From the NCBI GenBank assembly GCA_017472565.1, contig JAFUPY010000028.1:1-47570 (forward strand): a stretch of DNA of 47,570 nt. The letters are read 5' to 3'. The position numbers were made by a program, and so were the translations under genes. Below the pieces are notes generated by a model. It made no database searches. It was not told the DNA's origin and was given only the letters and a program-made list of their open reading frames with translations. Source of the DNA: Eubacterium sp. GTDB lineage: Bacteria > Bacillota > Clostridia > Lachnospirales > Lachnospiraceae. Positions 1 to 47,570 of the stretch are shown here, piece after piece (positions within the stretch are counted from its first letter, which is position 1; the number at the start of each line of letters is the position of its first letter).

Positions 1-90
1 AATTGTTTAGTTAATAATGGAAATATAATGATCCATAGATATGATAACACATGCATTTGGCTGTGACAAATAAAAAAACTATGAATTTAA

Positions 91-116
91 GGACGCCCGG
101 CTGAAGCCGAGCGTCC
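91..116 (-). terminator. Hairpin terminator after the adhesin gene
   Basis: GC-rich inverted repeat (GGACGC..CGGC, short TGAA loop, GCCG..GCGTCC) lies about 60 bases beyond the adhesin stop codon. On the minus strand it is followed by AT-rich sequence including a T run near 72-78. It fits an intrinsic terminator for the adhesin. The rest of 1-175 shows nothing recognisable. Confidence 0.7.
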
Positions 117-175
117 CTCTAAGTGATGTGAAATCACTTACTTATTTTGTTGTGTTGAAGAATCAATCTATCTGA

Positions 176-3100
176 TTATCTTCTTCTGCTGTATACAGTT
201 GCTCCGCAGAAGCCTGCACCTGCAACTACGATTACTGCCATCAACATGAAGATGTTGAACATATCATGTGTCTTTGGTGATGTGCCTGGATCTGGAGCTT
301 CGTATGCATTTTCAAATGTCACTGCACTTACTGCCATATCTTTGCCAGCAACTGACTCTGTGATACTTGTAATTTCTGCAACCAGATTGCCTTTCAGGTC
401 ATCTGTTACAACTACTGTTACTGTATACTTGCTTCCGTCGTAAGTTACGTCTGCATCATTACCTTTTGCTTCGGTAATCACGAATTCGTATTTGCCTGTT
501 TCTTTGAATGTGATTTCATCAAAGAGAACGGTTCCGTCTGCTGCATTTGTAGCTGTCAGTTTAGTTCCGTCTGTTCCTGTAAGCAGGAATGTGAATTCGC
601 CAGCTTTCAGTTCACGGCCTGTTAATGTCTTAACTGCGCCGATCTGGATGGTTGCTGGATTTTCTGCTGCGTAGTAGTTTGTGAAGCTTACGTCAGCCGC
701 CGCAATCTCAGCACCGTTTTTCAGATATGTGATAGATGCTGCATCTAACTGACCGCCTTCATCTACGATTACAACTTCAACACCATATGCGGTTTCAATA
801 TCGTATGTGATGCCAACAGCATCTGTGTCTTTTTCAACAATTGTGAAGTTGTATGTACCAGCTTTCTCAAACTTAACGTTTGCAAAAGTAAATGCTCCTT
901 CTGCATCGTTTTTCGCTGTTGCTACTTCCTTGCCGTCTTTATCAAGAAGCGCAAATTCAAATTCGTCTGCTGTTAACTGACGTCCTTCTAATACTTTTGT
1001 TCCACCAATAGTACTTACAAATTCTGCGCCTGGAATATATTCGTTATTGAATACAACGATTGGTTTTCCTTCACTATTTGTAATGCCAGATACCGTTGCT
1101 TTTAATACTCCACCTTCGTCTGTAACAGCTACTGTTACTGTATAAGACTTAGAATCATACGCCATACCTTTTTCGTCTTTCACTACTTCAGTAATTGTAT
1201 ATGTATGAGGAGCATCTGTTGGTGTAACTGCTGTATAAGTAATTGCACCAAACTGGAAGAGTCCAGTATCTGTATTAGAAACAACTGTCACACCATCATC
1301 TGGTAATGGCGCATTACCAACTGCTGTTAACTTGAATTCAAAATCGCCAGCTTTCAGTTCTTTATGTCCACCAAGTAAGTTCTTGTAACCATGAATAATT
1401 GCTGTTGTTTCTGTTGGATTATATCCATTTTCGAATTCCATTGCAGATACTTCTGTATCACCTGCTGTAATTGTTACATCTGCCTGAAGCTGTGCAACAG
1501 AAGCATCATCTGTTACCACTACAGTTACAGTGTATACAGTTTCATCCAAGCTAATACCTGCACGGTTGCTACTTACTTCATGAATTGTGTATACATATGT
1601 TCCTGGTTCTTCGTATACTGCATTATCAAATAATACAGTGCCTTCTGCATTGTTTGTAACAATCATCTGATCAATAGGATCGCTTGCTGGATTTGTTGCT
1701 GCTGGTTCGATTTCAAATGAGAAATCACCGCCTGCCATTGCGAAACTATTTCCATCTGATGCTATTACTTCTTTGCTTGCAGAAATTCCAACTGGATCTG
1801 TTGAAGTTGTTGTGTATTTGTTGTTAAATACAAACTCTGTTCCACTGCCATCTTCTTTTGCATATGTCACTGTTGGAACTAATTCACCAGCTGCATTTTT
1901 ATTGATCTGAACCGTTGCAATTACGTCTACACCGTCAAATTCAACGCCTGGCACTGGACTGTGTACTTCACTGATTTCATACTTATAAGTACCTTCTTTT
2001 GTGAAGCGGATTGTTCCAAAGTCGATAGCTCCATCAGCAGCATTGCTTACAGTATAATCTTTTACTGTTGGCATTGGAGCATCTGTAGTAATAGCATCAA
2101 TACGGAAGTGGAATTCACCAACATTTAATGTACGTCCATCTAATACTTTCTTACCTGTTAATGGTACATCAATAGGATCTGGTGTGAAAGTATTTGTGAA
2201 GGTTAAGCCACCTGTCACAGTTGTTGCAACAGCAGCTTCCAGATTACCAACTTTATCGTCTGTTACTGTTACAGTAACGTCGGAAGTATGAGTGTCATAC
2301 GTAATATTGTCATCTGCACCTTTTACTTCTTTTACATGGAACTCATAGGTTCCTGCTTCTTTAAATGTAATCTCGATTGTACCTGTTGCTGTTGTGGTAT
2401 CTCCAGAATTCTTAATTACCAAGTTTTCTGTAGGAAGCACAATGATACCATTTTCTATTGCCGCTTCTGTATTAGCATCTGTTGTGGATAATACAAATTC
2501 AAATGCATCATTTTCTGACCAAGCACGACCAATCAATTCTTTTGTTACTTCAATTCCAACTACTTTTTCTGTAACACTGTATTCATTGTTGAATTCGATG
2601 GCAGCCGCGTCTGTCTGTAATCCACCAGATACTTTTTCATATGTAAGCTTTGTACTGTCAATTTCAAGTACTCCAGATGCAGTGTTATCAACCACCTCAA
2701 CAGTTACGATATAGTGAGATTCATCATAAGTAATATAATCTTTTCCACCATCTACTTCTGAAATCTTGAACTGATATGTTCCGGCTTTTGTAAACTTAAT
2801 ATTATCAAAATGTGCATATGCTTTGTTAGCATTTGTAACTTTCAATCCAGATGCATTTTCTGGAAGTGTTACAGTATCATCACCGATAGTTGTGCCATAT
2901 TTTTCAAGTGTGAATGTAAATTCATCACTGTCAATCCATGCATTATCAACACGTCCTGTAAAGTTTTTGATAACACGAAGTTCCTGATGACCATTTAATT
3001 CAACTACATCTGGTTCATATGTATTTGTAAAGTTAATAGTCTCATCTGTTGCTAACGCTTTTCCGTCAACAGTATAAGTTACAATAAGTTCACCTGGTTT

Positions 3101-6100
3101 ATTAGGATTATCAACAGCTGTTACTGCGATTTCATGTGAATCAGAATCATAATTGATACCTGGAATCATTCCATCGATTTCACGAACAACAAACTTATAT
3201 GGTTTGCCTGCTTCTGTCGGACTATTAATAGTAATCGTTGGAGATGTCTTCACATAATTACCATCTGCATCTTTATCAGCGCTTGAAATTGTCACCTTCT
3301 GAACTGATGGGAATACAACTGCACCTGCCTCAATCGCTGCCTGTGTGTCTGGATCCAATACAACTACTTCAAATTCAAATACATCTGTAGCTAACCATGC
3401 ATCGCCTGTAGGTCTAGCAAATGTCTTTGAAATAGGCAATGTAAAGGAACCTGTTGTGTTGTATACATTCGTAAATGTGTAGGTACCAGATAAGTTTGTT
3501 CTTTCAATACTTAAAGTACCATCCAAATTATCTGTAACATTAAATACTGCTACAATCTTATTGGTTGATTCAGTAATAGTTGGATCTGCACTATCGTTTT
3601 CTGCAATCTGTAACTTATAAGTACCTGGTGCTTTAAATGTAACCGCATTAAACACAATGTTTCCATCTGCATCATTTGTTACAATCACCGGTGATGGAAG
3701 AATCACATTATTTTCATCACCTTCAAGGACTGACATTGTGAATGAGAATTCATCTGCCTGAAGAGCTGTTGCTCTACCACCAATCAGTTCTTTTGTTAAT
3801 GTTGGAACTGCGTATACTACTGGATCGGTTGTATAAACATTATTAAAAGTAATTTCACTTACTTCTTCCCATGTACCAGTTTCAGTCTGTTTATACAACT
3901 TCCAAGATGCAGTTAATAATCCCACTTTATCTTTGTCTACAACAGTTACTTCGATCTTATAAACAGATGTGTCATATGTTGTACCGCGATATTTATTTCC
4001 TGATGCTCCATCTGGAATCTGTTCAGTTACAAGATATTCATAAACACCTGCTGCTGTATAAGTAACATTATCTAATAACACCGCATCCCCGCTAGCTGAA
4101 ACAGGAATCTCTGCATTTACAGCACGCATTGGGGCATTATTCTGTGGAATTACTTCAACAAAGAATTCACCAGCAACTAAATCTTTGCCGCTTAACTCTT
4201 TGTTAGCAACAACAGTAACTGCGGTACTATTATCAAATGTTGTAGTATATGTATTTACAAATTTTGCTTTTTCGCCATCTGAATAAGCAACATCAGCTGC
4301 TAGAACACCATTATTATCTGTAACTGTTACCGTCACAACAGATGTATGTGTATCATATGTAATACCTACATTAGATGCACCTGCTGTTTCCGTTACATTA
4401 AATACATATGTACCTGGTTTATCAAATGTAATACTATCAAATACGAATGATGCTGTATCACTTGCCTGTGCACCAGACACAGTTTTTGTCAATGTACCAT
4501 TATTGAGTACTGTCTGCGCATTTGTATTTGCACCTGTTAAAGTAAATGTAAAGCTATCATTTGCAAGCCACTCTCTACCATTAAGAGTCTTCTGACCCTC
4601 AACAACAGCTGTTGTTGGTTCAGGATCATATGTATTTACAAATACTACTCGAGATGGTGTCTGATCTGGGAAGTTAACGCCTGATGGATAATAAGGATAT
4701 GTTGCATCAACAACAACTTCGCCATTTTCAAAGTATACTTCAACTTTTACAGTATAACTTCTTCCATCATAGTACATTCCCTGATAATACCAGATATTGG
4801 AACCAGTTGATGTTTCAACCGCACCTGTTGGAATCACTTCTGTAAATTTATATTCATATACTTTTGCATGGTCTTTGTCTTCACCAGCATGATCCTTTGT
4901 AAACGTAATCGCTTCATAACCAATCTGACTATCAACATTACCAACTACTGTATCAGCTGGCATTGGCGCACCACTTGTTAATGCTTCAATTTTAAACTGG
5001 AACATTCCAGTTTCAATTGTATTAGCACCAGACTCATCTGTATAAACCTTTGTTCCTGCTGGAATCCATGCTTCATTTTCTGCATCAAATACATTTGTAA
5101 ATGTTGCCATTGGTCCCTGTGCTGTACCTAAAATACCAACTGTCTGATCTATTGTCACACCCGCATCATCAAGTACTTTTGTCATAACAAGGGATGCTTC
5201 TAATTTTCCCTGTCCATTATCTGTTACAGTAACTTCTACTGTATACATTGCTGCAGAATAAGATACACCATGAATCTTATCGCTTTCTACCAACTCAGAA
5301 ATTACATATTCGTAAGTACCTTCTTTTGTATATGTAATATTACCAAATCCAAAATCTACAACCTGATCTTTTTTCGCATCTGGGTCAGATACCGTTACAA
5401 TCAATGCTCTATGTGAATTTTCAATTACTCGTAATTCACTTACACCGCTTACTGCTTCTGGCATTGGGGTATCAAGTCTTCTGGATTCTAATATAAATCT
5501 AAAGCTATCTGTATTATTCCAATCTCTTCCTTCAAGTACCTTTGCACCCTGTAAGCCCATATCTGATGTAACTGTTACAGGTGTTGCCGCATACTCATTT
5601 TTGAAGCTTTCGGATACAGTTGCGCCAGCTTGAATGGTTCCTTCCGCTTTAAGACCTTCCACATAAGCTTCTACATCTGTCGTATCATCATAAACATATT
5701 CTGTAAACCCAGGAACTTCTGTTTCTGTTACTGTATATGTAGTATTATGTGGCAGATTATAAATCACTGCTTTCTGTCCATCTGCTAATTTCAATGTGCC
5801 ACCATCAGCAATTGTTCCTGAACCAACTGTTGTTCCACTTGCATTTACAATATCGTAGTCATATGTGCCTGTCGCACCATTAAAGTCTACTGTAAATGTG
5901 AATGTCTGGTCTGAAGGTCCGGTTAAACCATCTGGAATCACAACAGATTTAGAAATTTCTAATGTTCCGCTTGCCGCATAATTAACTACACCATTGTTAC
6001 CAAGGTAAATTACATATTTGCCATCATATGCATCTGCTGTATCTGTTCCGTCAACAAAGGTTGGAAGGTAAAAGTCATTTGCTGTATTTGTAGCATTATT

Positions 6101-8425
6101 AACCTTTGTTCCTTCGAATTCCATGATTCGATTCAAACGTGGTGAACCTTTTGCACGATACAATTTGCCATCTTTTTCAATGACATCTGTTAAGTTCAAC
6201 TGTTTGCCTGTACGTGCAACAACTTCTTTATCCACATTCAAACCATGGTAGTATTCCATTACATAATAATAAGTTGTATCATTATTCAGTGTTCCTGTTG
6301 CCGGAATAGTGCCTTCTGGATCTGTGTAAATAGGAACATCTTCCTGCATATAGTAGAATGGATTGGAATGTGATGGTTCAAATTCTACCGTTGCATCACC
6401 AACTGTTGTTATATGTGTAGTTCCATCTGCTGCATGAATGTGTGTAATTTCTTTTCCAGAATATAAGTTACTGTAGAAATTAATAGTTCCATCAGCATTC
6501 ATGTTTTCAGAAATATACTCATCTGAAAGTTTTGATATTTGAACAACATCATTCTCAACAATATTACTCTGCATACCTACTGAATATACAACACGGATTG
6601 GATATGCTCCGTTATTTGTATGTGAAGTAGGATTACCATCTGCATCCAATTCTACCGTATTTACCCTTACTGGAATTACTGATGCAGGAATTTTAACAAC
6701 TAACGTTTCATTTCCATTTGCACCTTTTGTTACAGTAATAATGATGTCACTAATATTCTGATTACCATATACAGAACTCTGTACTTCACCAGTAAATACA
6801 TATGTTGTAGTATTTCCGTTAACCTCAGGTTCGTATCCTTCAGGAAGTGTAAACTGAGTACCAGCATAAATAATGCTCTTTACATCTTTTACTTCCATAT
6901 ACTGACCAATAGGATCTGTATATGTAATGTAACCATCTTCTGTTGGTGAACCGCCCTTCAGTTCTGTTGGAACTTCAGGTGCATTGATAATAATATTTGC
7001 TAAAATTTCATCAAATACACTTGTTACATCATTTGCTTTGTCAGCCGGATAATACTCATCTACCAGATTCTTCAGTGCATCTGCATCTGAAGAAATATCG
7101 TTACTTACTGGATGAGATAATGTATAATAATGTTCATTATTTACTTTAACAGTTGGACTATTGCCAGCAGTGTAAAGATCCCACGCATCTCTAACTGCTT
7201 TTGCCATAGCATTATCATCACTCCAATGGTCTTCTGGATTCAGAGTAATGTAAGCAAGATCCTGTTCACCAGTATATACTGTTTCAGTAGTCTGTCCACC
7301 CTGATTTCCGCCTGGACCCTGATTTCCACCAGTCTGACGTGTTTCTTCATTTGGAAGATCTGTGATACCCATACCAATTGTATAAATGGTTGTTTCGTAT
7401 GCCGTACCTGCTACACCATAGTGTGTATCTACAGTATTTTTCATATAAGCACCTGTCATAAGGGCTTTCATACCATTTCCGTAATATGGGCTGCTGCCAG
7501 GACCATCATAATTGTTGTTTAATGGTGCCCACCAATCACTTTCTACATATCGTCTGTTATTGCCTCCACCAGTATAATATCCGTCAGAAGAATATGTTGG
7601 TGATCCATCAGAAAGCAGAATTACGGTTGGGATTCTTTTAACCTGACTTCCATTAATATCTGCATACAGGTTTTCTTCTGTTGCTAACATATTCAAACCA
7701 CCATAAAGGCCCATCTGAATATTGGTACCACCAGATACATCCGTAGCATCATCAATAGTGTTTCCTGCAGAATTAACTGCATCTATGTAAAGATCTGCTT
7801 CATTATTACTTGCGGTATTTGTATTTAATGAAAAATAAGGTGTATTATTATTAACCTGTGAATATCTATCTAAAGGAAGTAATACTTCATAGTCACTGTT
7901 GAACCCTACTACACCAATTCGTGTATAGTCATTCAGACTCATCAGTTCATTAATCGATGCATTTACTGCTTGAATTGTATTATAAATACGGCTGTAATCA
8001 TTATCCATGTTACTATCTTCGTTACTCATAGAACCGGATAAATCAATTACAAATACAACATCAAGCGGAGCCTGCGTCTTTCCAGAAACCATCTGAGATG
8101 TTGCCAATGCAGAGAATGCAACCAAGAAATCTTCACTCGAAGTATCTAGTGTTACTGTAGCACTTCCTCCACCATAAGTTGCGAATGTCTTACTTTCCGA
8201 ATACACCGACTTATCTGTCCAGATTCGTCCCGCATATTCTGTAGACGCATTATCGCCTAAGGATTCTGAATACTTTGTGGAAGTATCAAGATCCGCTGTC
8301 GCTGCCAACGCATCCTGTGGAATCATTGTCACGCAAAGTACCACTGCCAATGCCGCTGCGATTACGCCAGTCAAAAACTTCTTGAATCCGCGTTTTCCTT
8401 TCTTACTATTTCTGTTACTGCTCAT
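176..8425 (-). CDS. Giant sortase-anchored adhesin with vWA head and pilin isopeptide repeats
   Basis: Predicted cell-wall-anchored surface adhesin of about 2749 residues. The start at 8425 is chosen because GGAAGGAGG lies 7 bases upstream; an in-frame ATG at 8488, 21 codons earlier, also has a GGAGG and cannot be excluded. Domains in order: a basic then hydrophobic signal peptide ending near ALA; a von Willebrand A domain with MIDAS residues DLSGS, GGTN and LSDG; a transition segment; then about 13 FctA/Spy0128-like repeats of roughly 100-130 residues. Each repeat shows a Lys near its start (KVLEGR-type), a central Y.F.I.E and a terminal F.N.Y, the Lys-Glu-Asn pattern of intramolecular isopeptide bonds. 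The C-terminus has SPKTHD, a hydrophobic segment and an RRR tail: a sortase signal with His where LPXTG has Gly. No sortase gene is in the window. The adhesin role is inferred from architecture. Confidence 0.9.
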   Translation of the reverse strand: MSSNRNSKKGKRGFKKFLTGVIAAALAVVLCVTMIPQDALAATADLDTSTKYSESLGDNASTEYAGRIWTDKSVYSESKTFATYGGGSATVTLDTSSEDFLVAFSALATSQMVSGKTQAPLDVVFVIDLSGSMSNEDSNMDNDYSRIYNTIQAVNASINELMSLNDYTRIGVVGFNSDYEVLLPLDRYSQVNNNTPYFSLNTNTASNNEADLYIDAVNSAGNTIDDATDVSGGTNIQMGLYGGLNMLATEENLYADINGSQVKRIPTVILLSDGSPTYSSDGYYTGGGNNRRYVESDWWAPLNNNYDGPGSSPYYGNGMKALMTGAYMKNTVDTHYGVAGTAYETTIYTIGMGITDLPNEETRQTGGNQGPGGNQGGQTTETVYTGEQDLAYITLNPEDHWSDDNAMAKAVRDAWDLYTAGNSPTVKVNNEHYYTLSHPVSNDISSDADALKNLVDEYYPADKANDVTSVFDEILANIIINAPEVPTELKGGSPTEDGYITYTDPIGQYMEVKDVKSIIYAGTQFTLPEGYEPEVNGNTTTYVFTGEVQSSVYGNQNISDIIITVTKGANGNETLVVKIPASVIPVRVNTVELDADGNPTSHTNNGAYPIRVVYSVGMQSNIVENDVVQISKLSDEYISENMNADGTINFYSNLYSGKEITHIHAADGTTHITTVGDATVEFEPSHSNPFYYMQEDVPIYTDPEGTIPATGTLNNDTTYYYVMEYYHGLNVDKEVVARTGKQLNLTDVIEKDGKLYRAKGSPRLNRIMEFEGTKVNNATNTANDFYLPTFVDGTDTADAYDGKYVIYLGNNGVVNYAASGTLEISKSVVIPDGLTGPSDQTFTFTVDFNGATGTYDYDIVNASGTTVGSGTIADGGTLKLADGQKAVIYNLPHNTTYTVTETEVPGFTEYVYDDTTDVEAYVEGLKAEGTIQAGATVSESFKNEYAATPVTVTSDMGLQGAKVLEGRDWNNTDSFRFILESRRLDTPMPEAVSGVSELRVIENSHRALIVTVSDPDAKKDQVVDFGFGNITYTKEGTYEYVISELVESDKIHGVSYSAAMYTVEVTVTDNGQGKLEASLVMTKVLDDAGVTIDQTVGILGTAQGPMATFTNVFDAENEAWIPAGTKVYTDESGANTIETGMFQFKIEALTSGAPMPADTVVGNVDSQIGYEAITFTKDHAGEDKDHAKVYEYKFTEVIPTGAVETSTGSNIWYYQGMYYDGRSYTVKVEVYFENGEVVVDATYPYYPSGVNFPDQTPSRVVFVNTYDPEPTTAVVEGQKTLNGREWLANDSFTFTLTGANTNAQTVLNNGTLTKTVSGAQASDTASFVFDSITFDKPGTYVFNVTETAGASNVGITYDTHTSVVTVTVTDNNGVLAADVAYSDGEKAKFVNTYTTTFDNSTAVTVVANKELSGKDLVAGEFFVEVIPQNNAPMRAVNAEIPVSASGDAVLLDNVTYTAAGVYEYLVTEQIPDGASGNKYRGTTYDTSVYKIEVTVVDKDKVGLLTASWKLYKQTETGTWEEVSEITFNNVYTTDPVVYAVPTLTKELIGGRATALQADEFSFTMSVLEGDENNVILPSPVIVTNDADGNIVFNAVTFKAPGTYKLQIAENDSADPTITESTNKIVAVFNVTDNLDGTLSIERTNLSGTYTFTNVYNTTGSFTLPISKTFARPTGDAWLATDVFEFEVVVLDPDTQAAIEAGAVVFPSVQKVTISSADKDADGNYVKTSPTITINSPTEAGKPYKFVVREIDGMIPGINYDSDSHEIAVTAVDNPNKPGELIVTYTVDGKALATDETINFTNTYEPDVVELNGHQELRVIKNFTGRVDNAWIDSDEFTFTLEKYGTTIGDDTVTLPENASGLKVTNANKAYAHFDNIKFTKAGTYQFKISEVDGGKDYITYDESHYIVTVEVVDNTASGVLEIDSTKLTYEKVSGGLQTDAAAIEFNNEYSVTEKVVGIEVTKELIGRAWSENDAFEFVLSTTDANTEAAIENGIIVLPTENLVIKNSGDTTTATGTIEITFKEAGTYEFHVKEVKGADDNITYDTHTSDVTVTVTDDKVGNLEAAVATTVTGGLTFTNTFTPDPIDVPLTGKKVLDGRTLNVGEFHFRIDAITTDAPMPTVKDYTVSNAADGAIDFGTIRFTKEGTYKYEISEVHSPVPGVEFDGVDVIATVQINKNAAGELVPTVTYAKEDGSGTEFVFNNKYTTTSTDPVGISASKEVIASDGNSFAMAGGDFSFEIEPAATNPASDPIDQMIVTNNAEGTVLFDNAVYEEPGTYVYTIHEVSSNRAGISLDETVYTVTVVVTDDASVAQLQADVTITAGDTEVSAMEFENGYNPTETTAIIHGYKNLLGGHKELKAGDFEFKLTAVGNAPLPDDGVTVVSNTDTGLFQFGAITYTAVTPTDAPHTYTITEVVKDEKGMAYDSKSYTVTVAVTDEGGVLKATVSGITNSEGKPIVVFNNEYIPGAEFVSTIGGTKVLEGRQLTADEFEFALLDKDGKEVATAKNDAEGAFTFANVKFEKAGTYNFTIVEKDTDAVGITYDIETAYGVEVVIVDEGGQLDAASITYLKNGAEIAAADVSFTNYYAAENPATIQIGAVKTLTGRELKAGEFTFLLTGTDGTKLTATNAADGTVLFDEITFKETGKYEFVITEAKGNDADVTYDGSKYTVTVVVTDDLKGNLVAEITSITESVAGKDMAVSAVTFENAYEAPDPGTSPKTHDMFNIFMLMAVIVVAGAGFCGATVYSRRR

Positions 8426-8493
8426 GTACAGTCCTCCTTCCCTCGACAATGTGTCTTTTCTCGTCTTTTTCATGATTGGCTCTCTCATAACTC

Positions 8494-8799
8494 TTAAGCC
8501 TCCATCTTATATTCTTTTTCTTTCCTCCGATAGACATCATTCATACAGACACCTATCAGATCCATTGCCTGCTCGCGCCTCATGTATTGGCAGGAGCCGC
8601 AGTCATCATAATCTTCGTCCGCGTGTGGACAGCCAACGATGGTTACGTTCACCCACGGTCTTCCATTCGGCGTATAACGGGGTGTTTCTTCAAAGTCTGG
8701 ATACTCTCCGAAGTGTTGTCCGACTTCTTCGTCATAGTAGTACACAACTTCCAGATAATCCCCATCGACGTGGTATATTCTTCTTTTTTTGTGTTCCAC
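8494..8799 (-). CDS. Small acidic Cys-rich protein of unknown function
   Basis: 101-residue protein with a GTG start preceded by AAAGGGGG. I do not recognise the family. It is rich in Tyr, Asp and Glu and has four Cys in its second half (GCPH, then CGSC, then GVC), which could bind a metal. There is no signal peptide or membrane segment. It lies immediately upstream of the adhesin and its last codons contain the GGAGG that could serve the adhesin's alternative start, so the two are probably cotranscribed and perhaps translationally coupled. The sequence bias is protein-like throughout. Confidence 0.7.
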   Translation of the reverse strand: MEHKKRRIYHVDGDYLEVVYYYDEEVGQHFGEYPDFEETPRYTPNGRPWVNVTIVGCPHADEDYDDCGSCQYMRREQAMDLIGVCMNDVYRRKEKEYKMEA

Positions 8800-8835
8800 T
8801 GATTACTGCCCCCTTTCGGTGAATAGATTTCGTTG

Positions 8836-8841
8836 ATTATA
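8836..8841 (-). promoter_or_regulatory. Possible -10 box for the small protein/adhesin operon
   Basis: A perfect TATAAT on the minus strand about 37 bases upstream of the GTG start at 8799. No convincing -35 element was found at 16-18 bases, so this is a weak call. Confidence 0.35.
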
Positions 8842-8912
8842 ATATATCATCATACTTAGTATACTTTTTAACAAGGTTTTTTCGATAGAGTAATTCCAAA
8901 AAAAATGTGCGC

Positions 8913-8930
8913 AATTACCATTTGGTAATT
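8913..8930. repeat. Perfect inverted repeat AATTACCA-TT-TGGTAATT
   Basis: Two 8-base arms separated by TT, in the gap between the ATPase gene and the small protein/adhesin operon. The form suits an operator for a dimeric regulator upstream of the adhesin promoter region; the regulator is unknown. Confidence 0.4.
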
Positions 8931-8967
8931 ATTCTCCGGCATATCCAAAATTGCCCATTTTTCGGGG

Positions 8968-9022
8968 TTTGGGGGACATTCCCCCAAAAGTAACAGTCCG
9001 TTCGTTTTAACGAACGAGCTGT
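8968..9022 (-). terminator. Tandem hairpins after the ATPase gene
   Basis: Two stem-loops lie just beyond the ATPase stop. The first (8993-9022) has arms ACAG..CGTTCG and CGAACG..CTGT. The second (8968-8988) has arms TTTGGGGG and CCCCCAAA. Neither has a long T tract, but together they plausibly end transcription of the ATPase gene. Confidence 0.55.
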
Positions 9023-9026
9023 ATTT

Positions 9027-10214
9027 TTACTCCATTTCTTCACACCATTGATGATATTCTTCCAATCGCTGTATGAAGCCGCTAAACTCTGGAACAGTAA
9101 AATCCAATTCTCTGTATCGTATCGGATAAATGATACCTTTGCTGATCAATTGCGCTCTTGTTGTAGATATGGATGTCACTGACTTGTTTAGATTTTTAGC
9201 TACATTGGATATTGCACATGGTAACTCCCCACACATAACCATCGCAAATATGAACTTTTTATCACTGTCTGCACATCTTTCGTATCGCACCTTAAAGAAA
9301 CCATTATCCAGTTCTTCGAAAAATTCTGGGATGGTAGATTCTACATCTGTTACATCAATCGTGTTTGTTTTTGCTTTCTGATATACTATTTTACACAACT
9401 GCTGTATAAAAAACGGATATCCCTTTGATACTTCCACAATACAATCCACTGCTGCATCCGTATAGGAAACACTAAATTTTTTTGCCGGTTCTACAATTGC
9501 AGCTTTCGCCTGATCAGCCGGAAGTGTCCCGATATCCTTATATACAAATAATCGTTCTGCATAGCTTTTAACATCCGATAACATCTTGTATATTTTAGGA
9601 AGCCCCGCACCAATGATCATGATTGGATATCCCAACTGATTTGCACGATGCAGCGCAGAAATCAATGAACCTAATTCTTCTGCCTTCATATACTGTATCT
9701 CATCAATAAAAAAACAGATCGGCGTATTTGACTCATATGCAGTTTCTCCAATGGATGTAAATACATCGGTTAAACTCTGTGTCAAATTGTTTGTCTGATA
9801 CAAATCACGATCCTGTACGGAAATAGAAAATGTATTCCCTTCAGGATCAAATGATATAACCAGTGTTTTGATTGCTTCGATTGATTTTCGGATCAAACCA
9901 GAAACTTTTTCTTTTACAGATACTTCTCTCAAAAAAGCTTGCGAACAGGATGCAATCTGGGAAATAAAATCATTTCTTGTTTCCACTTCAATATGCTTAC
10001 AAAAAATCCCCTTGCTTTCCGCACACTTTTGTAAGCGGTTAATCAAAACGGTTTTCCCTACGCCCCTAAGTCCACTAAAAATAATAGATTGGGTTGGAAT
10101 GTTCAGTTTAATTGCCTCAAACAATAATTCTACTTCTTTTATATCTTCATCACGACCAGCCAAATATGTTGGCATCAAACCAGCACCTGGTCTATAAGGA
10201 TTTACTTTAAACAT
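9027..10214 (-). CDS. Orphan P-loop ATPase with C-terminal winged helix (ATPase_2 type)
   Basis: 395-residue soluble ATP-binding protein of the archaeal-type ATPase_2/STAND group. Walker A is GLRGVGKT near residue 50 and Walker B is FFIDEIQ near residue 170. An Arg-containing sensor region and a KGYPFFIQQL segment follow, then a C-terminal region resembling a winged helix (VAKNLNKSVTSISTTRAQLISKGII). GGAGG seven bases before the ATG at 10214 sets the start; an upstream in-frame ATG at 10244 has no such site. Family members are often orphan genes of unknown role, sometimes in mobile or defence regions. Here it stands alone between the adhesin operon and a regulator, so no function is assigned. 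Confidence 0.85.
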   Translation of the reverse strand: MFKVNPYRPGAGLMPTYLAGRDEDIKEVELLFEAIKLNIPTQSIIFSGLRGVGKTVLINRLQKCAESKGIFCKHIEVETRNDFISQIASCSQAFLREVSVKEKVSGLIRKSIEAIKTLVISFDPEGNTFSISVQDRDLYQTNNLTQSLTDVFTSIGETAYESNTPICFFIDEIQYMKAEELGSLISALHRANQLGYPIMIIGAGLPKIYKMLSDVKSYAERLFVYKDIGTLPADQAKAAIVEPAKKFSVSYTDAAVDCIVEVSKGYPFFIQQLCKIVYQKAKTNTIDVTDVESTIPEFFEELDNGFFKVRYERCADSDKKFIFAMVMCGELPCAISNVAKNLNKSVTSISTTRAQLISKGIIYPIRYRELDFTVPEFSGFIQRLEEYHQWCEEME

Positions 10215-10320
10215 ACTGCCACCTCCATCCACATTATCACACAATTTTACGGGTACGTCAATGATGTACCGCTTTTCACCGCAAAATATCTCCTATAAGT
10301 CCTTATAACTCAACAAAACA

Positions 10321-10355
10321 AGACCCGTATCACATCTTTTTCATGATACGAGTCT
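10321..10355 (-). terminator. Terminator of the dual-HTH regulator gene
   Basis: Twelve-base arms AGACCCGTATCA and TGATACGAGTCT enclose an 11-base loop, beginning about 20 bases past the stop at 10374. On the minus strand the stem is followed by TGTTTTGTTG. Confidence 0.65.
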
Positions 10356-10373
10356 TTCTGTATGCTTTTCTAT

Positions 10374-11555
10374 TTACCGTAACATAAACTGTCCCAGTTC
10401 TTTTTTACTTGTAATACCCAGTTTTGCGTAGATGACCTGGATTCGATTGTTGACCGTGCGGTCTGAAATTTCCATATGTGCAGCAATCTCTTTTACCATC
10501 CAGCCACGGTTGTATAACATGGCAATGGTAAACTCTGTGTTTGTCAGTTTTTCTGGAGCATCCTTTTTCTGATCTTTGCTATGTACTTTGCTCCATCCCA
10601 CTCTAAAGCTTTGTACTTTTTCTACAATCTGTTGATATTCTTTCGGATAGTCTTTTTTCAACAGAACTTCGATCAAGCCCTGCAGCATTCCATGATGCAT
10701 AACAAATATTCCAATCAGGTGATCTGGCTGTGCCAGCTTCCATGCCTTCCTGAAGCGCTCTTTTGCCTCGTCCACACGCATCAGATTCATCAGGGCAACT
10801 GCTGCCATCAAATGAATGTGAATCATCGGAATTGGATATACATTACGACTGATAGCCAGTGCAGTATCTACGATTCCAAGGCAACGGCTGTAGTCCTTTT
10901 CCAGATACGCCTTGTGAGCCAATAAATAACATGCATGAATGCGATATCCCTCTGGGAGATAACACACATATTCCTCTACATGAGGAATTTCTGGTACTGG
11001 AAGATGAAACAGTATCTTTCCTGACAAAGCTCCAAAAATTGACATCGCCAATTCTTCTGGACTAATTTCTTCAGACACGCCCTTTTGCAGCTGTTCCAGC
11101 ATCAAACCCATGGAAAAATTGGCCAGATGCATATGGTTACAGGAAAGGTTGGCAAAACTGTTGATGAATTCTGCCGAATATCGAATCACAGGATCTTCAT
11201 GATCTAGAAAAGAACCTGTGATCTTGGCTGCAGTCTCTGCGTGACCACTGAAAAAATAATATTCGCCCAGGGCAAGATTGCGCTCGTCCGGGTCTTTGAT
11301 TGTATCAATATATGCGCGGCATCCTCCAACAGGAAATGCACTGTTTAGTAAAGGCATTGGCATACGCAGTGAGCTTGATTTTTTATAAGTTGCTGCTTCT
11401 GTCATGTCGTTTGGTCCAGTTACACCTATTGGAATCTGCCAGTCTCTGCCAACTTTGATGGCGCCTGGAAGCTTACCTTCCTTGGCCCACTTCTGAACGG
11501 TGCGGACACCAACGCCCAAACGTTCAGCGGCAGCCTGTGCTAATTCAAATTCCAT
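10374..11555 (-). CDS. LuxR-type regulator with an added N-terminal MerR/excisionase-like HTH
   Basis: 393-residue predicted DNA-binding regulator. The start at 11555 follows GGAGG with a 10-base gap; the frame stays open 14 codons upstream without a site. Residues 1-45 form a MerR/excisionase-like helix-turn-helix (GVGVRTVQKWAKEGKLPGAIKVGRDWQIP). The middle 250 residues are helical and TPR-like. The last 60 residues are a LuxR/GerE HTH (NRGWMVKEIAAHMEISDRTV). Two different HTH domains in one chain is unusual. No receiver or ligand domain is recognisable. It is a single-gene unit whose target is unknown; the neighbouring adhesin operon is one candidate by position only. Confidence 0.8.
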   Translation of the reverse strand: MEFELAQAAAERLGVGVRTVQKWAKEGKLPGAIKVGRDWQIPIGVTGPNDMTEAATYKKSSSLRMPMPLLNSAFPVGGCRAYIDTIKDPDERNLALGEYYFFSGHAETAAKITGSFLDHEDPVIRYSAEFINSFANLSCNHMHLANFSMGLMLEQLQKGVSEEISPEELAMSIFGALSGKILFHLPVPEIPHVEEYVCYLPEGYRIHACYLLAHKAYLEKDYSRCLGIVDTALAISRNVYPIPMIHIHLMAAVALMNLMRVDEAKERFRKAWKLAQPDHLIGIFVMHHGMLQGLIEVLLKKDYPKEYQQIVEKVQSFRVGWSKVHSKDQKKDAPEKLTNTEFTIAMLYNRGWMVKEIAAHMEISDRTVNNRIQVIYAKLGITSKKELGQFMLR

Positions 11556-11601
11556 TATTAACTTACCTCCGCTACGCTGGTTTCCCAGCGAAAACATAAC
11601 A

Positions 11602-11630
11602 TGCGGGAAAACAAGGAACGGTTTCCCGCA
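11602..11630 (-). terminator. Hairpin after the LysR gene
   Basis: TGCGGGAAAAC pairs with GTTTCCCGCA (one bulge) around an 8-base loop, between the LysR stop and the dual-HTH gene. On the minus strand it is followed by TGTTATGTTTTC. Probable terminator. Confidence 0.5.
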
Positions 11631-11675
11631 ACTTCTATCATAGCACTTTCTGGCGAGATTTCCAGTAGGTTTTTG

Positions 11676-12551
11676 CTAATTTTCTATATTTTTCTTCAGA
11701 ATGCGGATAAACTCTTTCACCACTTCATCCGCCTGCTGTTTATATACAATGGTAACCGGATGAGAAGATCCCAGTGGTACATATCCAAAGTCCGGGTTGT
11801 CCAGCGCCCGGCACCAGATATCGGAGATCGCCACCCCAAGTCCGCACTGTACGCCAAGGATCATGGAATCCGTGCTTCGTACAAGCTGGACTTTCGGCAC
11901 AAATCCGTATGGCTTACAGAAGCTGCGGATCAGATCTGTCACAAAGTCGAATTCTTCGTCAGACACAGTCAGAAAGTCTTCGTCTTTGAACGCCGCTGGT
12001 GATGCAGTTGTTTTTTCTGCATGTTTTTTCTTATTAAAAATAAGCACCCGGGGAATGTTGTGGATGACCTCGGAAGCCAATCCTTCTACCCCCATGACCT
12101 TTGGCATAATAGTCAGAACTACATCCTCTTTTCCTGACTGCACTGCTTCTACCGCTTTTCTTGGCTCGTAACTGTTGATTTCCACCTTCACATCCTTGTA
12201 CTTTTTGTTGAATTCTTCCAGTACTGGATTGATGATGTGGGAAATATTGGAGTTGGTCAGAATCCCAAAATGAACCACTCGGCTTTTCTGCTCCAGAGAA
12301 AGTCGTGCACGAAGCTTCAAGTCGTTTAACTGGGCGCGATATTCATCAAAGAATTGGTAGAACATCTCACCGTTTGAAGTCAATTCAATCCCCTTATTCT
12401 GGCGCACGAACAGCGGACAGGCAAGTTCTTCCTCCAGTGTCTGAATCTGACGGCTGACTGCAGGCTGGCTGACATATAATTCCTGTGCGGCTTTGGAAAA
12501 GCTTAGGTTTCTGGCTGCGGCCAGGAAATAATCAATCTGTAAATCGTTCAT
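11676..12551 (-). CDS. LysR-family transcriptional regulator
   Basis: 291 residues, the usual LysR length. Residues 1-60 hold the winged HTH (FSKAAQELYVSQPAVSRQIQTLEEEL), and the rest is the type 2 periplasmic-binding-like effector domain. GAGG precedes the ATG at 12551. The effector is not predictable. The gene is followed by a hairpin and has its own promoter overlapped by a perfect palindrome (12584-12597), so it is probably a single gene that represses or activates itself. A 12-base part of that palindrome also occurs between the aminotransferase and prephenate dehydratase genes. Confidence 0.9.
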   Translation of the reverse strand: MNDLQIDYFLAAARNLSFSKAAQELYVSQPAVSRQIQTLEEELACPLFVRQNKGIELTSNGEMFYQFFDEYRAQLNDLKLRARLSLEQKSRVVHFGILTNSNISHIINPVLEEFNKKYKDVKVEINSYEPRKAVEAVQSGKEDVVLTIMPKVMGVEGLASEVIHNIPRVLIFNKKKHAEKTTASPAAFKDEDFLTVSDEEFDFVTDLIRSFCKPYGFVPKVQLVRSTDSMILGVQCGLGVAISDIWCRALDNPDFGYVPLGSSHPVTIVYKQQADEVVKEFIRILKKNIEN

Positions 12552-12583
12552 GATGAAAACCTCTTTTTCTTAATCAAACAACC

Positions 12584-12606
12584 TTTGTTATAACAAAAAC
12601 ATTATA
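12584..12606 (-). promoter_or_regulatory. lysR promoter with overlapping palindrome
   Basis: On the minus strand an extended -10 (TGG then TATAAT, 12601-12606) is followed at once by the perfect palindrome TTTGTTATAACAAA (12584-12597), placed over the expected start of transcription. This fits autoregulation by the LysR protein; the link to that regulator is inferred. Confidence 0.5.
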
Positions 12607-12646
12607 CCACAAAAAATTATCAAACGTATTTGTTATTCAAATTGCA

Positions 12647-12675
12647 TAAAAAAATACCCCTGACAAAATCAGGGG
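12647..12675 (-). terminator. Terminator of the tRNA-Thr transcript
   Basis: CCCCTGA and TCAGGGG arms with a 5-base loop, followed on the minus strand by TATTTTTTT, 11 bases past the tRNA 3' end. Canonical intrinsic terminator. Confidence 0.9.
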
Positions 12676-12685
12676 CAATACAAAA

Positions 12686-12757
12686 GCTGCTAACGGGAAT
12701 CGAACCCGTGACCTCCACCTTACCAAGGTGACGCTCTACCGACTGAGCCATAGCAGC
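12686..12757 (-). tRNA. tRNA-Thr (GGT)
   Basis: Full cloverleaf on the minus strand: acceptor GCTGCTA/TAGCAGC, D arm GCTCAGTCGGTAGAGC, anticodon loop TTGGTAA giving GGT, and T arm with GGTTCGAATCC. The 3' CCA is not encoded. It has its own promoter and terminator. Confidence 0.96.
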
Positions 12758-12783
12758 TTACCAGCAAAAATGCCGACCATAGT

Positions 12784-12812
12784 ATAATACTATTTGATAT
12801 TATGAATGTCAA
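12784..12812 (-). promoter_or_regulatory. tRNA-Thr promoter
   Basis: On the minus strand TTGACA (12807-12812), a 17-base spacer, then TATTAT (12784-12789), about 27 bases before the tRNA 5' end. Near-consensus sigma-A promoter. Confidence 0.75.
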
Positions 12813-12866
12813 TCATTTTTTCGGAAATTACGTCAATTTAACCTCATATTGTTTACAAATTCAATA

Positions 12867-13835
12867 TCATATCCCCACCACATTGATCACAAACAACGCC
12901 ACGGTTGCGATGATCCACAGCCACATACATGGCGTGGTGAAAAATTGTTTCGCCACTTCCCCTCTGCTGAGTGGGAGTTCTCCCTGATATAACAGGAATT
13001 TTTTACGATTTATGATCAGAAGGACAAAACCGGCAATGCCGCATCCCCAGATTGCCATTTCGTATCCGACAAACCCAAGCAGTGATCCGATTCGTTCAAA
13101 GACCACGGAAAAGTCTCCATAAAGCAGACTTTCCTGCATTTCAAAGATATCCATCCGCTTCATAAACGCCGCAGGAACAAAGCCGCCCAGGAAGTTGAAC
13201 AGCATATGCAGGCCCACACTGTATTTGAGTTTGCCTGTTCTTACATAGACAAATCCAAACATCAGACCGATAAGGGTTGTATAGAACAACTGTGTTAGAT
13301 TGCCATGTGTCAATCCAAACATCAATGCAGATACCACAATTGCCACGCCATCACCAAACACGATCAGTCGGTCAATCAGCACTTTACGGAATAAAAATTC
13401 TTCCACAATCGGAGCAATGATTACCGTAATCAAGAGCACCCATATCAGCTTGTATTCAAAAATGGACTCTGTAATGGATACCGCAAAATCCACACCTGTT
13501 ACATTGGTCAAAATAGTGGTGATAATAATGCCAATAATATTTCCAATCAACATCAGCGCCACTGTCATCAGGTAAATCTGCACAAAATGTCCTTTATGCA
13601 ATTTGTGTTCGTACAGTTTTCTTGTGGGCAGTTTTTTCAACAGCTTTACTGCCACAGGCAAGGCAACAAAGTACATTGGACCCATGACAACCAGCCAATA
13701 CAGCCATTCCTGCTCCAATGCATTTGGTGCAACGACCGGAATCAGGGTAGCTAACACCAGCTGCAGTCCTACCCAGAGAACCAGATATACAAACATAGCC
13801 AGCCCTAATCGGTTAAAAATTGCTTTTTCAGACAT
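12867..13835 (-). CDS. CPBP (CAAX-like) intramembrane glutamic protease
   Basis: 322-residue polytopic membrane protein, predicted seven or more helices. It carries the family motifs: EEFLFR near residue 145 (the Glu-Glu...Arg catalytic motif), FGLTHGN near residue 180, and HMLFNFLGG near residue 220 with the third conserved His and Asn. AAGGAG precedes the ATG at 13835. Bacterial members act in membrane proteolysis or bacteriocin-related immunity, but no such genes are adjacent, so the role is open. The final 60 residues add two hydrophobic segments beyond the core. Confidence 0.88.
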   Translation of the reverse strand: MSEKAIFNRLGLAMFVYLVLWVGLQLVLATLIPVVAPNALEQEWLYWLVVMGPMYFVALPVAVKLLKKLPTRKLYEHKLHKGHFVQIYLMTVALMLIGNIIGIIITTILTNVTGVDFAVSITESIFEYKLIWVLLITVIIAPIVEEFLFRKVLIDRLIVFGDGVAIVVSALMFGLTHGNLTQLFYTTLIGLMFGFVYVRTGKLKYSVGLHMLFNFLGGFVPAAFMKRMDIFEMQESLLYGDFSVVFERIGSLLGFVGYEMAIWGCGIAGFVLLIINRKKFLLYQGELPLSRGEVAKQFFTTPCMWLWIIATVALFVINVVGI

Positions 13836-13924
13836 AGATATCTCCTTTTTCTATGTATCCACGTTTCTATGTATCGAATCTATACTCACAGCCTATGCAG
13901 TACCATCTTTTTTTGTTCATCAGC

Positions 13925-14620
13925 CTACATGACAATTCCCCGAATGATGAAAAATACAATTGGCACTGCCAGAGATGGCAGCATATTTAATACTTTCAGG
14001 TTCTTGATATTTAAAATATTCAGCCCGGAGCTTGCAATCAAAAATCCACCTACGATACAAAGTTCGCAGATCAAATCGTCAGAAATAAATGCCTCGGAGG
14101 CGAATTTTGCAATCATATAGATGGCTCCCTGCCAGCAAAACAGTACCGGTGCCGCCAACAACATGCCCCATCCATAGGTAGATGCAAGCACCATGGAGGT
14201 AATCAGATCAAGGGTCGCATTGGTGAACAAAAAGGTATGATCCCCATATAATGCACTCATGACCGGGCCCATAATGGACAAGGCTCCGATACAGTAAATC
14301 AGAATCCCCGTAGACAACCCCTGGGCCAGATTGGTCTCTGACTTGGAGTGCTTATTGACCAGGTGGTTGAAGCGATTGTCGATATCCAGCTTTGTTCCAA
14401 TCAGACTTCCCAGTGCCAGACTGACAATAAAAAGTACCGGAAACTTACTGTCCGGCATATGGCTGACCACTGCATTGATACCAACACCGCAGGCTGCCAG
14501 TCCACAGGCAATAAAAAGGGCATTCTGATATTTTTCTTTTAATCCTTTTTTTAAAACGCTGCCGATGATACTTCCTGCGCATATCGTACAGACGTTAGCG
14601 ATTGTTCCTATCATAATCAT
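13925..14620 (-). CDS. DUF554-family membrane protein
   Basis: 231-residue integral membrane protein with about six hydrophobic segments, recognised as DUF554 by its GTIANVCTICAGSIIGSVL opening, KFPVLF segment and Gly-rich helices. Some members are described as possible membrane transporters, but none of that can be read from this sequence. The start is uncertain: ATG at 14620 has AGAGAGA very close, and a second ATG two codons on (14614) has better spacing. It is transcribed just after sigH with a 45-base gap and may share its transcript. Confidence 0.8.
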   Translation of the reverse strand: MIMIGTIANVCTICAGSIIGSVLKKGLKEKYQNALFIACGLAACGVGINAVVSHMPDSKFPVLFIVSLALGSLIGTKLDIDNRFNHLVNKHSKSETNLAQGLSTGILIYCIGALSIMGPVMSALYGDHTFLFTNATLDLITSMVLASTYGWGMLLAAPVLFCWQGAIYMIAKFASEAFISDDLICELCIVGGFLIASSGLNILNIKNLKVLNMLPSLAVPIVFFIIRGIVM

Positions 14621-14665
14621 TCTCTCTCTTAATCAGCCATTATCTTATATGGCTCTTATCAAACG

Positions 14666-15277
14666 TTATTTATCCCGAAGCTTACTGATCTTTTGCTTCA
14701 TGCGCTGGAGGGCGTTGTCAATGGACTTTTCAGATTTGCCAAGTATTTGGGCAATCTGGTGATAGTTGTTCCCTGCCAGATGCAGATGCAGCACCTGTCG
14801 CTCCATTGGGCTCAGCACCCGATTCAGTTCTTCTAAAAACTGCTCCATTTCTTCCTGATTGATCAGCATATTTTCCGGATTGTCCAGAGAAGATGCTTTC
14901 AGATGCTCCTGCAGCGGCCCATTTCCTTCCGTGTCATCCTCCACAGACAAAGACACGTAGGTATTCAGCGGCCCATGCTTTTTTCGGGATGCTGCTTCCA
15001 CCGCCTTGTATATCTGTCTGGTAATACAGATACTGGCAAAAGTGGCAAAACTGCTGTCCCTGTCCGGCTTAAAATCCCGCACTGCCTTGAACAGCCCAAT
15101 CATTCCCTCCTGAATCAGGTCATCCGTATCACCGCCCAGTAAAAACATGGTGTTGGCCTTCATGCGGACCAGGTTCTTGTACTTTTCCATCAGGTAGTCC
15201 ATGACGTTGTCGTCGCCGGCGCGGAGCTGGACAATTAGTTCTTCATCAGTTTTACTGTTATATTGTTCGTTATTCAA
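14666..15277 (-). CDS. sigH: RNA polymerase sporulation sigma factor SigH
   Basis: 203-residue sigma-70 family protein matching the Bacillus/Clostridium sigma-H pattern: TDEELIVQLRAGD near the start, region 2 with DDLIQEGMIGLFKAVRDF, ASICITRQIYKA and PLNTYVSL, and region 4 with LSPMERQVLHLHLAG followed by the HTH. The start codon is TTG (15277) after AGGAAG; no in-frame ATG matches the expected N-terminus. Sigma-H drives entry into sporulation in Bacilli and Clostridia, so its presence suggests a sporulation-capable lineage. It closes the cysE-cysS-mrnC-rlmB-sigH group, but a strong hairpin separates it from rlmB, so it probably also has its own promoter. Confidence 0.92.
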   Translation of the reverse strand: MNNEQYNSKTDEELIVQLRAGDDNVMDYLMEKYKNLVRMKANTMFLLGGDTDDLIQEGMIGLFKAVRDFKPDRDSSFATFASICITRQIYKAVEAASRKKHGPLNTYVSLSVEDDTEGNGPLQEHLKASSLDNPENMLINQEEMEQFLEELNRVLSPMERQVLHLHLAGNNYHQIAQILGKSEKSIDNALQRMKQKISKLRDK

Positions 15278-15325
15278 TATTCTTCCTACTCCTACAACAA
15301 AAAAATGTCATCTCCGAAGCGGGAA

Positions 15326-15377
15326 GAAAAATTGCCTCGCGCAAACCGTCTTAAGGTTTGTAAGAGCCAATTTTTTT
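15326..15377 (-). terminator. Long hairpin between rlmB and sigH
   Basis: On the minus strand AAATTG.CTC.CAAACC pairs with GGTTTG.GAG.CAATTTTT, followed by a T-rich end. It sits about 20 bases past the rlmB stop and would end or attenuate the cysE-rlmB transcript before sigH. Confidence 0.65.
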
Positions 15378-15397
15378 CCAGCGGAGGAACAATAACC

Positions 15398-16144
15398 CTA
15401 CTTCTGACTCAATCTCTGGCGCACGATCTCGTATGCCAGCACACCCGCCGCTACCGATGCATTCAGGGAATCAATATCCCCCTGCATTGGGATGGAGGTG
15501 ATGAAATCGCAGTTTTCACGAACCAACTTGCTGACGCCTTCGCCTTCGTTGCCGATGACCAGACCGATCGGGCCTGTCAGGTTCTGGCGATACATCACTT
15601 CACCACCCATGTCTGCACAGACGAACCAAAGACCTTTGTCTTTCAATTCTTTCATAGTGGCAGACAGATTGGTCACCTTGGCTACCGGTGTATAGTTTAA
15701 TGCGCCTGCAGAGGTTTTTGCCACGATGGCTGTCAGTCCTACTGCACGACGTTTTGGAATGATGACACCGTGTGCACCGGCAAGGTTGGCGGTACGGATG
15801 ATGGCGCCCAGATTATGTGGGTCTTCGATGCCGTCTAACAGAATAATGAAAGGTGGTTCTCCCTTTTCTTCTGCTTTCTTTAAAATATCATCCACCGTTG
15901 CATATTCGTATGCGGCTGCCTTGGCAATAACGCCCTGGTGTTTCTTGGTTTCGGAAAGCTGATCCAAACGTTCTTTCGTCACATACTGAATGATGGTGTC
16001 GTACTTTCTGGCTTCTCTTGTGATGGTTTTGATCGGTCCATCCTGACAGCCATCCAGTACAAATAATTTATCAATGGTTTTTCCTGAGCGGAATGCTTCC
16101 AATACCGCATTGCGCCCTTCGATGGTTAATTCTTCGAACCGCAT
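15398..16144 (-). CDS. rlmB: 23S rRNA (guanosine-2'-O)-methyltransferase RlmB
   Basis: 248-residue SpoU/TrmH-family methyltransferase. The N-terminal 70 residues are the substrate-binding domain (EGRNAVLEAF). The C-terminal domain carries the three SPOUT motifs: DPHNLGAIIRTA, GLVIGNEGEG and DSLNASVAAGVLAYE, which form the knotted S-adenosylmethionine site. The family methylates the ribose of G2251 in 23S rRNA. AAGGAGG precedes the ATG. It overlaps the end of mrnC by 19 bases, as in the conserved Firmicutes cysS-mrnC-rlmB arrangement. Confidence 0.93.
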   Translation of the reverse strand: MRFEELTIEGRNAVLEAFRSGKTIDKLFVLDGCQDGPIKTITREARKYDTIIQYVTKERLDQLSETKKHQGVIAKAAAYEYATVDDILKKAEEKGEPPFIILLDGIEDPHNLGAIIRTANLAGAHGVIIPKRRAVGLTAIVAKTSAGALNYTPVAKVTNLSATMKELKDKGLWFVCADMGGEVMYRQNLTGPIGLVIGNEGEGVSKLVRENCDFITSIPMQGDIDSLNASVAAGVLAYEIVRQRLSQK

Positions 16145-16626
16145 ATTTCCTCCTTTTTCAGGCCATCCAATCCAATCTGCACCAGTTCCATGATACGTTC
16201 GAACTGGTCGGACAGATACAGATAACCCATCAGTGCCTCAAATCCTGTGGCTCTGCGATAGTCCGCCATGGTGGCATTTTTCGCCATGGTCGGGGACTTG
16301 GCATTTCTGCCCCGCTTGTAAACTGCTTCTTCTTCCCCAGTCATATGAGGAAGCATGTATTCGATCATCACGGACTGTGAATGGGCTTTCACCAGATGGC
16401 TTGTGTGCTGATGGAGCTGACTGGCTCTGGTATTGCCTCTGCCCACAATCATGGTCCGGATAATCAGGTCGTAAATGCCGTCTCCGATAAATGCCAGAGT
16501 CAGCGGTGAATACGTGCGGATATCCACATCCTTGATATCAAAACATGCTCTGATATAAGAATCAATCTTTATGGAAGTATTTTTTTCCATCTCGTTTTCC
16601 AAGCTTTCTCTTAAGCTCTCTTCCAT
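16126..16626 (-). CDS. mrnC: Mini-ribonuclease III
   Basis: 166 residues: an RNase III catalytic domain without the double-stranded RNA-binding domain, the mark of Mini-III. The signature LAFIGDGIYDL near residue 45 carries the catalytic acidic residues, followed by GRGNTRASQLHQHTS and the YRRATGFEALMGYLYL motif. In Bacillus it matures 23S rRNA. The ATG at 16626 has AGAAGG upstream. It overlaps the cysS end by 16 bases and the rlmB start by 19 bases, so the three are translationally coupled. Confidence 0.92.
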   Translation of the reverse strand: MEESLRESLENEMEKNTSIKIDSYIRACFDIKDVDIRTYSPLTLAFIGDGIYDLIIRTMIVGRGNTRASQLHQHTSHLVKAHSQSVMIEYMLPHMTGEEEAVYKRGRNAKSPTMAKNATMADYRRATGFEALMGYLYLSDQFERIMELVQIGLDGLKKEEICGSKN

Positions 16627-18014
16627 GTTACACCTTCTCTTGTATCTTTTAATACGATGCCCATTGCTGCCAACTGGTCACGAATTTCGTCTGCGCGCTT
16701 GAAGTCTTTATTCTTTCTTGCAGCCTGACGTTCTTCGATCAGAGCTTCGATTTCTTCATCTAACACTTCCGCTTCTTTTTCAATGATGATACCCATCACG
16801 TCGCATAACAGTTTGAGACGGTCATAGATAGCATCCAGATATGCTTTGCTGTTTTCTGCTGAAACGTTTGTGTTGGCAAATTTTACGTATTCAAATACAG
16901 CGGCAATCGCATCTGCTGTATTGAAGTCGTCGTCCATTGCTGCTTCGTATTTTTCTACGTAAGCATCGGTCTGTGCAAACAGTTCTTTTTCTGTGTCATT
17001 CATTTCACCTGCTGCCATACCAGCCAGACGTTTTACGTTTTCTGCTGCAGTTACGATACGTTCCAGACCATTTTTTGCTGCTTCCATCAGATCTGCGCTG
17101 AAGTTCAATGGACTTCTGTAGTGTGCAGAGAGCATGAAGAAACGAAGCACCTGAAGATCGTATTTTGCACCAATTTCACGAACCGTAAAGAAGTTGCCGG
17201 CAGATTTGGACATTTTCTTGTTGTCGATATTTAAGAATGCGTTGTGCATCCAGTATTTGGAAAACTCTACGCCGTTTGCAGCTTCACTCTGTGCGATTTC
17301 GTTTTCATGATGTGGGAAAACAAGGTCTTCACCGCCTGCATGAATGTCAATCTGATCGCCAAGGTATTTCTTGGACATAACAGAACATTCAATATGCCAG
17401 CCTGGACGGCCATCACACCATGGAGATACCCAGTATGGTTCGCCGTCTTTTTTTGGTTTCCAGAGAACGAAGTCTAATGCATCTTCTTTCAGATCACCTG
17501 TAACCTTGATGTCGCGATGTCCTGCCTGGAGATCATCCAGGTTTTTATGAGAAAGCTTGCCGTATTCTGCAAACTTACGTGTGCGGAAGTAAACAGTTCC
17601 ATCTGCTGCAGGATATGCAAAGCCTTTTTCGATAAGAGTAGAAATCATTTCGATCATGCCATCGATTTCCTGGGTTGCCAATGGATGTGTGGTCGCTGGA
17701 CGAACATTCATGTCTGCCATATCTTTTTTGCATTCTTCAATGAAACGCTGTGCCACTTCTTCAGAGGATGTGCCTTCTTCGATGGCTTTTTTGATGATCT
17801 TGTCATCAACGTCTGTAAAGTTTGACACATAATTTACGTCGTAGCCTTTGTATTCCAGATATTTGCGCACGGTATCAAACACGATCATTGGACGTGCGTT
17901 ACCAATGTGAATATAGTTGTAAACAGTAGGTCCGCAGACATACATCTTTACTTTGCCTTCCTCTAATGGGATAAACTCTTCTTTTTGTTTGCTTAAGGTA
18001 TTATAAATTTTCAT
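16611..18014 (-). CDS. cysS: Cysteinyl-tRNA synthetase
   Basis: 467-residue class I synthetase charging tRNA-Cys. The HIGH-type motif is IHIGNARP near residue 36, with zinc ligands in CGPTVYN, CSVMS and HHENE. The KMSKS motif is KMSKSAGNF near residue 270. The C-terminal DALR-like region contains MDDDFNTADAIA. The start at 18014 has GGAGAAG upstream. It follows cysE in the operon behind a T-box whose specifier appears to be a Cys codon, matching regulation by uncharged tRNA-Cys. Confidence 0.96.
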   Translation of the reverse strand: MKIYNTLSKQKEEFIPLEEGKVKMYVCGPTVYNYIHIGNARPMIVFDTVRKYLEYKGYDVNYVSNFTDVDDKIIKKAIEEGTSSEEVAQRFIEECKKDMADMNVRPATTHPLATQEIDGMIEMISTLIEKGFAYPAADGTVYFRTRKFAEYGKLSHKNLDDLQAGHRDIKVTGDLKEDALDFVLWKPKKDGEPYWVSPWCDGRPGWHIECSVMSKKYLGDQIDIHAGGEDLVFPHHENEIAQSEAANGVEFSKYWMHNAFLNIDNKKMSKSAGNFFTVREIGAKYDLQVLRFFMLSAHYRSPLNFSADLMEAAKNGLERIVTAAENVKRLAGMAAGEMNDTEKELFAQTDAYVEKYEAAMDDDFNTADAIAAVFEYVKFANTNVSAENSKAYLDAIYDRLKLLCDVMGIIIEKEAEVLDEEIEALIEERQAARKNKDFKRADEIRDQLAAMGIVLKDTREGVTWKRA

Positions 18015-18095
18015 GTTTCTTCTCCATTCTGGTTTTTTCTCATAATATCCAGTCGAAAACGCTGACAGGATATTTTTATTTTCAATTATGTGCGT

Positions 18096-18785
18096 CTATT
18101 CACTCTTCTCAATTTCTTTCACAAGAATCTTGACCGTCTGCTCCAGATCAAGCAATCTGTTGGTCAAGGCTGCATTTTCATGCTGCAGTGTTGTGATATC
18201 TTCCATAACCGGATCCGGCAATCCAACCTGATCTAAGCTGTCCTGTGGATGCTCATCAATCTTTTCGTTATCGCGCTTTACAATGCGGCCAGGCACACCG
18301 ACTACGGTACAGTTCGGCGGCACTTCTTTGATTACGACCGCTCCCGCACCGATTTTGGAATTGTCTCCCACGGTGAAAGAACCGATGATTTTGGCTCCCG
18401 CACTGACCATAACATTGTTGCCTAAGGTCGGATGACGCTTGCCGGTCTCCTTGCCGGTACCACCCAGGGTAACCCCCTGATACAGAGTCACGTTGTCGCC
18501 GATAATGGCGGTCTCACCGATGATAACCCCGCTTCCGTGGTCAATGAAAAATCCTTTGCCGATCTGGGCGCCCGGATGAATCTCAATGCCGGTTCTTCTT
18601 GCTGCCCGCTGTGAAATCAGTCTGGCCCGAAAGAACTTGCCCTTCTGATACAGCTTGTGGGCTCTTCGGTAGCTTAACATGACCTTAAATGTTGGATACA
18701 AGAAAACCTCCATCGTGGACTTGATGGCAGGATCTCGTTCTTTGATGACCCGGATTTCTTCTTTTACATATTCGATAAATCCCAT
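18096..18785 (-). CDS. cysE: Serine O-acetyltransferase
   Basis: 229-residue hexapeptide-repeat acetyltransferase that makes O-acetylserine from serine and acetyl-CoA, the first step of cysteine synthesis. It shows AQIGKGFFIDHGSGVIIGE with the catalytic His, the LGGTGKETGKRHPTLG loop, left-handed beta-helix repeats and GVPGRIVKR. A 60-residue C-terminal extension looks helical/coiled (TTLQHENAALTNRLLDLEQ). AAAGGAAAG precedes the ATG. It is the first gene after the T-box leader. Confidence 0.95.
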   Translation of the reverse strand: MGFIEYVKEEIRVIKERDPAIKSTMEVFLYPTFKVMLSYRRAHKLYQKGKFFRARLISQRAARRTGIEIHPGAQIGKGFFIDHGSGVIIGETAIIGDNVTLYQGVTLGGTGKETGKRHPTLGNNVMVSAGAKIIGSFTVGDNSKIGAGAVVIKEVPPNCTVVGVPGRIVKRDNEKIDEHPQDSLDQVGLPDPVMEDITTLQHENAALTNRLLDLEQTVKILVKEIEKSE

Positions 18786-19162
18786 ATTACTTTCCTTTCA
18801 AATACAAAGCGGACTACTCGCCTCACAAGAGACGAATAATCCGCGGTTCCACTCTTTTTAAAGATATCTCTATCAGATATCTTTCCCTCTGACACGTAAC
18901 GTGTGTGACCCGTACAAAACTACTAAGCTGTATTCTGACTTTCACTATCCGATTGTAATCGCTCCAGTGTCAATTCAAACACAACTATTCGCCCTGTCAG
19001 CTCCCGAGCGCACTTTCCGAAATCCACTTGCAAAGCTGCTTCCAGCCGATGGCAGCTACTCTCTGATGCTCGTCGATATCGTACTCTTCTCGTTCCATGC
19101 TTTTTTCTCTATGATCGGTGGCAGATGTCTGCAATGGGAACAATGCAAACTTCACCTGTTAA
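18786..19162 (-). promoter_or_regulatory. T-box leader, cysteine type, upstream of cysE-cysS
   Basis: The minus-strand leader carries the conserved T-box TGGAACCGCGG (18841-18851). A terminator follows (18809-18843, arms GCGGAYTAYTCG../..CGARTARTCCGC, then TTTGTATTT), with which the T-box sequence competes. The upstream part has Stem I hallmarks, including GAAGAGTA, AGAGAG and GAGCTG. A TGC triplet in GAAAGTGCGCTC (19010-19012) is the likely Cys specifier codon; that choice is inference. Uncharged tRNA-Cys would bind and allow read-through into cysE and cysS. Confidence 0.9.
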
Positions 19163-19169
19163 CTCTACT

Positions 19170-19198
19170 AGTTTATGCAGAAAAGAGGGATTTGTCAA
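19170..19198 (-). promoter_or_regulatory. Promoter of the T-box/cysE operon
   Basis: On the minus strand a perfect TTGACA (19193-19198), a 17-base spacer, then TAAACT (19170-19175). The -35 box lies only two bases beyond the stop codon of the preceding kinase-like gene, and no terminator is visible between, so upstream read-through may also enter the leader. Confidence 0.85.
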
Positions 19199-19200
19199 CC

Positions 19201-20280
19201 TTATAAGTATTTTTTTACGATGTCTTCCAGCACATCCCACTTATCTTCAATATCAAGCACCAGATAGAACTGCTGCATTGCTTTATCCAGGTTGGCTGTC
19301 TCGCTTTCCCAGTGGGTATATGTAATATCGCCGCTGAGATAATCCGCCAGGTAGCGAATTCCGCTCTCCATGGCCATCAGCCATACGGAGTAGACCATCA
19401 GTTCTTTTTCACGGTCTGTGAGATAATCCTTCATCTCGGACAGATACCCCTTGGTATAAGCCTCAAACATGGCCATATCCATCTCGATATTTTCACCGGC
19501 CTGTGGCACCCATGTGCAGGCTGCGGAACGAACTGCATCACCGTAGTCATACAGGGCAGAGCCTGGCATTACCGTATCGAGGTCGATGACACAAACCGCT
19601 GTCTTGGTTTCCTTTTCCATCAGCACGTTGGAACACTTGGTATCGTTGTGGGTAACACGCTCTGGAAGCAGTCCGGCGCGCATTTCGTCTTCAATCACAC
19701 CCAATCGCTCCGAACGATCCATACAGAACATGATCTGCTGCTGACATTCACTGGAACGTCCACAGACGTCTGCCCGCACTGCATTGATCAGAAGCTTCAA
19801 CTGATACTTGGTATCATGATATCTGGAAATGGTCTCTGACAACTGTGTGCTGTCAAAATCATTCAAACGTTTCTGGAACTTGCCATAGGCTGCTGCCGCA
19901 TGTTCTGCACACTCCAAAGACTTCATCTGCTCCATTGCCTCAACGCCCTGAATCATTCGATACATACGGTAGAATGACTTTTTCTCCGTCTGCAGCAGCG
20001 GATAGCCCTCGCGGGTACGGATAAACTCTAGTGTTTCTCTCTTTGGATCGCCGCCTTCTTTGGCAATCACCTCGCGAAGATAGTCTGTTACCAGGAAAAC
20101 ATTGTGCATCACATCTGCCGGATGTCTGAACACATAACGGTTGATCTCCTGTAAAACATAATGATCCTTTTCGCAGATAATCTCATATGTTTCATGAATG
20201 GCACCATTTCCCAATGGTCTGGCCTCCACAAACACATCGTCAATCTGAAATTTAGAAACAATCGCTTTTAAATCCATCAT
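19201..20280 (-). CDS. APH-family phosphotransferase, N-acetylhexosamine kinase-like
   Basis: 359-residue kinase-like protein. The catalytic loop is THNDTKCSNV near residue 200, and the metal-binding motif is CVIDLDTVMPG, followed by YDYGDAVRSAA. This combination matches NahK-type N-acetylhexosamine 1-kinases more than antibiotic kinases, but substrate choice is inference. The ATG at 20280 follows GGAAGTGAG; an in-frame GTG at 20319 has no ribosome site. It is probably the third gene of an ispF-GNAT-kinase operon, with a gap of about 50 bases from the GNAT gene. No lacto-N-biose genes are nearby. Confidence 0.75.
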   Translation of the reverse strand: MMDLKAIVSKFQIDDVFVEARPLGNGAIHETYEIICEKDHYVLQEINRYVFRHPADVMHNVFLVTDYLREVIAKEGGDPKRETLEFIRTREGYPLLQTEKKSFYRMYRMIQGVEAMEQMKSLECAEHAAAAYGKFQKRLNDFDSTQLSETISRYHDTKYQLKLLINAVRADVCGRSSECQQQIMFCMDRSERLGVIEDEMRAGLLPERVTHNDTKCSNVLMEKETKTAVCVIDLDTVMPGSALYDYGDAVRSAACTWVPQAGENIEMDMAMFEAYTKGYLSEMKDYLTDREKELMVYSVWLMAMESGIRYLADYLSGDITYTHWESETANLDKAMQQFYLVLDIEDKWDVLEDIVKKYL

Positions 20281-20331
20281 AATACTCACTTCCAATCGTT
20301 CTATATTTCCTATATCCACGCAGCAGCAAAA

Positions 20332-21327
20332 CTATACTACCTCGTTGATATAAATTCTCATCTTATCAAAGAAAAACTGTCCTATCTCTGCAATGTCCAT
20401 GGAACGCTCCGGTTCCAATCCATAGATTCGCTTTGCGCTGCCTCCGCATTCATCAATTTCGATGTGGTAACAGCCTTCATTTTCCGGAATCATGGTATCA
20501 CGAATACGGACATCCATGGAGATAGGCTCCTTGCTTTTCATCATACCACAAAAAGCTTCTATATTCAAAACTCTTCCCATCATTTTCGCCTGTATTTCTT
20601 CGCTGCAGGCATGGGACAAAATAGGTTCGCGAATGTAGAGTCCCAGGCCTCTGTTCAGACAGAAAATTCCGTTTATCGTTTCATTATAAGAAATCGTCTC
20701 ATCTTCTGCCATTGCGTCCGCAACTGCTTCCTTAATGACAAGAACATGACCGCCATCGCATTCCTGCTCTTTGATCAAGCGCTTGTAATAAGCCTCATCC
20801 TTGACCACATACAGGTCAAACTGTTCTTGCAGGGTCTGATTGGAAAAGGCTGCCAATTGGGCACAGTCTCCCTCAACAGCCGCACAGATACGCTGCTTGC
20901 CATTCCAAACCCCATCCTGATCCTGATGCAGCTGAATCTGGTTTTCCCAGTATTCAAATCCACAGGAATAGTAGTAATCCGGGTTGGCAGGCGTCAAAAA
21001 GGTAAATGGTTCGCCAGCCTGATGCATATCGTGGAACACCTGCTCCATCAACTGCCGCATATACCCCTGCATGCGATACGCCTCATCTGTAGCAACTGCC
21101 ACGATATAGTGCACATCTGCCTCATGACCATAGCAGGATATCTTGAACGGATTCAGATGGATCATGGAAACCACACGGTCATAATCTTCCATGACTAAAA
21201 TCTCGTTGTCTGCACATTTTTCACTGTAATAATAATCTACAAATTCTTCCGAGTCTTCCGGAAAACTTGTCTCATAAAGTTGTCGGCTTTTTTCTTTTTC
21301 TTCTATGTCAAGATATCGGATCTCCAT
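20332..21327 (-). CDS. GNAT-family N-acetyltransferase (Eis-like)
   Basis: 331 residues. The N-terminal half is a GNAT fold with VHYIVAVATDEAYRMQGYMRQLM (acetyl-CoA-binding loop, with RMQGYM in place of R..G.G) and a FLTPANPDYYYSCGFEYW ending. The second half resembles the extra GNAT/sterol-carrier-like domains of Eis-type enzymes. The acceptor substrate is unknown. The ribosome site is weak (AAAGCAG). It lies between ispF and the kinase-like gene on one strand with short gaps. Confidence 0.75.
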   Translation of the reverse strand: MEIRYLDIEEKEKSRQLYETSFPEDSEEFVDYYYSEKCADNEILVMEDYDRVVSMIHLNPFKISCYGHEADVHYIVAVATDEAYRMQGYMRQLMEQVFHDMHQAGEPFTFLTPANPDYYYSCGFEYWENQIQLHQDQDGVWNGKQRICAAVEGDCAQLAAFSNQTLQEQFDLYVVKDEAYYKRLIKEQECDGGHVLVIKEAVADAMAEDETISYNETINGIFCLNRGLGLYIREPILSHACSEEIQAKMMGRVLNIEAFCGMMKSKEPISMDVRIRDTMIPENEGCYHIEIDECGGSAKRIYGLEPERSMDIAEIGQFFFDKMRIYINEVV

Positions 21328-21388
21328 AATACTGCTTTCAAATACCTCACAAACCTATTTTCTATTTCTCAGGAAAGTCTCATTTCTT

Positions 21389-21871
21389 TCATACCCGCTT
21401 TTCCAAACAGCAGATTGCCTGTGTGGAAATACCTTCCATTCTGCCGGTAAAACCAAGCTGTTCTTCGGTGGTAGCCTTTACATTGATCTGATCCAATGCA
21501 ATCTGAAGTACATTTGCAATGTTTTGTTCCATCTCTTGGATGTATGGACGCAGCTTTGGCTTCTGCGCAATAATAGTGGCATCAATGTTGCCAATCACAT
21601 ATCCCCGGTCTGTAATCAGTTGATATACATGTTCTAACAACTTCATGCTGGATGCGCCCTTGTAGGCAGGATCGGTGTCTGGAAAATGCTTGCCGATGTC
21701 TCCCAATGCCGCCGCGCCAAGAATGGCATCCATGATGGCATGAAGCAGAACATCTGCATCGGAGTGCCCCAGCAGACCTGTGGTGTGTGGAATCTTCACG
21801 CCACCCAAGATCAAATCTCTTCCTTCTACTAATTTGTGTACATCATAACCGGTTCCAACTCTGATACTCAT
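21389..21871 (-). CDS. ispF: 2-C-methyl-D-erythritol 2,4-cyclodiphosphate synthase
   Basis: 160-residue enzyme of the MEP isoprenoid pathway, converting CDP-methylerythritol 2-phosphate to the cyclic diphosphate and CMP. It shows GTGYDVHKL with the zinc-binding Asp and His, [32 protein letters not shown], and a C-terminal [11 protein letters not shown]. The length is normal for the trimeric family. AAAGGG precedes the ATG at 21871. It is first of a likely three-gene unit and divergent from the FUSC gene. Confidence 0.95.
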
Positions 21872-21893
21872 GATTTTCCCTTTCCACTACTCC

Positions 21894-21929
21894 TGTTTTT
21901 AGGAAAATACAGGTATTTTCCTAAAAACA
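21894..21929. repeat. Perfect 17-base inverted repeat between ispF and FUSC genes
   Basis: TGTTTTTAGGAAAATAC and its exact reverse complement are separated by AG. It lies between divergent genes, 23 bases before the ispF start codon. It could be an operator shared by both directions or a very stable hairpin in the FUSC leader. There is no T tract suited to ending transcription. Confidence 0.6.
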
Positions 21930-22026
21930 AATATTTTATACCAAATCACATAACTATATGTTAACATACTTTTGTACGAAGCACTTTCTAATATTGAAAA
22001 AAATACAAGAATTTTTTAGAGGTTTT

Positions 22027-23586
22027 ATGCAAAAATTCAAATCCATGTGTGTCTCGGCGATTGTTCCTACCATCGTCTCGGCACTGATTTTCTTTTTAAA
22101 TTATTTCTGCTTCGGCATGGAGAACATTATGATTGCCCCATTTGCCACATTGGCATTCCTGCGTTTCCGCAACATGACCAACCACTATGCCTGCATGGGG
22201 AAAAATTATCTGATTTTCCTGGCCATGACCGGTCTTGCCTTTGTGGCAAGTATCAATCTGCCGCTGTGTATTCTGGTCAATGCCTTTGCCTTTTTCTGGC
22301 TGGCCTACAGTCTGATCGATGAGTACAATCCGGTAAACTATTTTCCTGCGGGAATGGCGCTGATCTTTTTCCAGATGAAACCAGTGGCTGACCTTGCAGG
22401 ACTGGCGAACCGTGCCATTGCACTGAGCGCTTCCATGCTGATCGTGTTTGTATTTATCGCGATTTTGGCCTATCGCAGCAAATCAAAAGACCCGATTGCA
22501 GATAATATCCGCCTGGGACTAGCCAACTGCCAGAACCAAATGCACGCGTACCTTGAACATGATACCACAAAACTGGATGTTTTGCATCAGGAACTGCGGG
22601 CCATTAACAGCCGTATTACAGATGAAATCTACCACTACAACCGCTCCACCATGCGGGCTGTCGGCCGTATCAACTGGTACTGCCGCTATGTTGCGTTGTT
22701 TCAGGTCATCAACTACTTTACGTCTCAGGATTACAACGAAGAAGAGTATCAGACCATTGCAGATACTCTGCAGCGATTCACCAGACAGTTTGAAACCGTC
22801 AGACCAACGGCGGACTACAAGCAGCTGCATTTTCGAAACAACAAACCATCCAGACAGTCTTTCCGGTTTCGCTTTGCCATGCGACTTCTGATCGTTATGA
22901 CGCCTTGTATGGCATTTGCCAGCGCTGCAGACCTGGAAAACAGTTTCTGGCTGGTCATCTCCGTTTTCTTTATGATGATTCCGGTTTCTGACAACACCAA
23001 AAACCGGGTAAAACAGAGAGTCCTTGGAACCTGTGCAGGTATTGTGATCTGCTTTGTGCTGTTCTCGATCTTTACCCAGTTCCCTGGCCGTGCTGCGCTG
23101 ATGCTTCTGTCAAACTTTATGATCTATGCATCCACCAGCTATGCCATGATGGTAACCTACATCACCTGTTCGGCACTGGCAATTCAGACGATCGATGCTG
23201 CTATCGGGGTTGTGCTGTGGCAGCGCCTGCTCTATACGTTGATTGGTGCAGTCATTGCGGTACTGGCCAACAAATGCATCTTCCAGATTCGCACCCGCAA
23301 GGAAATGGTCATCCTGATCGAGCGACTGGACGGCATCCGTAACGAGCTGGTCAATGTCTCTGACGAAACCTATCCTGACCCGGACGAACGCCAGCATTAT
23401 ACAGATGAGCTGGTCATCAAGTCCTACATGCTGATGAAACGGCTCCAAACCTACAATGCCACCATCTCTCATCGTGAAAAAGAAGACCCTTCTGCGCCGG
23501 ATTCTTTTGCAGTGTATGAGAAAAAATATATGGGATTTATGGCAGCTTATCTGAAAGATCACTTGTTGGAAAAGATGCCGTTGTAA
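22027..23586 (+). CDS. FUSC-family membrane protein (aromatic acid exporter-like)
   Basis: About 519 residues. Hydrophobic segments cluster at residues 10-160 and again at 290-430, separated by a soluble helical stretch. This duplicated layout matches FUSC/YccS-type proteins related to fusaric acid resistance and aromatic acid efflux pumps. The ATG at 22027 has AGAGG four bases upstream; an in-frame ATG at 21958 adds 23 residues and lacks a ribosome site. It is a single gene ended by a two-way terminator. The substrate is unknown. Confidence 0.75.
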   Translation: MQKFKSMCVSAIVPTIVSALIFFLNYFCFGMENIMIAPFATLAFLRFRNMTNHYACMGKNYLIFLAMTGLAFVASINLPLCILVNAFAFFWLAYSLIDEYNPVNYFPAGMALIFFQMKPVADLAGLANRAIALSASMLIVFVFIAILAYRSKSKDPIADNIRLGLANCQNQMHAYLEHDTTKLDVLHQELRAINSRITDEIYHYNRSTMRAVGRINWYCRYVALFQVINYFTSQDYNEEEYQTIADTLQRFTRQFETVRPTADYKQLHFRNNKPSRQSFRFRFAMRLLIVMTPCMAFASAADLENSFWLVISVFFMMIPVSDNTKNRVKQRVLGTCAGIVICFVLFSIFTQFPGRAALMLLSNFMIYASTSYAMMVTYITCSALAIQTIDAAIGVVLWQRLLYTLIGAVIAVLANKCIFQIRTRKEMVILIERLDGIRNELVNVSDETYPDPDERQHYTDELVIKSYMLMKRLQTYNATISHREKEDPSAPDSFAVYEKKYMGFMAAYLKDHLLEKMPL

Positions 23587-23636
23587 ACTGCCTGTCAATG
23601 AGTTATAAATATATCGTATTTTTTGAATTATTAAAA

Positions 23637-23685
23637 AACCCCTTTTCACTCATATCAATATGATATGGCTGAAAGGGGTTCTTTT
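23637..23685. terminator. Bidirectional terminator
   Basis: AACCCCTTTTCA..CATATCA and TGATATG..TGAAAGGGGTT form a long stem with AT flanks on both sides (TTTTT after it on plus, TTTTTTAA on minus). It serves the converging FUSC gene and small membrane protein gene. Confidence 0.85.
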
Positions 23686-23742
23686 TCATCATACGATTAT
23701 TCTCTGTTTCCACTTGTTCGCATCAACCGATTCGGTATCAGC

Positions 23743-24222
23743 TTACTCCGTATGGGCTTTTGCCTTTTTTGCTTCTTCCGCGATTCGTTTTTCCTCCGCC
23801 TTGGCAATGGCCTCTGCCATCTGTCTGGAAGCTTCCGCCGCAGCTACTTTGGACTCTTCCCGATATTCATCTCTTGCCTGAGCCCAGGTAATCTTTTCCC
23901 GCGTTGGTTCTGCCTTTACCTGCTTGCCAGGATTCTTTGCATCTTCCTTCTCCCAGTAGGCCTTCGCATAGTCATTCAGATCCTTCGCAAACTTGACAAT
24001 GACCAGCAGCCCAATCAGGAATAAAGCCAATCCTGCAATCATCATAAGCAGCTTCATTGTCTTGTCCTCTATGCCCTGTCCCATAGAAAACACCAAAAGC
24101 AGTGCACCCACTACAAAGGGCAGGAACGCATAGCCCATTTTTTTCTTAACGCTGGCCGTATATGCATCGTTAATCATTGGTCTCTGATTTTTTGGCTGTT
24201 TTGCAACAAATCTCTTTGCCAT
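23743..24222 (-). CDS. Small membrane protein with charged coiled-coil tail
   Basis: 159-residue protein not recognised as a named family. It has a basic N-terminus, two adjacent hydrophobic segments (near residues 34-50 and 60-80), then a highly charged Ala/Glu/Lys tail that looks like a helical coiled coil (EASRQMAEAIAKAEEKRIAEE). AAGGTG precedes the ATG at 24222. It is a single gene between converging and downstream units. A membrane-anchored scaffold is possible, but no function is claimed. Confidence 0.65.
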   Translation of the reverse strand: MAKRFVAKQPKNQRPMINDAYTASVKKKMGYAFLPFVVGALLLVFSMGQGIEDKTMKLLMMIAGLALFLIGLLVIVKFAKDLNDYAKAYWEKEDAKNPGKQVKAEPTREKITWAQARDEYREESKVAAAEASRQMAEAIAKAEEKRIAEEAKKAKAHTE

Positions 24223-24312
24223 AATAAACACCTTTTATCCTTCTGTTATTTTTACTGCCAATCTCATCGTATTACCAATCCTATTGTATGCCATTTTTCT
24301 GTTCCCGTCTAT

Positions 24313-25479
24313 TTATTTTTTCCCTAAAAGTGCAGTCAGGTTTTCAATCATATTATAAAGGCATTCTTCGCTGGAGGCAAAGGAATATCTGACACAGACC
24401 TTATCTTCTTCGCCGTATGCAATGCCGGGAACACCGGAAATCTTGGCCTGTTCCAGCAGATATTCACAGGTCTGCTGACTGTCCATACCAAGATCAAACT
24501 TTACCCAGGCATAAAAAGCACCTTCCGGCTTTTTCATTTCCACGCCCTTTAGCTGATTCAGTCCTTCGTAAAGAATCTGCCCACGGCGGTCATAGGACTG
24601 GCGCATCTGCTCCATTTCTTCCTTGCATTCCAGGGCTACCAGGGCTGCCTTCTGTAAAAAGCCGCTGGTGCAGCTCATGGTATGCTGGAACAGTTTTTTT
24701 GCCACCTTGAAAATCGCATCGGAACATGCCATATAGCCAAGACGCCAACCTGTCATGGCATAACTCTTGGAAAAACCATTGACCACGATGACACGGTCAG
24801 CGATATCTTTGTAGGATGCCATGCTGACCACCTTGTGGTCGTCGTATACAATGTGCTCGTAAATCTCATCGGAAATCAACACAACATTTGGATAATCCCG
24901 CATATAGCGAGCCAGTGCTTCCCTGTCTGTTTCGGACAACACTTTTCCGGTTGGGTTGTTTGGGTAATTGATGATCAGCAGCTTGGTCTTTTCTGTAGTC
25001 GCTTCTGCCAATGCTTCGTATGTGATGCGGTAGTCCTCATCCCATTTTAAATGCACTGCCACCGGAATGCCGCCGCTGGACTCAATAATGGATGGATAAG
25101 AAACCCAGCCCGGTGTCAGCCAGATTGCCTCATCTCCCGGATTCATCACAGACTGAACTGCCAAGTATACTGCAAACTTTCCTCCCGGCGTTACAAAAAT
25201 CTGGTCTGGCGTATAAAAAGCACCGTTTTCTTCCTGCAGTTTTTTTGCCAGGGCTTCACGAAGCTCCATGATACCTGGGCCGTCAATATAATGAGTATAA
25301 CCAGCCATCATCTGACGATAGGCCTCCTCACAGATTGGCGCAGGTGTTGGGAAGTCCGGTTCTCCGCCTGTAAGGTTGATGATGCTGCTGTCTACTTTTT
25401 GCATTGCTTTTGTCTTTTCCATCAAGGTTACCGATTTGGATGGAGTAAGACTGGAAATGGTTCTGTTCAGTTCTATCAT
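24313..25479 (-). CDS. Class I/II pyridoxal-phosphate aminotransferase
   Basis: 388-residue fold type I aminotransferase of the aspartate aminotransferase Ib group. It shows GGEPDFPTP, NYPNNPTG, the aspartate in SDEIYEH that binds the cofactor nitrogen, and the Schiff-base lysine in NGFSKSYAMTGWRLGY near residue 235. A C-terminal Arg lies in VRYSFASS. Aspartate or aromatic amino acids are plausible substrates. Its position divergent to a prephenate dehydratase hints at aromatic amino acid synthesis, where it could transaminate phenylpyruvate or prephenate; that is inference. Confidence 0.9.
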   Translation of the reverse strand: MIELNRTISSLTPSKSVTLMEKTKAMQKVDSSIINLTGGEPDFPTPAPICEEAYRQMMAGYTHYIDGPGIMELREALAKKLQEENGAFYTPDQIFVTPGGKFAVYLAVQSVMNPGDEAIWLTPGWVSYPSIIESSGGIPVAVHLKWDEDYRITYEALAEATTEKTKLLIINYPNNPTGKVLSETDREALARYMRDYPNVVLISDEIYEHIVYDDHKVVSMASYKDIADRVIVVNGFSKSYAMTGWRLGYMACSDAIFKVAKKLFQHTMSCTSGFLQKAALVALECKEEMEQMRQSYDRRGQILYEGLNQLKGVEMKKPEGAFYAWVKFDLGMDSQQTCEYLLEQAKISGVPGIAYGEEDKVCVRYSFASSEECLYNMIENLTALLGKK

Positions 25480-25783
25480 GTTAATTCTTCTTTCTAGGAA
25501 CTTTCCTGATAATGTAAGGAAAATATTTTCATTATTATATTTCTATATGCTCGCTTACTACAAAAATGTCAAGCATACTATCCGTTCATAATAACATAAT
25601 TTTTTCCATTTGAACACTTTTATTCATGAGTTTTTTGTTATAACATTAAAAATATTAATATTATACTTGTTTTCTGATAGAAAAAAGGATAAAATCAATT
25701 CATGTTAGATATAGCGCGCATATTTCTTCATGCATGATTGCTGTATCTGCTCTACATTCATAAAGTAAAGATAGGAGAACCAC
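25480..25783. promoter_or_regulatory. Divergent promoter region, aminotransferase and prephenate dehydratase
   Basis: On the minus strand TTGACA (25567-25572) with an AT-rich -10 region (CATATAGAAA) about 17 bases on suits the aminotransferase. On plus, TTGTTA near 25635 and TATTAT/TATACT near 25660 are a possible promoter for the dehydratase. The TTTGTTATAACA palindrome (about 25634-25645) repeats the one at the lysR promoter. TATAGCGCGCATAT (about 25711-25724) is a near-palindrome. Confidence 0.45.
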
Positions 25784-26344
25784 ATGAAAATCGGTTATAT
25801 GGGAATCCCTGGCAGTTTTTCAGAAGTTGCAGCCAAGGAGCTGGCAAAAAACAACAATCTGGAACAGGTGGAATATGTGCCCCTTGTTTGTGCGGCAAAC
25901 ATTTTAGCAGAATTGAAAAAAGGTACCATCGCCCTTGGTGTTCTGGGCGTGGAGAACTCCACCGCAGGTCCGGTATCCGAATTTGTGGAAGCCTTTGGCA
26001 ATGTGGAATATGACCACATCGACACCTATGTGCTGCCTATCCATCATTGCCTGTTCAAATTATCTGCAGACACGCCTATGGAACATCTGACAGAGGTGGC
26101 ATCCCACCCGCAGGCATTGGCTCAGACAACTGGTACGCGCGCTGCAAACTGGCCGCAGCTGACAGAAAAAGACATTGATGATACAGCTATCGGTGCGGAA
26201 TGGCTGGCAAAGGGAACACTGCCTGATACCACCGCAGTTATCTGCAGCCGCATCGCGGGTGATTCCTGGGGATTGGATCTGATTGCAGAAAACATCGAAG
26301 ATTCCTCAACCAATCGAACCACTTTTTGGTTGCTTAAATTATAG
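25784..26344 (+). CDS. pheA: Prephenate dehydratase, catalytic domain only
   Basis: 186-residue enzyme converting prephenate to phenylpyruvate. It shows GYMGIPGSFSE at the N-terminus, GVLGVENSTAGPV with conserved E-N-S, SHPQALAQT, and a closing SSTNRTTFW in place of the usual N.TRF. The typical protein has about 280 residues with a C-terminal ACT domain for phenylalanine feedback; here the frame stops just after the catalytic domain, so feedback control by that route is missing. GATAGGAG precedes the ATG. It is followed by a terminator and is a single gene. Confidence 0.88.
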   Translation: MKIGYMGIPGSFSEVAAKELAKNNNLEQVEYVPLVCAANILAELKKGTIALGVLGVENSTAGPVSEFVEAFGNVEYDHIDTYVLPIHHCLFKLSADTPMEHLTEVASHPQALAQTTGTRAANWPQLTEKDIDDTAIGAEWLAKGTLPDTTAVICSRIAGDSWGLDLIAENIEDSSTNRTTFWLLKL

Positions 26345-26353
26345 TTAAAAATT

Positions 26354-26421
26354 ATGGAGGGTCAGGTAATCCATTGTTATTCCCCGCTTATCGAACAAGA
26401 GCCTGGCTTTCCATATTTTTT
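26354..26421 (+). terminator. Terminator after pheA
   Basis: ATGGA..GTCAGG pairs with CCTGGC..TCCAT across a 34-base loop, followed by ATTTTTTG. It starts about 10 bases past the pheA stop. Confidence 0.65.
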
Positions 26422-26502
26422 GCATTTTTGTAAGTTAGACCTTTGTGTATTTTCAAAAACAAGAAACAAATTATTTATGTGATAATTTTTTAAAAATAAT
26501 GC

Positions 26503-26532
26503 TTGACTTTCTGTGTCGAATAGTAGTATATT
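26503..26532 (+). promoter_or_regulatory. Promoter of the tRNA cluster
   Basis: TTGACT (26503-26508), an 18-base spacer and TATATT (26527-26532), 36 bases before the first tRNA. Confidence 0.7.
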
Positions 26533-26567
26533 ATTTGGGCGGGTTGTTTTACAGCCCGTAAAAATTT

Positions 26568-26641
26568 GGCGAGATAGCTCAGTTGGCTAGAGCATGCGGT
26601 TCATACCCGCAGTGTCGAGGGTTCAAATCCCCCTCTCGCTA
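26568..26641 (+). tRNA. tRNA-Met (CAT), elongator, copy 1
   Basis: Cloverleaf with acceptor GGCGAGA/TCTCGCT, D arm GCTCAGTTGGCTAGAGC, anticodon stem TGCGG/CCGCA around loop TTCATAC, and T arm with GGTTCAAATCC. The resemblance to Bacillus elongator tRNA-Met and lack of an initiator-type GGG/CCC anticodon stem indicate the elongator. The CCA is not encoded. An identical copy starts at 26791. Confidence 0.95.
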
Positions 26642-26678
26642 CTCTCTTTTGAAACAACCTGTTTTGAAAGAGTCCCAT

Positions 26679-26751
26679 GGGATCTTAGCTCAGCTGGGAG
26701 AGCATCTGCCTTACAAGCAGAGGGTCACAGGTTCGAGCCCTGTAGGTCCCA
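26679..26751 (+). tRNA. tRNA-Val (TAC)
   Basis: Acceptor GGGATCT/AGGTCCC, D arm GCTCAGCTGGGAGAGC, anticodon stem TCTGC/GCAGA with loop CTTACAA giving TAC, and T arm with GGTTCGAGCC. No encoded CCA. It lies between the two tRNA-Met copies. Confidence 0.95.
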
Positions 26752-26790
26752 TTTTTTATGTCAGAAACCGCTGATATAACAATCAAATAT

Positions 26791-26864
26791 GGCGAGATAG
26801 CTCAGTTGGCTAGAGCATGCGGTTCATACCCGCAGTGTCGAGGGTTCAAATCCCCCTCTCGCTA
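26791..26864 (+). tRNA. tRNA-Met (CAT), elongator, copy 2
   Basis: Base-for-base identical to the copy at 26568-26641, suggesting recent duplication or gene conversion. No encoded CCA; a terminator follows four bases later. Confidence 0.95.
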
Positions 26865-26866
26865 CT

Positions 26867-26904
26867 AAAAATAAGAGAATCCCATTTGGGGTTCTCTTAT
26901 TTTT
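26867..26904 (+). terminator. Terminator of the tRNA cluster
   Basis: AAATAAGAGAATCCC and GGGGTTCTCTTATTT arms with a short loop, then TT-rich sequence. Strong intrinsic terminator. Confidence 0.9.
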
Positions 26905-26924
26905 ATATATCATGAATTAGAAAT

Positions 26925-27015
26925 GGGGGATTGAAACCGAGGCACTGCGGGTTCGCAGTGTCGAGGGGTGAGACGGAAGCCACTTGTGGCGAGGAGACTC
27001 AAATCCCCCTCTCGC
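26925..27015 (+). pseudogene. Folded tRNA-Met-derived remnant
   Basis: Two blocks match tRNA-Met: GCAGTGTCGAGGG (about 26955-26967) and TCAAATCCCCCTCTCGCT (26999-27016). They are split by about 31 foreign bases. The whole can fold into a new closed structure: outer stem GGGGGATT/AATCCCCC (26925-26932 with 27002-27009), hairpin CACTGCG/CGCAGTG (26943-26960) and hairpin GCCAC/GTGGC (26979-26990). It lacks an acceptor 5' half and a D arm, so it is not a working tRNA. It is either a decayed gene or a structured element reusing tRNA sequence. Confidence 0.6.
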
Positions 27016-27063
27016 TTTATGCAATAAAAAAACAGCTTTTCTTCTTTCATATTTTATGTAATA

Positions 27064-27122
27064 AAAAAGGAGCTAAGTCATCTTGTTTCCCGTAATTCAA
27101 GCAAGATAACATAGTTCCTTTA
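27064..27122 (-). terminator. Terminator after ohrR
   Basis: On the minus strand AAAGGA.CTA..ATCTTG pairs with CAAGAT..TAG.TCCTTTTTTAT across a loop of about 15 bases, a few bases past the MarR-type gene's stop. Confidence 0.75.
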
Positions 27123-27128
27123 TTTCAT

Positions 27129-27563
27129 CTACTCTGTTCTTAACAACTTATATAACAACTGATACAGCTGTAAGGATTCTTCTGGACTCAAATTCACACA
27201 GCTTGCCAGTGTTTTCGGAATCGCTACTGCTTTTTCCTTCAATGCTTCGCCTGCTTCTGTAATCTCTACAATCAGCACACGCTCGTCTTCTGTGGAACGA
27301 TAACGATTTACGTAGCCTTTTGCTTCCAGACTTTTTAACACTGGTGTCAATGTACCCGAATCTAAAAACAACTTTTTGCCCAATTCTTTTACGTTGATTT
27401 TTTTATGTTCCCAGAAAACCATCATGGTAATGTACTGTGTGTATGTCAGATCCAGTTCATCCAGATATGGTCTGTAATTTTTGATGACCTCTCTGGAGCA
27501 TGCATACAGTGGAAAACAAAGCTGATTTTCTAATTTTAATACATCATACTTGGAATTGTTCAT
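27129..27563 (-). CDS. ohrR: MarR-family organic peroxide sensor, OhrR type
   Basis: 144-residue winged-helix repressor. The N-terminus LENQLC puts a Cys at residue 16, matching the reactive Cys15 of Bacillus OhrR. FPLYACSREVIKNYRPYLDEL and the wing LDSGTLTPVLKSLEAKGYV..R..DER are also typical. In the family, oxidation of this Cys by organic hydroperoxides releases DNA. No ohrA peroxidase gene is adjacent; the gene lies just downstream of the first hydrogenase operon behind a terminator. It could guard oxygen-labile enzymes elsewhere; that is inference. Confidence 0.85.
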   Translation of the reverse strand: MNNSKYDVLKLENQLCFPLYACSREVIKNYRPYLDELDLTYTQYITMMVFWEHKKINVKELGKKLFLDSGTLTPVLKSLEAKGYVNRYRSTEDERVLIVEITEAGEALKEKAVAIPKTLASCVNLSPEESLQLYQLLYKLLRTE

Positions 27564-27589
27564 AACTTACCTCCCCGCAAACCACATCT

Positions 27590-27617
27590 ATTATAACATC
27601 TTTTTGGTTTCTGTAAA
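27590..27617 (-). promoter_or_regulatory. ohrR promoter
   Basis: On the minus strand TTTACA (27612-27617), a 16-base spacer and TATAAT (27590-27595), about 27 bases before the start codon. Confidence 0.65.
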
Positions 27618-27621
27618 CAAA

Positions 27622-27662
27622 GAAATCTCTTTTACTGTCACCTTAACTGTAAAAGAGATTTC
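27622..27662 (-). terminator. Terminator of hydrogenase module 1
   Basis: Perfect 14-base arms GAAATCTCTTTTAC and GTAAAAGAGATTTC around a 13-base loop, followed on the minus strand by TTTGTTT. It ends the ferredoxin-flavoprotein-hydrogenase transcript before ohrR. Confidence 0.85.
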
Positions 27663-27708
27663 CTAATTGTTCGTTATTTAAAGGTATTTGTGCCTGGGAT
27701 TAATATAC

Positions 27709-29352
27709 TTATCTTGGTGAATAAGAGGTATGTAAAAGTGCATGCGCCTTTTCGCTGCCAGGAGCACCAAGATACTCATCGTAAAGTACTTTCACGGATG
27801 TATTTTCATCAGATCTGCGTACATCTTTTTCTTCATCGTTTTTGTGAAGAGCTGCTGCACGATCACCAATTACGTCAGTGAGAACCTGAACGGATGCTGG
27901 CTGATATGGCTGTCCGCCACCATTTACACAACCGCCTGGGCATGCCATGATTTCAATAAAATCATATTCTACTTCACCAGCTTTCACTTTTGATAACAGT
28001 TCATTTGCTTTTGCAAGACCGGATACAGCGATGCCTTTTACATCTTTACCTGCAACACGGAGAGCCGCTTCCATTACACCACCTGTTGCACCAAAGATTA
28101 CGGCTGCTCCAGTTCCTTCGCCCATAAGATCGTCGAATTTTTCGTTTGGAAGAGCTGCAAGCTGAATCTCAGCTTCTTTTAACATCTTGCCAAGCTCGTT
28201 TGTTGTAATAGAAATATCAACATCCTGTAATTCTTCTCTTGTAAGCTCGAATTTCTTCGCTGTACAAGGCATAACACTAACTACTACCATATTTTCTTTT
28301 GCTACGCCTAACTTCTCTGCAAGATAAGATTTTGCCACAGAACCAAACATCTGCTGTGGAGACTTACAGGTAGAAATGTTATCTAACATATCTGGATAGA
28401 AGTGTTCTGCGTATTTGATCCAACCTGGACAACAGGATGTAATCATTGGAAGTACGCCATCGTTTTCAATTCTGCCTACCAATTCATTTACTTCTTCCAT
28501 AATAGTAAGATCGGCTGCAAAGGAAGTATCAAACACCTTGTCAAAACCAAGCTTGCGGCATGCTGCTGCAATACGGCCTTCTACGTCAATGCCTACTGGG
28601 AATTCAAATGTCTCACCAAGAGTTGCACGAACGGCTGGAGCCACCTGTACTACAACGTATTTTTCTTCGTCTGCCAAAGCTGCTTTTACTGCTGCGGTGC
28701 TGTCTTTTTCATATAATGCGCCAACTGGACATACAGCAACACACTGTCCGCAGTTTACACAGCTTGCTGCTGCAAGACCTGCTGGAGAGGATGGCTGAAC
28801 AACAGTGTCAAGGCCTTTGCCTGTTGCAACAATGGCAGATACTGCCTGTAATTTTGCACAAGCGTTGATACAACGTTTACACTTGATACATTTGCTGTTG
28901 TCACGAACCAGGACAACAGAAGTTGTATCCAGTTCTAATAATTCAGGTTTTGCTTTGTTTTCTGCTTCATCAGTAAAACCATATTCGTGAAGTAATGTCT
29001 GTAATTCACATGTTTCAGAGCGGAAACAGTTTAAGCAGTCTTTGTTATGTGTTTCTAAGATTGCTGTTAATGCTGCCTTTCTTGCTGCCATAACAGCTGG
29101 TGTCTTTGTCTGGATCTCCATACCTTCTTTGATACGGGTTGTGGATGCATTGACTACCTGGCCATCTACTTCTACCACACAAACTCCACTTTCGTCGATA
29201 TCATTAACACCTTTTAAGTAATAGAGTGTTGGAACCGGCTGGTTCATAAACTCTCTTTTAAACTTCATTGTTTCAAAGGAAGCATCGAGAATGGTGATTC
29301 CTTTTTTCATGGTATAATCGTAACCATTGATTTTAATATTCACTGTACTCAT
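27709..29352 (-). CDS. [FeFe] hydrogenase, module 1, with degenerate [2Fe-2S] domain
   Basis: 547-residue group A [FeFe] hydrogenase. AGGAGG six bases before the ATG at 29352 sets the start. Residues 1-85 keep the [2Fe-2S] fold pattern, but the ligand positions read Y44, S55, C58, S70, so three of four Cys are gone. Next come the His-ligated cluster (H102, C106, C109, C115), two [4Fe-4S] motifs (C155-C165, C198-C208), and the H-cluster motifs TSCCPGW (305-311), MPCTAKKFE (361-369) and ACPGGCVNGGGQP (470-482). The proton-path residues in LTIMEE and the Cys in TSCC are kept. About 31 residues present in the module 2 paralogue between MEAALR and VSGLA are missing. It exchanges electrons with protons/H2; the partner is probably the upstream flavoprotein. 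No HydB/HydC or maturase gene is in the window. Confidence 0.88.
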   Translation of the reverse strand: MSTVNIKINGYDYTMKKGITILDASFETMKFKREFMNQPVPTLYYLKGVNDIDESGVCVVEVDGQVVNASTTRIKEGMEIQTKTPAVMAARKAALTAILETHNKDCLNCFRSETCELQTLLHEYGFTDEAENKAKPELLELDTTSVVLVRDNSKCIKCKRCINACAKLQAVSAIVATGKGLDTVVQPSSPAGLAAASCVNCGQCVAVCPVGALYEKDSTAAVKAALADEEKYVVVQVAPAVRATLGETFEFPVGIDVEGRIAAACRKLGFDKVFDTSFAADLTIMEEVNELVGRIENDGVLPMITSCCPGWIKYAEHFYPDMLDNISTCKSPQQMFGSVAKSYLAEKLGVAKENMVVVSVMPCTAKKFELTREELQDVDISITTNELGKMLKEAEIQLAALPNEKFDDLMGEGTGAAVIFGATGGVMEAALRVAGKDVKGIAVSGLAKANELLSKVKAGEVEYDFIEIMACPGGCVNGGGQPYQPASVQVLTDVIGDRAAALHKNDEEKDVRRSDENTSVKVLYDEYLGAPGSEKAHALLHTSYSPR

Positions 29353-29366
29353 CACGTTCCTCCTGC

Positions 29367-31139
29367 TTAACAATTCGCAAAAAATGTTGCTTCATCGTAT
29401 TCATCTACATGGCCTTCTGGGATTTCATATCCTACTGGACGTACTGGATATTTCCACATTGGGATATCTTCTGTCCAAAGTTCCATTTCACCATCAGCAC
29501 CCTGCTTGATGTTGATCCATTTCAACCAATTTTTATTATCTGTTTCCGGATAATCTGCGCGGTAATGTGGATACATGATACCACGTGTTTCTTTTCTCAT
29601 TTCTGCTGTACGGAAAATCATTTCCAGCGCAAGAATGTTGTCTGCTGCTTCTAAGCATTTTGCAAGACCATGTGGGTCTGTTGCACCAAGTTCTGGAACA
29701 ATTGCTTTCATCTGCTTGATATCAGCAAACACTTTTTCAAATGTAGACTGATCTTTGATAATTGCATATTTTACATCAAAAATATATGTTTCGATCATAT
29801 CGAAGATTTCTTTTGGACTGCGTCCATTTGGACGGCTCAGTGGAGCATAGATTTTTTCTTTTAATGCTGCGATCTGATCCAGGTTCAGTTCATCCCAGCT
29901 AGCATTTGCTGCGTATGGAGCTACAGAATCACCTGCCATCATACCTGTTGTAGAAGCAAATCCAAGTCCGTCACCACGTGTCCAGCCAAAATAAGCACAG
30001 CCCTGTGTTACCATCTTACCAGTTGCCCATAAGCCTTCTACATTTGTTCTCATCTGGTTATCAACCTTCATAGGTTCTAACTGGATAACGGTCTTGATGG
30101 TTGTTTCAGGTACGCTTCCTACATCGCCGATATTTTTCGCTGTTTTTGTAAATACCAAATGTTCCCAATGCATCTTATCGCGGAACATACGCTGTGTAGA
30201 TTCGTGCATGTCAGTACCACCGATCATTTCACGAACTTCGTCCGGATGTTCTAAGTCAACCGTCAATGGGCCGTTTCCTTCTGCAACTTCTTTAACCATT
30301 GCCTGTACAAGTGCTGGAGTAACTTCCCATTCCTTGTGTCCAATATAATGATCTGTCAGGTTTAAACCATTTTTGTTGCAGATCATATTAAATCCACCGT
30401 AGATTGGTGTGTTTGTTTTCTTAAATACAACGTCAACCTGTGTAGAGAATTCCACGTTGGCTACCTGTGCGCCTACACGATATGCAGCGCCTACACCAGT
30501 ACCATAGCCCATGAATTCCAGGCCGATTTTCTTGAAATGGCACCCCTGTGTTGCAAGAACCACTGCTTTTGCGTGGAAAATCTTACATTCCATGTGATCC
30601 ATGTCAAAACCGATCGCACCGATGGTCTTGCCCGCGTCGTTTGTCAAAAGTTCAAATACATTTACACGGTTCAAAAGACGAATGCCAAGTTTTAATGCAT
30701 GGGCACGAAGCTGTGCACAAATGTTGATGGATACACCCCCCATATCCAGTGCATTTGGAATAAATGGAAGTGGAGTTGCTTCTCCATCCTCATTACAGGA
30801 AGTGATAACACCACAGTGCTTCATATAATCAATAGAGTCTTTGTGATATACCAGGTAATCTCTTAACATTTCCTGGTCATTGATAAATGGTGTGTGAGCA
30901 TGCACCAGATAATTCAATGCATTTTTAACACCATCTGGATGTTTGGATGTGGAACGAATACCGTTACCAGCCTTTGTTGCCTGTCCATTCCATCCGATAA
31001 TACCTTTATCAATTACCAAAATATCTAAATTTGGTTTGTTTTCTTTTGCTCTGATTGCTGTAACCAGACCAGCCATACCGCCACCAACGATCAGGATGTC
31101 AGCGGTAAAAAGTTCGCCATAATCTTTAACGTTTGCCAC
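29367..31139 (-). CDS. AprA/fumarate-reductase-family flavoprotein, module 1
   Basis: 590-residue FAD-dependent oxidoreductase with GTG start after AAGGAGG. The dinucleotide fold GGGMAG is at residues 19-24. The GQATKAGNG segment replaces the HT.A..GG of succinate dehydrogenase, so the His for covalent FAD is absent, as in AprA and aspartate oxidase. A second FAD motif is ATQGCHFKKIG, and the C-terminal third (RGIMYPHYRADYPETDNKNW) resembles AprA. No signal peptide, so cytoplasmic. Length (590) is shorter than true AprA, and no sulfate-activation or Dsr genes are present, so APS reduction is unlikely. It lies 14 bases downstream of the ferredoxin gene and 14 bases upstream of the hydrogenase start. 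The substrate, probably a small organic acceptor or donor, is unknown. Confidence 0.85.
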   Translation of the reverse strand: MANVKDYGELFTADILIVGGGMAGLVTAIRAKENKPNLDILVIDKGIIGWNGQATKAGNGIRSTSKHPDGVKNALNYLVHAHTPFINDQEMLRDYLVYHKDSIDYMKHCGVITSCNEDGEATPLPFIPNALDMGGVSINICAQLRAHALKLGIRLLNRVNVFELLTNDAGKTIGAIGFDMDHMECKIFHAKAVVLATQGCHFKKIGLEFMGYGTGVGAAYRVGAQVANVEFSTQVDVVFKKTNTPIYGGFNMICNKNGLNLTDHYIGHKEWEVTPALVQAMVKEVAEGNGPLTVDLEHPDEVREMIGGTDMHESTQRMFRDKMHWEHLVFTKTAKNIGDVGSVPETTIKTVIQLEPMKVDNQMRTNVEGLWATGKMVTQGCAYFGWTRGDGLGFASTTGMMAGDSVAPYAANASWDELNLDQIAALKEKIYAPLSRPNGRSPKEIFDMIETYIFDVKYAIIKDQSTFEKVFADIKQMKAIVPELGATDPHGLAKCLEAADNILALEMIFRTAEMRKETRGIMYPHYRADYPETDNKNWLKWINIKQGADGEMELWTEDIPMWKYPVRPVGYEIPEGHVDEYDEATFFANC

Positions 31140-31152
31140 TATTTTTTCCTCC

Positions 31153-31434
31153 TTATTCGTTGTCTAATTTTACAAGTCCAGCGCTGTACTCTAATGGATC
31201 TATCTGCAATGTGGAAATTGGCTGAATATCAATAATGTTATTCAAGCAATCCATCTCACACTGATAGCAAAGTACACATTCATCTGGGTATTTTGGATAT
31301 GCGTGACCATGTTCTTCATCCCACTGCCATACGTTCTCCTGGCAGCGACGGATGCATCTTTTACATCCACAGCAACGATCTGTGTCAACCACGTATCGGA
31401 TACTCTGCTGCTGAGCTTTGTTTGTAACGATCAT
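31153..31434 (-). CDS. Two-[4Fe-4S] ferredoxin, AprB-like, module 1
   Basis: 93 residues with two cluster motifs, CCGCKRCIRRC and CVLCYQCEMDC, separated by about 30 residues, plus a C-terminal extension (residues 60-93). This matches the arrangement of AprB, where the tail wraps the flavoprotein. AAGGAGG seven bases before the ATG at 31434 sets the start. It is the first gene of the module and is expected to carry electrons between the flavoprotein and the hydrogenase. Confidence 0.88.
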   Translation of the reverse strand: MIVTNKAQQQSIRYVVDTDRCCGCKRCIRRCQENVWQWDEEHGHAYPKYPDECVLCYQCEMDCLNNIIDIQPISTLQIDPLEYSAGLVKLDNE

Positions 31435-31483
31435 ATTTTTTCCTCCTTCATACAAGCATTTTGTACGGAACTTCTATGGTAAC

Positions 31484-31489
31484 AGTATA
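31484..31489 (-). promoter_or_regulatory. Extended -10 promoter of module 1
   Basis: On the minus strand TG-G-TATACT about 50 bases before the ferredoxin start; no good -35 box, which is common for activator-dependent promoters. It faces away from the regulator gene at 31662. Confidence 0.5.
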
Positions 31490-31621
31490 CCAGTATCCTT
31501 TCATGAAAAGTTCCGTGTTGTTCTCAGAATTTACTATAGTCATTTTCTACACTGGTGTTGAAAAATTGGGGGCTGGGTGACCACAAGCTTCCGGATACAG
31601 GTAGAATTGTCTATAGATTCG

Positions 31622-31630
31622 TGCTATACT
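31622..31630 (+). promoter_or_regulatory. Extended -10 promoter of regulator 1
   Basis: TG-C-TATACT about 32 bases before the regulator ATG, with no clear -35 box. Confidence 0.5.
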
Positions 31631-31661
31631 ATTTAAAAATTAGTAAAAGGAGACGCATAAC

Positions 31662-33212
31662 ATGTACGTAGGATTAAAAAATATCGAACATCATTTATCC
31701 ACCTATCCGACTTACCTGACATTCTCAGACGACACCCATTGTCTGACAGGCTGGAACAAGCTATCTTATGCGCCTAAACCATATAGCAGTCACATTCTCT
31801 ACATCTGTGAGTACGAACCGGCTTTATCAGAAATCGAATTTTCAGCAAATATGCATATTTTGTGTATCATTCCTGAGGACACAGATTTTTCTCAGGATTC
31901 CCTGAACCAGATTAGAAACACTTTTCCGGATGATGCCAGTATCCTATTCCTGCAAACAGGGGATTCTGCTCCAATCTATTCAGAATTACAGCAATACTAC
32001 AACATTCAAAGTGGTGTTGGTATGTTTGGGCAGACGCTCTTAGAGCATCTTGCTTTTGGGGATAGTCTTCAGGATGCCATTGAATATGCATATCGAGTTC
32101 TTATGAATCCAATCTTTGTATTTGATACCAACTACAATCTGATTGCCGCCACTTGGGAATCCATTTACAAGCTTGGCCTGGAAGACGATGTGATCAAAAA
32201 CAAAGGTTTTTCCAATAATGATTATAAAATGGCAAACCAGGAACGATTTCACGATCGTATGATCAAAAGCGAGGTTCCAATCAAACGATCCAATCAAGAG
32301 TTGGGATATGAACAGTTGATCTGTTCTATCAACACCCAAAAGAACCTTGGGCACATCGTTGTTTCTGCGATAAACAAGCCATTAGAACCGATTGACACGG
32401 AATTCTTATTAATCTTAAAGAAGTTTGTCAATCAGCTCTTATCCAACGACAATTTTATCCGAAATGCCAAGGGATTTAATTATGAATACTTTTTAAAGGA
32501 TTTGCTGGATGAAAAGATCAAGGCTGACCGCGTTTTTTCAGAGCGTACAGAATACATACAGAATGAATTTGTAGGCAATCTTTACTGCATGGTAGTAGAA
32601 TCTGCACGAAGCATGAACGCCATCAACAATCGACAAATGCGAAATATTATAGAAAGCCGTTTTCCGAATTCAAAGGTGTTGATCTACAATGGTCAGATTG
32701 TGTGTATCTTCTCCATTTCAAGCAATCACCTGCTACCAAAAGAATATCGGCAAATGGCTGCGAATATTTGCAAAGAACATGGTCTGTTCGCCGGACTTAG
32801 CAACTGTTTCCAGGATATATTAGAGCTGGCTGAGTATTATAATCAGGCTCTTCGCTCGATTGAGCTTGGAATCCGTCAGGAAAACACACCGAACCTGTTC
32901 TGCTATGATGAACACTATATGGAACACCTGACCAGTGTCTTTTTGCAGAAAGAACATCAGGCCAGAGCCTTCTGTCATCCAAAGATGCAGTTTTTGATGG
33001 ACTATGACAAGCTTCACAAATCAGAGCTTGCGTATACGTTCTACATGTATCTGATCCATGAGCGTAATCTGGCTGCAACCGCAGACGCAATGGACATGCA
33101 CCGCACCTCTCTGGTGTATCGTTTTAAGAAGATCAATCTTCTGATCGGCGAAGATTTTGATGATTACAAAGAACGAATGCATATGATATTGTCCTATGAG
33201 ATGTATCAGTAA
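31662..33212 (+). CDS. PucR/CdaR-type regulator 1
   Basis: 516-residue transcription regulator. The last 60 residues are the PucR C-terminal HTH (ADAMDMHRTSLVYRFKKINLLIGEDFDDYKERM). The middle has a GAF/GGDEF-like sensing region typical of CdaR, with LRSIELGI before the HTH. The N-terminal 130 residues are less conserved. AAAGGAG precedes the ATG. It is divergent from module 1, which it presumably controls in response to a small organic effector. The regulator beside module 2 has the same length and order throughout. Confidence 0.85.
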   Translation: MYVGLKNIEHHLSTYPTYLTFSDDTHCLTGWNKLSYAPKPYSSHILYICEYEPALSEIEFSANMHILCIIPEDTDFSQDSLNQIRNTFPDDASILFLQTGDSAPIYSELQQYYNIQSGVGMFGQTLLEHLAFGDSLQDAIEYAYRVLMNPIFVFDTNYNLIAATWESIYKLGLEDDVIKNKGFSNNDYKMANQERFHDRMIKSEVPIKRSNQELGYEQLICSINTQKNLGHIVVSAINKPLEPIDTEFLLILKKFVNQLLSNDNFIRNAKGFNYEYFLKDLLDEKIKADRVFSERTEYIQNEFVGNLYCMVVESARSMNAINNRQMRNIIESRFPNSKVLIYNGQIVCIFSISSNHLLPKEYRQMAANICKEHGLFAGLSNCFQDILELAEYYNQALRSIELGIRQENTPNLFCYDEHYMEHLTSVFLQKEHQARAFCHPKMQFLMDYDKLHKSELAYTFYMYLIHERNLAATADAMDMHRTSLVYRFKKINLLIGEDFDDYKERMHMILSYEMYQ

Positions 33213-33235
33213 GAAATAATAGGAAGATATATTAC

Positions 33236-33273
33236 GAAAACCCCACGAGTTATCGCTCGTGGGGTTTTCTTTT
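33236..33273. terminator. Bidirectional terminator between regulator 1 and MFS 1
   Basis: Perfect 14-base arms GAAAACCCCACGAG and CTCGTGGGGTTTTC with a 6-base loop, then TTTT on plus and GTAATATAT on minus. It ends the converging regulator 1 and module 2 operon transcripts. Confidence 0.88.
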
Positions 33274-33339
33274 AGAGGTTGACTTTATGGAATAAACCTG
33301 CTTAAATCTCTGGGGGTTGTTTTAGGCAGGAACCTCTTG

Positions 33340-34566
33340 CTATTTAGATACTTGCTGTGGCCTGCGGATTCCAAAGAATACCACAAATCCCACAACCGTC
33401 AATACAATCATCATAAAGATGGTACTCATGTAGGACTGACTCATATCAAAGAGACGTCCTGCGATGGTTGATGCAAAGGATGCGATCAACAGGTTTGTGT
33501 TGATAATGGAAAAATTCAGCGGATAATAGGTTCTTCCAAAGAAATCGCTGATAATGGCTGAGTTGGTTGGTGTTACACCACCATAAGCAAAACCGCCAAC
33601 AACAAATCCTATAATAATGAACATAAACTGCCCTGAAATCAACGCAAAGATCAGAATCAGCGCCGCAATAATATTGATGACCATCGTCAACAACATGGTA
33701 AGCTTATAGCCTTTTTTGTCATAGAGCGCGCCAAAACAAACGCGTCCAATACCGTTAAAAATGGAAATCAGACCTACTACTGTGGCAATATTTCCACTGG
33801 AAACCTCAGGTCCTACCTGTGTAGCGATACCGCTGGCCTGGGACAGCAAAACAAGTCCTACGCCACTGATTACGATTGCCCACACATAGTACAACCAGAA
33901 TACTGGTTTGCGAACCATCTTTCCTGTGTTGATATCCAATGCAGGTTCCCGCATTGCTTTTTTCTTTGTAGCTGCAGGTGGTTTGTAATCTGGACCAGGT
34001 TTTTTGATGATCAGACCACAGACAACCAGAACTACCAGCAGAAGAATGGCAAACATTCGAAATGTTCCTGTCCATCCATCTGTTCCGTCTGCCGGGGACA
34101 GCGCCGCAAATACCTTACCAATCAGGAAGCTGCTGATACCAAATCCCATCAGCATAATGCCGGACAGTAAGCCTTGTTTGTCAGGGAACCAGGCACTGAT
34201 AGTGCCCATAACCGTATTATAAGTAAAGCCTGAACCAAATCCGCCTAACACACCAAATCCAAGATACAGTGTGATCAAGGAATTCTCTGTCATGGATGCC
34301 ACCATAAAACCAGCCAGCAGCATGATTGCTGATACAAACAAAAATACCTTGGCATTCATTTTCTTAGCAAGTACACCAGCAACCAGACATCCCACACAGA
34401 AAAACGCCATAACCAATGTAAATGTCAATGACAACTGGGCAACTGTCCAATCCGGATGGGAGGCACTGATTGTTTTTGACATGGTGGACCATGCATAAAT
34501 CATGCCAACTGCCAGCATAACAATGACACCCACAATGGCATACATCCATCTATTTAAACTTTTCAC
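33340..34566 (-). CDS. OxlT-like MFS transporter 1
   Basis: 408-residue major facilitator with 12 predicted helices. GTG start after AGGAGG. It shows MIYAWSTMSK and the GFGSGFTYNTVMGTISAWFPDKQGLLSG segment typical of the oxalate:formate antiporter / monocarboxylate subfamily, and a central basic loop (residues 195-220). It should carry an organic anion in or out. It is the last gene of the operon thiolase, DUF35-ACP, phosphotransacetylase, transporter, with a 9-base gap, so it probably imports the substrate or exports a product of that pathway. Confidence 0.85.
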   Translation of the reverse strand: MKSLNRWMYAIVGVIVMLAVGMIYAWSTMSKTISASHPDWTVAQLSLTFTLVMAFFCVGCLVAGVLAKKMNAKVFLFVSAIMLLAGFMVASMTENSLITLYLGFGVLGGFGSGFTYNTVMGTISAWFPDKQGLLSGIMLMGFGISSFLIGKVFAALSPADGTDGWTGTFRMFAILLLVVLVVCGLIIKKPGPDYKPPAATKKKAMREPALDINTGKMVRKPVFWLYYVWAIVISGVGLVLLSQASGIATQVGPEVSSGNIATVVGLISIFNGIGRVCFGALYDKKGYKLTMLLTMVINIIAALILIFALISGQFMFIIIGFVVGGFAYGGVTPTNSAIISDFFGRTYYPLNFSIINTNLLIASFASTIAGRLFDMSQSYMSTIFMMIVLTVVGFVVFFGIRRPQQVSK

Positions 34567-34575
34567 TTTTTCCTC

Positions 34576-35586
34576 CTATTTTGCTTTCTTATAAGCAGCA
34601 AGTACGCTAAGAAGAGCGATATCATTGTAGAGGATATCGTCTGTATCTGATCTGGAGCAGTCTAAGATTGGAAGTCTGAATCCCTGATAAAGTGGTCCAA
34701 ATACCTGACAGCGAGCAAAGCGCTGGATCAGTTTGGTACCTACGTTACAGCCTGCCGCATCTGGGAAAATCAGTACGTTTGCCTGTCCTGCAACTTCGCT
34801 TGGACGTTTTACTTTTTTGGCACCTACACGTTCGTCAATGGCTGCATCCGCCTGAAACTCACCGTCAATCTTAAGATCTGGGCGCAACTGCTGTGCCAGT
34901 TCTACTGCTGCACGGACTTTTTTCACTGGTTCGCTTAAACCGCCAGAGCCATCTGTGGAATAGGATACAAACGCACAGCGTGGTTCGATTCCAGTTACCG
35001 CTTCAAAGGTTTCACAGGAAGCAATGGCAATACTTGCGTGCTGCTCAATGTTTGGCTCGATACAGACTGCACCGTCTGACATACCAAAGCAATTGCCCTG
35101 TTTGCCATCAAAATCTTCCATTTCCAACAACAACAGACCAGATGCTGTTGGACAGTTCTTATCCATACCGATAATACTGTTTGCTGCTAATACAAACTCA
35201 TAAGTTGTGGTATCTACACCAGCTAACGTTCCATCTACTTCTCCCACTGCTTCCAACAGTGTCGCAAGATAGAGTGGATTGCCTACACGTTTGCCAACGA
35301 ATTTTTTTGGCATTACTTTTGTAGGCATGGTGTCGTATTTTTCTAACAATGCTTCTCTATAGGCTTCATCGTTGACATCAACAATCTTAATTCCTGTAAT
35401 ATCCAGTCCATATCCCTTGGCAGCTTCTTCGATTGCTGCTGGACTGCCAACAAAAACAATATTTGCTATGCCATTCTGTACAGCCTTAACAGAAGCCTTC
35501 ATCATGTACTCATTGGTACATTCTGGGATAGCGATGGTCTGCACATTGGCTTTCGCTTTTTCATAAATAGATTCAATAAAGCTCAT
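34576..35586 (-). CDS. Phosphate acetyltransferase-family enzyme
   Basis: 336-residue phosphotransacylase, close to the size of clostridial Pta. Conserved parts are IPECTNEYMM, VGNPLYLATLL, SYSTDGSGG, IDGEFQADAAID, EVAGQANVLIFPDAAGCNVGTKLIQ and GPLYQGFRLPILDCSRS. The last differs from the usual DLSRG. It would exchange acyl-CoA plus phosphate for acyl phosphate plus CoA; acetyl is likely but another short acyl is possible. The ATG at 35586 has AGGGAG about 11 bases upstream, and an earlier ATG at 35610 lacks one. In this operon it would convert a thiolytic product to acyl phosphate for substrate-level phosphorylation. Confidence 0.85.
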   Translation of the reverse strand: MSFIESIYEKAKANVQTIAIPECTNEYMMKASVKAVQNGIANIVFVGSPAAIEEAAKGYGLDITGIKIVDVNDEAYREALLEKYDTMPTKVMPKKFVGKRVGNPLYLATLLEAVGEVDGTLAGVDTTTYEFVLAANSIIGMDKNCPTASGLLLLEMEDFDGKQGNCFGMSDGAVCIEPNIEQHASIAIASCETFEAVTGIEPRCAFVSYSTDGSGGLSEPVKKVRAAVELAQQLRPDLKIDGEFQADAAIDERVGAKKVKRPSEVAGQANVLIFPDAAGCNVGTKLIQRFARCQVFGPLYQGFRLPILDCSRSDTDDILYNDIALLSVLAAYKKAK

Positions 35587-35638
35587 TTGAGATCTATCTC
35601 CCTTCCTCATATTTAAAACAAAATAAAGGTGTATCAAA

Positions 35639-36436
35639 CTACATCAATTCCTTAACCTTGGCTACAAAATCTGCCAATGTATTTAAGTTTCCAGCTTCCT
35701 GAATCTCGATGGTTACGCCAAGTTCGTCTTCGATTTCAGAAATCATAACAATCATTTTCATAGATTCGTTGGAAAGGTCTTCACGAATATCGGTAGCCAT
35801 GGTCAATGTAGAGGCATCCACATCGTAGCCGATTGCTGCACATTCAATGACAGTCATAGCAATTGGATCTGTGGAAACATCGATTTCTTCTGCTGGTTCT
35901 GCAGGCGCAGATGACGCGGAACCTGTGTTATCTCCATAGCCTTCCAAGTCTTCCCATTTTGCTGTGATGATTGGAGCCATGTTGAATTCGCTATCTTCGT
36001 CTTCTAACACCCAGGAAACCACCTTGGTATCTACGTCCTGTATCAGATATGGTTTTACATACACATCTTCACTTTCAATCTTTGCTTCAAATGCATCAAT
36101 CATGGCAGGATTGATGTGAATCAAACTGGAGCAAAAATGGTCGATGTTTGGAATCTGAATACCAATTGCCCAGTAATCGCCGTTTACTTTACGGAAATCA
36201 GGATCGCCAAAGGCACCCATGGTTGGCAGAACCTGTGTTACTTTACCACGCATATCACTGATGTCGATCCACTCAGTGTCAAGACATCCACATTCGTTAC
36301 AGCAAAGATAAGGAGGATATTCGATATGATCACAGCAGGTGCACTTTCGGCCAAGAATCTTACCTTCTTCTAAGGCATCGTAGTAACCCTGCACGATACG
36401 TACCATATCTTTTTTGGTCATGTCGATTTTAGCCAT
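35639..36436 (-). CDS. DUF35 zinc-ribbon/OB protein fused to an acyl carrier domain
   Basis: 265 residues. The N-terminal half is a DUF35-type partner protein: a zinc ribbon (GRKCTCCDH..CCNECG, residues 30-55) followed by an OB fold. After an Ala/Glu/Pro linker (residues 170-190) the C-terminal 75 residues look like an acyl carrier protein: DLSNESMKM, with Ser as the expected phosphopantetheine site, and a closing L..VE-type helix. DUF35 proteins are essential partners of SCP2-type thiolases and Ltp2-like aldolases; fusion to a carrier domain is unusual. AAGGAGG precedes the ATG. It lies two bases past the thiolase stop, so the two probably form one complex. Confidence 0.85.
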   Translation of the reverse strand: MAKIDMTKKDMVRIVQGYYDALEEGKILGRKCTCCDHIEYPPYLCCNECGCLDTEWIDISDMRGKVTQVLPTMGAFGDPDFRKVNGDYWAIGIQIPNIDHFCSSLIHINPAMIDAFEAKIESEDVYVKPYLIQDVDTKVVSWVLEDEDSEFNMAPIITAKWEDLEGYGDNTGSASSAPAEPAEEIDVSTDPIAMTVIECAAIGYDVDASTLTMATDIREDLSNESMKMIVMISEIEDELGVTIEIQEAGNLNTLADFVAKVKELM

Positions 36437-36438
36437 CT

Positions 36439-37749
36439 TTAGTTTCCTCCTTTTCCACTATTTTTTAACATGGTTACGAGCACGTTCTGTCCACCACCAA
36501 ATCCTCGGATCATGGTGTAGTCAATCTTGTTCTTCACCTGTGTTGTACCACGTTCTCCACGCATCTGTAATACTGCTTCGTATAAATCATGCAGGCCGGA
36601 TGCTGAAGATGCATGACCATACTGGCAACGTCCGCCATGTGGCTGTACCGGACGATCACCGTCAAAGGCTGCACGTCCCTCTAACATATACTTCCAGCCC
36701 TGTCCTTTTGGCAGATATTCACACTGTTCTGCCGCAAGCATTTCTGACTGCATGAAGAAGTCGTTGGTGAGGAACAGATCCATATCCGCACCTGTAAGAC
36801 CTGTAAGATCACGAACCTGCTGATATGCATTTCTCGTAGCGATTCGTTCCAGTTCTGGTGTGTTGTATTCTACACAAGAATGGCCGATACCAAGAACTTC
36901 TACCCAATGATCGGTGTATTTGTGAGCCATCTCTGTTGGGCACACGATTACTGCAGCCGCACCATCACAGCGCTGTTCAAAGTGACAGGCTCTCATATAC
37001 TTACCAATCAATGGATTGTACTTGGAATGAAGATATTCTTCTGCAGTCTCCATGCCGTATTTGTGAGCCAGGTCTTCAAAATTATCATCAAAAAGTCCCA
37101 ACGGATTCAATGCTGCTGCACGACGACAGTTGATTGCCATGTTAGTCATTGTTTTATCAATATCCTCAGGACTTACGTTATTTTCTTTATAATAATGATC
37201 CAGCCAGGACTCAGAGCTGAATGGAAGTACACCACGGGTAAACAGGTTGTAATCTCTGGTTACGGTGGAACAAAGTACCTCATGGAACATAGAGTCTGTA
37301 CCGAATCGACGTTTTGTCAGTACTCTTGTTGGATGTGCGATGGAATATGGCATATCAATACAGCCACTTAATACCACATCGTACATACCAGAAGCTACGT
37401 AGCTTACTGCTGTTTCCAATGCTACATAACCGGTAGCGCAAGCTTCACTCTGGTGCATGGAGCCTTTGCCCTTCATGCCCAGCCAGTTGGCAACATGAAT
37501 ATTGGCTGTACCAAAGTTACTGATCCAACCAGGGCCAGCCTGCCCATGGATAAAAAAGTCGATGTCTTTACCGCTGACACCAGCGTCCTTCATGGCATCT
37601 CTTGCTGCATAGCCAAAAAGTTCACCTTCTGTTAAGCCATCACATTCCGGATCGTCCATAACACGAACGAATGGTGTGGCACCAACGCCAATGATGGAGA
37701 CACTTCTTTTAAAGGGCTGCAATTTTGGAATGTTATCATTAAAGCTCAT
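36439..37749 (-). CDS. Thiolase-fold enzyme (SCP2-thiolase-like)
   Basis: 436 residues. GAGGGG precedes the ATG at 37749; the frame stays open 20 codons further up without a site. The thiolase pattern is present: SIIGVGATPF, the nucleophile Cys in SEACATG (residue about 100), and GHASSASGLHDL with the conserved His. The usual closing C.GGG motif reads RGFGGGQ, so the second catalytic Cys is absent. In the family this points away from a classical Claisen thiolase and towards an acyltransferase or an Ltp2-like aldolase that works with DUF35. It is coupled to the DUF35-ACP gene. The carbon-carbon bond acted on is unknown. Confidence 0.82.
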   Translation of the reverse strand: MSFNDNIPKLQPFKRSVSIIGVGATPFVRVMDDPECDGLTEGELFGYAARDAMKDAGVSGKDIDFFIHGQAGPGWISNFGTANIHVANWLGMKGKGSMHQSEACATGYVALETAVSYVASGMYDVVLSGCIDMPYSIAHPTRVLTKRRFGTDSMFHEVLCSTVTRDYNLFTRGVLPFSSESWLDHYYKENNVSPEDIDKTMTNMAINCRRAAALNPLGLFDDNFEDLAHKYGMETAEEYLHSKYNPLIGKYMRACHFEQRCDGAAAVIVCPTEMAHKYTDHWVEVLGIGHSCVEYNTPELERIATRNAYQQVRDLTGLTGADMDLFLTNDFFMQSEMLAAEQCEYLPKGQGWKYMLEGRAAFDGDRPVQPHGGRCQYGHASSASGLHDLYEAVLQMRGERGTTQVKNKIDYTMIRGFGGGQNVLVTMLKNSGKGGN

Positions 37750-37786
37750 ATTGTTTTCCCCTCTTTCTGTATCGTCATAGGCAACA

Positions 37787-37817
37787 ATGGACAGGTGGGT
37801 CTCAAGCACCTGTCCAT
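37787..37817 (-). repeat. Stable hairpin between hydrogenase 2 and the thiolase gene
   Basis: Perfect 11-base arms ATGGACAGGTG and CACCTGTCCAT with a 9-base loop, in the 124-base gap. No T tract follows on the minus strand, so it looks like an mRNA processing or attenuation element within one operon more than a full terminator. Confidence 0.55.
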
Positions 37818-37873
37818 CGCCCGTATTTACTAAAAATACTAAGTATCTATTATGGGAAATGATACTTTTTACA

Positions 37874-39613
37874 TTATCTTGCTACATAAGTTGTGTGTAA
37901 CAACTGATGTGCTTTTTCACTGCCTGGCGCACCAAGATAGGTATCGTACAGTTCGATGATTGCCGGGTTTTCATGGGATTTACGAATTGGGCTGTTGGCA
38001 TCGTTCTTATAAAGAACGGCTGCACGTTTGCCGCGAACATCTACCATATCCCATGTTGCAGCCAACTGGTGAGGCTGACCACCGCCATTGATACATCCGC
38101 CTGGGCAGGACATTACTTCGATGATGTGGTAATCTGCTTCCCCAGCTTTTACTTTTTCTAATAATGCATCTGCATTTGCAAGACCAGAAGCAACTGCAAC
38201 TTTTACTGTTGTTCCTGCAATGTCATAAGAAGCTTCCTTGATTCCTTCCATACCACGTACATCGCAGAATTCTAATTTTGGAAGTGTTTCGCCTGTGAGT
38301 TTTTCTACTGCAGTACGAAGAGCTGCTTCCATAACACCGCCAGTTACACCAAAGATTACGCCTGCACCTGTACCGATGCCCAGTGGATCATCAAATGGTT
38401 CAAATGGCACTGCTGTTAACTTCACTTCTGCTTCTTTAATCATTCTTGCAAATTCTCTTGCTGTGATTGCGATATCCACATCTGGAACACCTGCACCGTC
38501 CTGATCGTCACGGGTAATTTCAAACTTCTTAGCAGAACATGGCATTACGCTGACCATAACGATGTCTTCTTTTGCAATGCCCATTTTTTCTGCATAGTAA
38601 GATTTTGCTGTTGCACCGAACATCTGCTGTGGAGACTTGCAGGATGACATATTAGCCAATAATTCTGGATGTTTGTCTTCACAATGTTTTACCCATGCCG
38701 GACAGCAGGATGTCATGATTGGCAATGGACCATTGCCATTTAATCTTTCAATAAATTCGTTGGCTTCTTCCATAATTGTTAAGTCTGCGGAGAATTTGGT
38801 ATCAAATACTTTATCAAATCCCAGTGCTCTTAATGTTTCTGGAAGTCGTTTTTCTACGTCTGTACCGATGTTGAAGTCAAATTCTTCACCAAGGGATGCT
38901 CTTACTGCAGGAGCAACCTCTACCATAACGTATTTGTTAGGATCTGCAATGGCATCAAATACCTGTGCGGTTGCATCCTTTGCATACAGTGCGCCAACTG
39001 GACATGCGATGATACACTGGCCACAGTTTACACAGCCAGATGCAATCAGACCATCTGCAGATACTGGTTCTACAACCATATCCCAGCCTTCGCCTGTTGC
39101 TTTGATCGCTTCTACACCCTGGCCATTCTTACATACAGCCACACATCTGCCGCAGCGGATACATTTGTTGTGATCACGAACGATGATTGCTCTGTCATCG
39201 ATTGCAACTTTTTTGTCAGCATCCATCTTGCTGCTGGAGATTTCGTATTTATGTAACAATTCCTGTAATTCACAGGTACCTGGACGGTGACAGTTGATAC
39301 AGTCTTTGTCATGTTTTGCTGCAATATCAGCTAATACTGCTTTTCTTGCCTCCGTACATTTTGGAGACTTTGTCTGGACTTTCATGCCCTCATATACTTT
39401 ATATACAGATGCGTTTACCAGTTCTGCTTCGCCTTCTACTTCTGCAACACAAACGCCACTCTCATCTACTTCCTTCACACCTTTTAAGTAGTAGAGTGTT
39501 GGAATGCTCATGTCTAACTGATCGTAGTTTACTTCTCTGATCGCTTCAAGAATGGTCAAACCATCTGATACCTGAATGTCTAATGTATCTACATTGATTG
39601 TAATTTTACTCAT
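37874..39613 (-). CDS. [FeFe] hydrogenase, module 2, with degenerate [2Fe-2S] domain
   Basis: 579-residue paralogue of the module 1 hydrogenase. AAGGAGG eight bases before the ATG at 39613 sets the start. The N-terminal domain again reads Y41, S52, C55, S69 at the four ligand positions. Then come the His-cluster (HDKDCINCHRPGTC), ferredoxin motifs CIRCGRCVAVC and CVNCGQCIIACP, and H-cluster motifs TSCCPAW, MPCSAKKFE and SCPGGCINGGGQP. Unlike module 1 it keeps the full H-domain with the DVRGMEGIKEASY segment. The ending GAPGSEKAHQLLHT is near-identical to module 1. The three-gene order and spacings match module 1. The direction of catalysis (H2 release or uptake) is not decidable from sequence. 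Confidence 0.9.
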   Translation of the reverse strand: MSKITINVDTLDIQVSDGLTILEAIREVNYDQLDMSIPTLYYLKGVKEVDESGVCVAEVEGEAELVNASVYKVYEGMKVQTKSPKCTEARKAVLADIAAKHDKDCINCHRPGTCELQELLHKYEISSSKMDADKKVAIDDRAIIVRDHNKCIRCGRCVAVCKNGQGVEAIKATGEGWDMVVEPVSADGLIASGCVNCGQCIIACPVGALYAKDATAQVFDAIADPNKYVMVEVAPAVRASLGEEFDFNIGTDVEKRLPETLRALGFDKVFDTKFSADLTIMEEANEFIERLNGNGPLPIMTSCCPAWVKHCEDKHPELLANMSSCKSPQQMFGATAKSYYAEKMGIAKEDIVMVSVMPCSAKKFEITRDDQDGAGVPDVDIAITAREFARMIKEAEVKLTAVPFEPFDDPLGIGTGAGVIFGVTGGVMEAALRTAVEKLTGETLPKLEFCDVRGMEGIKEASYDIAGTTVKVAVASGLANADALLEKVKAGEADYHIIEVMSCPGGCINGGGQPHQLAATWDMVDVRGKRAAVLYKNDANSPIRKSHENPAIIELYDTYLGAPGSEKAHQLLHTTYVAR

Positions 39614-39626
39614 GGTCATACCCTCC

Positions 39627-41387
39627 TTATTTCGCTCTGTCGCCTACATAATATTCTTCCACCTGGCCTTCTGGAATTTCATATCCTTCTGGACGGAATG
39701 GATATTTCCACAGTGGAATGTCTTCTGTAAACAGTTCAGGTTCTCCATTTTCATCCAGCTTGATATTGATCCATTTTAACCAGTTCTTATCATCCTGTTC
39801 CGGATAATCTTCGCGGAAGTGAGGATAGAATACGCCACGGGATTCGGTTCTCATTAAAGCAGCTCTGAAAATCATTTCCAGACATAATAAGGAGTCTACT
39901 GCTTCATGACATTTTGCCAATGTATGTGGATCATCTGCGGAAAGAAGTGGAATCAGCTTCTTCATTTCAGCAACATCTGCAAGACCTTCCAGTAAACTTG
40001 CTTCTGACTTCACGCTGAGCTTGTCTGTACCAAAACCATAGGTTTCAATCTTGTCAAAGATTTCATATGCTGTATGACCTGTATTGCGGTGAAGTGGTGC
40101 ATATAATTTTTCTTTGTATGCTGCCACCTGATCGTAGTTCAGATCTAATTTGTCTGTTTTCTGAGCGAACTGACCCATATCACGGCCAGCACGAAGACCT
40201 GTCTGAGCTGCGTTACCAACACCATCACCACGGTGCCATCCAAAGTATGCACTACCCTGGTAGCTGATCTTACCTGGTGCCCATAAGCCCTCTACATCTG
40301 TCTTGAAGTTGTGGTTGGTCTTTAATGGTTCTGCCTGAAGTCTCTGGTCAATGGTGATTTCAGGTTTGTCTTCATAATCCATCGTATGTTTTGCCGCTTT
40401 GCTGGAAACGTAATCTTCCCATTCAATCTTATCTGGCATAAGACGGCCATCGCCCATGGTCATGCCTTCCCAACCGATACTCATCAGTGTCTCGTCTGGC
40501 TGACTTAAGTCTACATACAGAGGACCTCTGCCTTCTCTTACTTCCTTAATCATACCTCTTAACAGAGGAATACTGATTTCAGGTGCATTTGGTGCATAAA
40601 TCTTGGAAATATTTTCCCCATTCTGGTTGAAAATCAGGTTGTAACCACCGTATACAGGTACATTTGTGCCCTTGAATACAATCTCAATCTGTGTAGAGAA
40701 CTCAATGTTACGAACCAGAGCGCCCGCACGCATTGCAGCACCAACACCAGTACCATAACCCATGAACTCGCGGCCCAGCTTTTTGAACTGTGCACCGTGG
40801 GTTGCAATGGCTACTGCTTTCGCGTGGAAAATGTGGTATTCGCCGGATTCCATATCGATACCAACAGCACCACATGCCTGACCGTTGTTTGTTAACACTT
40901 CAAAAATGTTTACACAGTCAAGGATACGAACATCCAGTTCCAGTGCTTTTCTTCTCAGACGTTCAATGGCACGAAGCTCGATACCGAAACCAACCAATTT
41001 GCTTTCTGGATGAACCCAGTACTTCATAGAACCGTCTTCGTTATGAGAAATCAACACGCCACAGAACTCTTTCAGCCAACGAACTGCTTCTGTGTTTGTT
41101 GATAAATAATCGTATAATAAATCCTGGTCATTTAAGTATGGTGTCTGGTTTTTAACCATCCATTCTGTAGATTCCATAACATCCTGGAAATCTGCATGAC
41201 CTACAATACCGTTACCAGCCTTGGTAGACTGTCCGGCATAACCTGCATAACATCTTTCTACAATCAGAACATCCTGATCTGGTGCAGCTTCTTTTGCACT
41301 AATCGCTGCTGTCAAACCAGCAAATCCACCACCAACGATAAGGATATCTGACTCATATACTTTACCCAAATCTTTTACATTTGCCAT
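39627..41387 (-). CDS. AprA/fumarate-reductase-family flavoprotein, module 2
   Basis: 586 residues, homologous to the module 1 flavoprotein end to end, from MANVKD to the closing GYEIPEG. FAD motif GGGFAG at 19-24; GQSTKAGNG in place of the covalent-FAD His motif; GYGTGVGAAMRAGA and YFGWHRGDGVGN near the second FAD contact; C-terminal RGVFYPHFREDYPEQDDKNW. AGGAGG precedes the ATG. Differences fall mostly in residues 95-125 and 285-330, where the capping (substrate) domain is expected, so the two may act on different substrates. The gene sits 13 bases past the ferredoxin gene and 13 before the hydrogenase. Confidence 0.85.
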   Translation of the reverse strand: MANVKDLGKVYESDILIVGGGFAGLTAAISAKEAAPDQDVLIVERCYAGYAGQSTKAGNGIVGHADFQDVMESTEWMVKNQTPYLNDQDLLYDYLSTNTEAVRWLKEFCGVLISHNEDGSMKYWVHPESKLVGFGIELRAIERLRRKALELDVRILDCVNIFEVLTNNGQACGAVGIDMESGEYHIFHAKAVAIATHGAQFKKLGREFMGYGTGVGAAMRAGALVRNIEFSTQIEIVFKGTNVPVYGGYNLIFNQNGENISKIYAPNAPEISIPLLRGMIKEVREGRGPLYVDLSQPDETLMSIGWEGMTMGDGRLMPDKIEWEDYVSSKAAKHTMDYEDKPEITIDQRLQAEPLKTNHNFKTDVEGLWAPGKISYQGSAYFGWHRGDGVGNAAQTGLRAGRDMGQFAQKTDKLDLNYDQVAAYKEKLYAPLHRNTGHTAYEIFDKIETYGFGTDKLSVKSEASLLEGLADVAEMKKLIPLLSADDPHTLAKCHEAVDSLLCLEMIFRAALMRTESRGVFYPHFREDYPEQDDKNWLKWINIKLDENGEPELFTEDIPLWKYPFRPEGYEIPEGQVEEYYVGDRAK

Positions 41388-41400
41388 TTCTCTTCCTCCT

Positions 41401-41652
41401 CTATCCTAACAATGGATCGTTCTTGATCATGTCTAACGGAATAATTTCGATACAATTGTTCAGACATGCCATCTCACATTTGTAGCAGTGTACACATTCC
41501 TGAATATACTTTGGAATGGCACATTTGTTTTCCTTGTCCCAGCGCCATACATCTTCGTCACAGGCACGGATACAACGTTTACATCCGCAGCATTTATCTG
41601 TGTCCACAATGTGTTTTACACTAAACTGCTGTCCCATACATGTTGCAATCAT
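41401..41652 (-). CDS. Two-[4Fe-4S] ferredoxin, AprB-like, module 2
   Basis: 83 residues with CCGCKRCIRAC and CVHCYKCEMAC motifs and a short C-terminal tail, paralogous to the module 1 ferredoxin but about 10 residues shorter at the end. AAAGGAG precedes the ATG at 41652. It is the first gene of a run that continues through flavoprotein, hydrogenase, thiolase, DUF35-ACP, phosphotransacetylase and MFS 1. Confidence 0.88.
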   Translation of the reverse strand: MIATCMGQQFSVKHIVDTDKCCGCKRCIRACDEDVWRWDKENKCAIPKYIQECVHCYKCEMACLNNCIEIIPLDMIKNDPLLG

Positions 41653-41728
41653 AAAAATTCTCCTTTCATATAACCACATACTTTTTCATATTTACGTGCA
41701 AAGAGTTACGCTCTATGGGCATTCACCC

Positions 41729-41755
41729 ACAATTCTCTTGCTTACATTGTATCAA
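41729..41755. repeat. Spaced inverted repeat in the module 2 regulatory region
   Basis: CTCTTG and CAAGAG arms about 12 bases apart between the module 2 operon and regulator 2 (approximate limits). It could be a regulator binding site; weak. Confidence 0.3.
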
Positions 41756-41816
41756 GAGTTTTTTCCATATTTTTTGGTAAACGTCCTCTAATTATGGTCT
41801 TTCTTTTGTGCACCAA

Positions 41817-41845
41817 TAGACAAAGCTATTTTTTTCTGCTATGAT
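41817..41845 (+). promoter_or_regulatory. Promoter of regulator 2
   Basis: TAGACA (41817-41822), a 17-base spacer ending in TGC, and TATGAT (41840-41845), about 20 bases before the regulator start codon. Confidence 0.65.
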
Positions 41846-41866
41846 GACGGAAATGGGGGTGTTTTT

Positions 41867-43417
41867 ATGTTTATTAATCTGACGCATATTCAACAGTTAT
41901 TTAAGGACAAAAAAACAATTGTACATAATCCGGATGAACATCTGTGCCTTACGGGATTTCAGTATTTGAAGATGGCGCCGACCAGCTATACCCATCACAT
42001 GGTTTATCTGTGTGATAGTTTGGAGGAATTGGAAAAGGCACCATTGTTACAGAACATGAACCTTCTTCTTGTTTCTGACAATATAAAAAAAGCTGAAACA
42101 GAATTTAAATCCCGCATTACAATTCCTATGGGCTACTTACTAATTGAAGGAATCGAGATTATGGATGTGACGTTGGAGCTACAGCGCTTTTTTGATACCA
42201 GCTGTGCGGTAGGATTCCTGGCAGATACTTTTATGGATTATCTGATAGAAGATACCAGTATCCAACAGATTGTAGAGCACGCAGCCCGTAATGCATTGAA
42301 AAATCCAGTATTAGTTTTTGATGCAAGCTTCAATTTGATTGCATCCTATACTGATTTTCCTGACAATAAACTCAGCGAATCCACACATCGGCTATTGGCA
42401 AACAAAGGATTCTCTGCTGCCGAATTTAACCAAGCAAAAAATAGCCGTATTCACGAGCGAATGATGTCTTCAGAAGAGCCAATTACCTATTACAACGAAA
42501 TGGTTGGCAACAATCAGATGCTTTGCTCTATAACCACCAAGCGTAACTGGGGACATATTGTAATGGATGATACCAACCACCCATTTACCCCTACTGACAA
42601 AATGCTTTTTTATCTGTTAAAACGCGTGCTTCACGAACGTATGCAGAAAAATGAATTCCTTAGAAACAATAAGGGCTATAACTACGAGCACTATCTGCGA
42701 GACCTTTTGGATGGAAAAATCGCCACTAATAAGAACTTTATGGATCGTATGAATTACTTCAACGCAGACTTTTCCGGCAATTTCTTCTGTCTGGTTGTGG
42801 AGGGTGCGAGAAGTGGTAATCTGGTGGATATTAAGCATATTAGAAACCAGTTTGAAAACAAGTTATCCAATACCAAGTCTTTGATTTATGGAGACCAGTT
42901 GGTTGTTTTGTTCTGCATGGGCAATAAACAGAATCTTTCCAAAGAAGATTTGAAAAAGGCCACCGCTATTTGTGTGGATCAAGGTATTTATGCCGGTTTA
43001 AGTAACCAATTCTCCAACATTACAGAAATTCATGATTACTACAAACAAGCACTTCGCTCCATTGAGATTGGAATTCAGTATAAAAATACACCAGGCATGT
43101 TCCGTTATCAGGACTACTTTATGCAGCACATGATGAATCTGTTTATTCAGAAGGAATCTGCCAAAACCTATTGTCATCCTGCTATGCGAACCTTGTTGGA
43201 ATACGATGAAGAAAACCAGACACAGTTGGCAGACAGTCTCATTGAATGGATCAAATGTGAACGCAATGCCTCTGCAGCCGCAGACGCCATGCAAATACAT
43301 AGAAATACCATGATCTACCGATTAAAGAAAATCGAAGAACTGGTAACCATCGATTATGATGACATCAAGGAGAGACAGTATCTTGCGCTGTCACATGAAT
43401 TAAATAAAGCAAAATAA
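41867..43417 (+). CDS. PucR/CdaR-type regulator 2
   Basis: 516 residues, the same length as regulator 1 and alignable throughout (RNALKNPVLVFDASFNLIASYTD, NKGYNYEHYLRDLLDG, LRSIEIGIQYKNTPGMF). The C-terminal HTH_30 is AAADAMQIHRNTMIYRLKKIEELV. GGGGGTG precedes the ATG. It is divergent from the module 2 operon. The conserved pairing of each regulator with one enzyme module suggests the whole four-gene unit was duplicated and then diverged. Confidence 0.85.
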   Translation: MFINLTHIQQLFKDKKTIVHNPDEHLCLTGFQYLKMAPTSYTHHMVYLCDSLEELEKAPLLQNMNLLLVSDNIKKAETEFKSRITIPMGYLLIEGIEIMDVTLELQRFFDTSCAVGFLADTFMDYLIEDTSIQQIVEHAARNALKNPVLVFDASFNLIASYTDFPDNKLSESTHRLLANKGFSAAEFNQAKNSRIHERMMSSEEPITYYNEMVGNNQMLCSITTKRNWGHIVMDDTNHPFTPTDKMLFYLLKRVLHERMQKNEFLRNNKGYNYEHYLRDLLDGKIATNKNFMDRMNYFNADFSGNFFCLVVEGARSGNLVDIKHIRNQFENKLSNTKSLIYGDQLVVLFCMGNKQNLSKEDLKKATAICVDQGIYAGLSNQFSNITEIHDYYKQALRSIEIGIQYKNTPGMFRYQDYFMQHMMNLFIQKESAKTYCHPAMRTLLEYDEENQTQLADSLIEWIKCERNASAAADAMQIHRNTMIYRLKKIEELVTIDYDDIKERQYLALSHELNKAK

Positions 43418-43466
43418 ATCTTAGAAACAAAAGCACATATATCGCAAACACAAATGCATGCAAAAG

Positions 43467-43500
43467 GAGAGCTGATCCAGTTACGGACCAGCTCTCTATT
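43467..43500. terminator. Terminator between regulator 2 and MFS 2
   Basis: GAGAGCTG.TCC and GGA.CAGCTCTC arms around a short loop, followed on plus by TATTATTTG. It serves converging genes. Confidence 0.7.
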
Positions 43501-43561
43501 ATTTGTCTCTTATTTACACGTTTTTTTAGTCTTAGTTTACGCTATTGTAAATCAATAATTC

Positions 43562-44818
43562 TTAGTTTGGTTTACCAATGAATTTATCTTTTGCAACGAT
43601 GGAAAGAATCAGTGCGATTACACAGATTACTGCGTCAAAGATAAACATTGCATTGTATGTAGGGAATAATGCAGGAACCATAACGCCCAGACCACAAAGT
43701 ACTAAGAATACAGTACCCATTACCTGGTATGCTGCTGGATAATCCCAACGACCATAAATCGTTGCTACGTAAGATGGAAGTAAGTTTCTAGCACCACCAT
43801 TTGCACAGAAGAGAATCATACCTGCTACCCATGCAAATGCAATACCTTTTGGCATAAAGATTGCTACAACTACTGCAACTAATACGAATACGATAAAGAT
43901 CCATACTGTTTTTCTTGTACCCATCTTAGTATCTAATGCACCAAGTGCTGCAGAACCAACCAAAGCGATGATACCGCCTGCTGCCATGATTGCACTTGCC
44001 TGTGGGAAAGCGTATCCATAGGACAATAACGCTGGGATAACAGATGAAATAAATGTCATCGCTACCATCAGTGGAAGACCTACTGCCAAAGATACCAACC
44101 AGTTGTTAGGATTTGTCACAATCTGTTTGAAAGTAAATGGACTCTTGTATTCGGATAATGCTTTTGTGATTTCTTTTGCATTACTTAAGTCAAGACCAAC
44201 AAGACCATCTGGTGTTGTTCCAGCTTCTTCTGGAGTATTTTTGATTCCTACAAAAGATACAATTGCAACAACGATTGTAATCACTGCTAAGATAAGCTGT
44301 GTTTTCTGAATACCAATCATTGCATAAACAGTTGGCATAATTGGAGCATAAACAACTGTCATTAATACGATACCCATTGTAGAGAAACCAAGTACAACGC
44401 CTTTTTTGGTTGGCCACCAGTTTGCTGTCAGTGTCATAGCACAAGTAGAACTAAATGCTGCACTGGAAAGACCCATAATTAACATAACAACTGCCAGTAA
44501 AATAAAGTTTGTTGTGAAACCGAAGATTACTAAACAAATTGCCATTACTACTAATGCAATACCTGCCAGTAATTTTGGGTTCTTTCTGGAAAGTTTTGCC
44601 CAGAAAAGAATACCAACACCATCAAGGATACATGCAATACTAGAGATAATACGAAGTGTGTCTTCACTCCATCCACGGAATTCTGCAAGGTATGGTAATA
44701 CGGTATTGGTCTGTCCGCCTACGAAACATGCAGACAGTAACATTAAAACACCTGTAAAAATGATCATACCAATCTGTTTTGGTCCATACCATTTCGCTTT
44801 CATGTTCTGTTCACTCAT
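43562..44818 (-). CDS. MFS transporter 2
   Basis: 418-residue major facilitator with 12 predicted helices. AAGGGGGAC precedes the ATG at 44818; 18 more codons are open upstream without a good site. It shows the loop 2-3 region FWAKLSRKNPKLLAG, a central loop with LDLSNAKEITKALSEY, and RNLLPSYVATIYGRWDYPAAYQ late in the protein, a pattern seen in OxlT/NarK-like organic anion carriers. It is a single gene placed beside regulator 2, distinct in sequence from MFS 1. The substrate is unknown; its position suggests the same pathway. Confidence 0.78.
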   Translation of the reverse strand: MSEQNMKAKWYGPKQIGMIIFTGVLMLLSACFVGGQTNTVLPYLAEFRGWSEDTLRIISSIACILDGVGILFWAKLSRKNPKLLAGIALVVMAICLVIFGFTTNFILLAVVMLIMGLSSAAFSSTCAMTLTANWWPTKKGVVLGFSTMGIVLMTVVYAPIMPTVYAMIGIQKTQLILAVITIVVAIVSFVGIKNTPEEAGTTPDGLVGLDLSNAKEITKALSEYKSPFTFKQIVTNPNNWLVSLAVGLPLMVAMTFISSVIPALLSYGYAFPQASAIMAAGGIIALVGSAALGALDTKMGTRKTVWIFIVFVLVAVVVAIFMPKGIAFAWVAGMILFCANGGARNLLPSYVATIYGRWDYPAAYQVMGTVFLVLCGLGVMVPALFPTYNAMFIFDAVICVIALILSIVAKDKFIGKPN

Positions 44819-44888
44819 AAAACAGTCCCCCTTTTCCTTAAGTTTAACATCATCATATTTTGCGTGATTCAATAAGAGAATTTCGCTT

Positions 44889-44919
44889 CAAGGGGACCAC
44901 TCCGCATTCTGTCCCCTTG
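44889..44919 (-). terminator. Hairpin after the OYE-type reductase gene
   Basis: Perfect 9-base arms CAAGGGGAC and GTCCCCTTG around a 13-base loop, about 100 bases past the reductase stop. There is no T tract, so it is a possible terminator only. The rest of 44819-45017 is AT-rich and includes the upstream region of MFS 2. Confidence 0.45.
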
Positions 44920-45017
44920 ACTCCTTACACTATCATCATAATTGAAACTTTTTCACATTTCGTTGTTGAATCGTCTCTAATTGTCAATTTCCAATTGTGC
45001 ACATATCAACAAACAAA

Positions 45018-46940
45018 CTAAATACATTTTGCAGCGATGTATCCCTCATGGATTGCATCGTAAATCTGACGTACTTTTTTGCAATCACCAACAGGGATAA
45101 CTTCTGCTTCTGTCTCAGCTTCTAACTGTTCTACAATATTCATCTGTGGTACAAAACCGGCAGAAATAACGATGTTATCTGTCTCAATAAACTCACGACC
45201 ACCGAATCGATCCACCAGCACTGCAGTACCTGGATCCACACGTTCCAAACGTTTTCCTGTGATAATCTTAATGCCTGCTTTGTGCACTGCCATCATATAA
45301 GCTGGCACAACTGCACTGTGTACACCAAGGAAGCGATCCATCATTTCAACAATCGTCACTTCTTTTCCTGCTTCTGCCAGTTCTAATGCTGTTTCTGCAC
45401 CTGTAATACCACCACCGATAACAACTGCACGATTGCCTGGGGTTGGTTTGCCGTTGATTACATCCATTGCATAGGATACGATATTATCTTCGATGCCTGG
45501 AACATCCAGTTCACGAACCTTGCCGCCAATGGCTACAATAATCGTATCGTAGTTGCCAGCCTTCATCATTTCTACCGTTGCTTCTTCCATCACTACATTA
45601 ACATTGTTCTTTTCCAACTGTACTTTGTAGTAATCAATGAGACGATAGATGTCATGTTTGTACTCTGGTGCTGCTGCTTCGATCATAATACCGCCAAGGG
45701 CACGTTTTTCGTAAAGTGTAACATCATGTCCACGCTGAGTTGCAGTAAGAGCTGCTTCCATACCACCTGGGCCACCACCGATAACAGCCACTTTTTTAGG
45801 TGCATCTGTTGGCACAATCTTAGGCTCGTCATATTTATAAAGAGTTGGATTTACTGCACAGTGAATTGGTGTTCCTGCCAACAATCCCTTGTCATTACAG
45901 CCGATCATACAACGGATACAAGGCACGATATCTTCTCTTCTGCCTTCTTTCGCTTTCTTTACAAAATATGGATCTGCCAGCTGCGTTCTTGCCAGACCAA
46001 CAAAGTCAGCCTTGCCTTCTGCCAAGATCTGTTCACACAGTTCTGGGGTCTGTAAGTTACCTGTTACCAAAACAGGAATATTTACCTGTTCTTTTACCTG
46101 ATATGCGTATGGCACATAGATACCTTCTGGCCAAAAGCCTGTCTGTGTATATGTAGTTGCATGTGTTCCACATACAAGATTCAGCATATCAACGCCTTCT
46201 TTTTCTAACACTTTACACAGTTCGATGGTTTCATCTGCACGAATACCGCCTTCTTCAAAATCGTCCACAGAAAGCTTGATACTCAGTGGGAAATCACGAC
46301 CACATTTTGCCTTAATGTCGCGAACGATTTCAACCAGGAAGCGGATACGATTGTAGAAACTTCCGCCGTACATATCGCGTCTCTGGTTGTCTCGTGGAGA
46401 CAGGAAGTTTGCTGGAAGACAGCCCGCACCAGCCATTACTTCCACAATATCAAATCCAGCCTGTTTTACTCGTCTTGCTGCATCCCCGTACGCACATACA
46501 AGTTCTTTTACTTCTTCCAGTGGAAGTTCTCTTGGAACTACCGCGCCCATCTGGAACCATTCTTCTACCTGCATTCTGGAAGCTGCTGCAATATCGTCGC
46601 CCCCAACGAATCCGGAATCACGACCTGGATGTGACAACTGCATACCTGCTGCCGCACCATTCTGTTTGATCGCATCTGCCATCAGCGCTAATCCAGGAAT
46701 GTGCAAGTCAGAGGATGCATCTACACCCATGTGACGCATTTTAATGACAACTGCGTTGTCCATAAACACCAGACCTACGCCACCCTTGGCTGCTTCTGCT
46801 GCTGCCTTGACATTGTTCAAAGTAACAGAACAGTCTGTGTTGCACAGATAGGTTCCCATGGAATTGCGGATGGTTCTGTTTTTTAATACCAGATTGCCAA
46901 TCTTTCCTTTTTTAAACATATTTGGATAATACTTGTTCAT
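45018..46940 (-). CDS. Old-Yellow-Enzyme-type FMN/[4Fe-4S]/FAD reductase
   Basis: 640 residues, the length of enoate reductase, 2,4-dienoyl-CoA reductase and BaiCD-type enzymes. Residues 1-340 are the FMN TIM barrel (NFLSPRDNQRRDMYGGSFYNRIRF). The [4Fe-4S] motif is CIRCMIGC with a fourth Cys 12 residues on. An FAD domain (VAVIGGGPGGMEAAL) and a nested NAD(P)H domain (RAVVIGGGITGAETAL) follow. The usual H.AHGYL active-site motif before NFLSP reads MAGAGCL, so the normal His and Tyr are absent. GGGGGATC precedes the ATG. It is cotranscribed with the small barrel protein. Probably reduces an activated C=C bond or a related substrate; the substrate is unknown. Confidence 0.85.
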   Translation of the reverse strand: MNKYYPNMFKKGKIGNLVLKNRTIRNSMGTYLCNTDCSVTLNNVKAAAEAAKGGVGLVFMDNAVVIKMRHMGVDASSDLHIPGLALMADAIKQNGAAAGMQLSHPGRDSGFVGGDDIAAASRMQVEEWFQMGAVVPRELPLEEVKELVCAYGDAARRVKQAGFDIVEVMAGAGCLPANFLSPRDNQRRDMYGGSFYNRIRFLVEIVRDIKAKCGRDFPLSIKLSVDDFEEGGIRADETIELCKVLEKEGVDMLNLVCGTHATTYTQTGFWPEGIYVPYAYQVKEQVNIPVLVTGNLQTPELCEQILAEGKADFVGLARTQLADPYFVKKAKEGRREDIVPCIRCMIGCNDKGLLAGTPIHCAVNPTLYKYDEPKIVPTDAPKKVAVIGGGPGGMEAALTATQRGHDVTLYEKRALGGIMIEAAAPEYKHDIYRLIDYYKVQLEKNNVNVVMEEATVEMMKAGNYDTIIVAIGGKVRELDVPGIEDNIVSYAMDVINGKPTPGNRAVVIGGGITGAETALELAEAGKEVTIVEMMDRFLGVHSAVVPAYMMAVHKAGIKIITGKRLERVDPGTAVLVDRFGGREFIETDNIVISAGFVPQMNIVEQLEAETEAEVIPVGDCKKVRQIYDAIHEGYIAAKCI

Positions 46941-46994
46941 GTAAGATCCCCCTTTTCGTTTTTATTCACTAGTTTCGTTTCTATAGCGACTTTC

Positions 46995-47306
46995 TTACTC
47001 CATTGTCTTTAATGCATTTTCGATGTGTTCGAACAGTGGAACACCTGCATGAATCTGAATATTGAAGGTAAATCCCATTGGATCTTCCAATAAACTTCTG
47101 TCAAATTCTGCTTCATTTTCAAAATCCCAGATTGTGACACAATCCCCATTACCTGGCATATAGTATCCACCAAGCAGTCTGCCTGCTGCCTCGTGTTCCT
47201 TTAACCATGCCACATGGGCCTTTAACGGTGCTGCCATTGCCTTAGGATCCTGTTTTAACAGTTCAAAAAACGCTTCGTTGTGAGATGTGATTTTAACAAA
47301 TTTCAT
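46995..47306 (-). CDS. Small dimeric alpha/beta-barrel (YciI/EthD/muconolactone-isomerase-like) protein
   Basis: 103 residues. The pattern of alternating strands and helices, with HVAWLKEHEAAGRLLGGYYMPGNG in the middle and DFENEAEFDRSLLEDP after it, matches the ferredoxin-like dimeric barrel superfamily; exact family is uncertain. GGGAGG precedes the ATG at 47306. It is first gene of a two-gene unit with the OYE-type reductase (54-base gap), so an isomerase, cyclase or binding role on the same substrate is plausible but unproven. Confidence 0.7.
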   Translation of the reverse strand: MKFVKITSHNEAFFELLKQDPKAMAAPLKAHVAWLKEHEAAGRLLGGYYMPGNGDCVTIWDFENEAEFDRSLLEDPMGFTFNIQIHAGVPLFEHIENALKTME

Positions 47307-47570
47307 GCTGTAACCTCCCTTTTTTATTCGTTATCCTACCAAAGACATCCATACATTGTTTGTCTTATACCATAAGGTTAGCACGGCAACTCTTTTTCAT
47401 AGATGTCTAGCTTCCACCAAATTTTCAGGAATCGTTGTGCAATACAATACAAACGTACAAACACCCCTATAGATTTCGTACTCAAATAAACAAACTCAAC
47501 TAACTACTGCAGCTTTATAATTAGACTAGGGAAGAATTTTCTTTCGTAAATATGCAAGTGAATCTTTCAA
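47307..47570. other. Upstream region at the window edge
   Basis: AT-rich non-coding sequence. On the minus strand ATGGTATAAG near 47366-47375 is a possible extended -10 element for the barrel protein/reductase operon. No other gene or repeat is evident up to the window end. Confidence 0.35.

Follow-up and report, generated by a model that had tools for sequence, protein, structure and literature searches.

A conserved hydrogenase–ferredoxin–flavoprotein unit of gut and rumen bacteria, probably serving H2-driven breakdown of plant polyphenols

The window (the whole 47,570-nucleotide stretch of Eubacterium sp. contig JAFUPY010000028.1 analysed here) carries two copies of the same three-gene module, each divergent from a gene for a 516-residue PucR/CdaR-type regulator (see table). 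In both modules, a ferredoxin gene (FD) is followed by the gene of an AprA/FrdA-superfamily flavoprotein (FLV) and that of a group A [FeFe] hydrogenase (HYD). A preliminary description, made from the sequence alone, had reported this arrangement, and all of the genes were recovered where it had placed them. The FD-FLV gap is 13 bp in modules A and B. With mechanically assigned starts, FLV_B and HYD_B are separated by 7 bp and FLV_A and HYD_A overlap by 7 bp; if the ATG starts further in, as seen in the translations, are taken instead, the FLV-HYD gaps become 13 and 14 bp, in agreement with the spacing first reported. The true start of HYD_A is probably an ATG 21 bases in. Pfam and NCBIfam concur with the original family assignments, mostly at scores under the specific family cut-offs. 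The two modules are 56% (FD), 51% (FLV) and 57% (HYD) identical, and the CxxCxxCxxxC motif occurs twice in all 51 FD-family proteins collected. The earlier count of two modules holds for the window, but the genome has a third trio (module C, contig C32), for a total of three. PUCR_A and PUCR_B share 38% identity (PUCR_B is 38–41% identical to PUCR_A and PUCR_C). Together with the unlike neighbours of the two modules, this fits the earlier proposal that A and B may differ in inducer and substrate.

Table. Features of the two modules and their surroundings in the window.
Feature	Position	Strand	Assignment	Evidence or remark
HYD_A	27709..29373	-	[FeFe] hydrogenase	three of four [2Fe-2S] ligands gone
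FLV_A	29367..31139	-	AprA/FrdA-superfamily flavoprotein	Pfam/NCBIfam
FD_A	31153..31455	-	2[4Fe-4S] ferredoxin	Pfam/NCBIfam
PUCR_A	31662..33212	+	PucR/CdaR-type regulator, 516 aa	divergent from module A
MFS_A	33340..34566	-	OFA/monocarboxylate-type transporter	Pfam/NCBIfam
PTA	34576..35637	-	phosphotransacylase	Pfam/NCBIfam
OBACP	35639..36436	-	zinc-ribbon/OB-fold (DUF35-like) protein fused to acyl carrier domain	
THIO	36439..37809	-	thiolase-superfamily enzyme	related to PhlC and benzoylsuccinyl-CoA thiolase
HYD_B	37874..39619	-	group A [FeFe] hydrogenase	three of four N-terminal [2Fe-2S] ligands gone
FLV_B	39627..41387	-	AprA/FrdA-superfamily flavoprotein	Pfam/NCBIfam and PDB matches
FD_B	41401..41679	-	2[4Fe-4S] ferredoxin (AprB-like)	two CxxCxxCxxxC motifs
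PUCR_B	41867..43417	+	PucR/CdaR-type regulator, 516 aa	divergent from module B
MFS2_B	43562..44872	-	transporter	adjoins module B relatives in L036-L039 too
OYE_B	45018..46940	-	FMN/FAD ene-reductase (Oxidored_FMN + Pyr_redox_2)	
small protein	46995..47306	-	weak sub-cut-off muconolactone-isomerase match	

The seven genes on the minus strand between 41679 and 33340 may be a single operon, in which case module B would also include THIO, OBACP, PTA and a transporter; module A lacks its own thiolase block. The true start of THIO is probably the ATG at 37749, preceded by a gap of 124 bp that contains an 11-bp inverted repeat. An OYE_B-type gene also adjoins module B relatives at two other loci (L037 and L039), where it is paired with the same small protein as in the window. 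The features of a thiolase-superfamily acyltransferase with a DUF35 partner (nucleophilic Cys, catalytic His and an adjacent zinc-ribbon/OB protein) are all present: Cys and His are invariant in 25 of 25 THIO proteins, and the carrier Ser and the four zinc-ribbon Cys are each found in 23 of 23 OBACP partners. The acyl carrier (ACP) matches of the window OBACP fall below the cut-off. Its paralogue on C32 has an ACP match above the cut-off, a DUF35 structure match (E 0.0015) and a Pfam zinc-ribbon score just under threshold (20.6 against 23.2). No kinase gene lies beside the THIO-OBACP-PTA block in the window; kinase-family homologues occur at C5, C7 and C23.

The trio is conserved outside the source genome, as the preliminary description had anticipated. 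A survey covered 36 loci in 27 named genomes, and 32 of them hold the complete trio. In the other four, which lack HYD, the contig ends 0, 8, 13 and 2 bp from FLV. Since all 32 loci whose contig extends far enough keep the three genes, the association goes beyond chance, and a conserved HYD-FD-FLV unit is well supported. Gene order is FD-FLV-HYD in 23 loci and HYD-FD-FLV in nine. An apparent FD-FLV fusion at L053 proved to be an out-of-frame extension (from the ORF list and the FD frame). Pairwise distances are correlated across the 32 triplets (FLV-HYD r=0.94, FLV-FD r=0.98) and within the 22 A/B triplets only (r=0.71 and 0.93, respectively). Hydrogenases beside close FLV_B relatives (75–81% identical) are only 47–62% identical to HYD_B, which branches at the base of the A/B group in the hydrogenase tree. 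Thus, the evolution of HYD and FLV has not been wholly in step.

The trio hydrogenases form a single clade (support 100/99) and share a loss of cofactor ligands. Three of the four N-terminal [2Fe-2S] ligands are gone in 31 of 32 distinct sequences, and two are gone in the remaining one. The full set of four Cys is found in 0/32 distinct trio HydA vs 10/10 other HydA from relatives, while the FS4C, FS4A/B and H-cluster ligands are intact in every HydA row compared. The preliminary description had noted the lack of NuoE/NuoF-like genes beside the modules, and none (HydB, NuoF-like; HydC, NuoE-like) was found in the window or at the C32 locus. In the source metagenome-assembled genome (MAG, 68.6% complete), a profile search with PF01257 gave no match, and PF01512 gave one match that is RnfC-like by eye and one weak match. 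HydC/NuoE homologues are present in all five relatives that are more than 90% complete, and in four of these genomes they lie about 4 kb or less from a non-trio hydrogenase; likewise, five of seven strong PF01257 matches in relatives lie within about 4 kb of such a gene. A HydB/HydC pair elsewhere that owned these hydrogenases would have undercut the earlier reading. The single clade and the ligand loss, along with the neighbours, lead us to reject such ownership.

On family scores, two known functions were rejected for the flavoprotein. For sulfur metabolism of the AprAB kind, both FLVs (63.3 and 72.0 bits) are far below the cut-off of the AprA model TIGR02061 (641.75), as is FD_A for the AprB model TIGR02060 (31.5 against 135.65). 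For a succinate/fumarate enzyme, the best SDH/FRD flavoprotein model (NF006131) gives 161.0 and 150.6 bits against a cut-off of 587.

FLV is associated instead with C-C cleavage genes and with the phloroglucinol pathway. In 13 further FLV loci (each 4.0–4.7 kb) HYD was not found; FD is present in all 13, and a phloretin/DAPG-hydrolase-like (PF18089) gene is beside or fused to FLV in 11. Fusions of FLV to the hydrolase were confirmed at 5.9e-73 and 3.5e-61. In one genome (G229), FD, an FLV-hydrolase fusion, an MFS-like gene, a PGR-like gene, TfD, DPGC and TAL follow one another on one strand; the fusion in the phloroglucinol cluster is 33% identical to FLV_B. In a comparison of genomes with and without FLV, a DPGC-like ring-opening gene occurs in 12 of 13 FLV genomes vs 8 of 384 others (Fisher 5.9e-17, phylogeny ignored), and in all 12 a PGR-like gene adjoins it. 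DPGC matches were also obtained in 21 of the 27 named trio genomes, a sample that overlaps the one just compared. The pathway is not obligatory, given that six trio genomes lack a match (L046, L049, Slackia exigua L052, L057, L064 and L069). None of the 36 trio loci lies in the same cluster as the pathway; only a hydrogenase-free FLV fusion (L192) does. No PGR-, DPGC- or TAL-like gene above 35% identity was found in the trio loci, save a 36% dehydrogenase-like match in L051. The source genome itself has a PGR-type cluster and seven PF18089 matches, one of which matches phloretin hydrolase 5xe5 at 9.9e-44.

Within the 36 trio loci, THIO, OBACP and PTA are each found in 22, a butyrate-type kinase in 21, and all four in 17. 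At L047 (Eubacterium ramulus), a co-directional run comprises THIO, OBACP, PTA, kinase, thioesterase, two MFS genes, FD, FLV and HYD, in this order. A PF18089-like gene is present in ten. Seven of these ten also have the thiolase, which rules it out as a plain substitute for the hydrolase. An S15/PepX-type hydrolase in five loci, four of them without thiolase, indicates that modules differ.

From these associations we propose, with confidence just short of even, that each module couples H2 to a flavin oxidoreductase acting in polyphenol catabolism, with C-C cleavage and ATP gain to follow. The hydrogenase would trade electrons with H2 and relay them along its own [4Fe-4S] chain. Because the [2Fe-2S] branch is lost, electrons probably exit at the FS4C branch, from which FD, the dedicated 2[4Fe-4S] ferredoxin, would carry them to the FAD in FLV. 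FLV would then reduce a flavonoid-like or acylphloroglucinol-type phenolic, readying its side chain for removal by a phloretin-hydrolase-like enzyme or by the thiolase/OB-fold-ACP pair that module B and 22 of the 36 loci possess. The latter cut would retain the acyl group as a thioester, which PTA and a butyrate-type kinase could convert to acyl phosphate and then ATP. The freed phloroglucinol-type ring would enter the PGR-TfD-DPGC-TAL pathway, whose genes lie at another site in the genome. A more specific version, which we offer tentatively and regard as rather unlikely in full, has a tight H2:polyphenol oxidoreductase complex (HydA, ferredoxin and FAD protein, bypassing both NAD(P)H and soluble ferredoxin) feeding an ACP-tethered retro-Claisen cleavage of phenolic C-acyl groups, with ATP gained via acyl phosphate.

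The unit might also run in reverse, with FLV oxidizing its substrate and the hydrogenase venting electrons as H2, a fermentative outlet beside ATP formation by PTA and kinase. We consider this unlikely, even though ATP-forming genes adjoin many trios and HYD_B scores slightly above the cut-off of the NADH-dependent A6 HydA model NF040763 (772.2 against 765 bits), with HYD_A below it (689); three of four NADH-dependent A6-type enzymes are listed as H2-forming in the available part of PMC6288185. Against it, the hydrogenase-free relatives pair with acyl-phenol hydrolases, for which reduction would prepare the substrate more readily. Moreover, the potentials of many FAD-dependent dehydrogenations are too high to allow H2 release.

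Looser coupling is less likely still; here no dedicated complex would form, and FLV would tap a general ferredoxin pool of the cell that HYD and FD keep reduced. The 13 hydrogenase-free FD-FLV loci imply that FLV relatives can use another electron source, and HYD_B has diverged more than FLV_B; yet every testable locus keeps the full trio, the distances are correlated, and the ligand loss marks the 32 trio hydrogenases and none of the ten others compared. A purely acyl-ACP role for the whole locus, in the turnover of fatty acids, polyketides or branched acids, with FLV as an enoyl-thioester reductase and polyphenols playing no part, is very unlikely: ACP domains, a gene resembling an acyl-ACP thioesterase (17 of the 36 loci) and another resembling an ACP synthase (four loci, one Pfam-confirmed) are outweighed by the co-occurrence of FLV with phloroglucinol genes, the fusions of its relatives to phloretin/DAPG hydrolase, and the absence of hydratase and ketoreductase from the recurrent neighbour clusters.

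The preferred reading, in which H2 probably drives plant polyphenol breakdown, bears on hydrogen economy. According to the accessible text of PMC5633678, rumen H2 was captured by phloroglucinol feeding, and Eubacterium oxidoreducens (cited there) required H2 or formate for phloroglucinol degradation. In peat, catechin led to less methane and more hydrogenase expression (PMC12203004, in part). In these portions, H2 and polyphenols are linked through phloroglucinol reductase, which is NADPH-dependent, and through bifurcating [FeFe] together with [NiFe] hydrogenases. A hydrogenase coupled to a flavoprotein that processes polyphenols would add a new enzymatic connection to these, and the trio would give group A [FeFe] hydrogenases a new set of partners. 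If this is true, polyphenols are a hydrogen sink in competition with methane formation, and gut and rumen bacteria with H2-consuming, energy-conserving polyphenol metabolism rival methanogens for H2. The lost [2Fe-2S] ligands provide a simple sequence signature for screening genomes and metatranscriptomes. Beyond the preliminary description, our analysis adds the third module, counts C-C cleavage and ATP-forming genes among the parts of the unit, and connects it with the catabolism of phloroglucinol-type polyphenols.

Among the matches listed, no earlier description of the trio was recognized in open-licence PMC papers. Riboflavin degradation in Lachnospiraceae showed no relation to it in the available part of PMC12934955. 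For Catenibacillus flavonoid degraders, the portion of PMC11170127 consulted reports [FeFe] hydrogenases of types C3, B and A3 and does not mention the trio. The anaerobic phloroglucinol pathway (PGR-DPGC-TfD-TAL, PMC10470551) has a homologous cluster in the source genome and co-occurs with FLV; it differs in that PGR uses NADPH, and the accessible text mentions no hydrogenase-flavoprotein unit. HydABC (NADH-dependent/bifurcating group A; PDB 7q4v and 8a6t, the best PDB matches) has the HydA fold and the H-cluster, FS4A/B and FS4C ligands in common with the trio hydrogenase. In contrast, the trio hydrogenase has no HydB/HydC genes next to it and has lost [2Fe-2S] ligands; a flavoprotein of the AprA/FrdA type and a 2[4Fe-4S] ferredoxin are encoded beside it. 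FLV has the FAD_binding_2 and Succ_DH_flav_C domains of AprAB, PAPS reductase alpha and fumarate reductase flavoproteins (PDB 8a8o, 1jnr, 1kf6), and an AprB-like ferredoxin partner as in AprAB, but the trio has a hydrogenase partner and a C-C cleavage context. The phloretin hydrolase (Phy)/PhlG family adjoins or is fused to FLV relatives, whereas in the trio loci a gene of this family is confined to 10 of 36. PhlB and BbsA are the DUF35-like partners of thiolases such as PhlC and benzoylsuccinyl-CoA thiolase. THIO, a superfamily relative of the PhlC acyltransferase subunit and benzoylsuccinyl-CoA thiolase (PDB 5m3k, 7pxp), retains the Cys and His and likewise has an adjacent DUF35-like partner; it differs from both in that this partner carries one or two fused acyl carrier domains and the block includes PTA and often a butyrate-type kinase.

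Two sets of genes for a ferredoxin (FD), an AprA/FrdA-like flavoprotein (FLV) and an [FeFe] hydrogenase (HYD), modules A and B, lie on the minus strand of the window, and each has a divergently oriented PucR-type regulator of 516 aa, as the preliminary description had it. The genes after module B encode a thiolase-like enzyme, a zinc-ribbon/OB-fold protein with a fused acyl carrier domain (OBACP), a phosphotransacylase (PTA) and a transporter, with 1-9 bp separating these four. The probable thiolase ATG lies 124 bp past HYD_B, and between them is a perfect inverted repeat (Table), possibly an attenuator or operator, with no T-run after it. A third trio, module C on contig C32, is ordered HYD-FD-FLV and comes with a regulator of its own as well as OBACP, thiolase, PTA and transporter genes. 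Only three PF02906 matches occur in the assembly, namely the hydrogenases of the three trios. Since this 2.1-Mb metagenome-assembled genome is 68.6% complete (the window begins at base 1 of contig C105), absence from it is weak evidence. Contig C7 carries an additional thiolase-OBACP-PTA-kinase block, and a gene set on C70 (L008) may correspond to the modules but be fed by NAD(P)H in place of a hydrogenase.

Coordinates of the features (L numbers, loci; G000, the window's own genome)
Feature	Location	Positions	Remarks
Inverted repeat	window	37787-37817	11-bp arms, 9-bp loop
FLV + phloretin/DAPG hydrolase domain	L027	748-3189	natural fusion
FLV + phloretin/DAPG hydrolase domain	L028	1495-3951	natural fusion
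Phloroglucinol-type run	L192 (G229:C3)	4419-12365	same strand
PF18089 hydrolase set	L143 (G000:C31)	5769-12152	near transporter-like genes (by eye), BKACE, CoA transferase
Thiolase-OBACP-PTA-kinase block	L144 (G000:C7)	4500-8855	diverged, 39-46% identical; PucR-like regulator; contig end; no trio in this stretch
485-aa shorter FAD protein	L008 (G000:C70:4000-14000)	2949-9399	adjoins NuoF-like, NuoG/GltD-like and PucR-like regulator genes (named by eye, except a weak PF01512 match)
2770-aa secreted-looking protein	window	176-8488	von Willebrand-like stretch (by eye); no relation to the modules

The adjacency first noticed in the window is kept elsewhere. When one genome per species was scanned, 36 loci turned up, which contig names assign to 27 genomes, including Eubacterium ramulus, Flavonifractor, Pseudoflavonifractor, Slackia exigua and gut or rumen Lachnospiraceae. 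Since the alignment used for the search was built from hydrogenase-type flavoproteins alone, the counts apply to that type. FLV is adjoined by FD in 33 loci and by HYD in 32, in the order FD-FLV-HYD (23 loci) or HYD-FD-FLV (nine); in the other four, a contig end cuts the locus off on the expected HYD side, 0, 8, 13 or 2 bp past FLV. HYD itself is cut by a contig end in some loci (L040, L050). Distribution is patchy: at 1e-60, FLV matches occur in 13 of 397 family genomes, with the trio seen in six of these, and at 1e-75 in one other genome among 398 from the phylum.

The hydrogenases, closest to HydA of HydABC enzymes, form one group in a 42-row tree (support 100/99), which splits into A/B (97/82) and C (100/100). 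Three of the four N-terminal [2Fe-2S] (FS2) Cys ligands are lost in 31 of 32 distinct trio hydrogenases and two in the remaining one, while all four are kept in 10/10 other hydrogenases from five relatives. The FS4C ligands (His and three Cys), the eight FS4A/B Cys and the four H-cluster Cys are kept in every compared row. Because FS2 and FS4C are described, in part of a review (PMC6288185), as two arms of a fork with FS4C the probable ferredoxin exit, this pattern would fit electrons passing to a ferredoxin like FD. All five relatives that are >90% complete encode HydC/NuoE homologues, and in G021, G224, G230 and G291 one of these is no more than about 4 kb away from a different hydrogenase gene.

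Across 32 triplets the FLV, FD and HYD distances agree (r 0.93-0.98), and within the A/B subset r is 0.71 for FLV-HYD and 0.93 for FLV-FD; values as high arose in 0 of 2000 permutations. Co-evolution is not perfect, because HYD_B, at the base of the A/B group, has diverged far more than FLV_B: it is 47-62% identical to hydrogenases beside FLV_B relatives, against 75-81% for FLV_B itself and 64-87% for FD_B. One subunit may have changed faster or been replaced.

Neighbouring genes were scored over the 36 loci by similarity to reference proteins. Thiolase, OBACP and PTA each occur in 22 loci and a kinase related to butyrate kinase 2 in 21, all four together in 17; PucR-like regulators (27), transporters (26), acyl-ACP-thioesterase-like (17), PF18089-like (phloretin/DAPG-hydrolase-like; 10) and UroD-like (9) genes also recur. 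Relatives of the thiolase include PhlC and a benzoylsuccinyl-CoA thiolase; its Cys and His are invariant in 25/25, as is the carrier Ser in 23/23 OBACP. Many hydrogenase-bearing modules could cleave with thioester formation, the thioester then yielding ATP through PTA and kinase. An S15/PepX-like hydrolase adjoins the trio in five loci (L042, L045, L050, L051, L058), with the thiolase-OBACP pair in L058 only; these are perhaps an ester-substrate variant.

FLV scores far under the AprA and SDH/FRD cut-offs, and its best solved relative is a PAPS reductase alpha subunit. Thirteen loci with FLV relatives (4.0-4.7 kb each) gave no hydrogenase match; all 13 carry FD, and 11 have a phloretin/DAPG-hydrolase-like partner, either as a separate gene or fused. 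In two the fusion is one continuous chain, of 813 and 818 aa. A DPGC-like (ring-opening) gene, at 1e-60 among the 397 family genomes, occurs in 12/13 FLV genomes versus 8/384 others (Fisher 5.9e-17) and in 6/6 trio genomes versus 14/391 (7.4e-9), values that ignore phylogeny. It is found in 21 of the 27 trio genomes, several of which are also assemblies of the family sample so that the two counts overlap, and has no match in six, including Slackia exigua. PGR-type genes adjoin the trio in none of the 36 loci. In the window's own genome, C117 carries a PGR-type cluster and C5 a second cluster, of cyclase/BKACE type, and there are seven PF18089 matches; the set on C31 is possibly another C-C cleavage route.

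Taken from sequence, our main reading, advanced tentatively and at nearly balanced confidence, is of H2-linked flavin oxidoreductase modules of polyphenol catabolism. The divergence of HYD_B and the overlap of hydrolase and thiolase (the latter in 7/10 loci with the PF18089-like hydrolase) make it slightly weaker, and loose coupling and an acyl-ACP role slightly stronger as rivals. The trio may also run in reverse and release H2. Substrate reduction driven by H2 is the favoured direction for three reasons: FLV relatives pair with acyl-phenol hydrolases, H2 was captured in the rumen upon phloroglucinol feeding (from a portion of PMC5633678), and E. oxidoreducens, as cited there, depended on H2 or formate. 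In G229, one run holds FD, an FLV-hydrolase fusion, an MFS-like gene, PGR-like, TfD, DPGC and TAL, the last four being the known anaerobic phloroglucinol pathway as outlined in part of PMC10470551.
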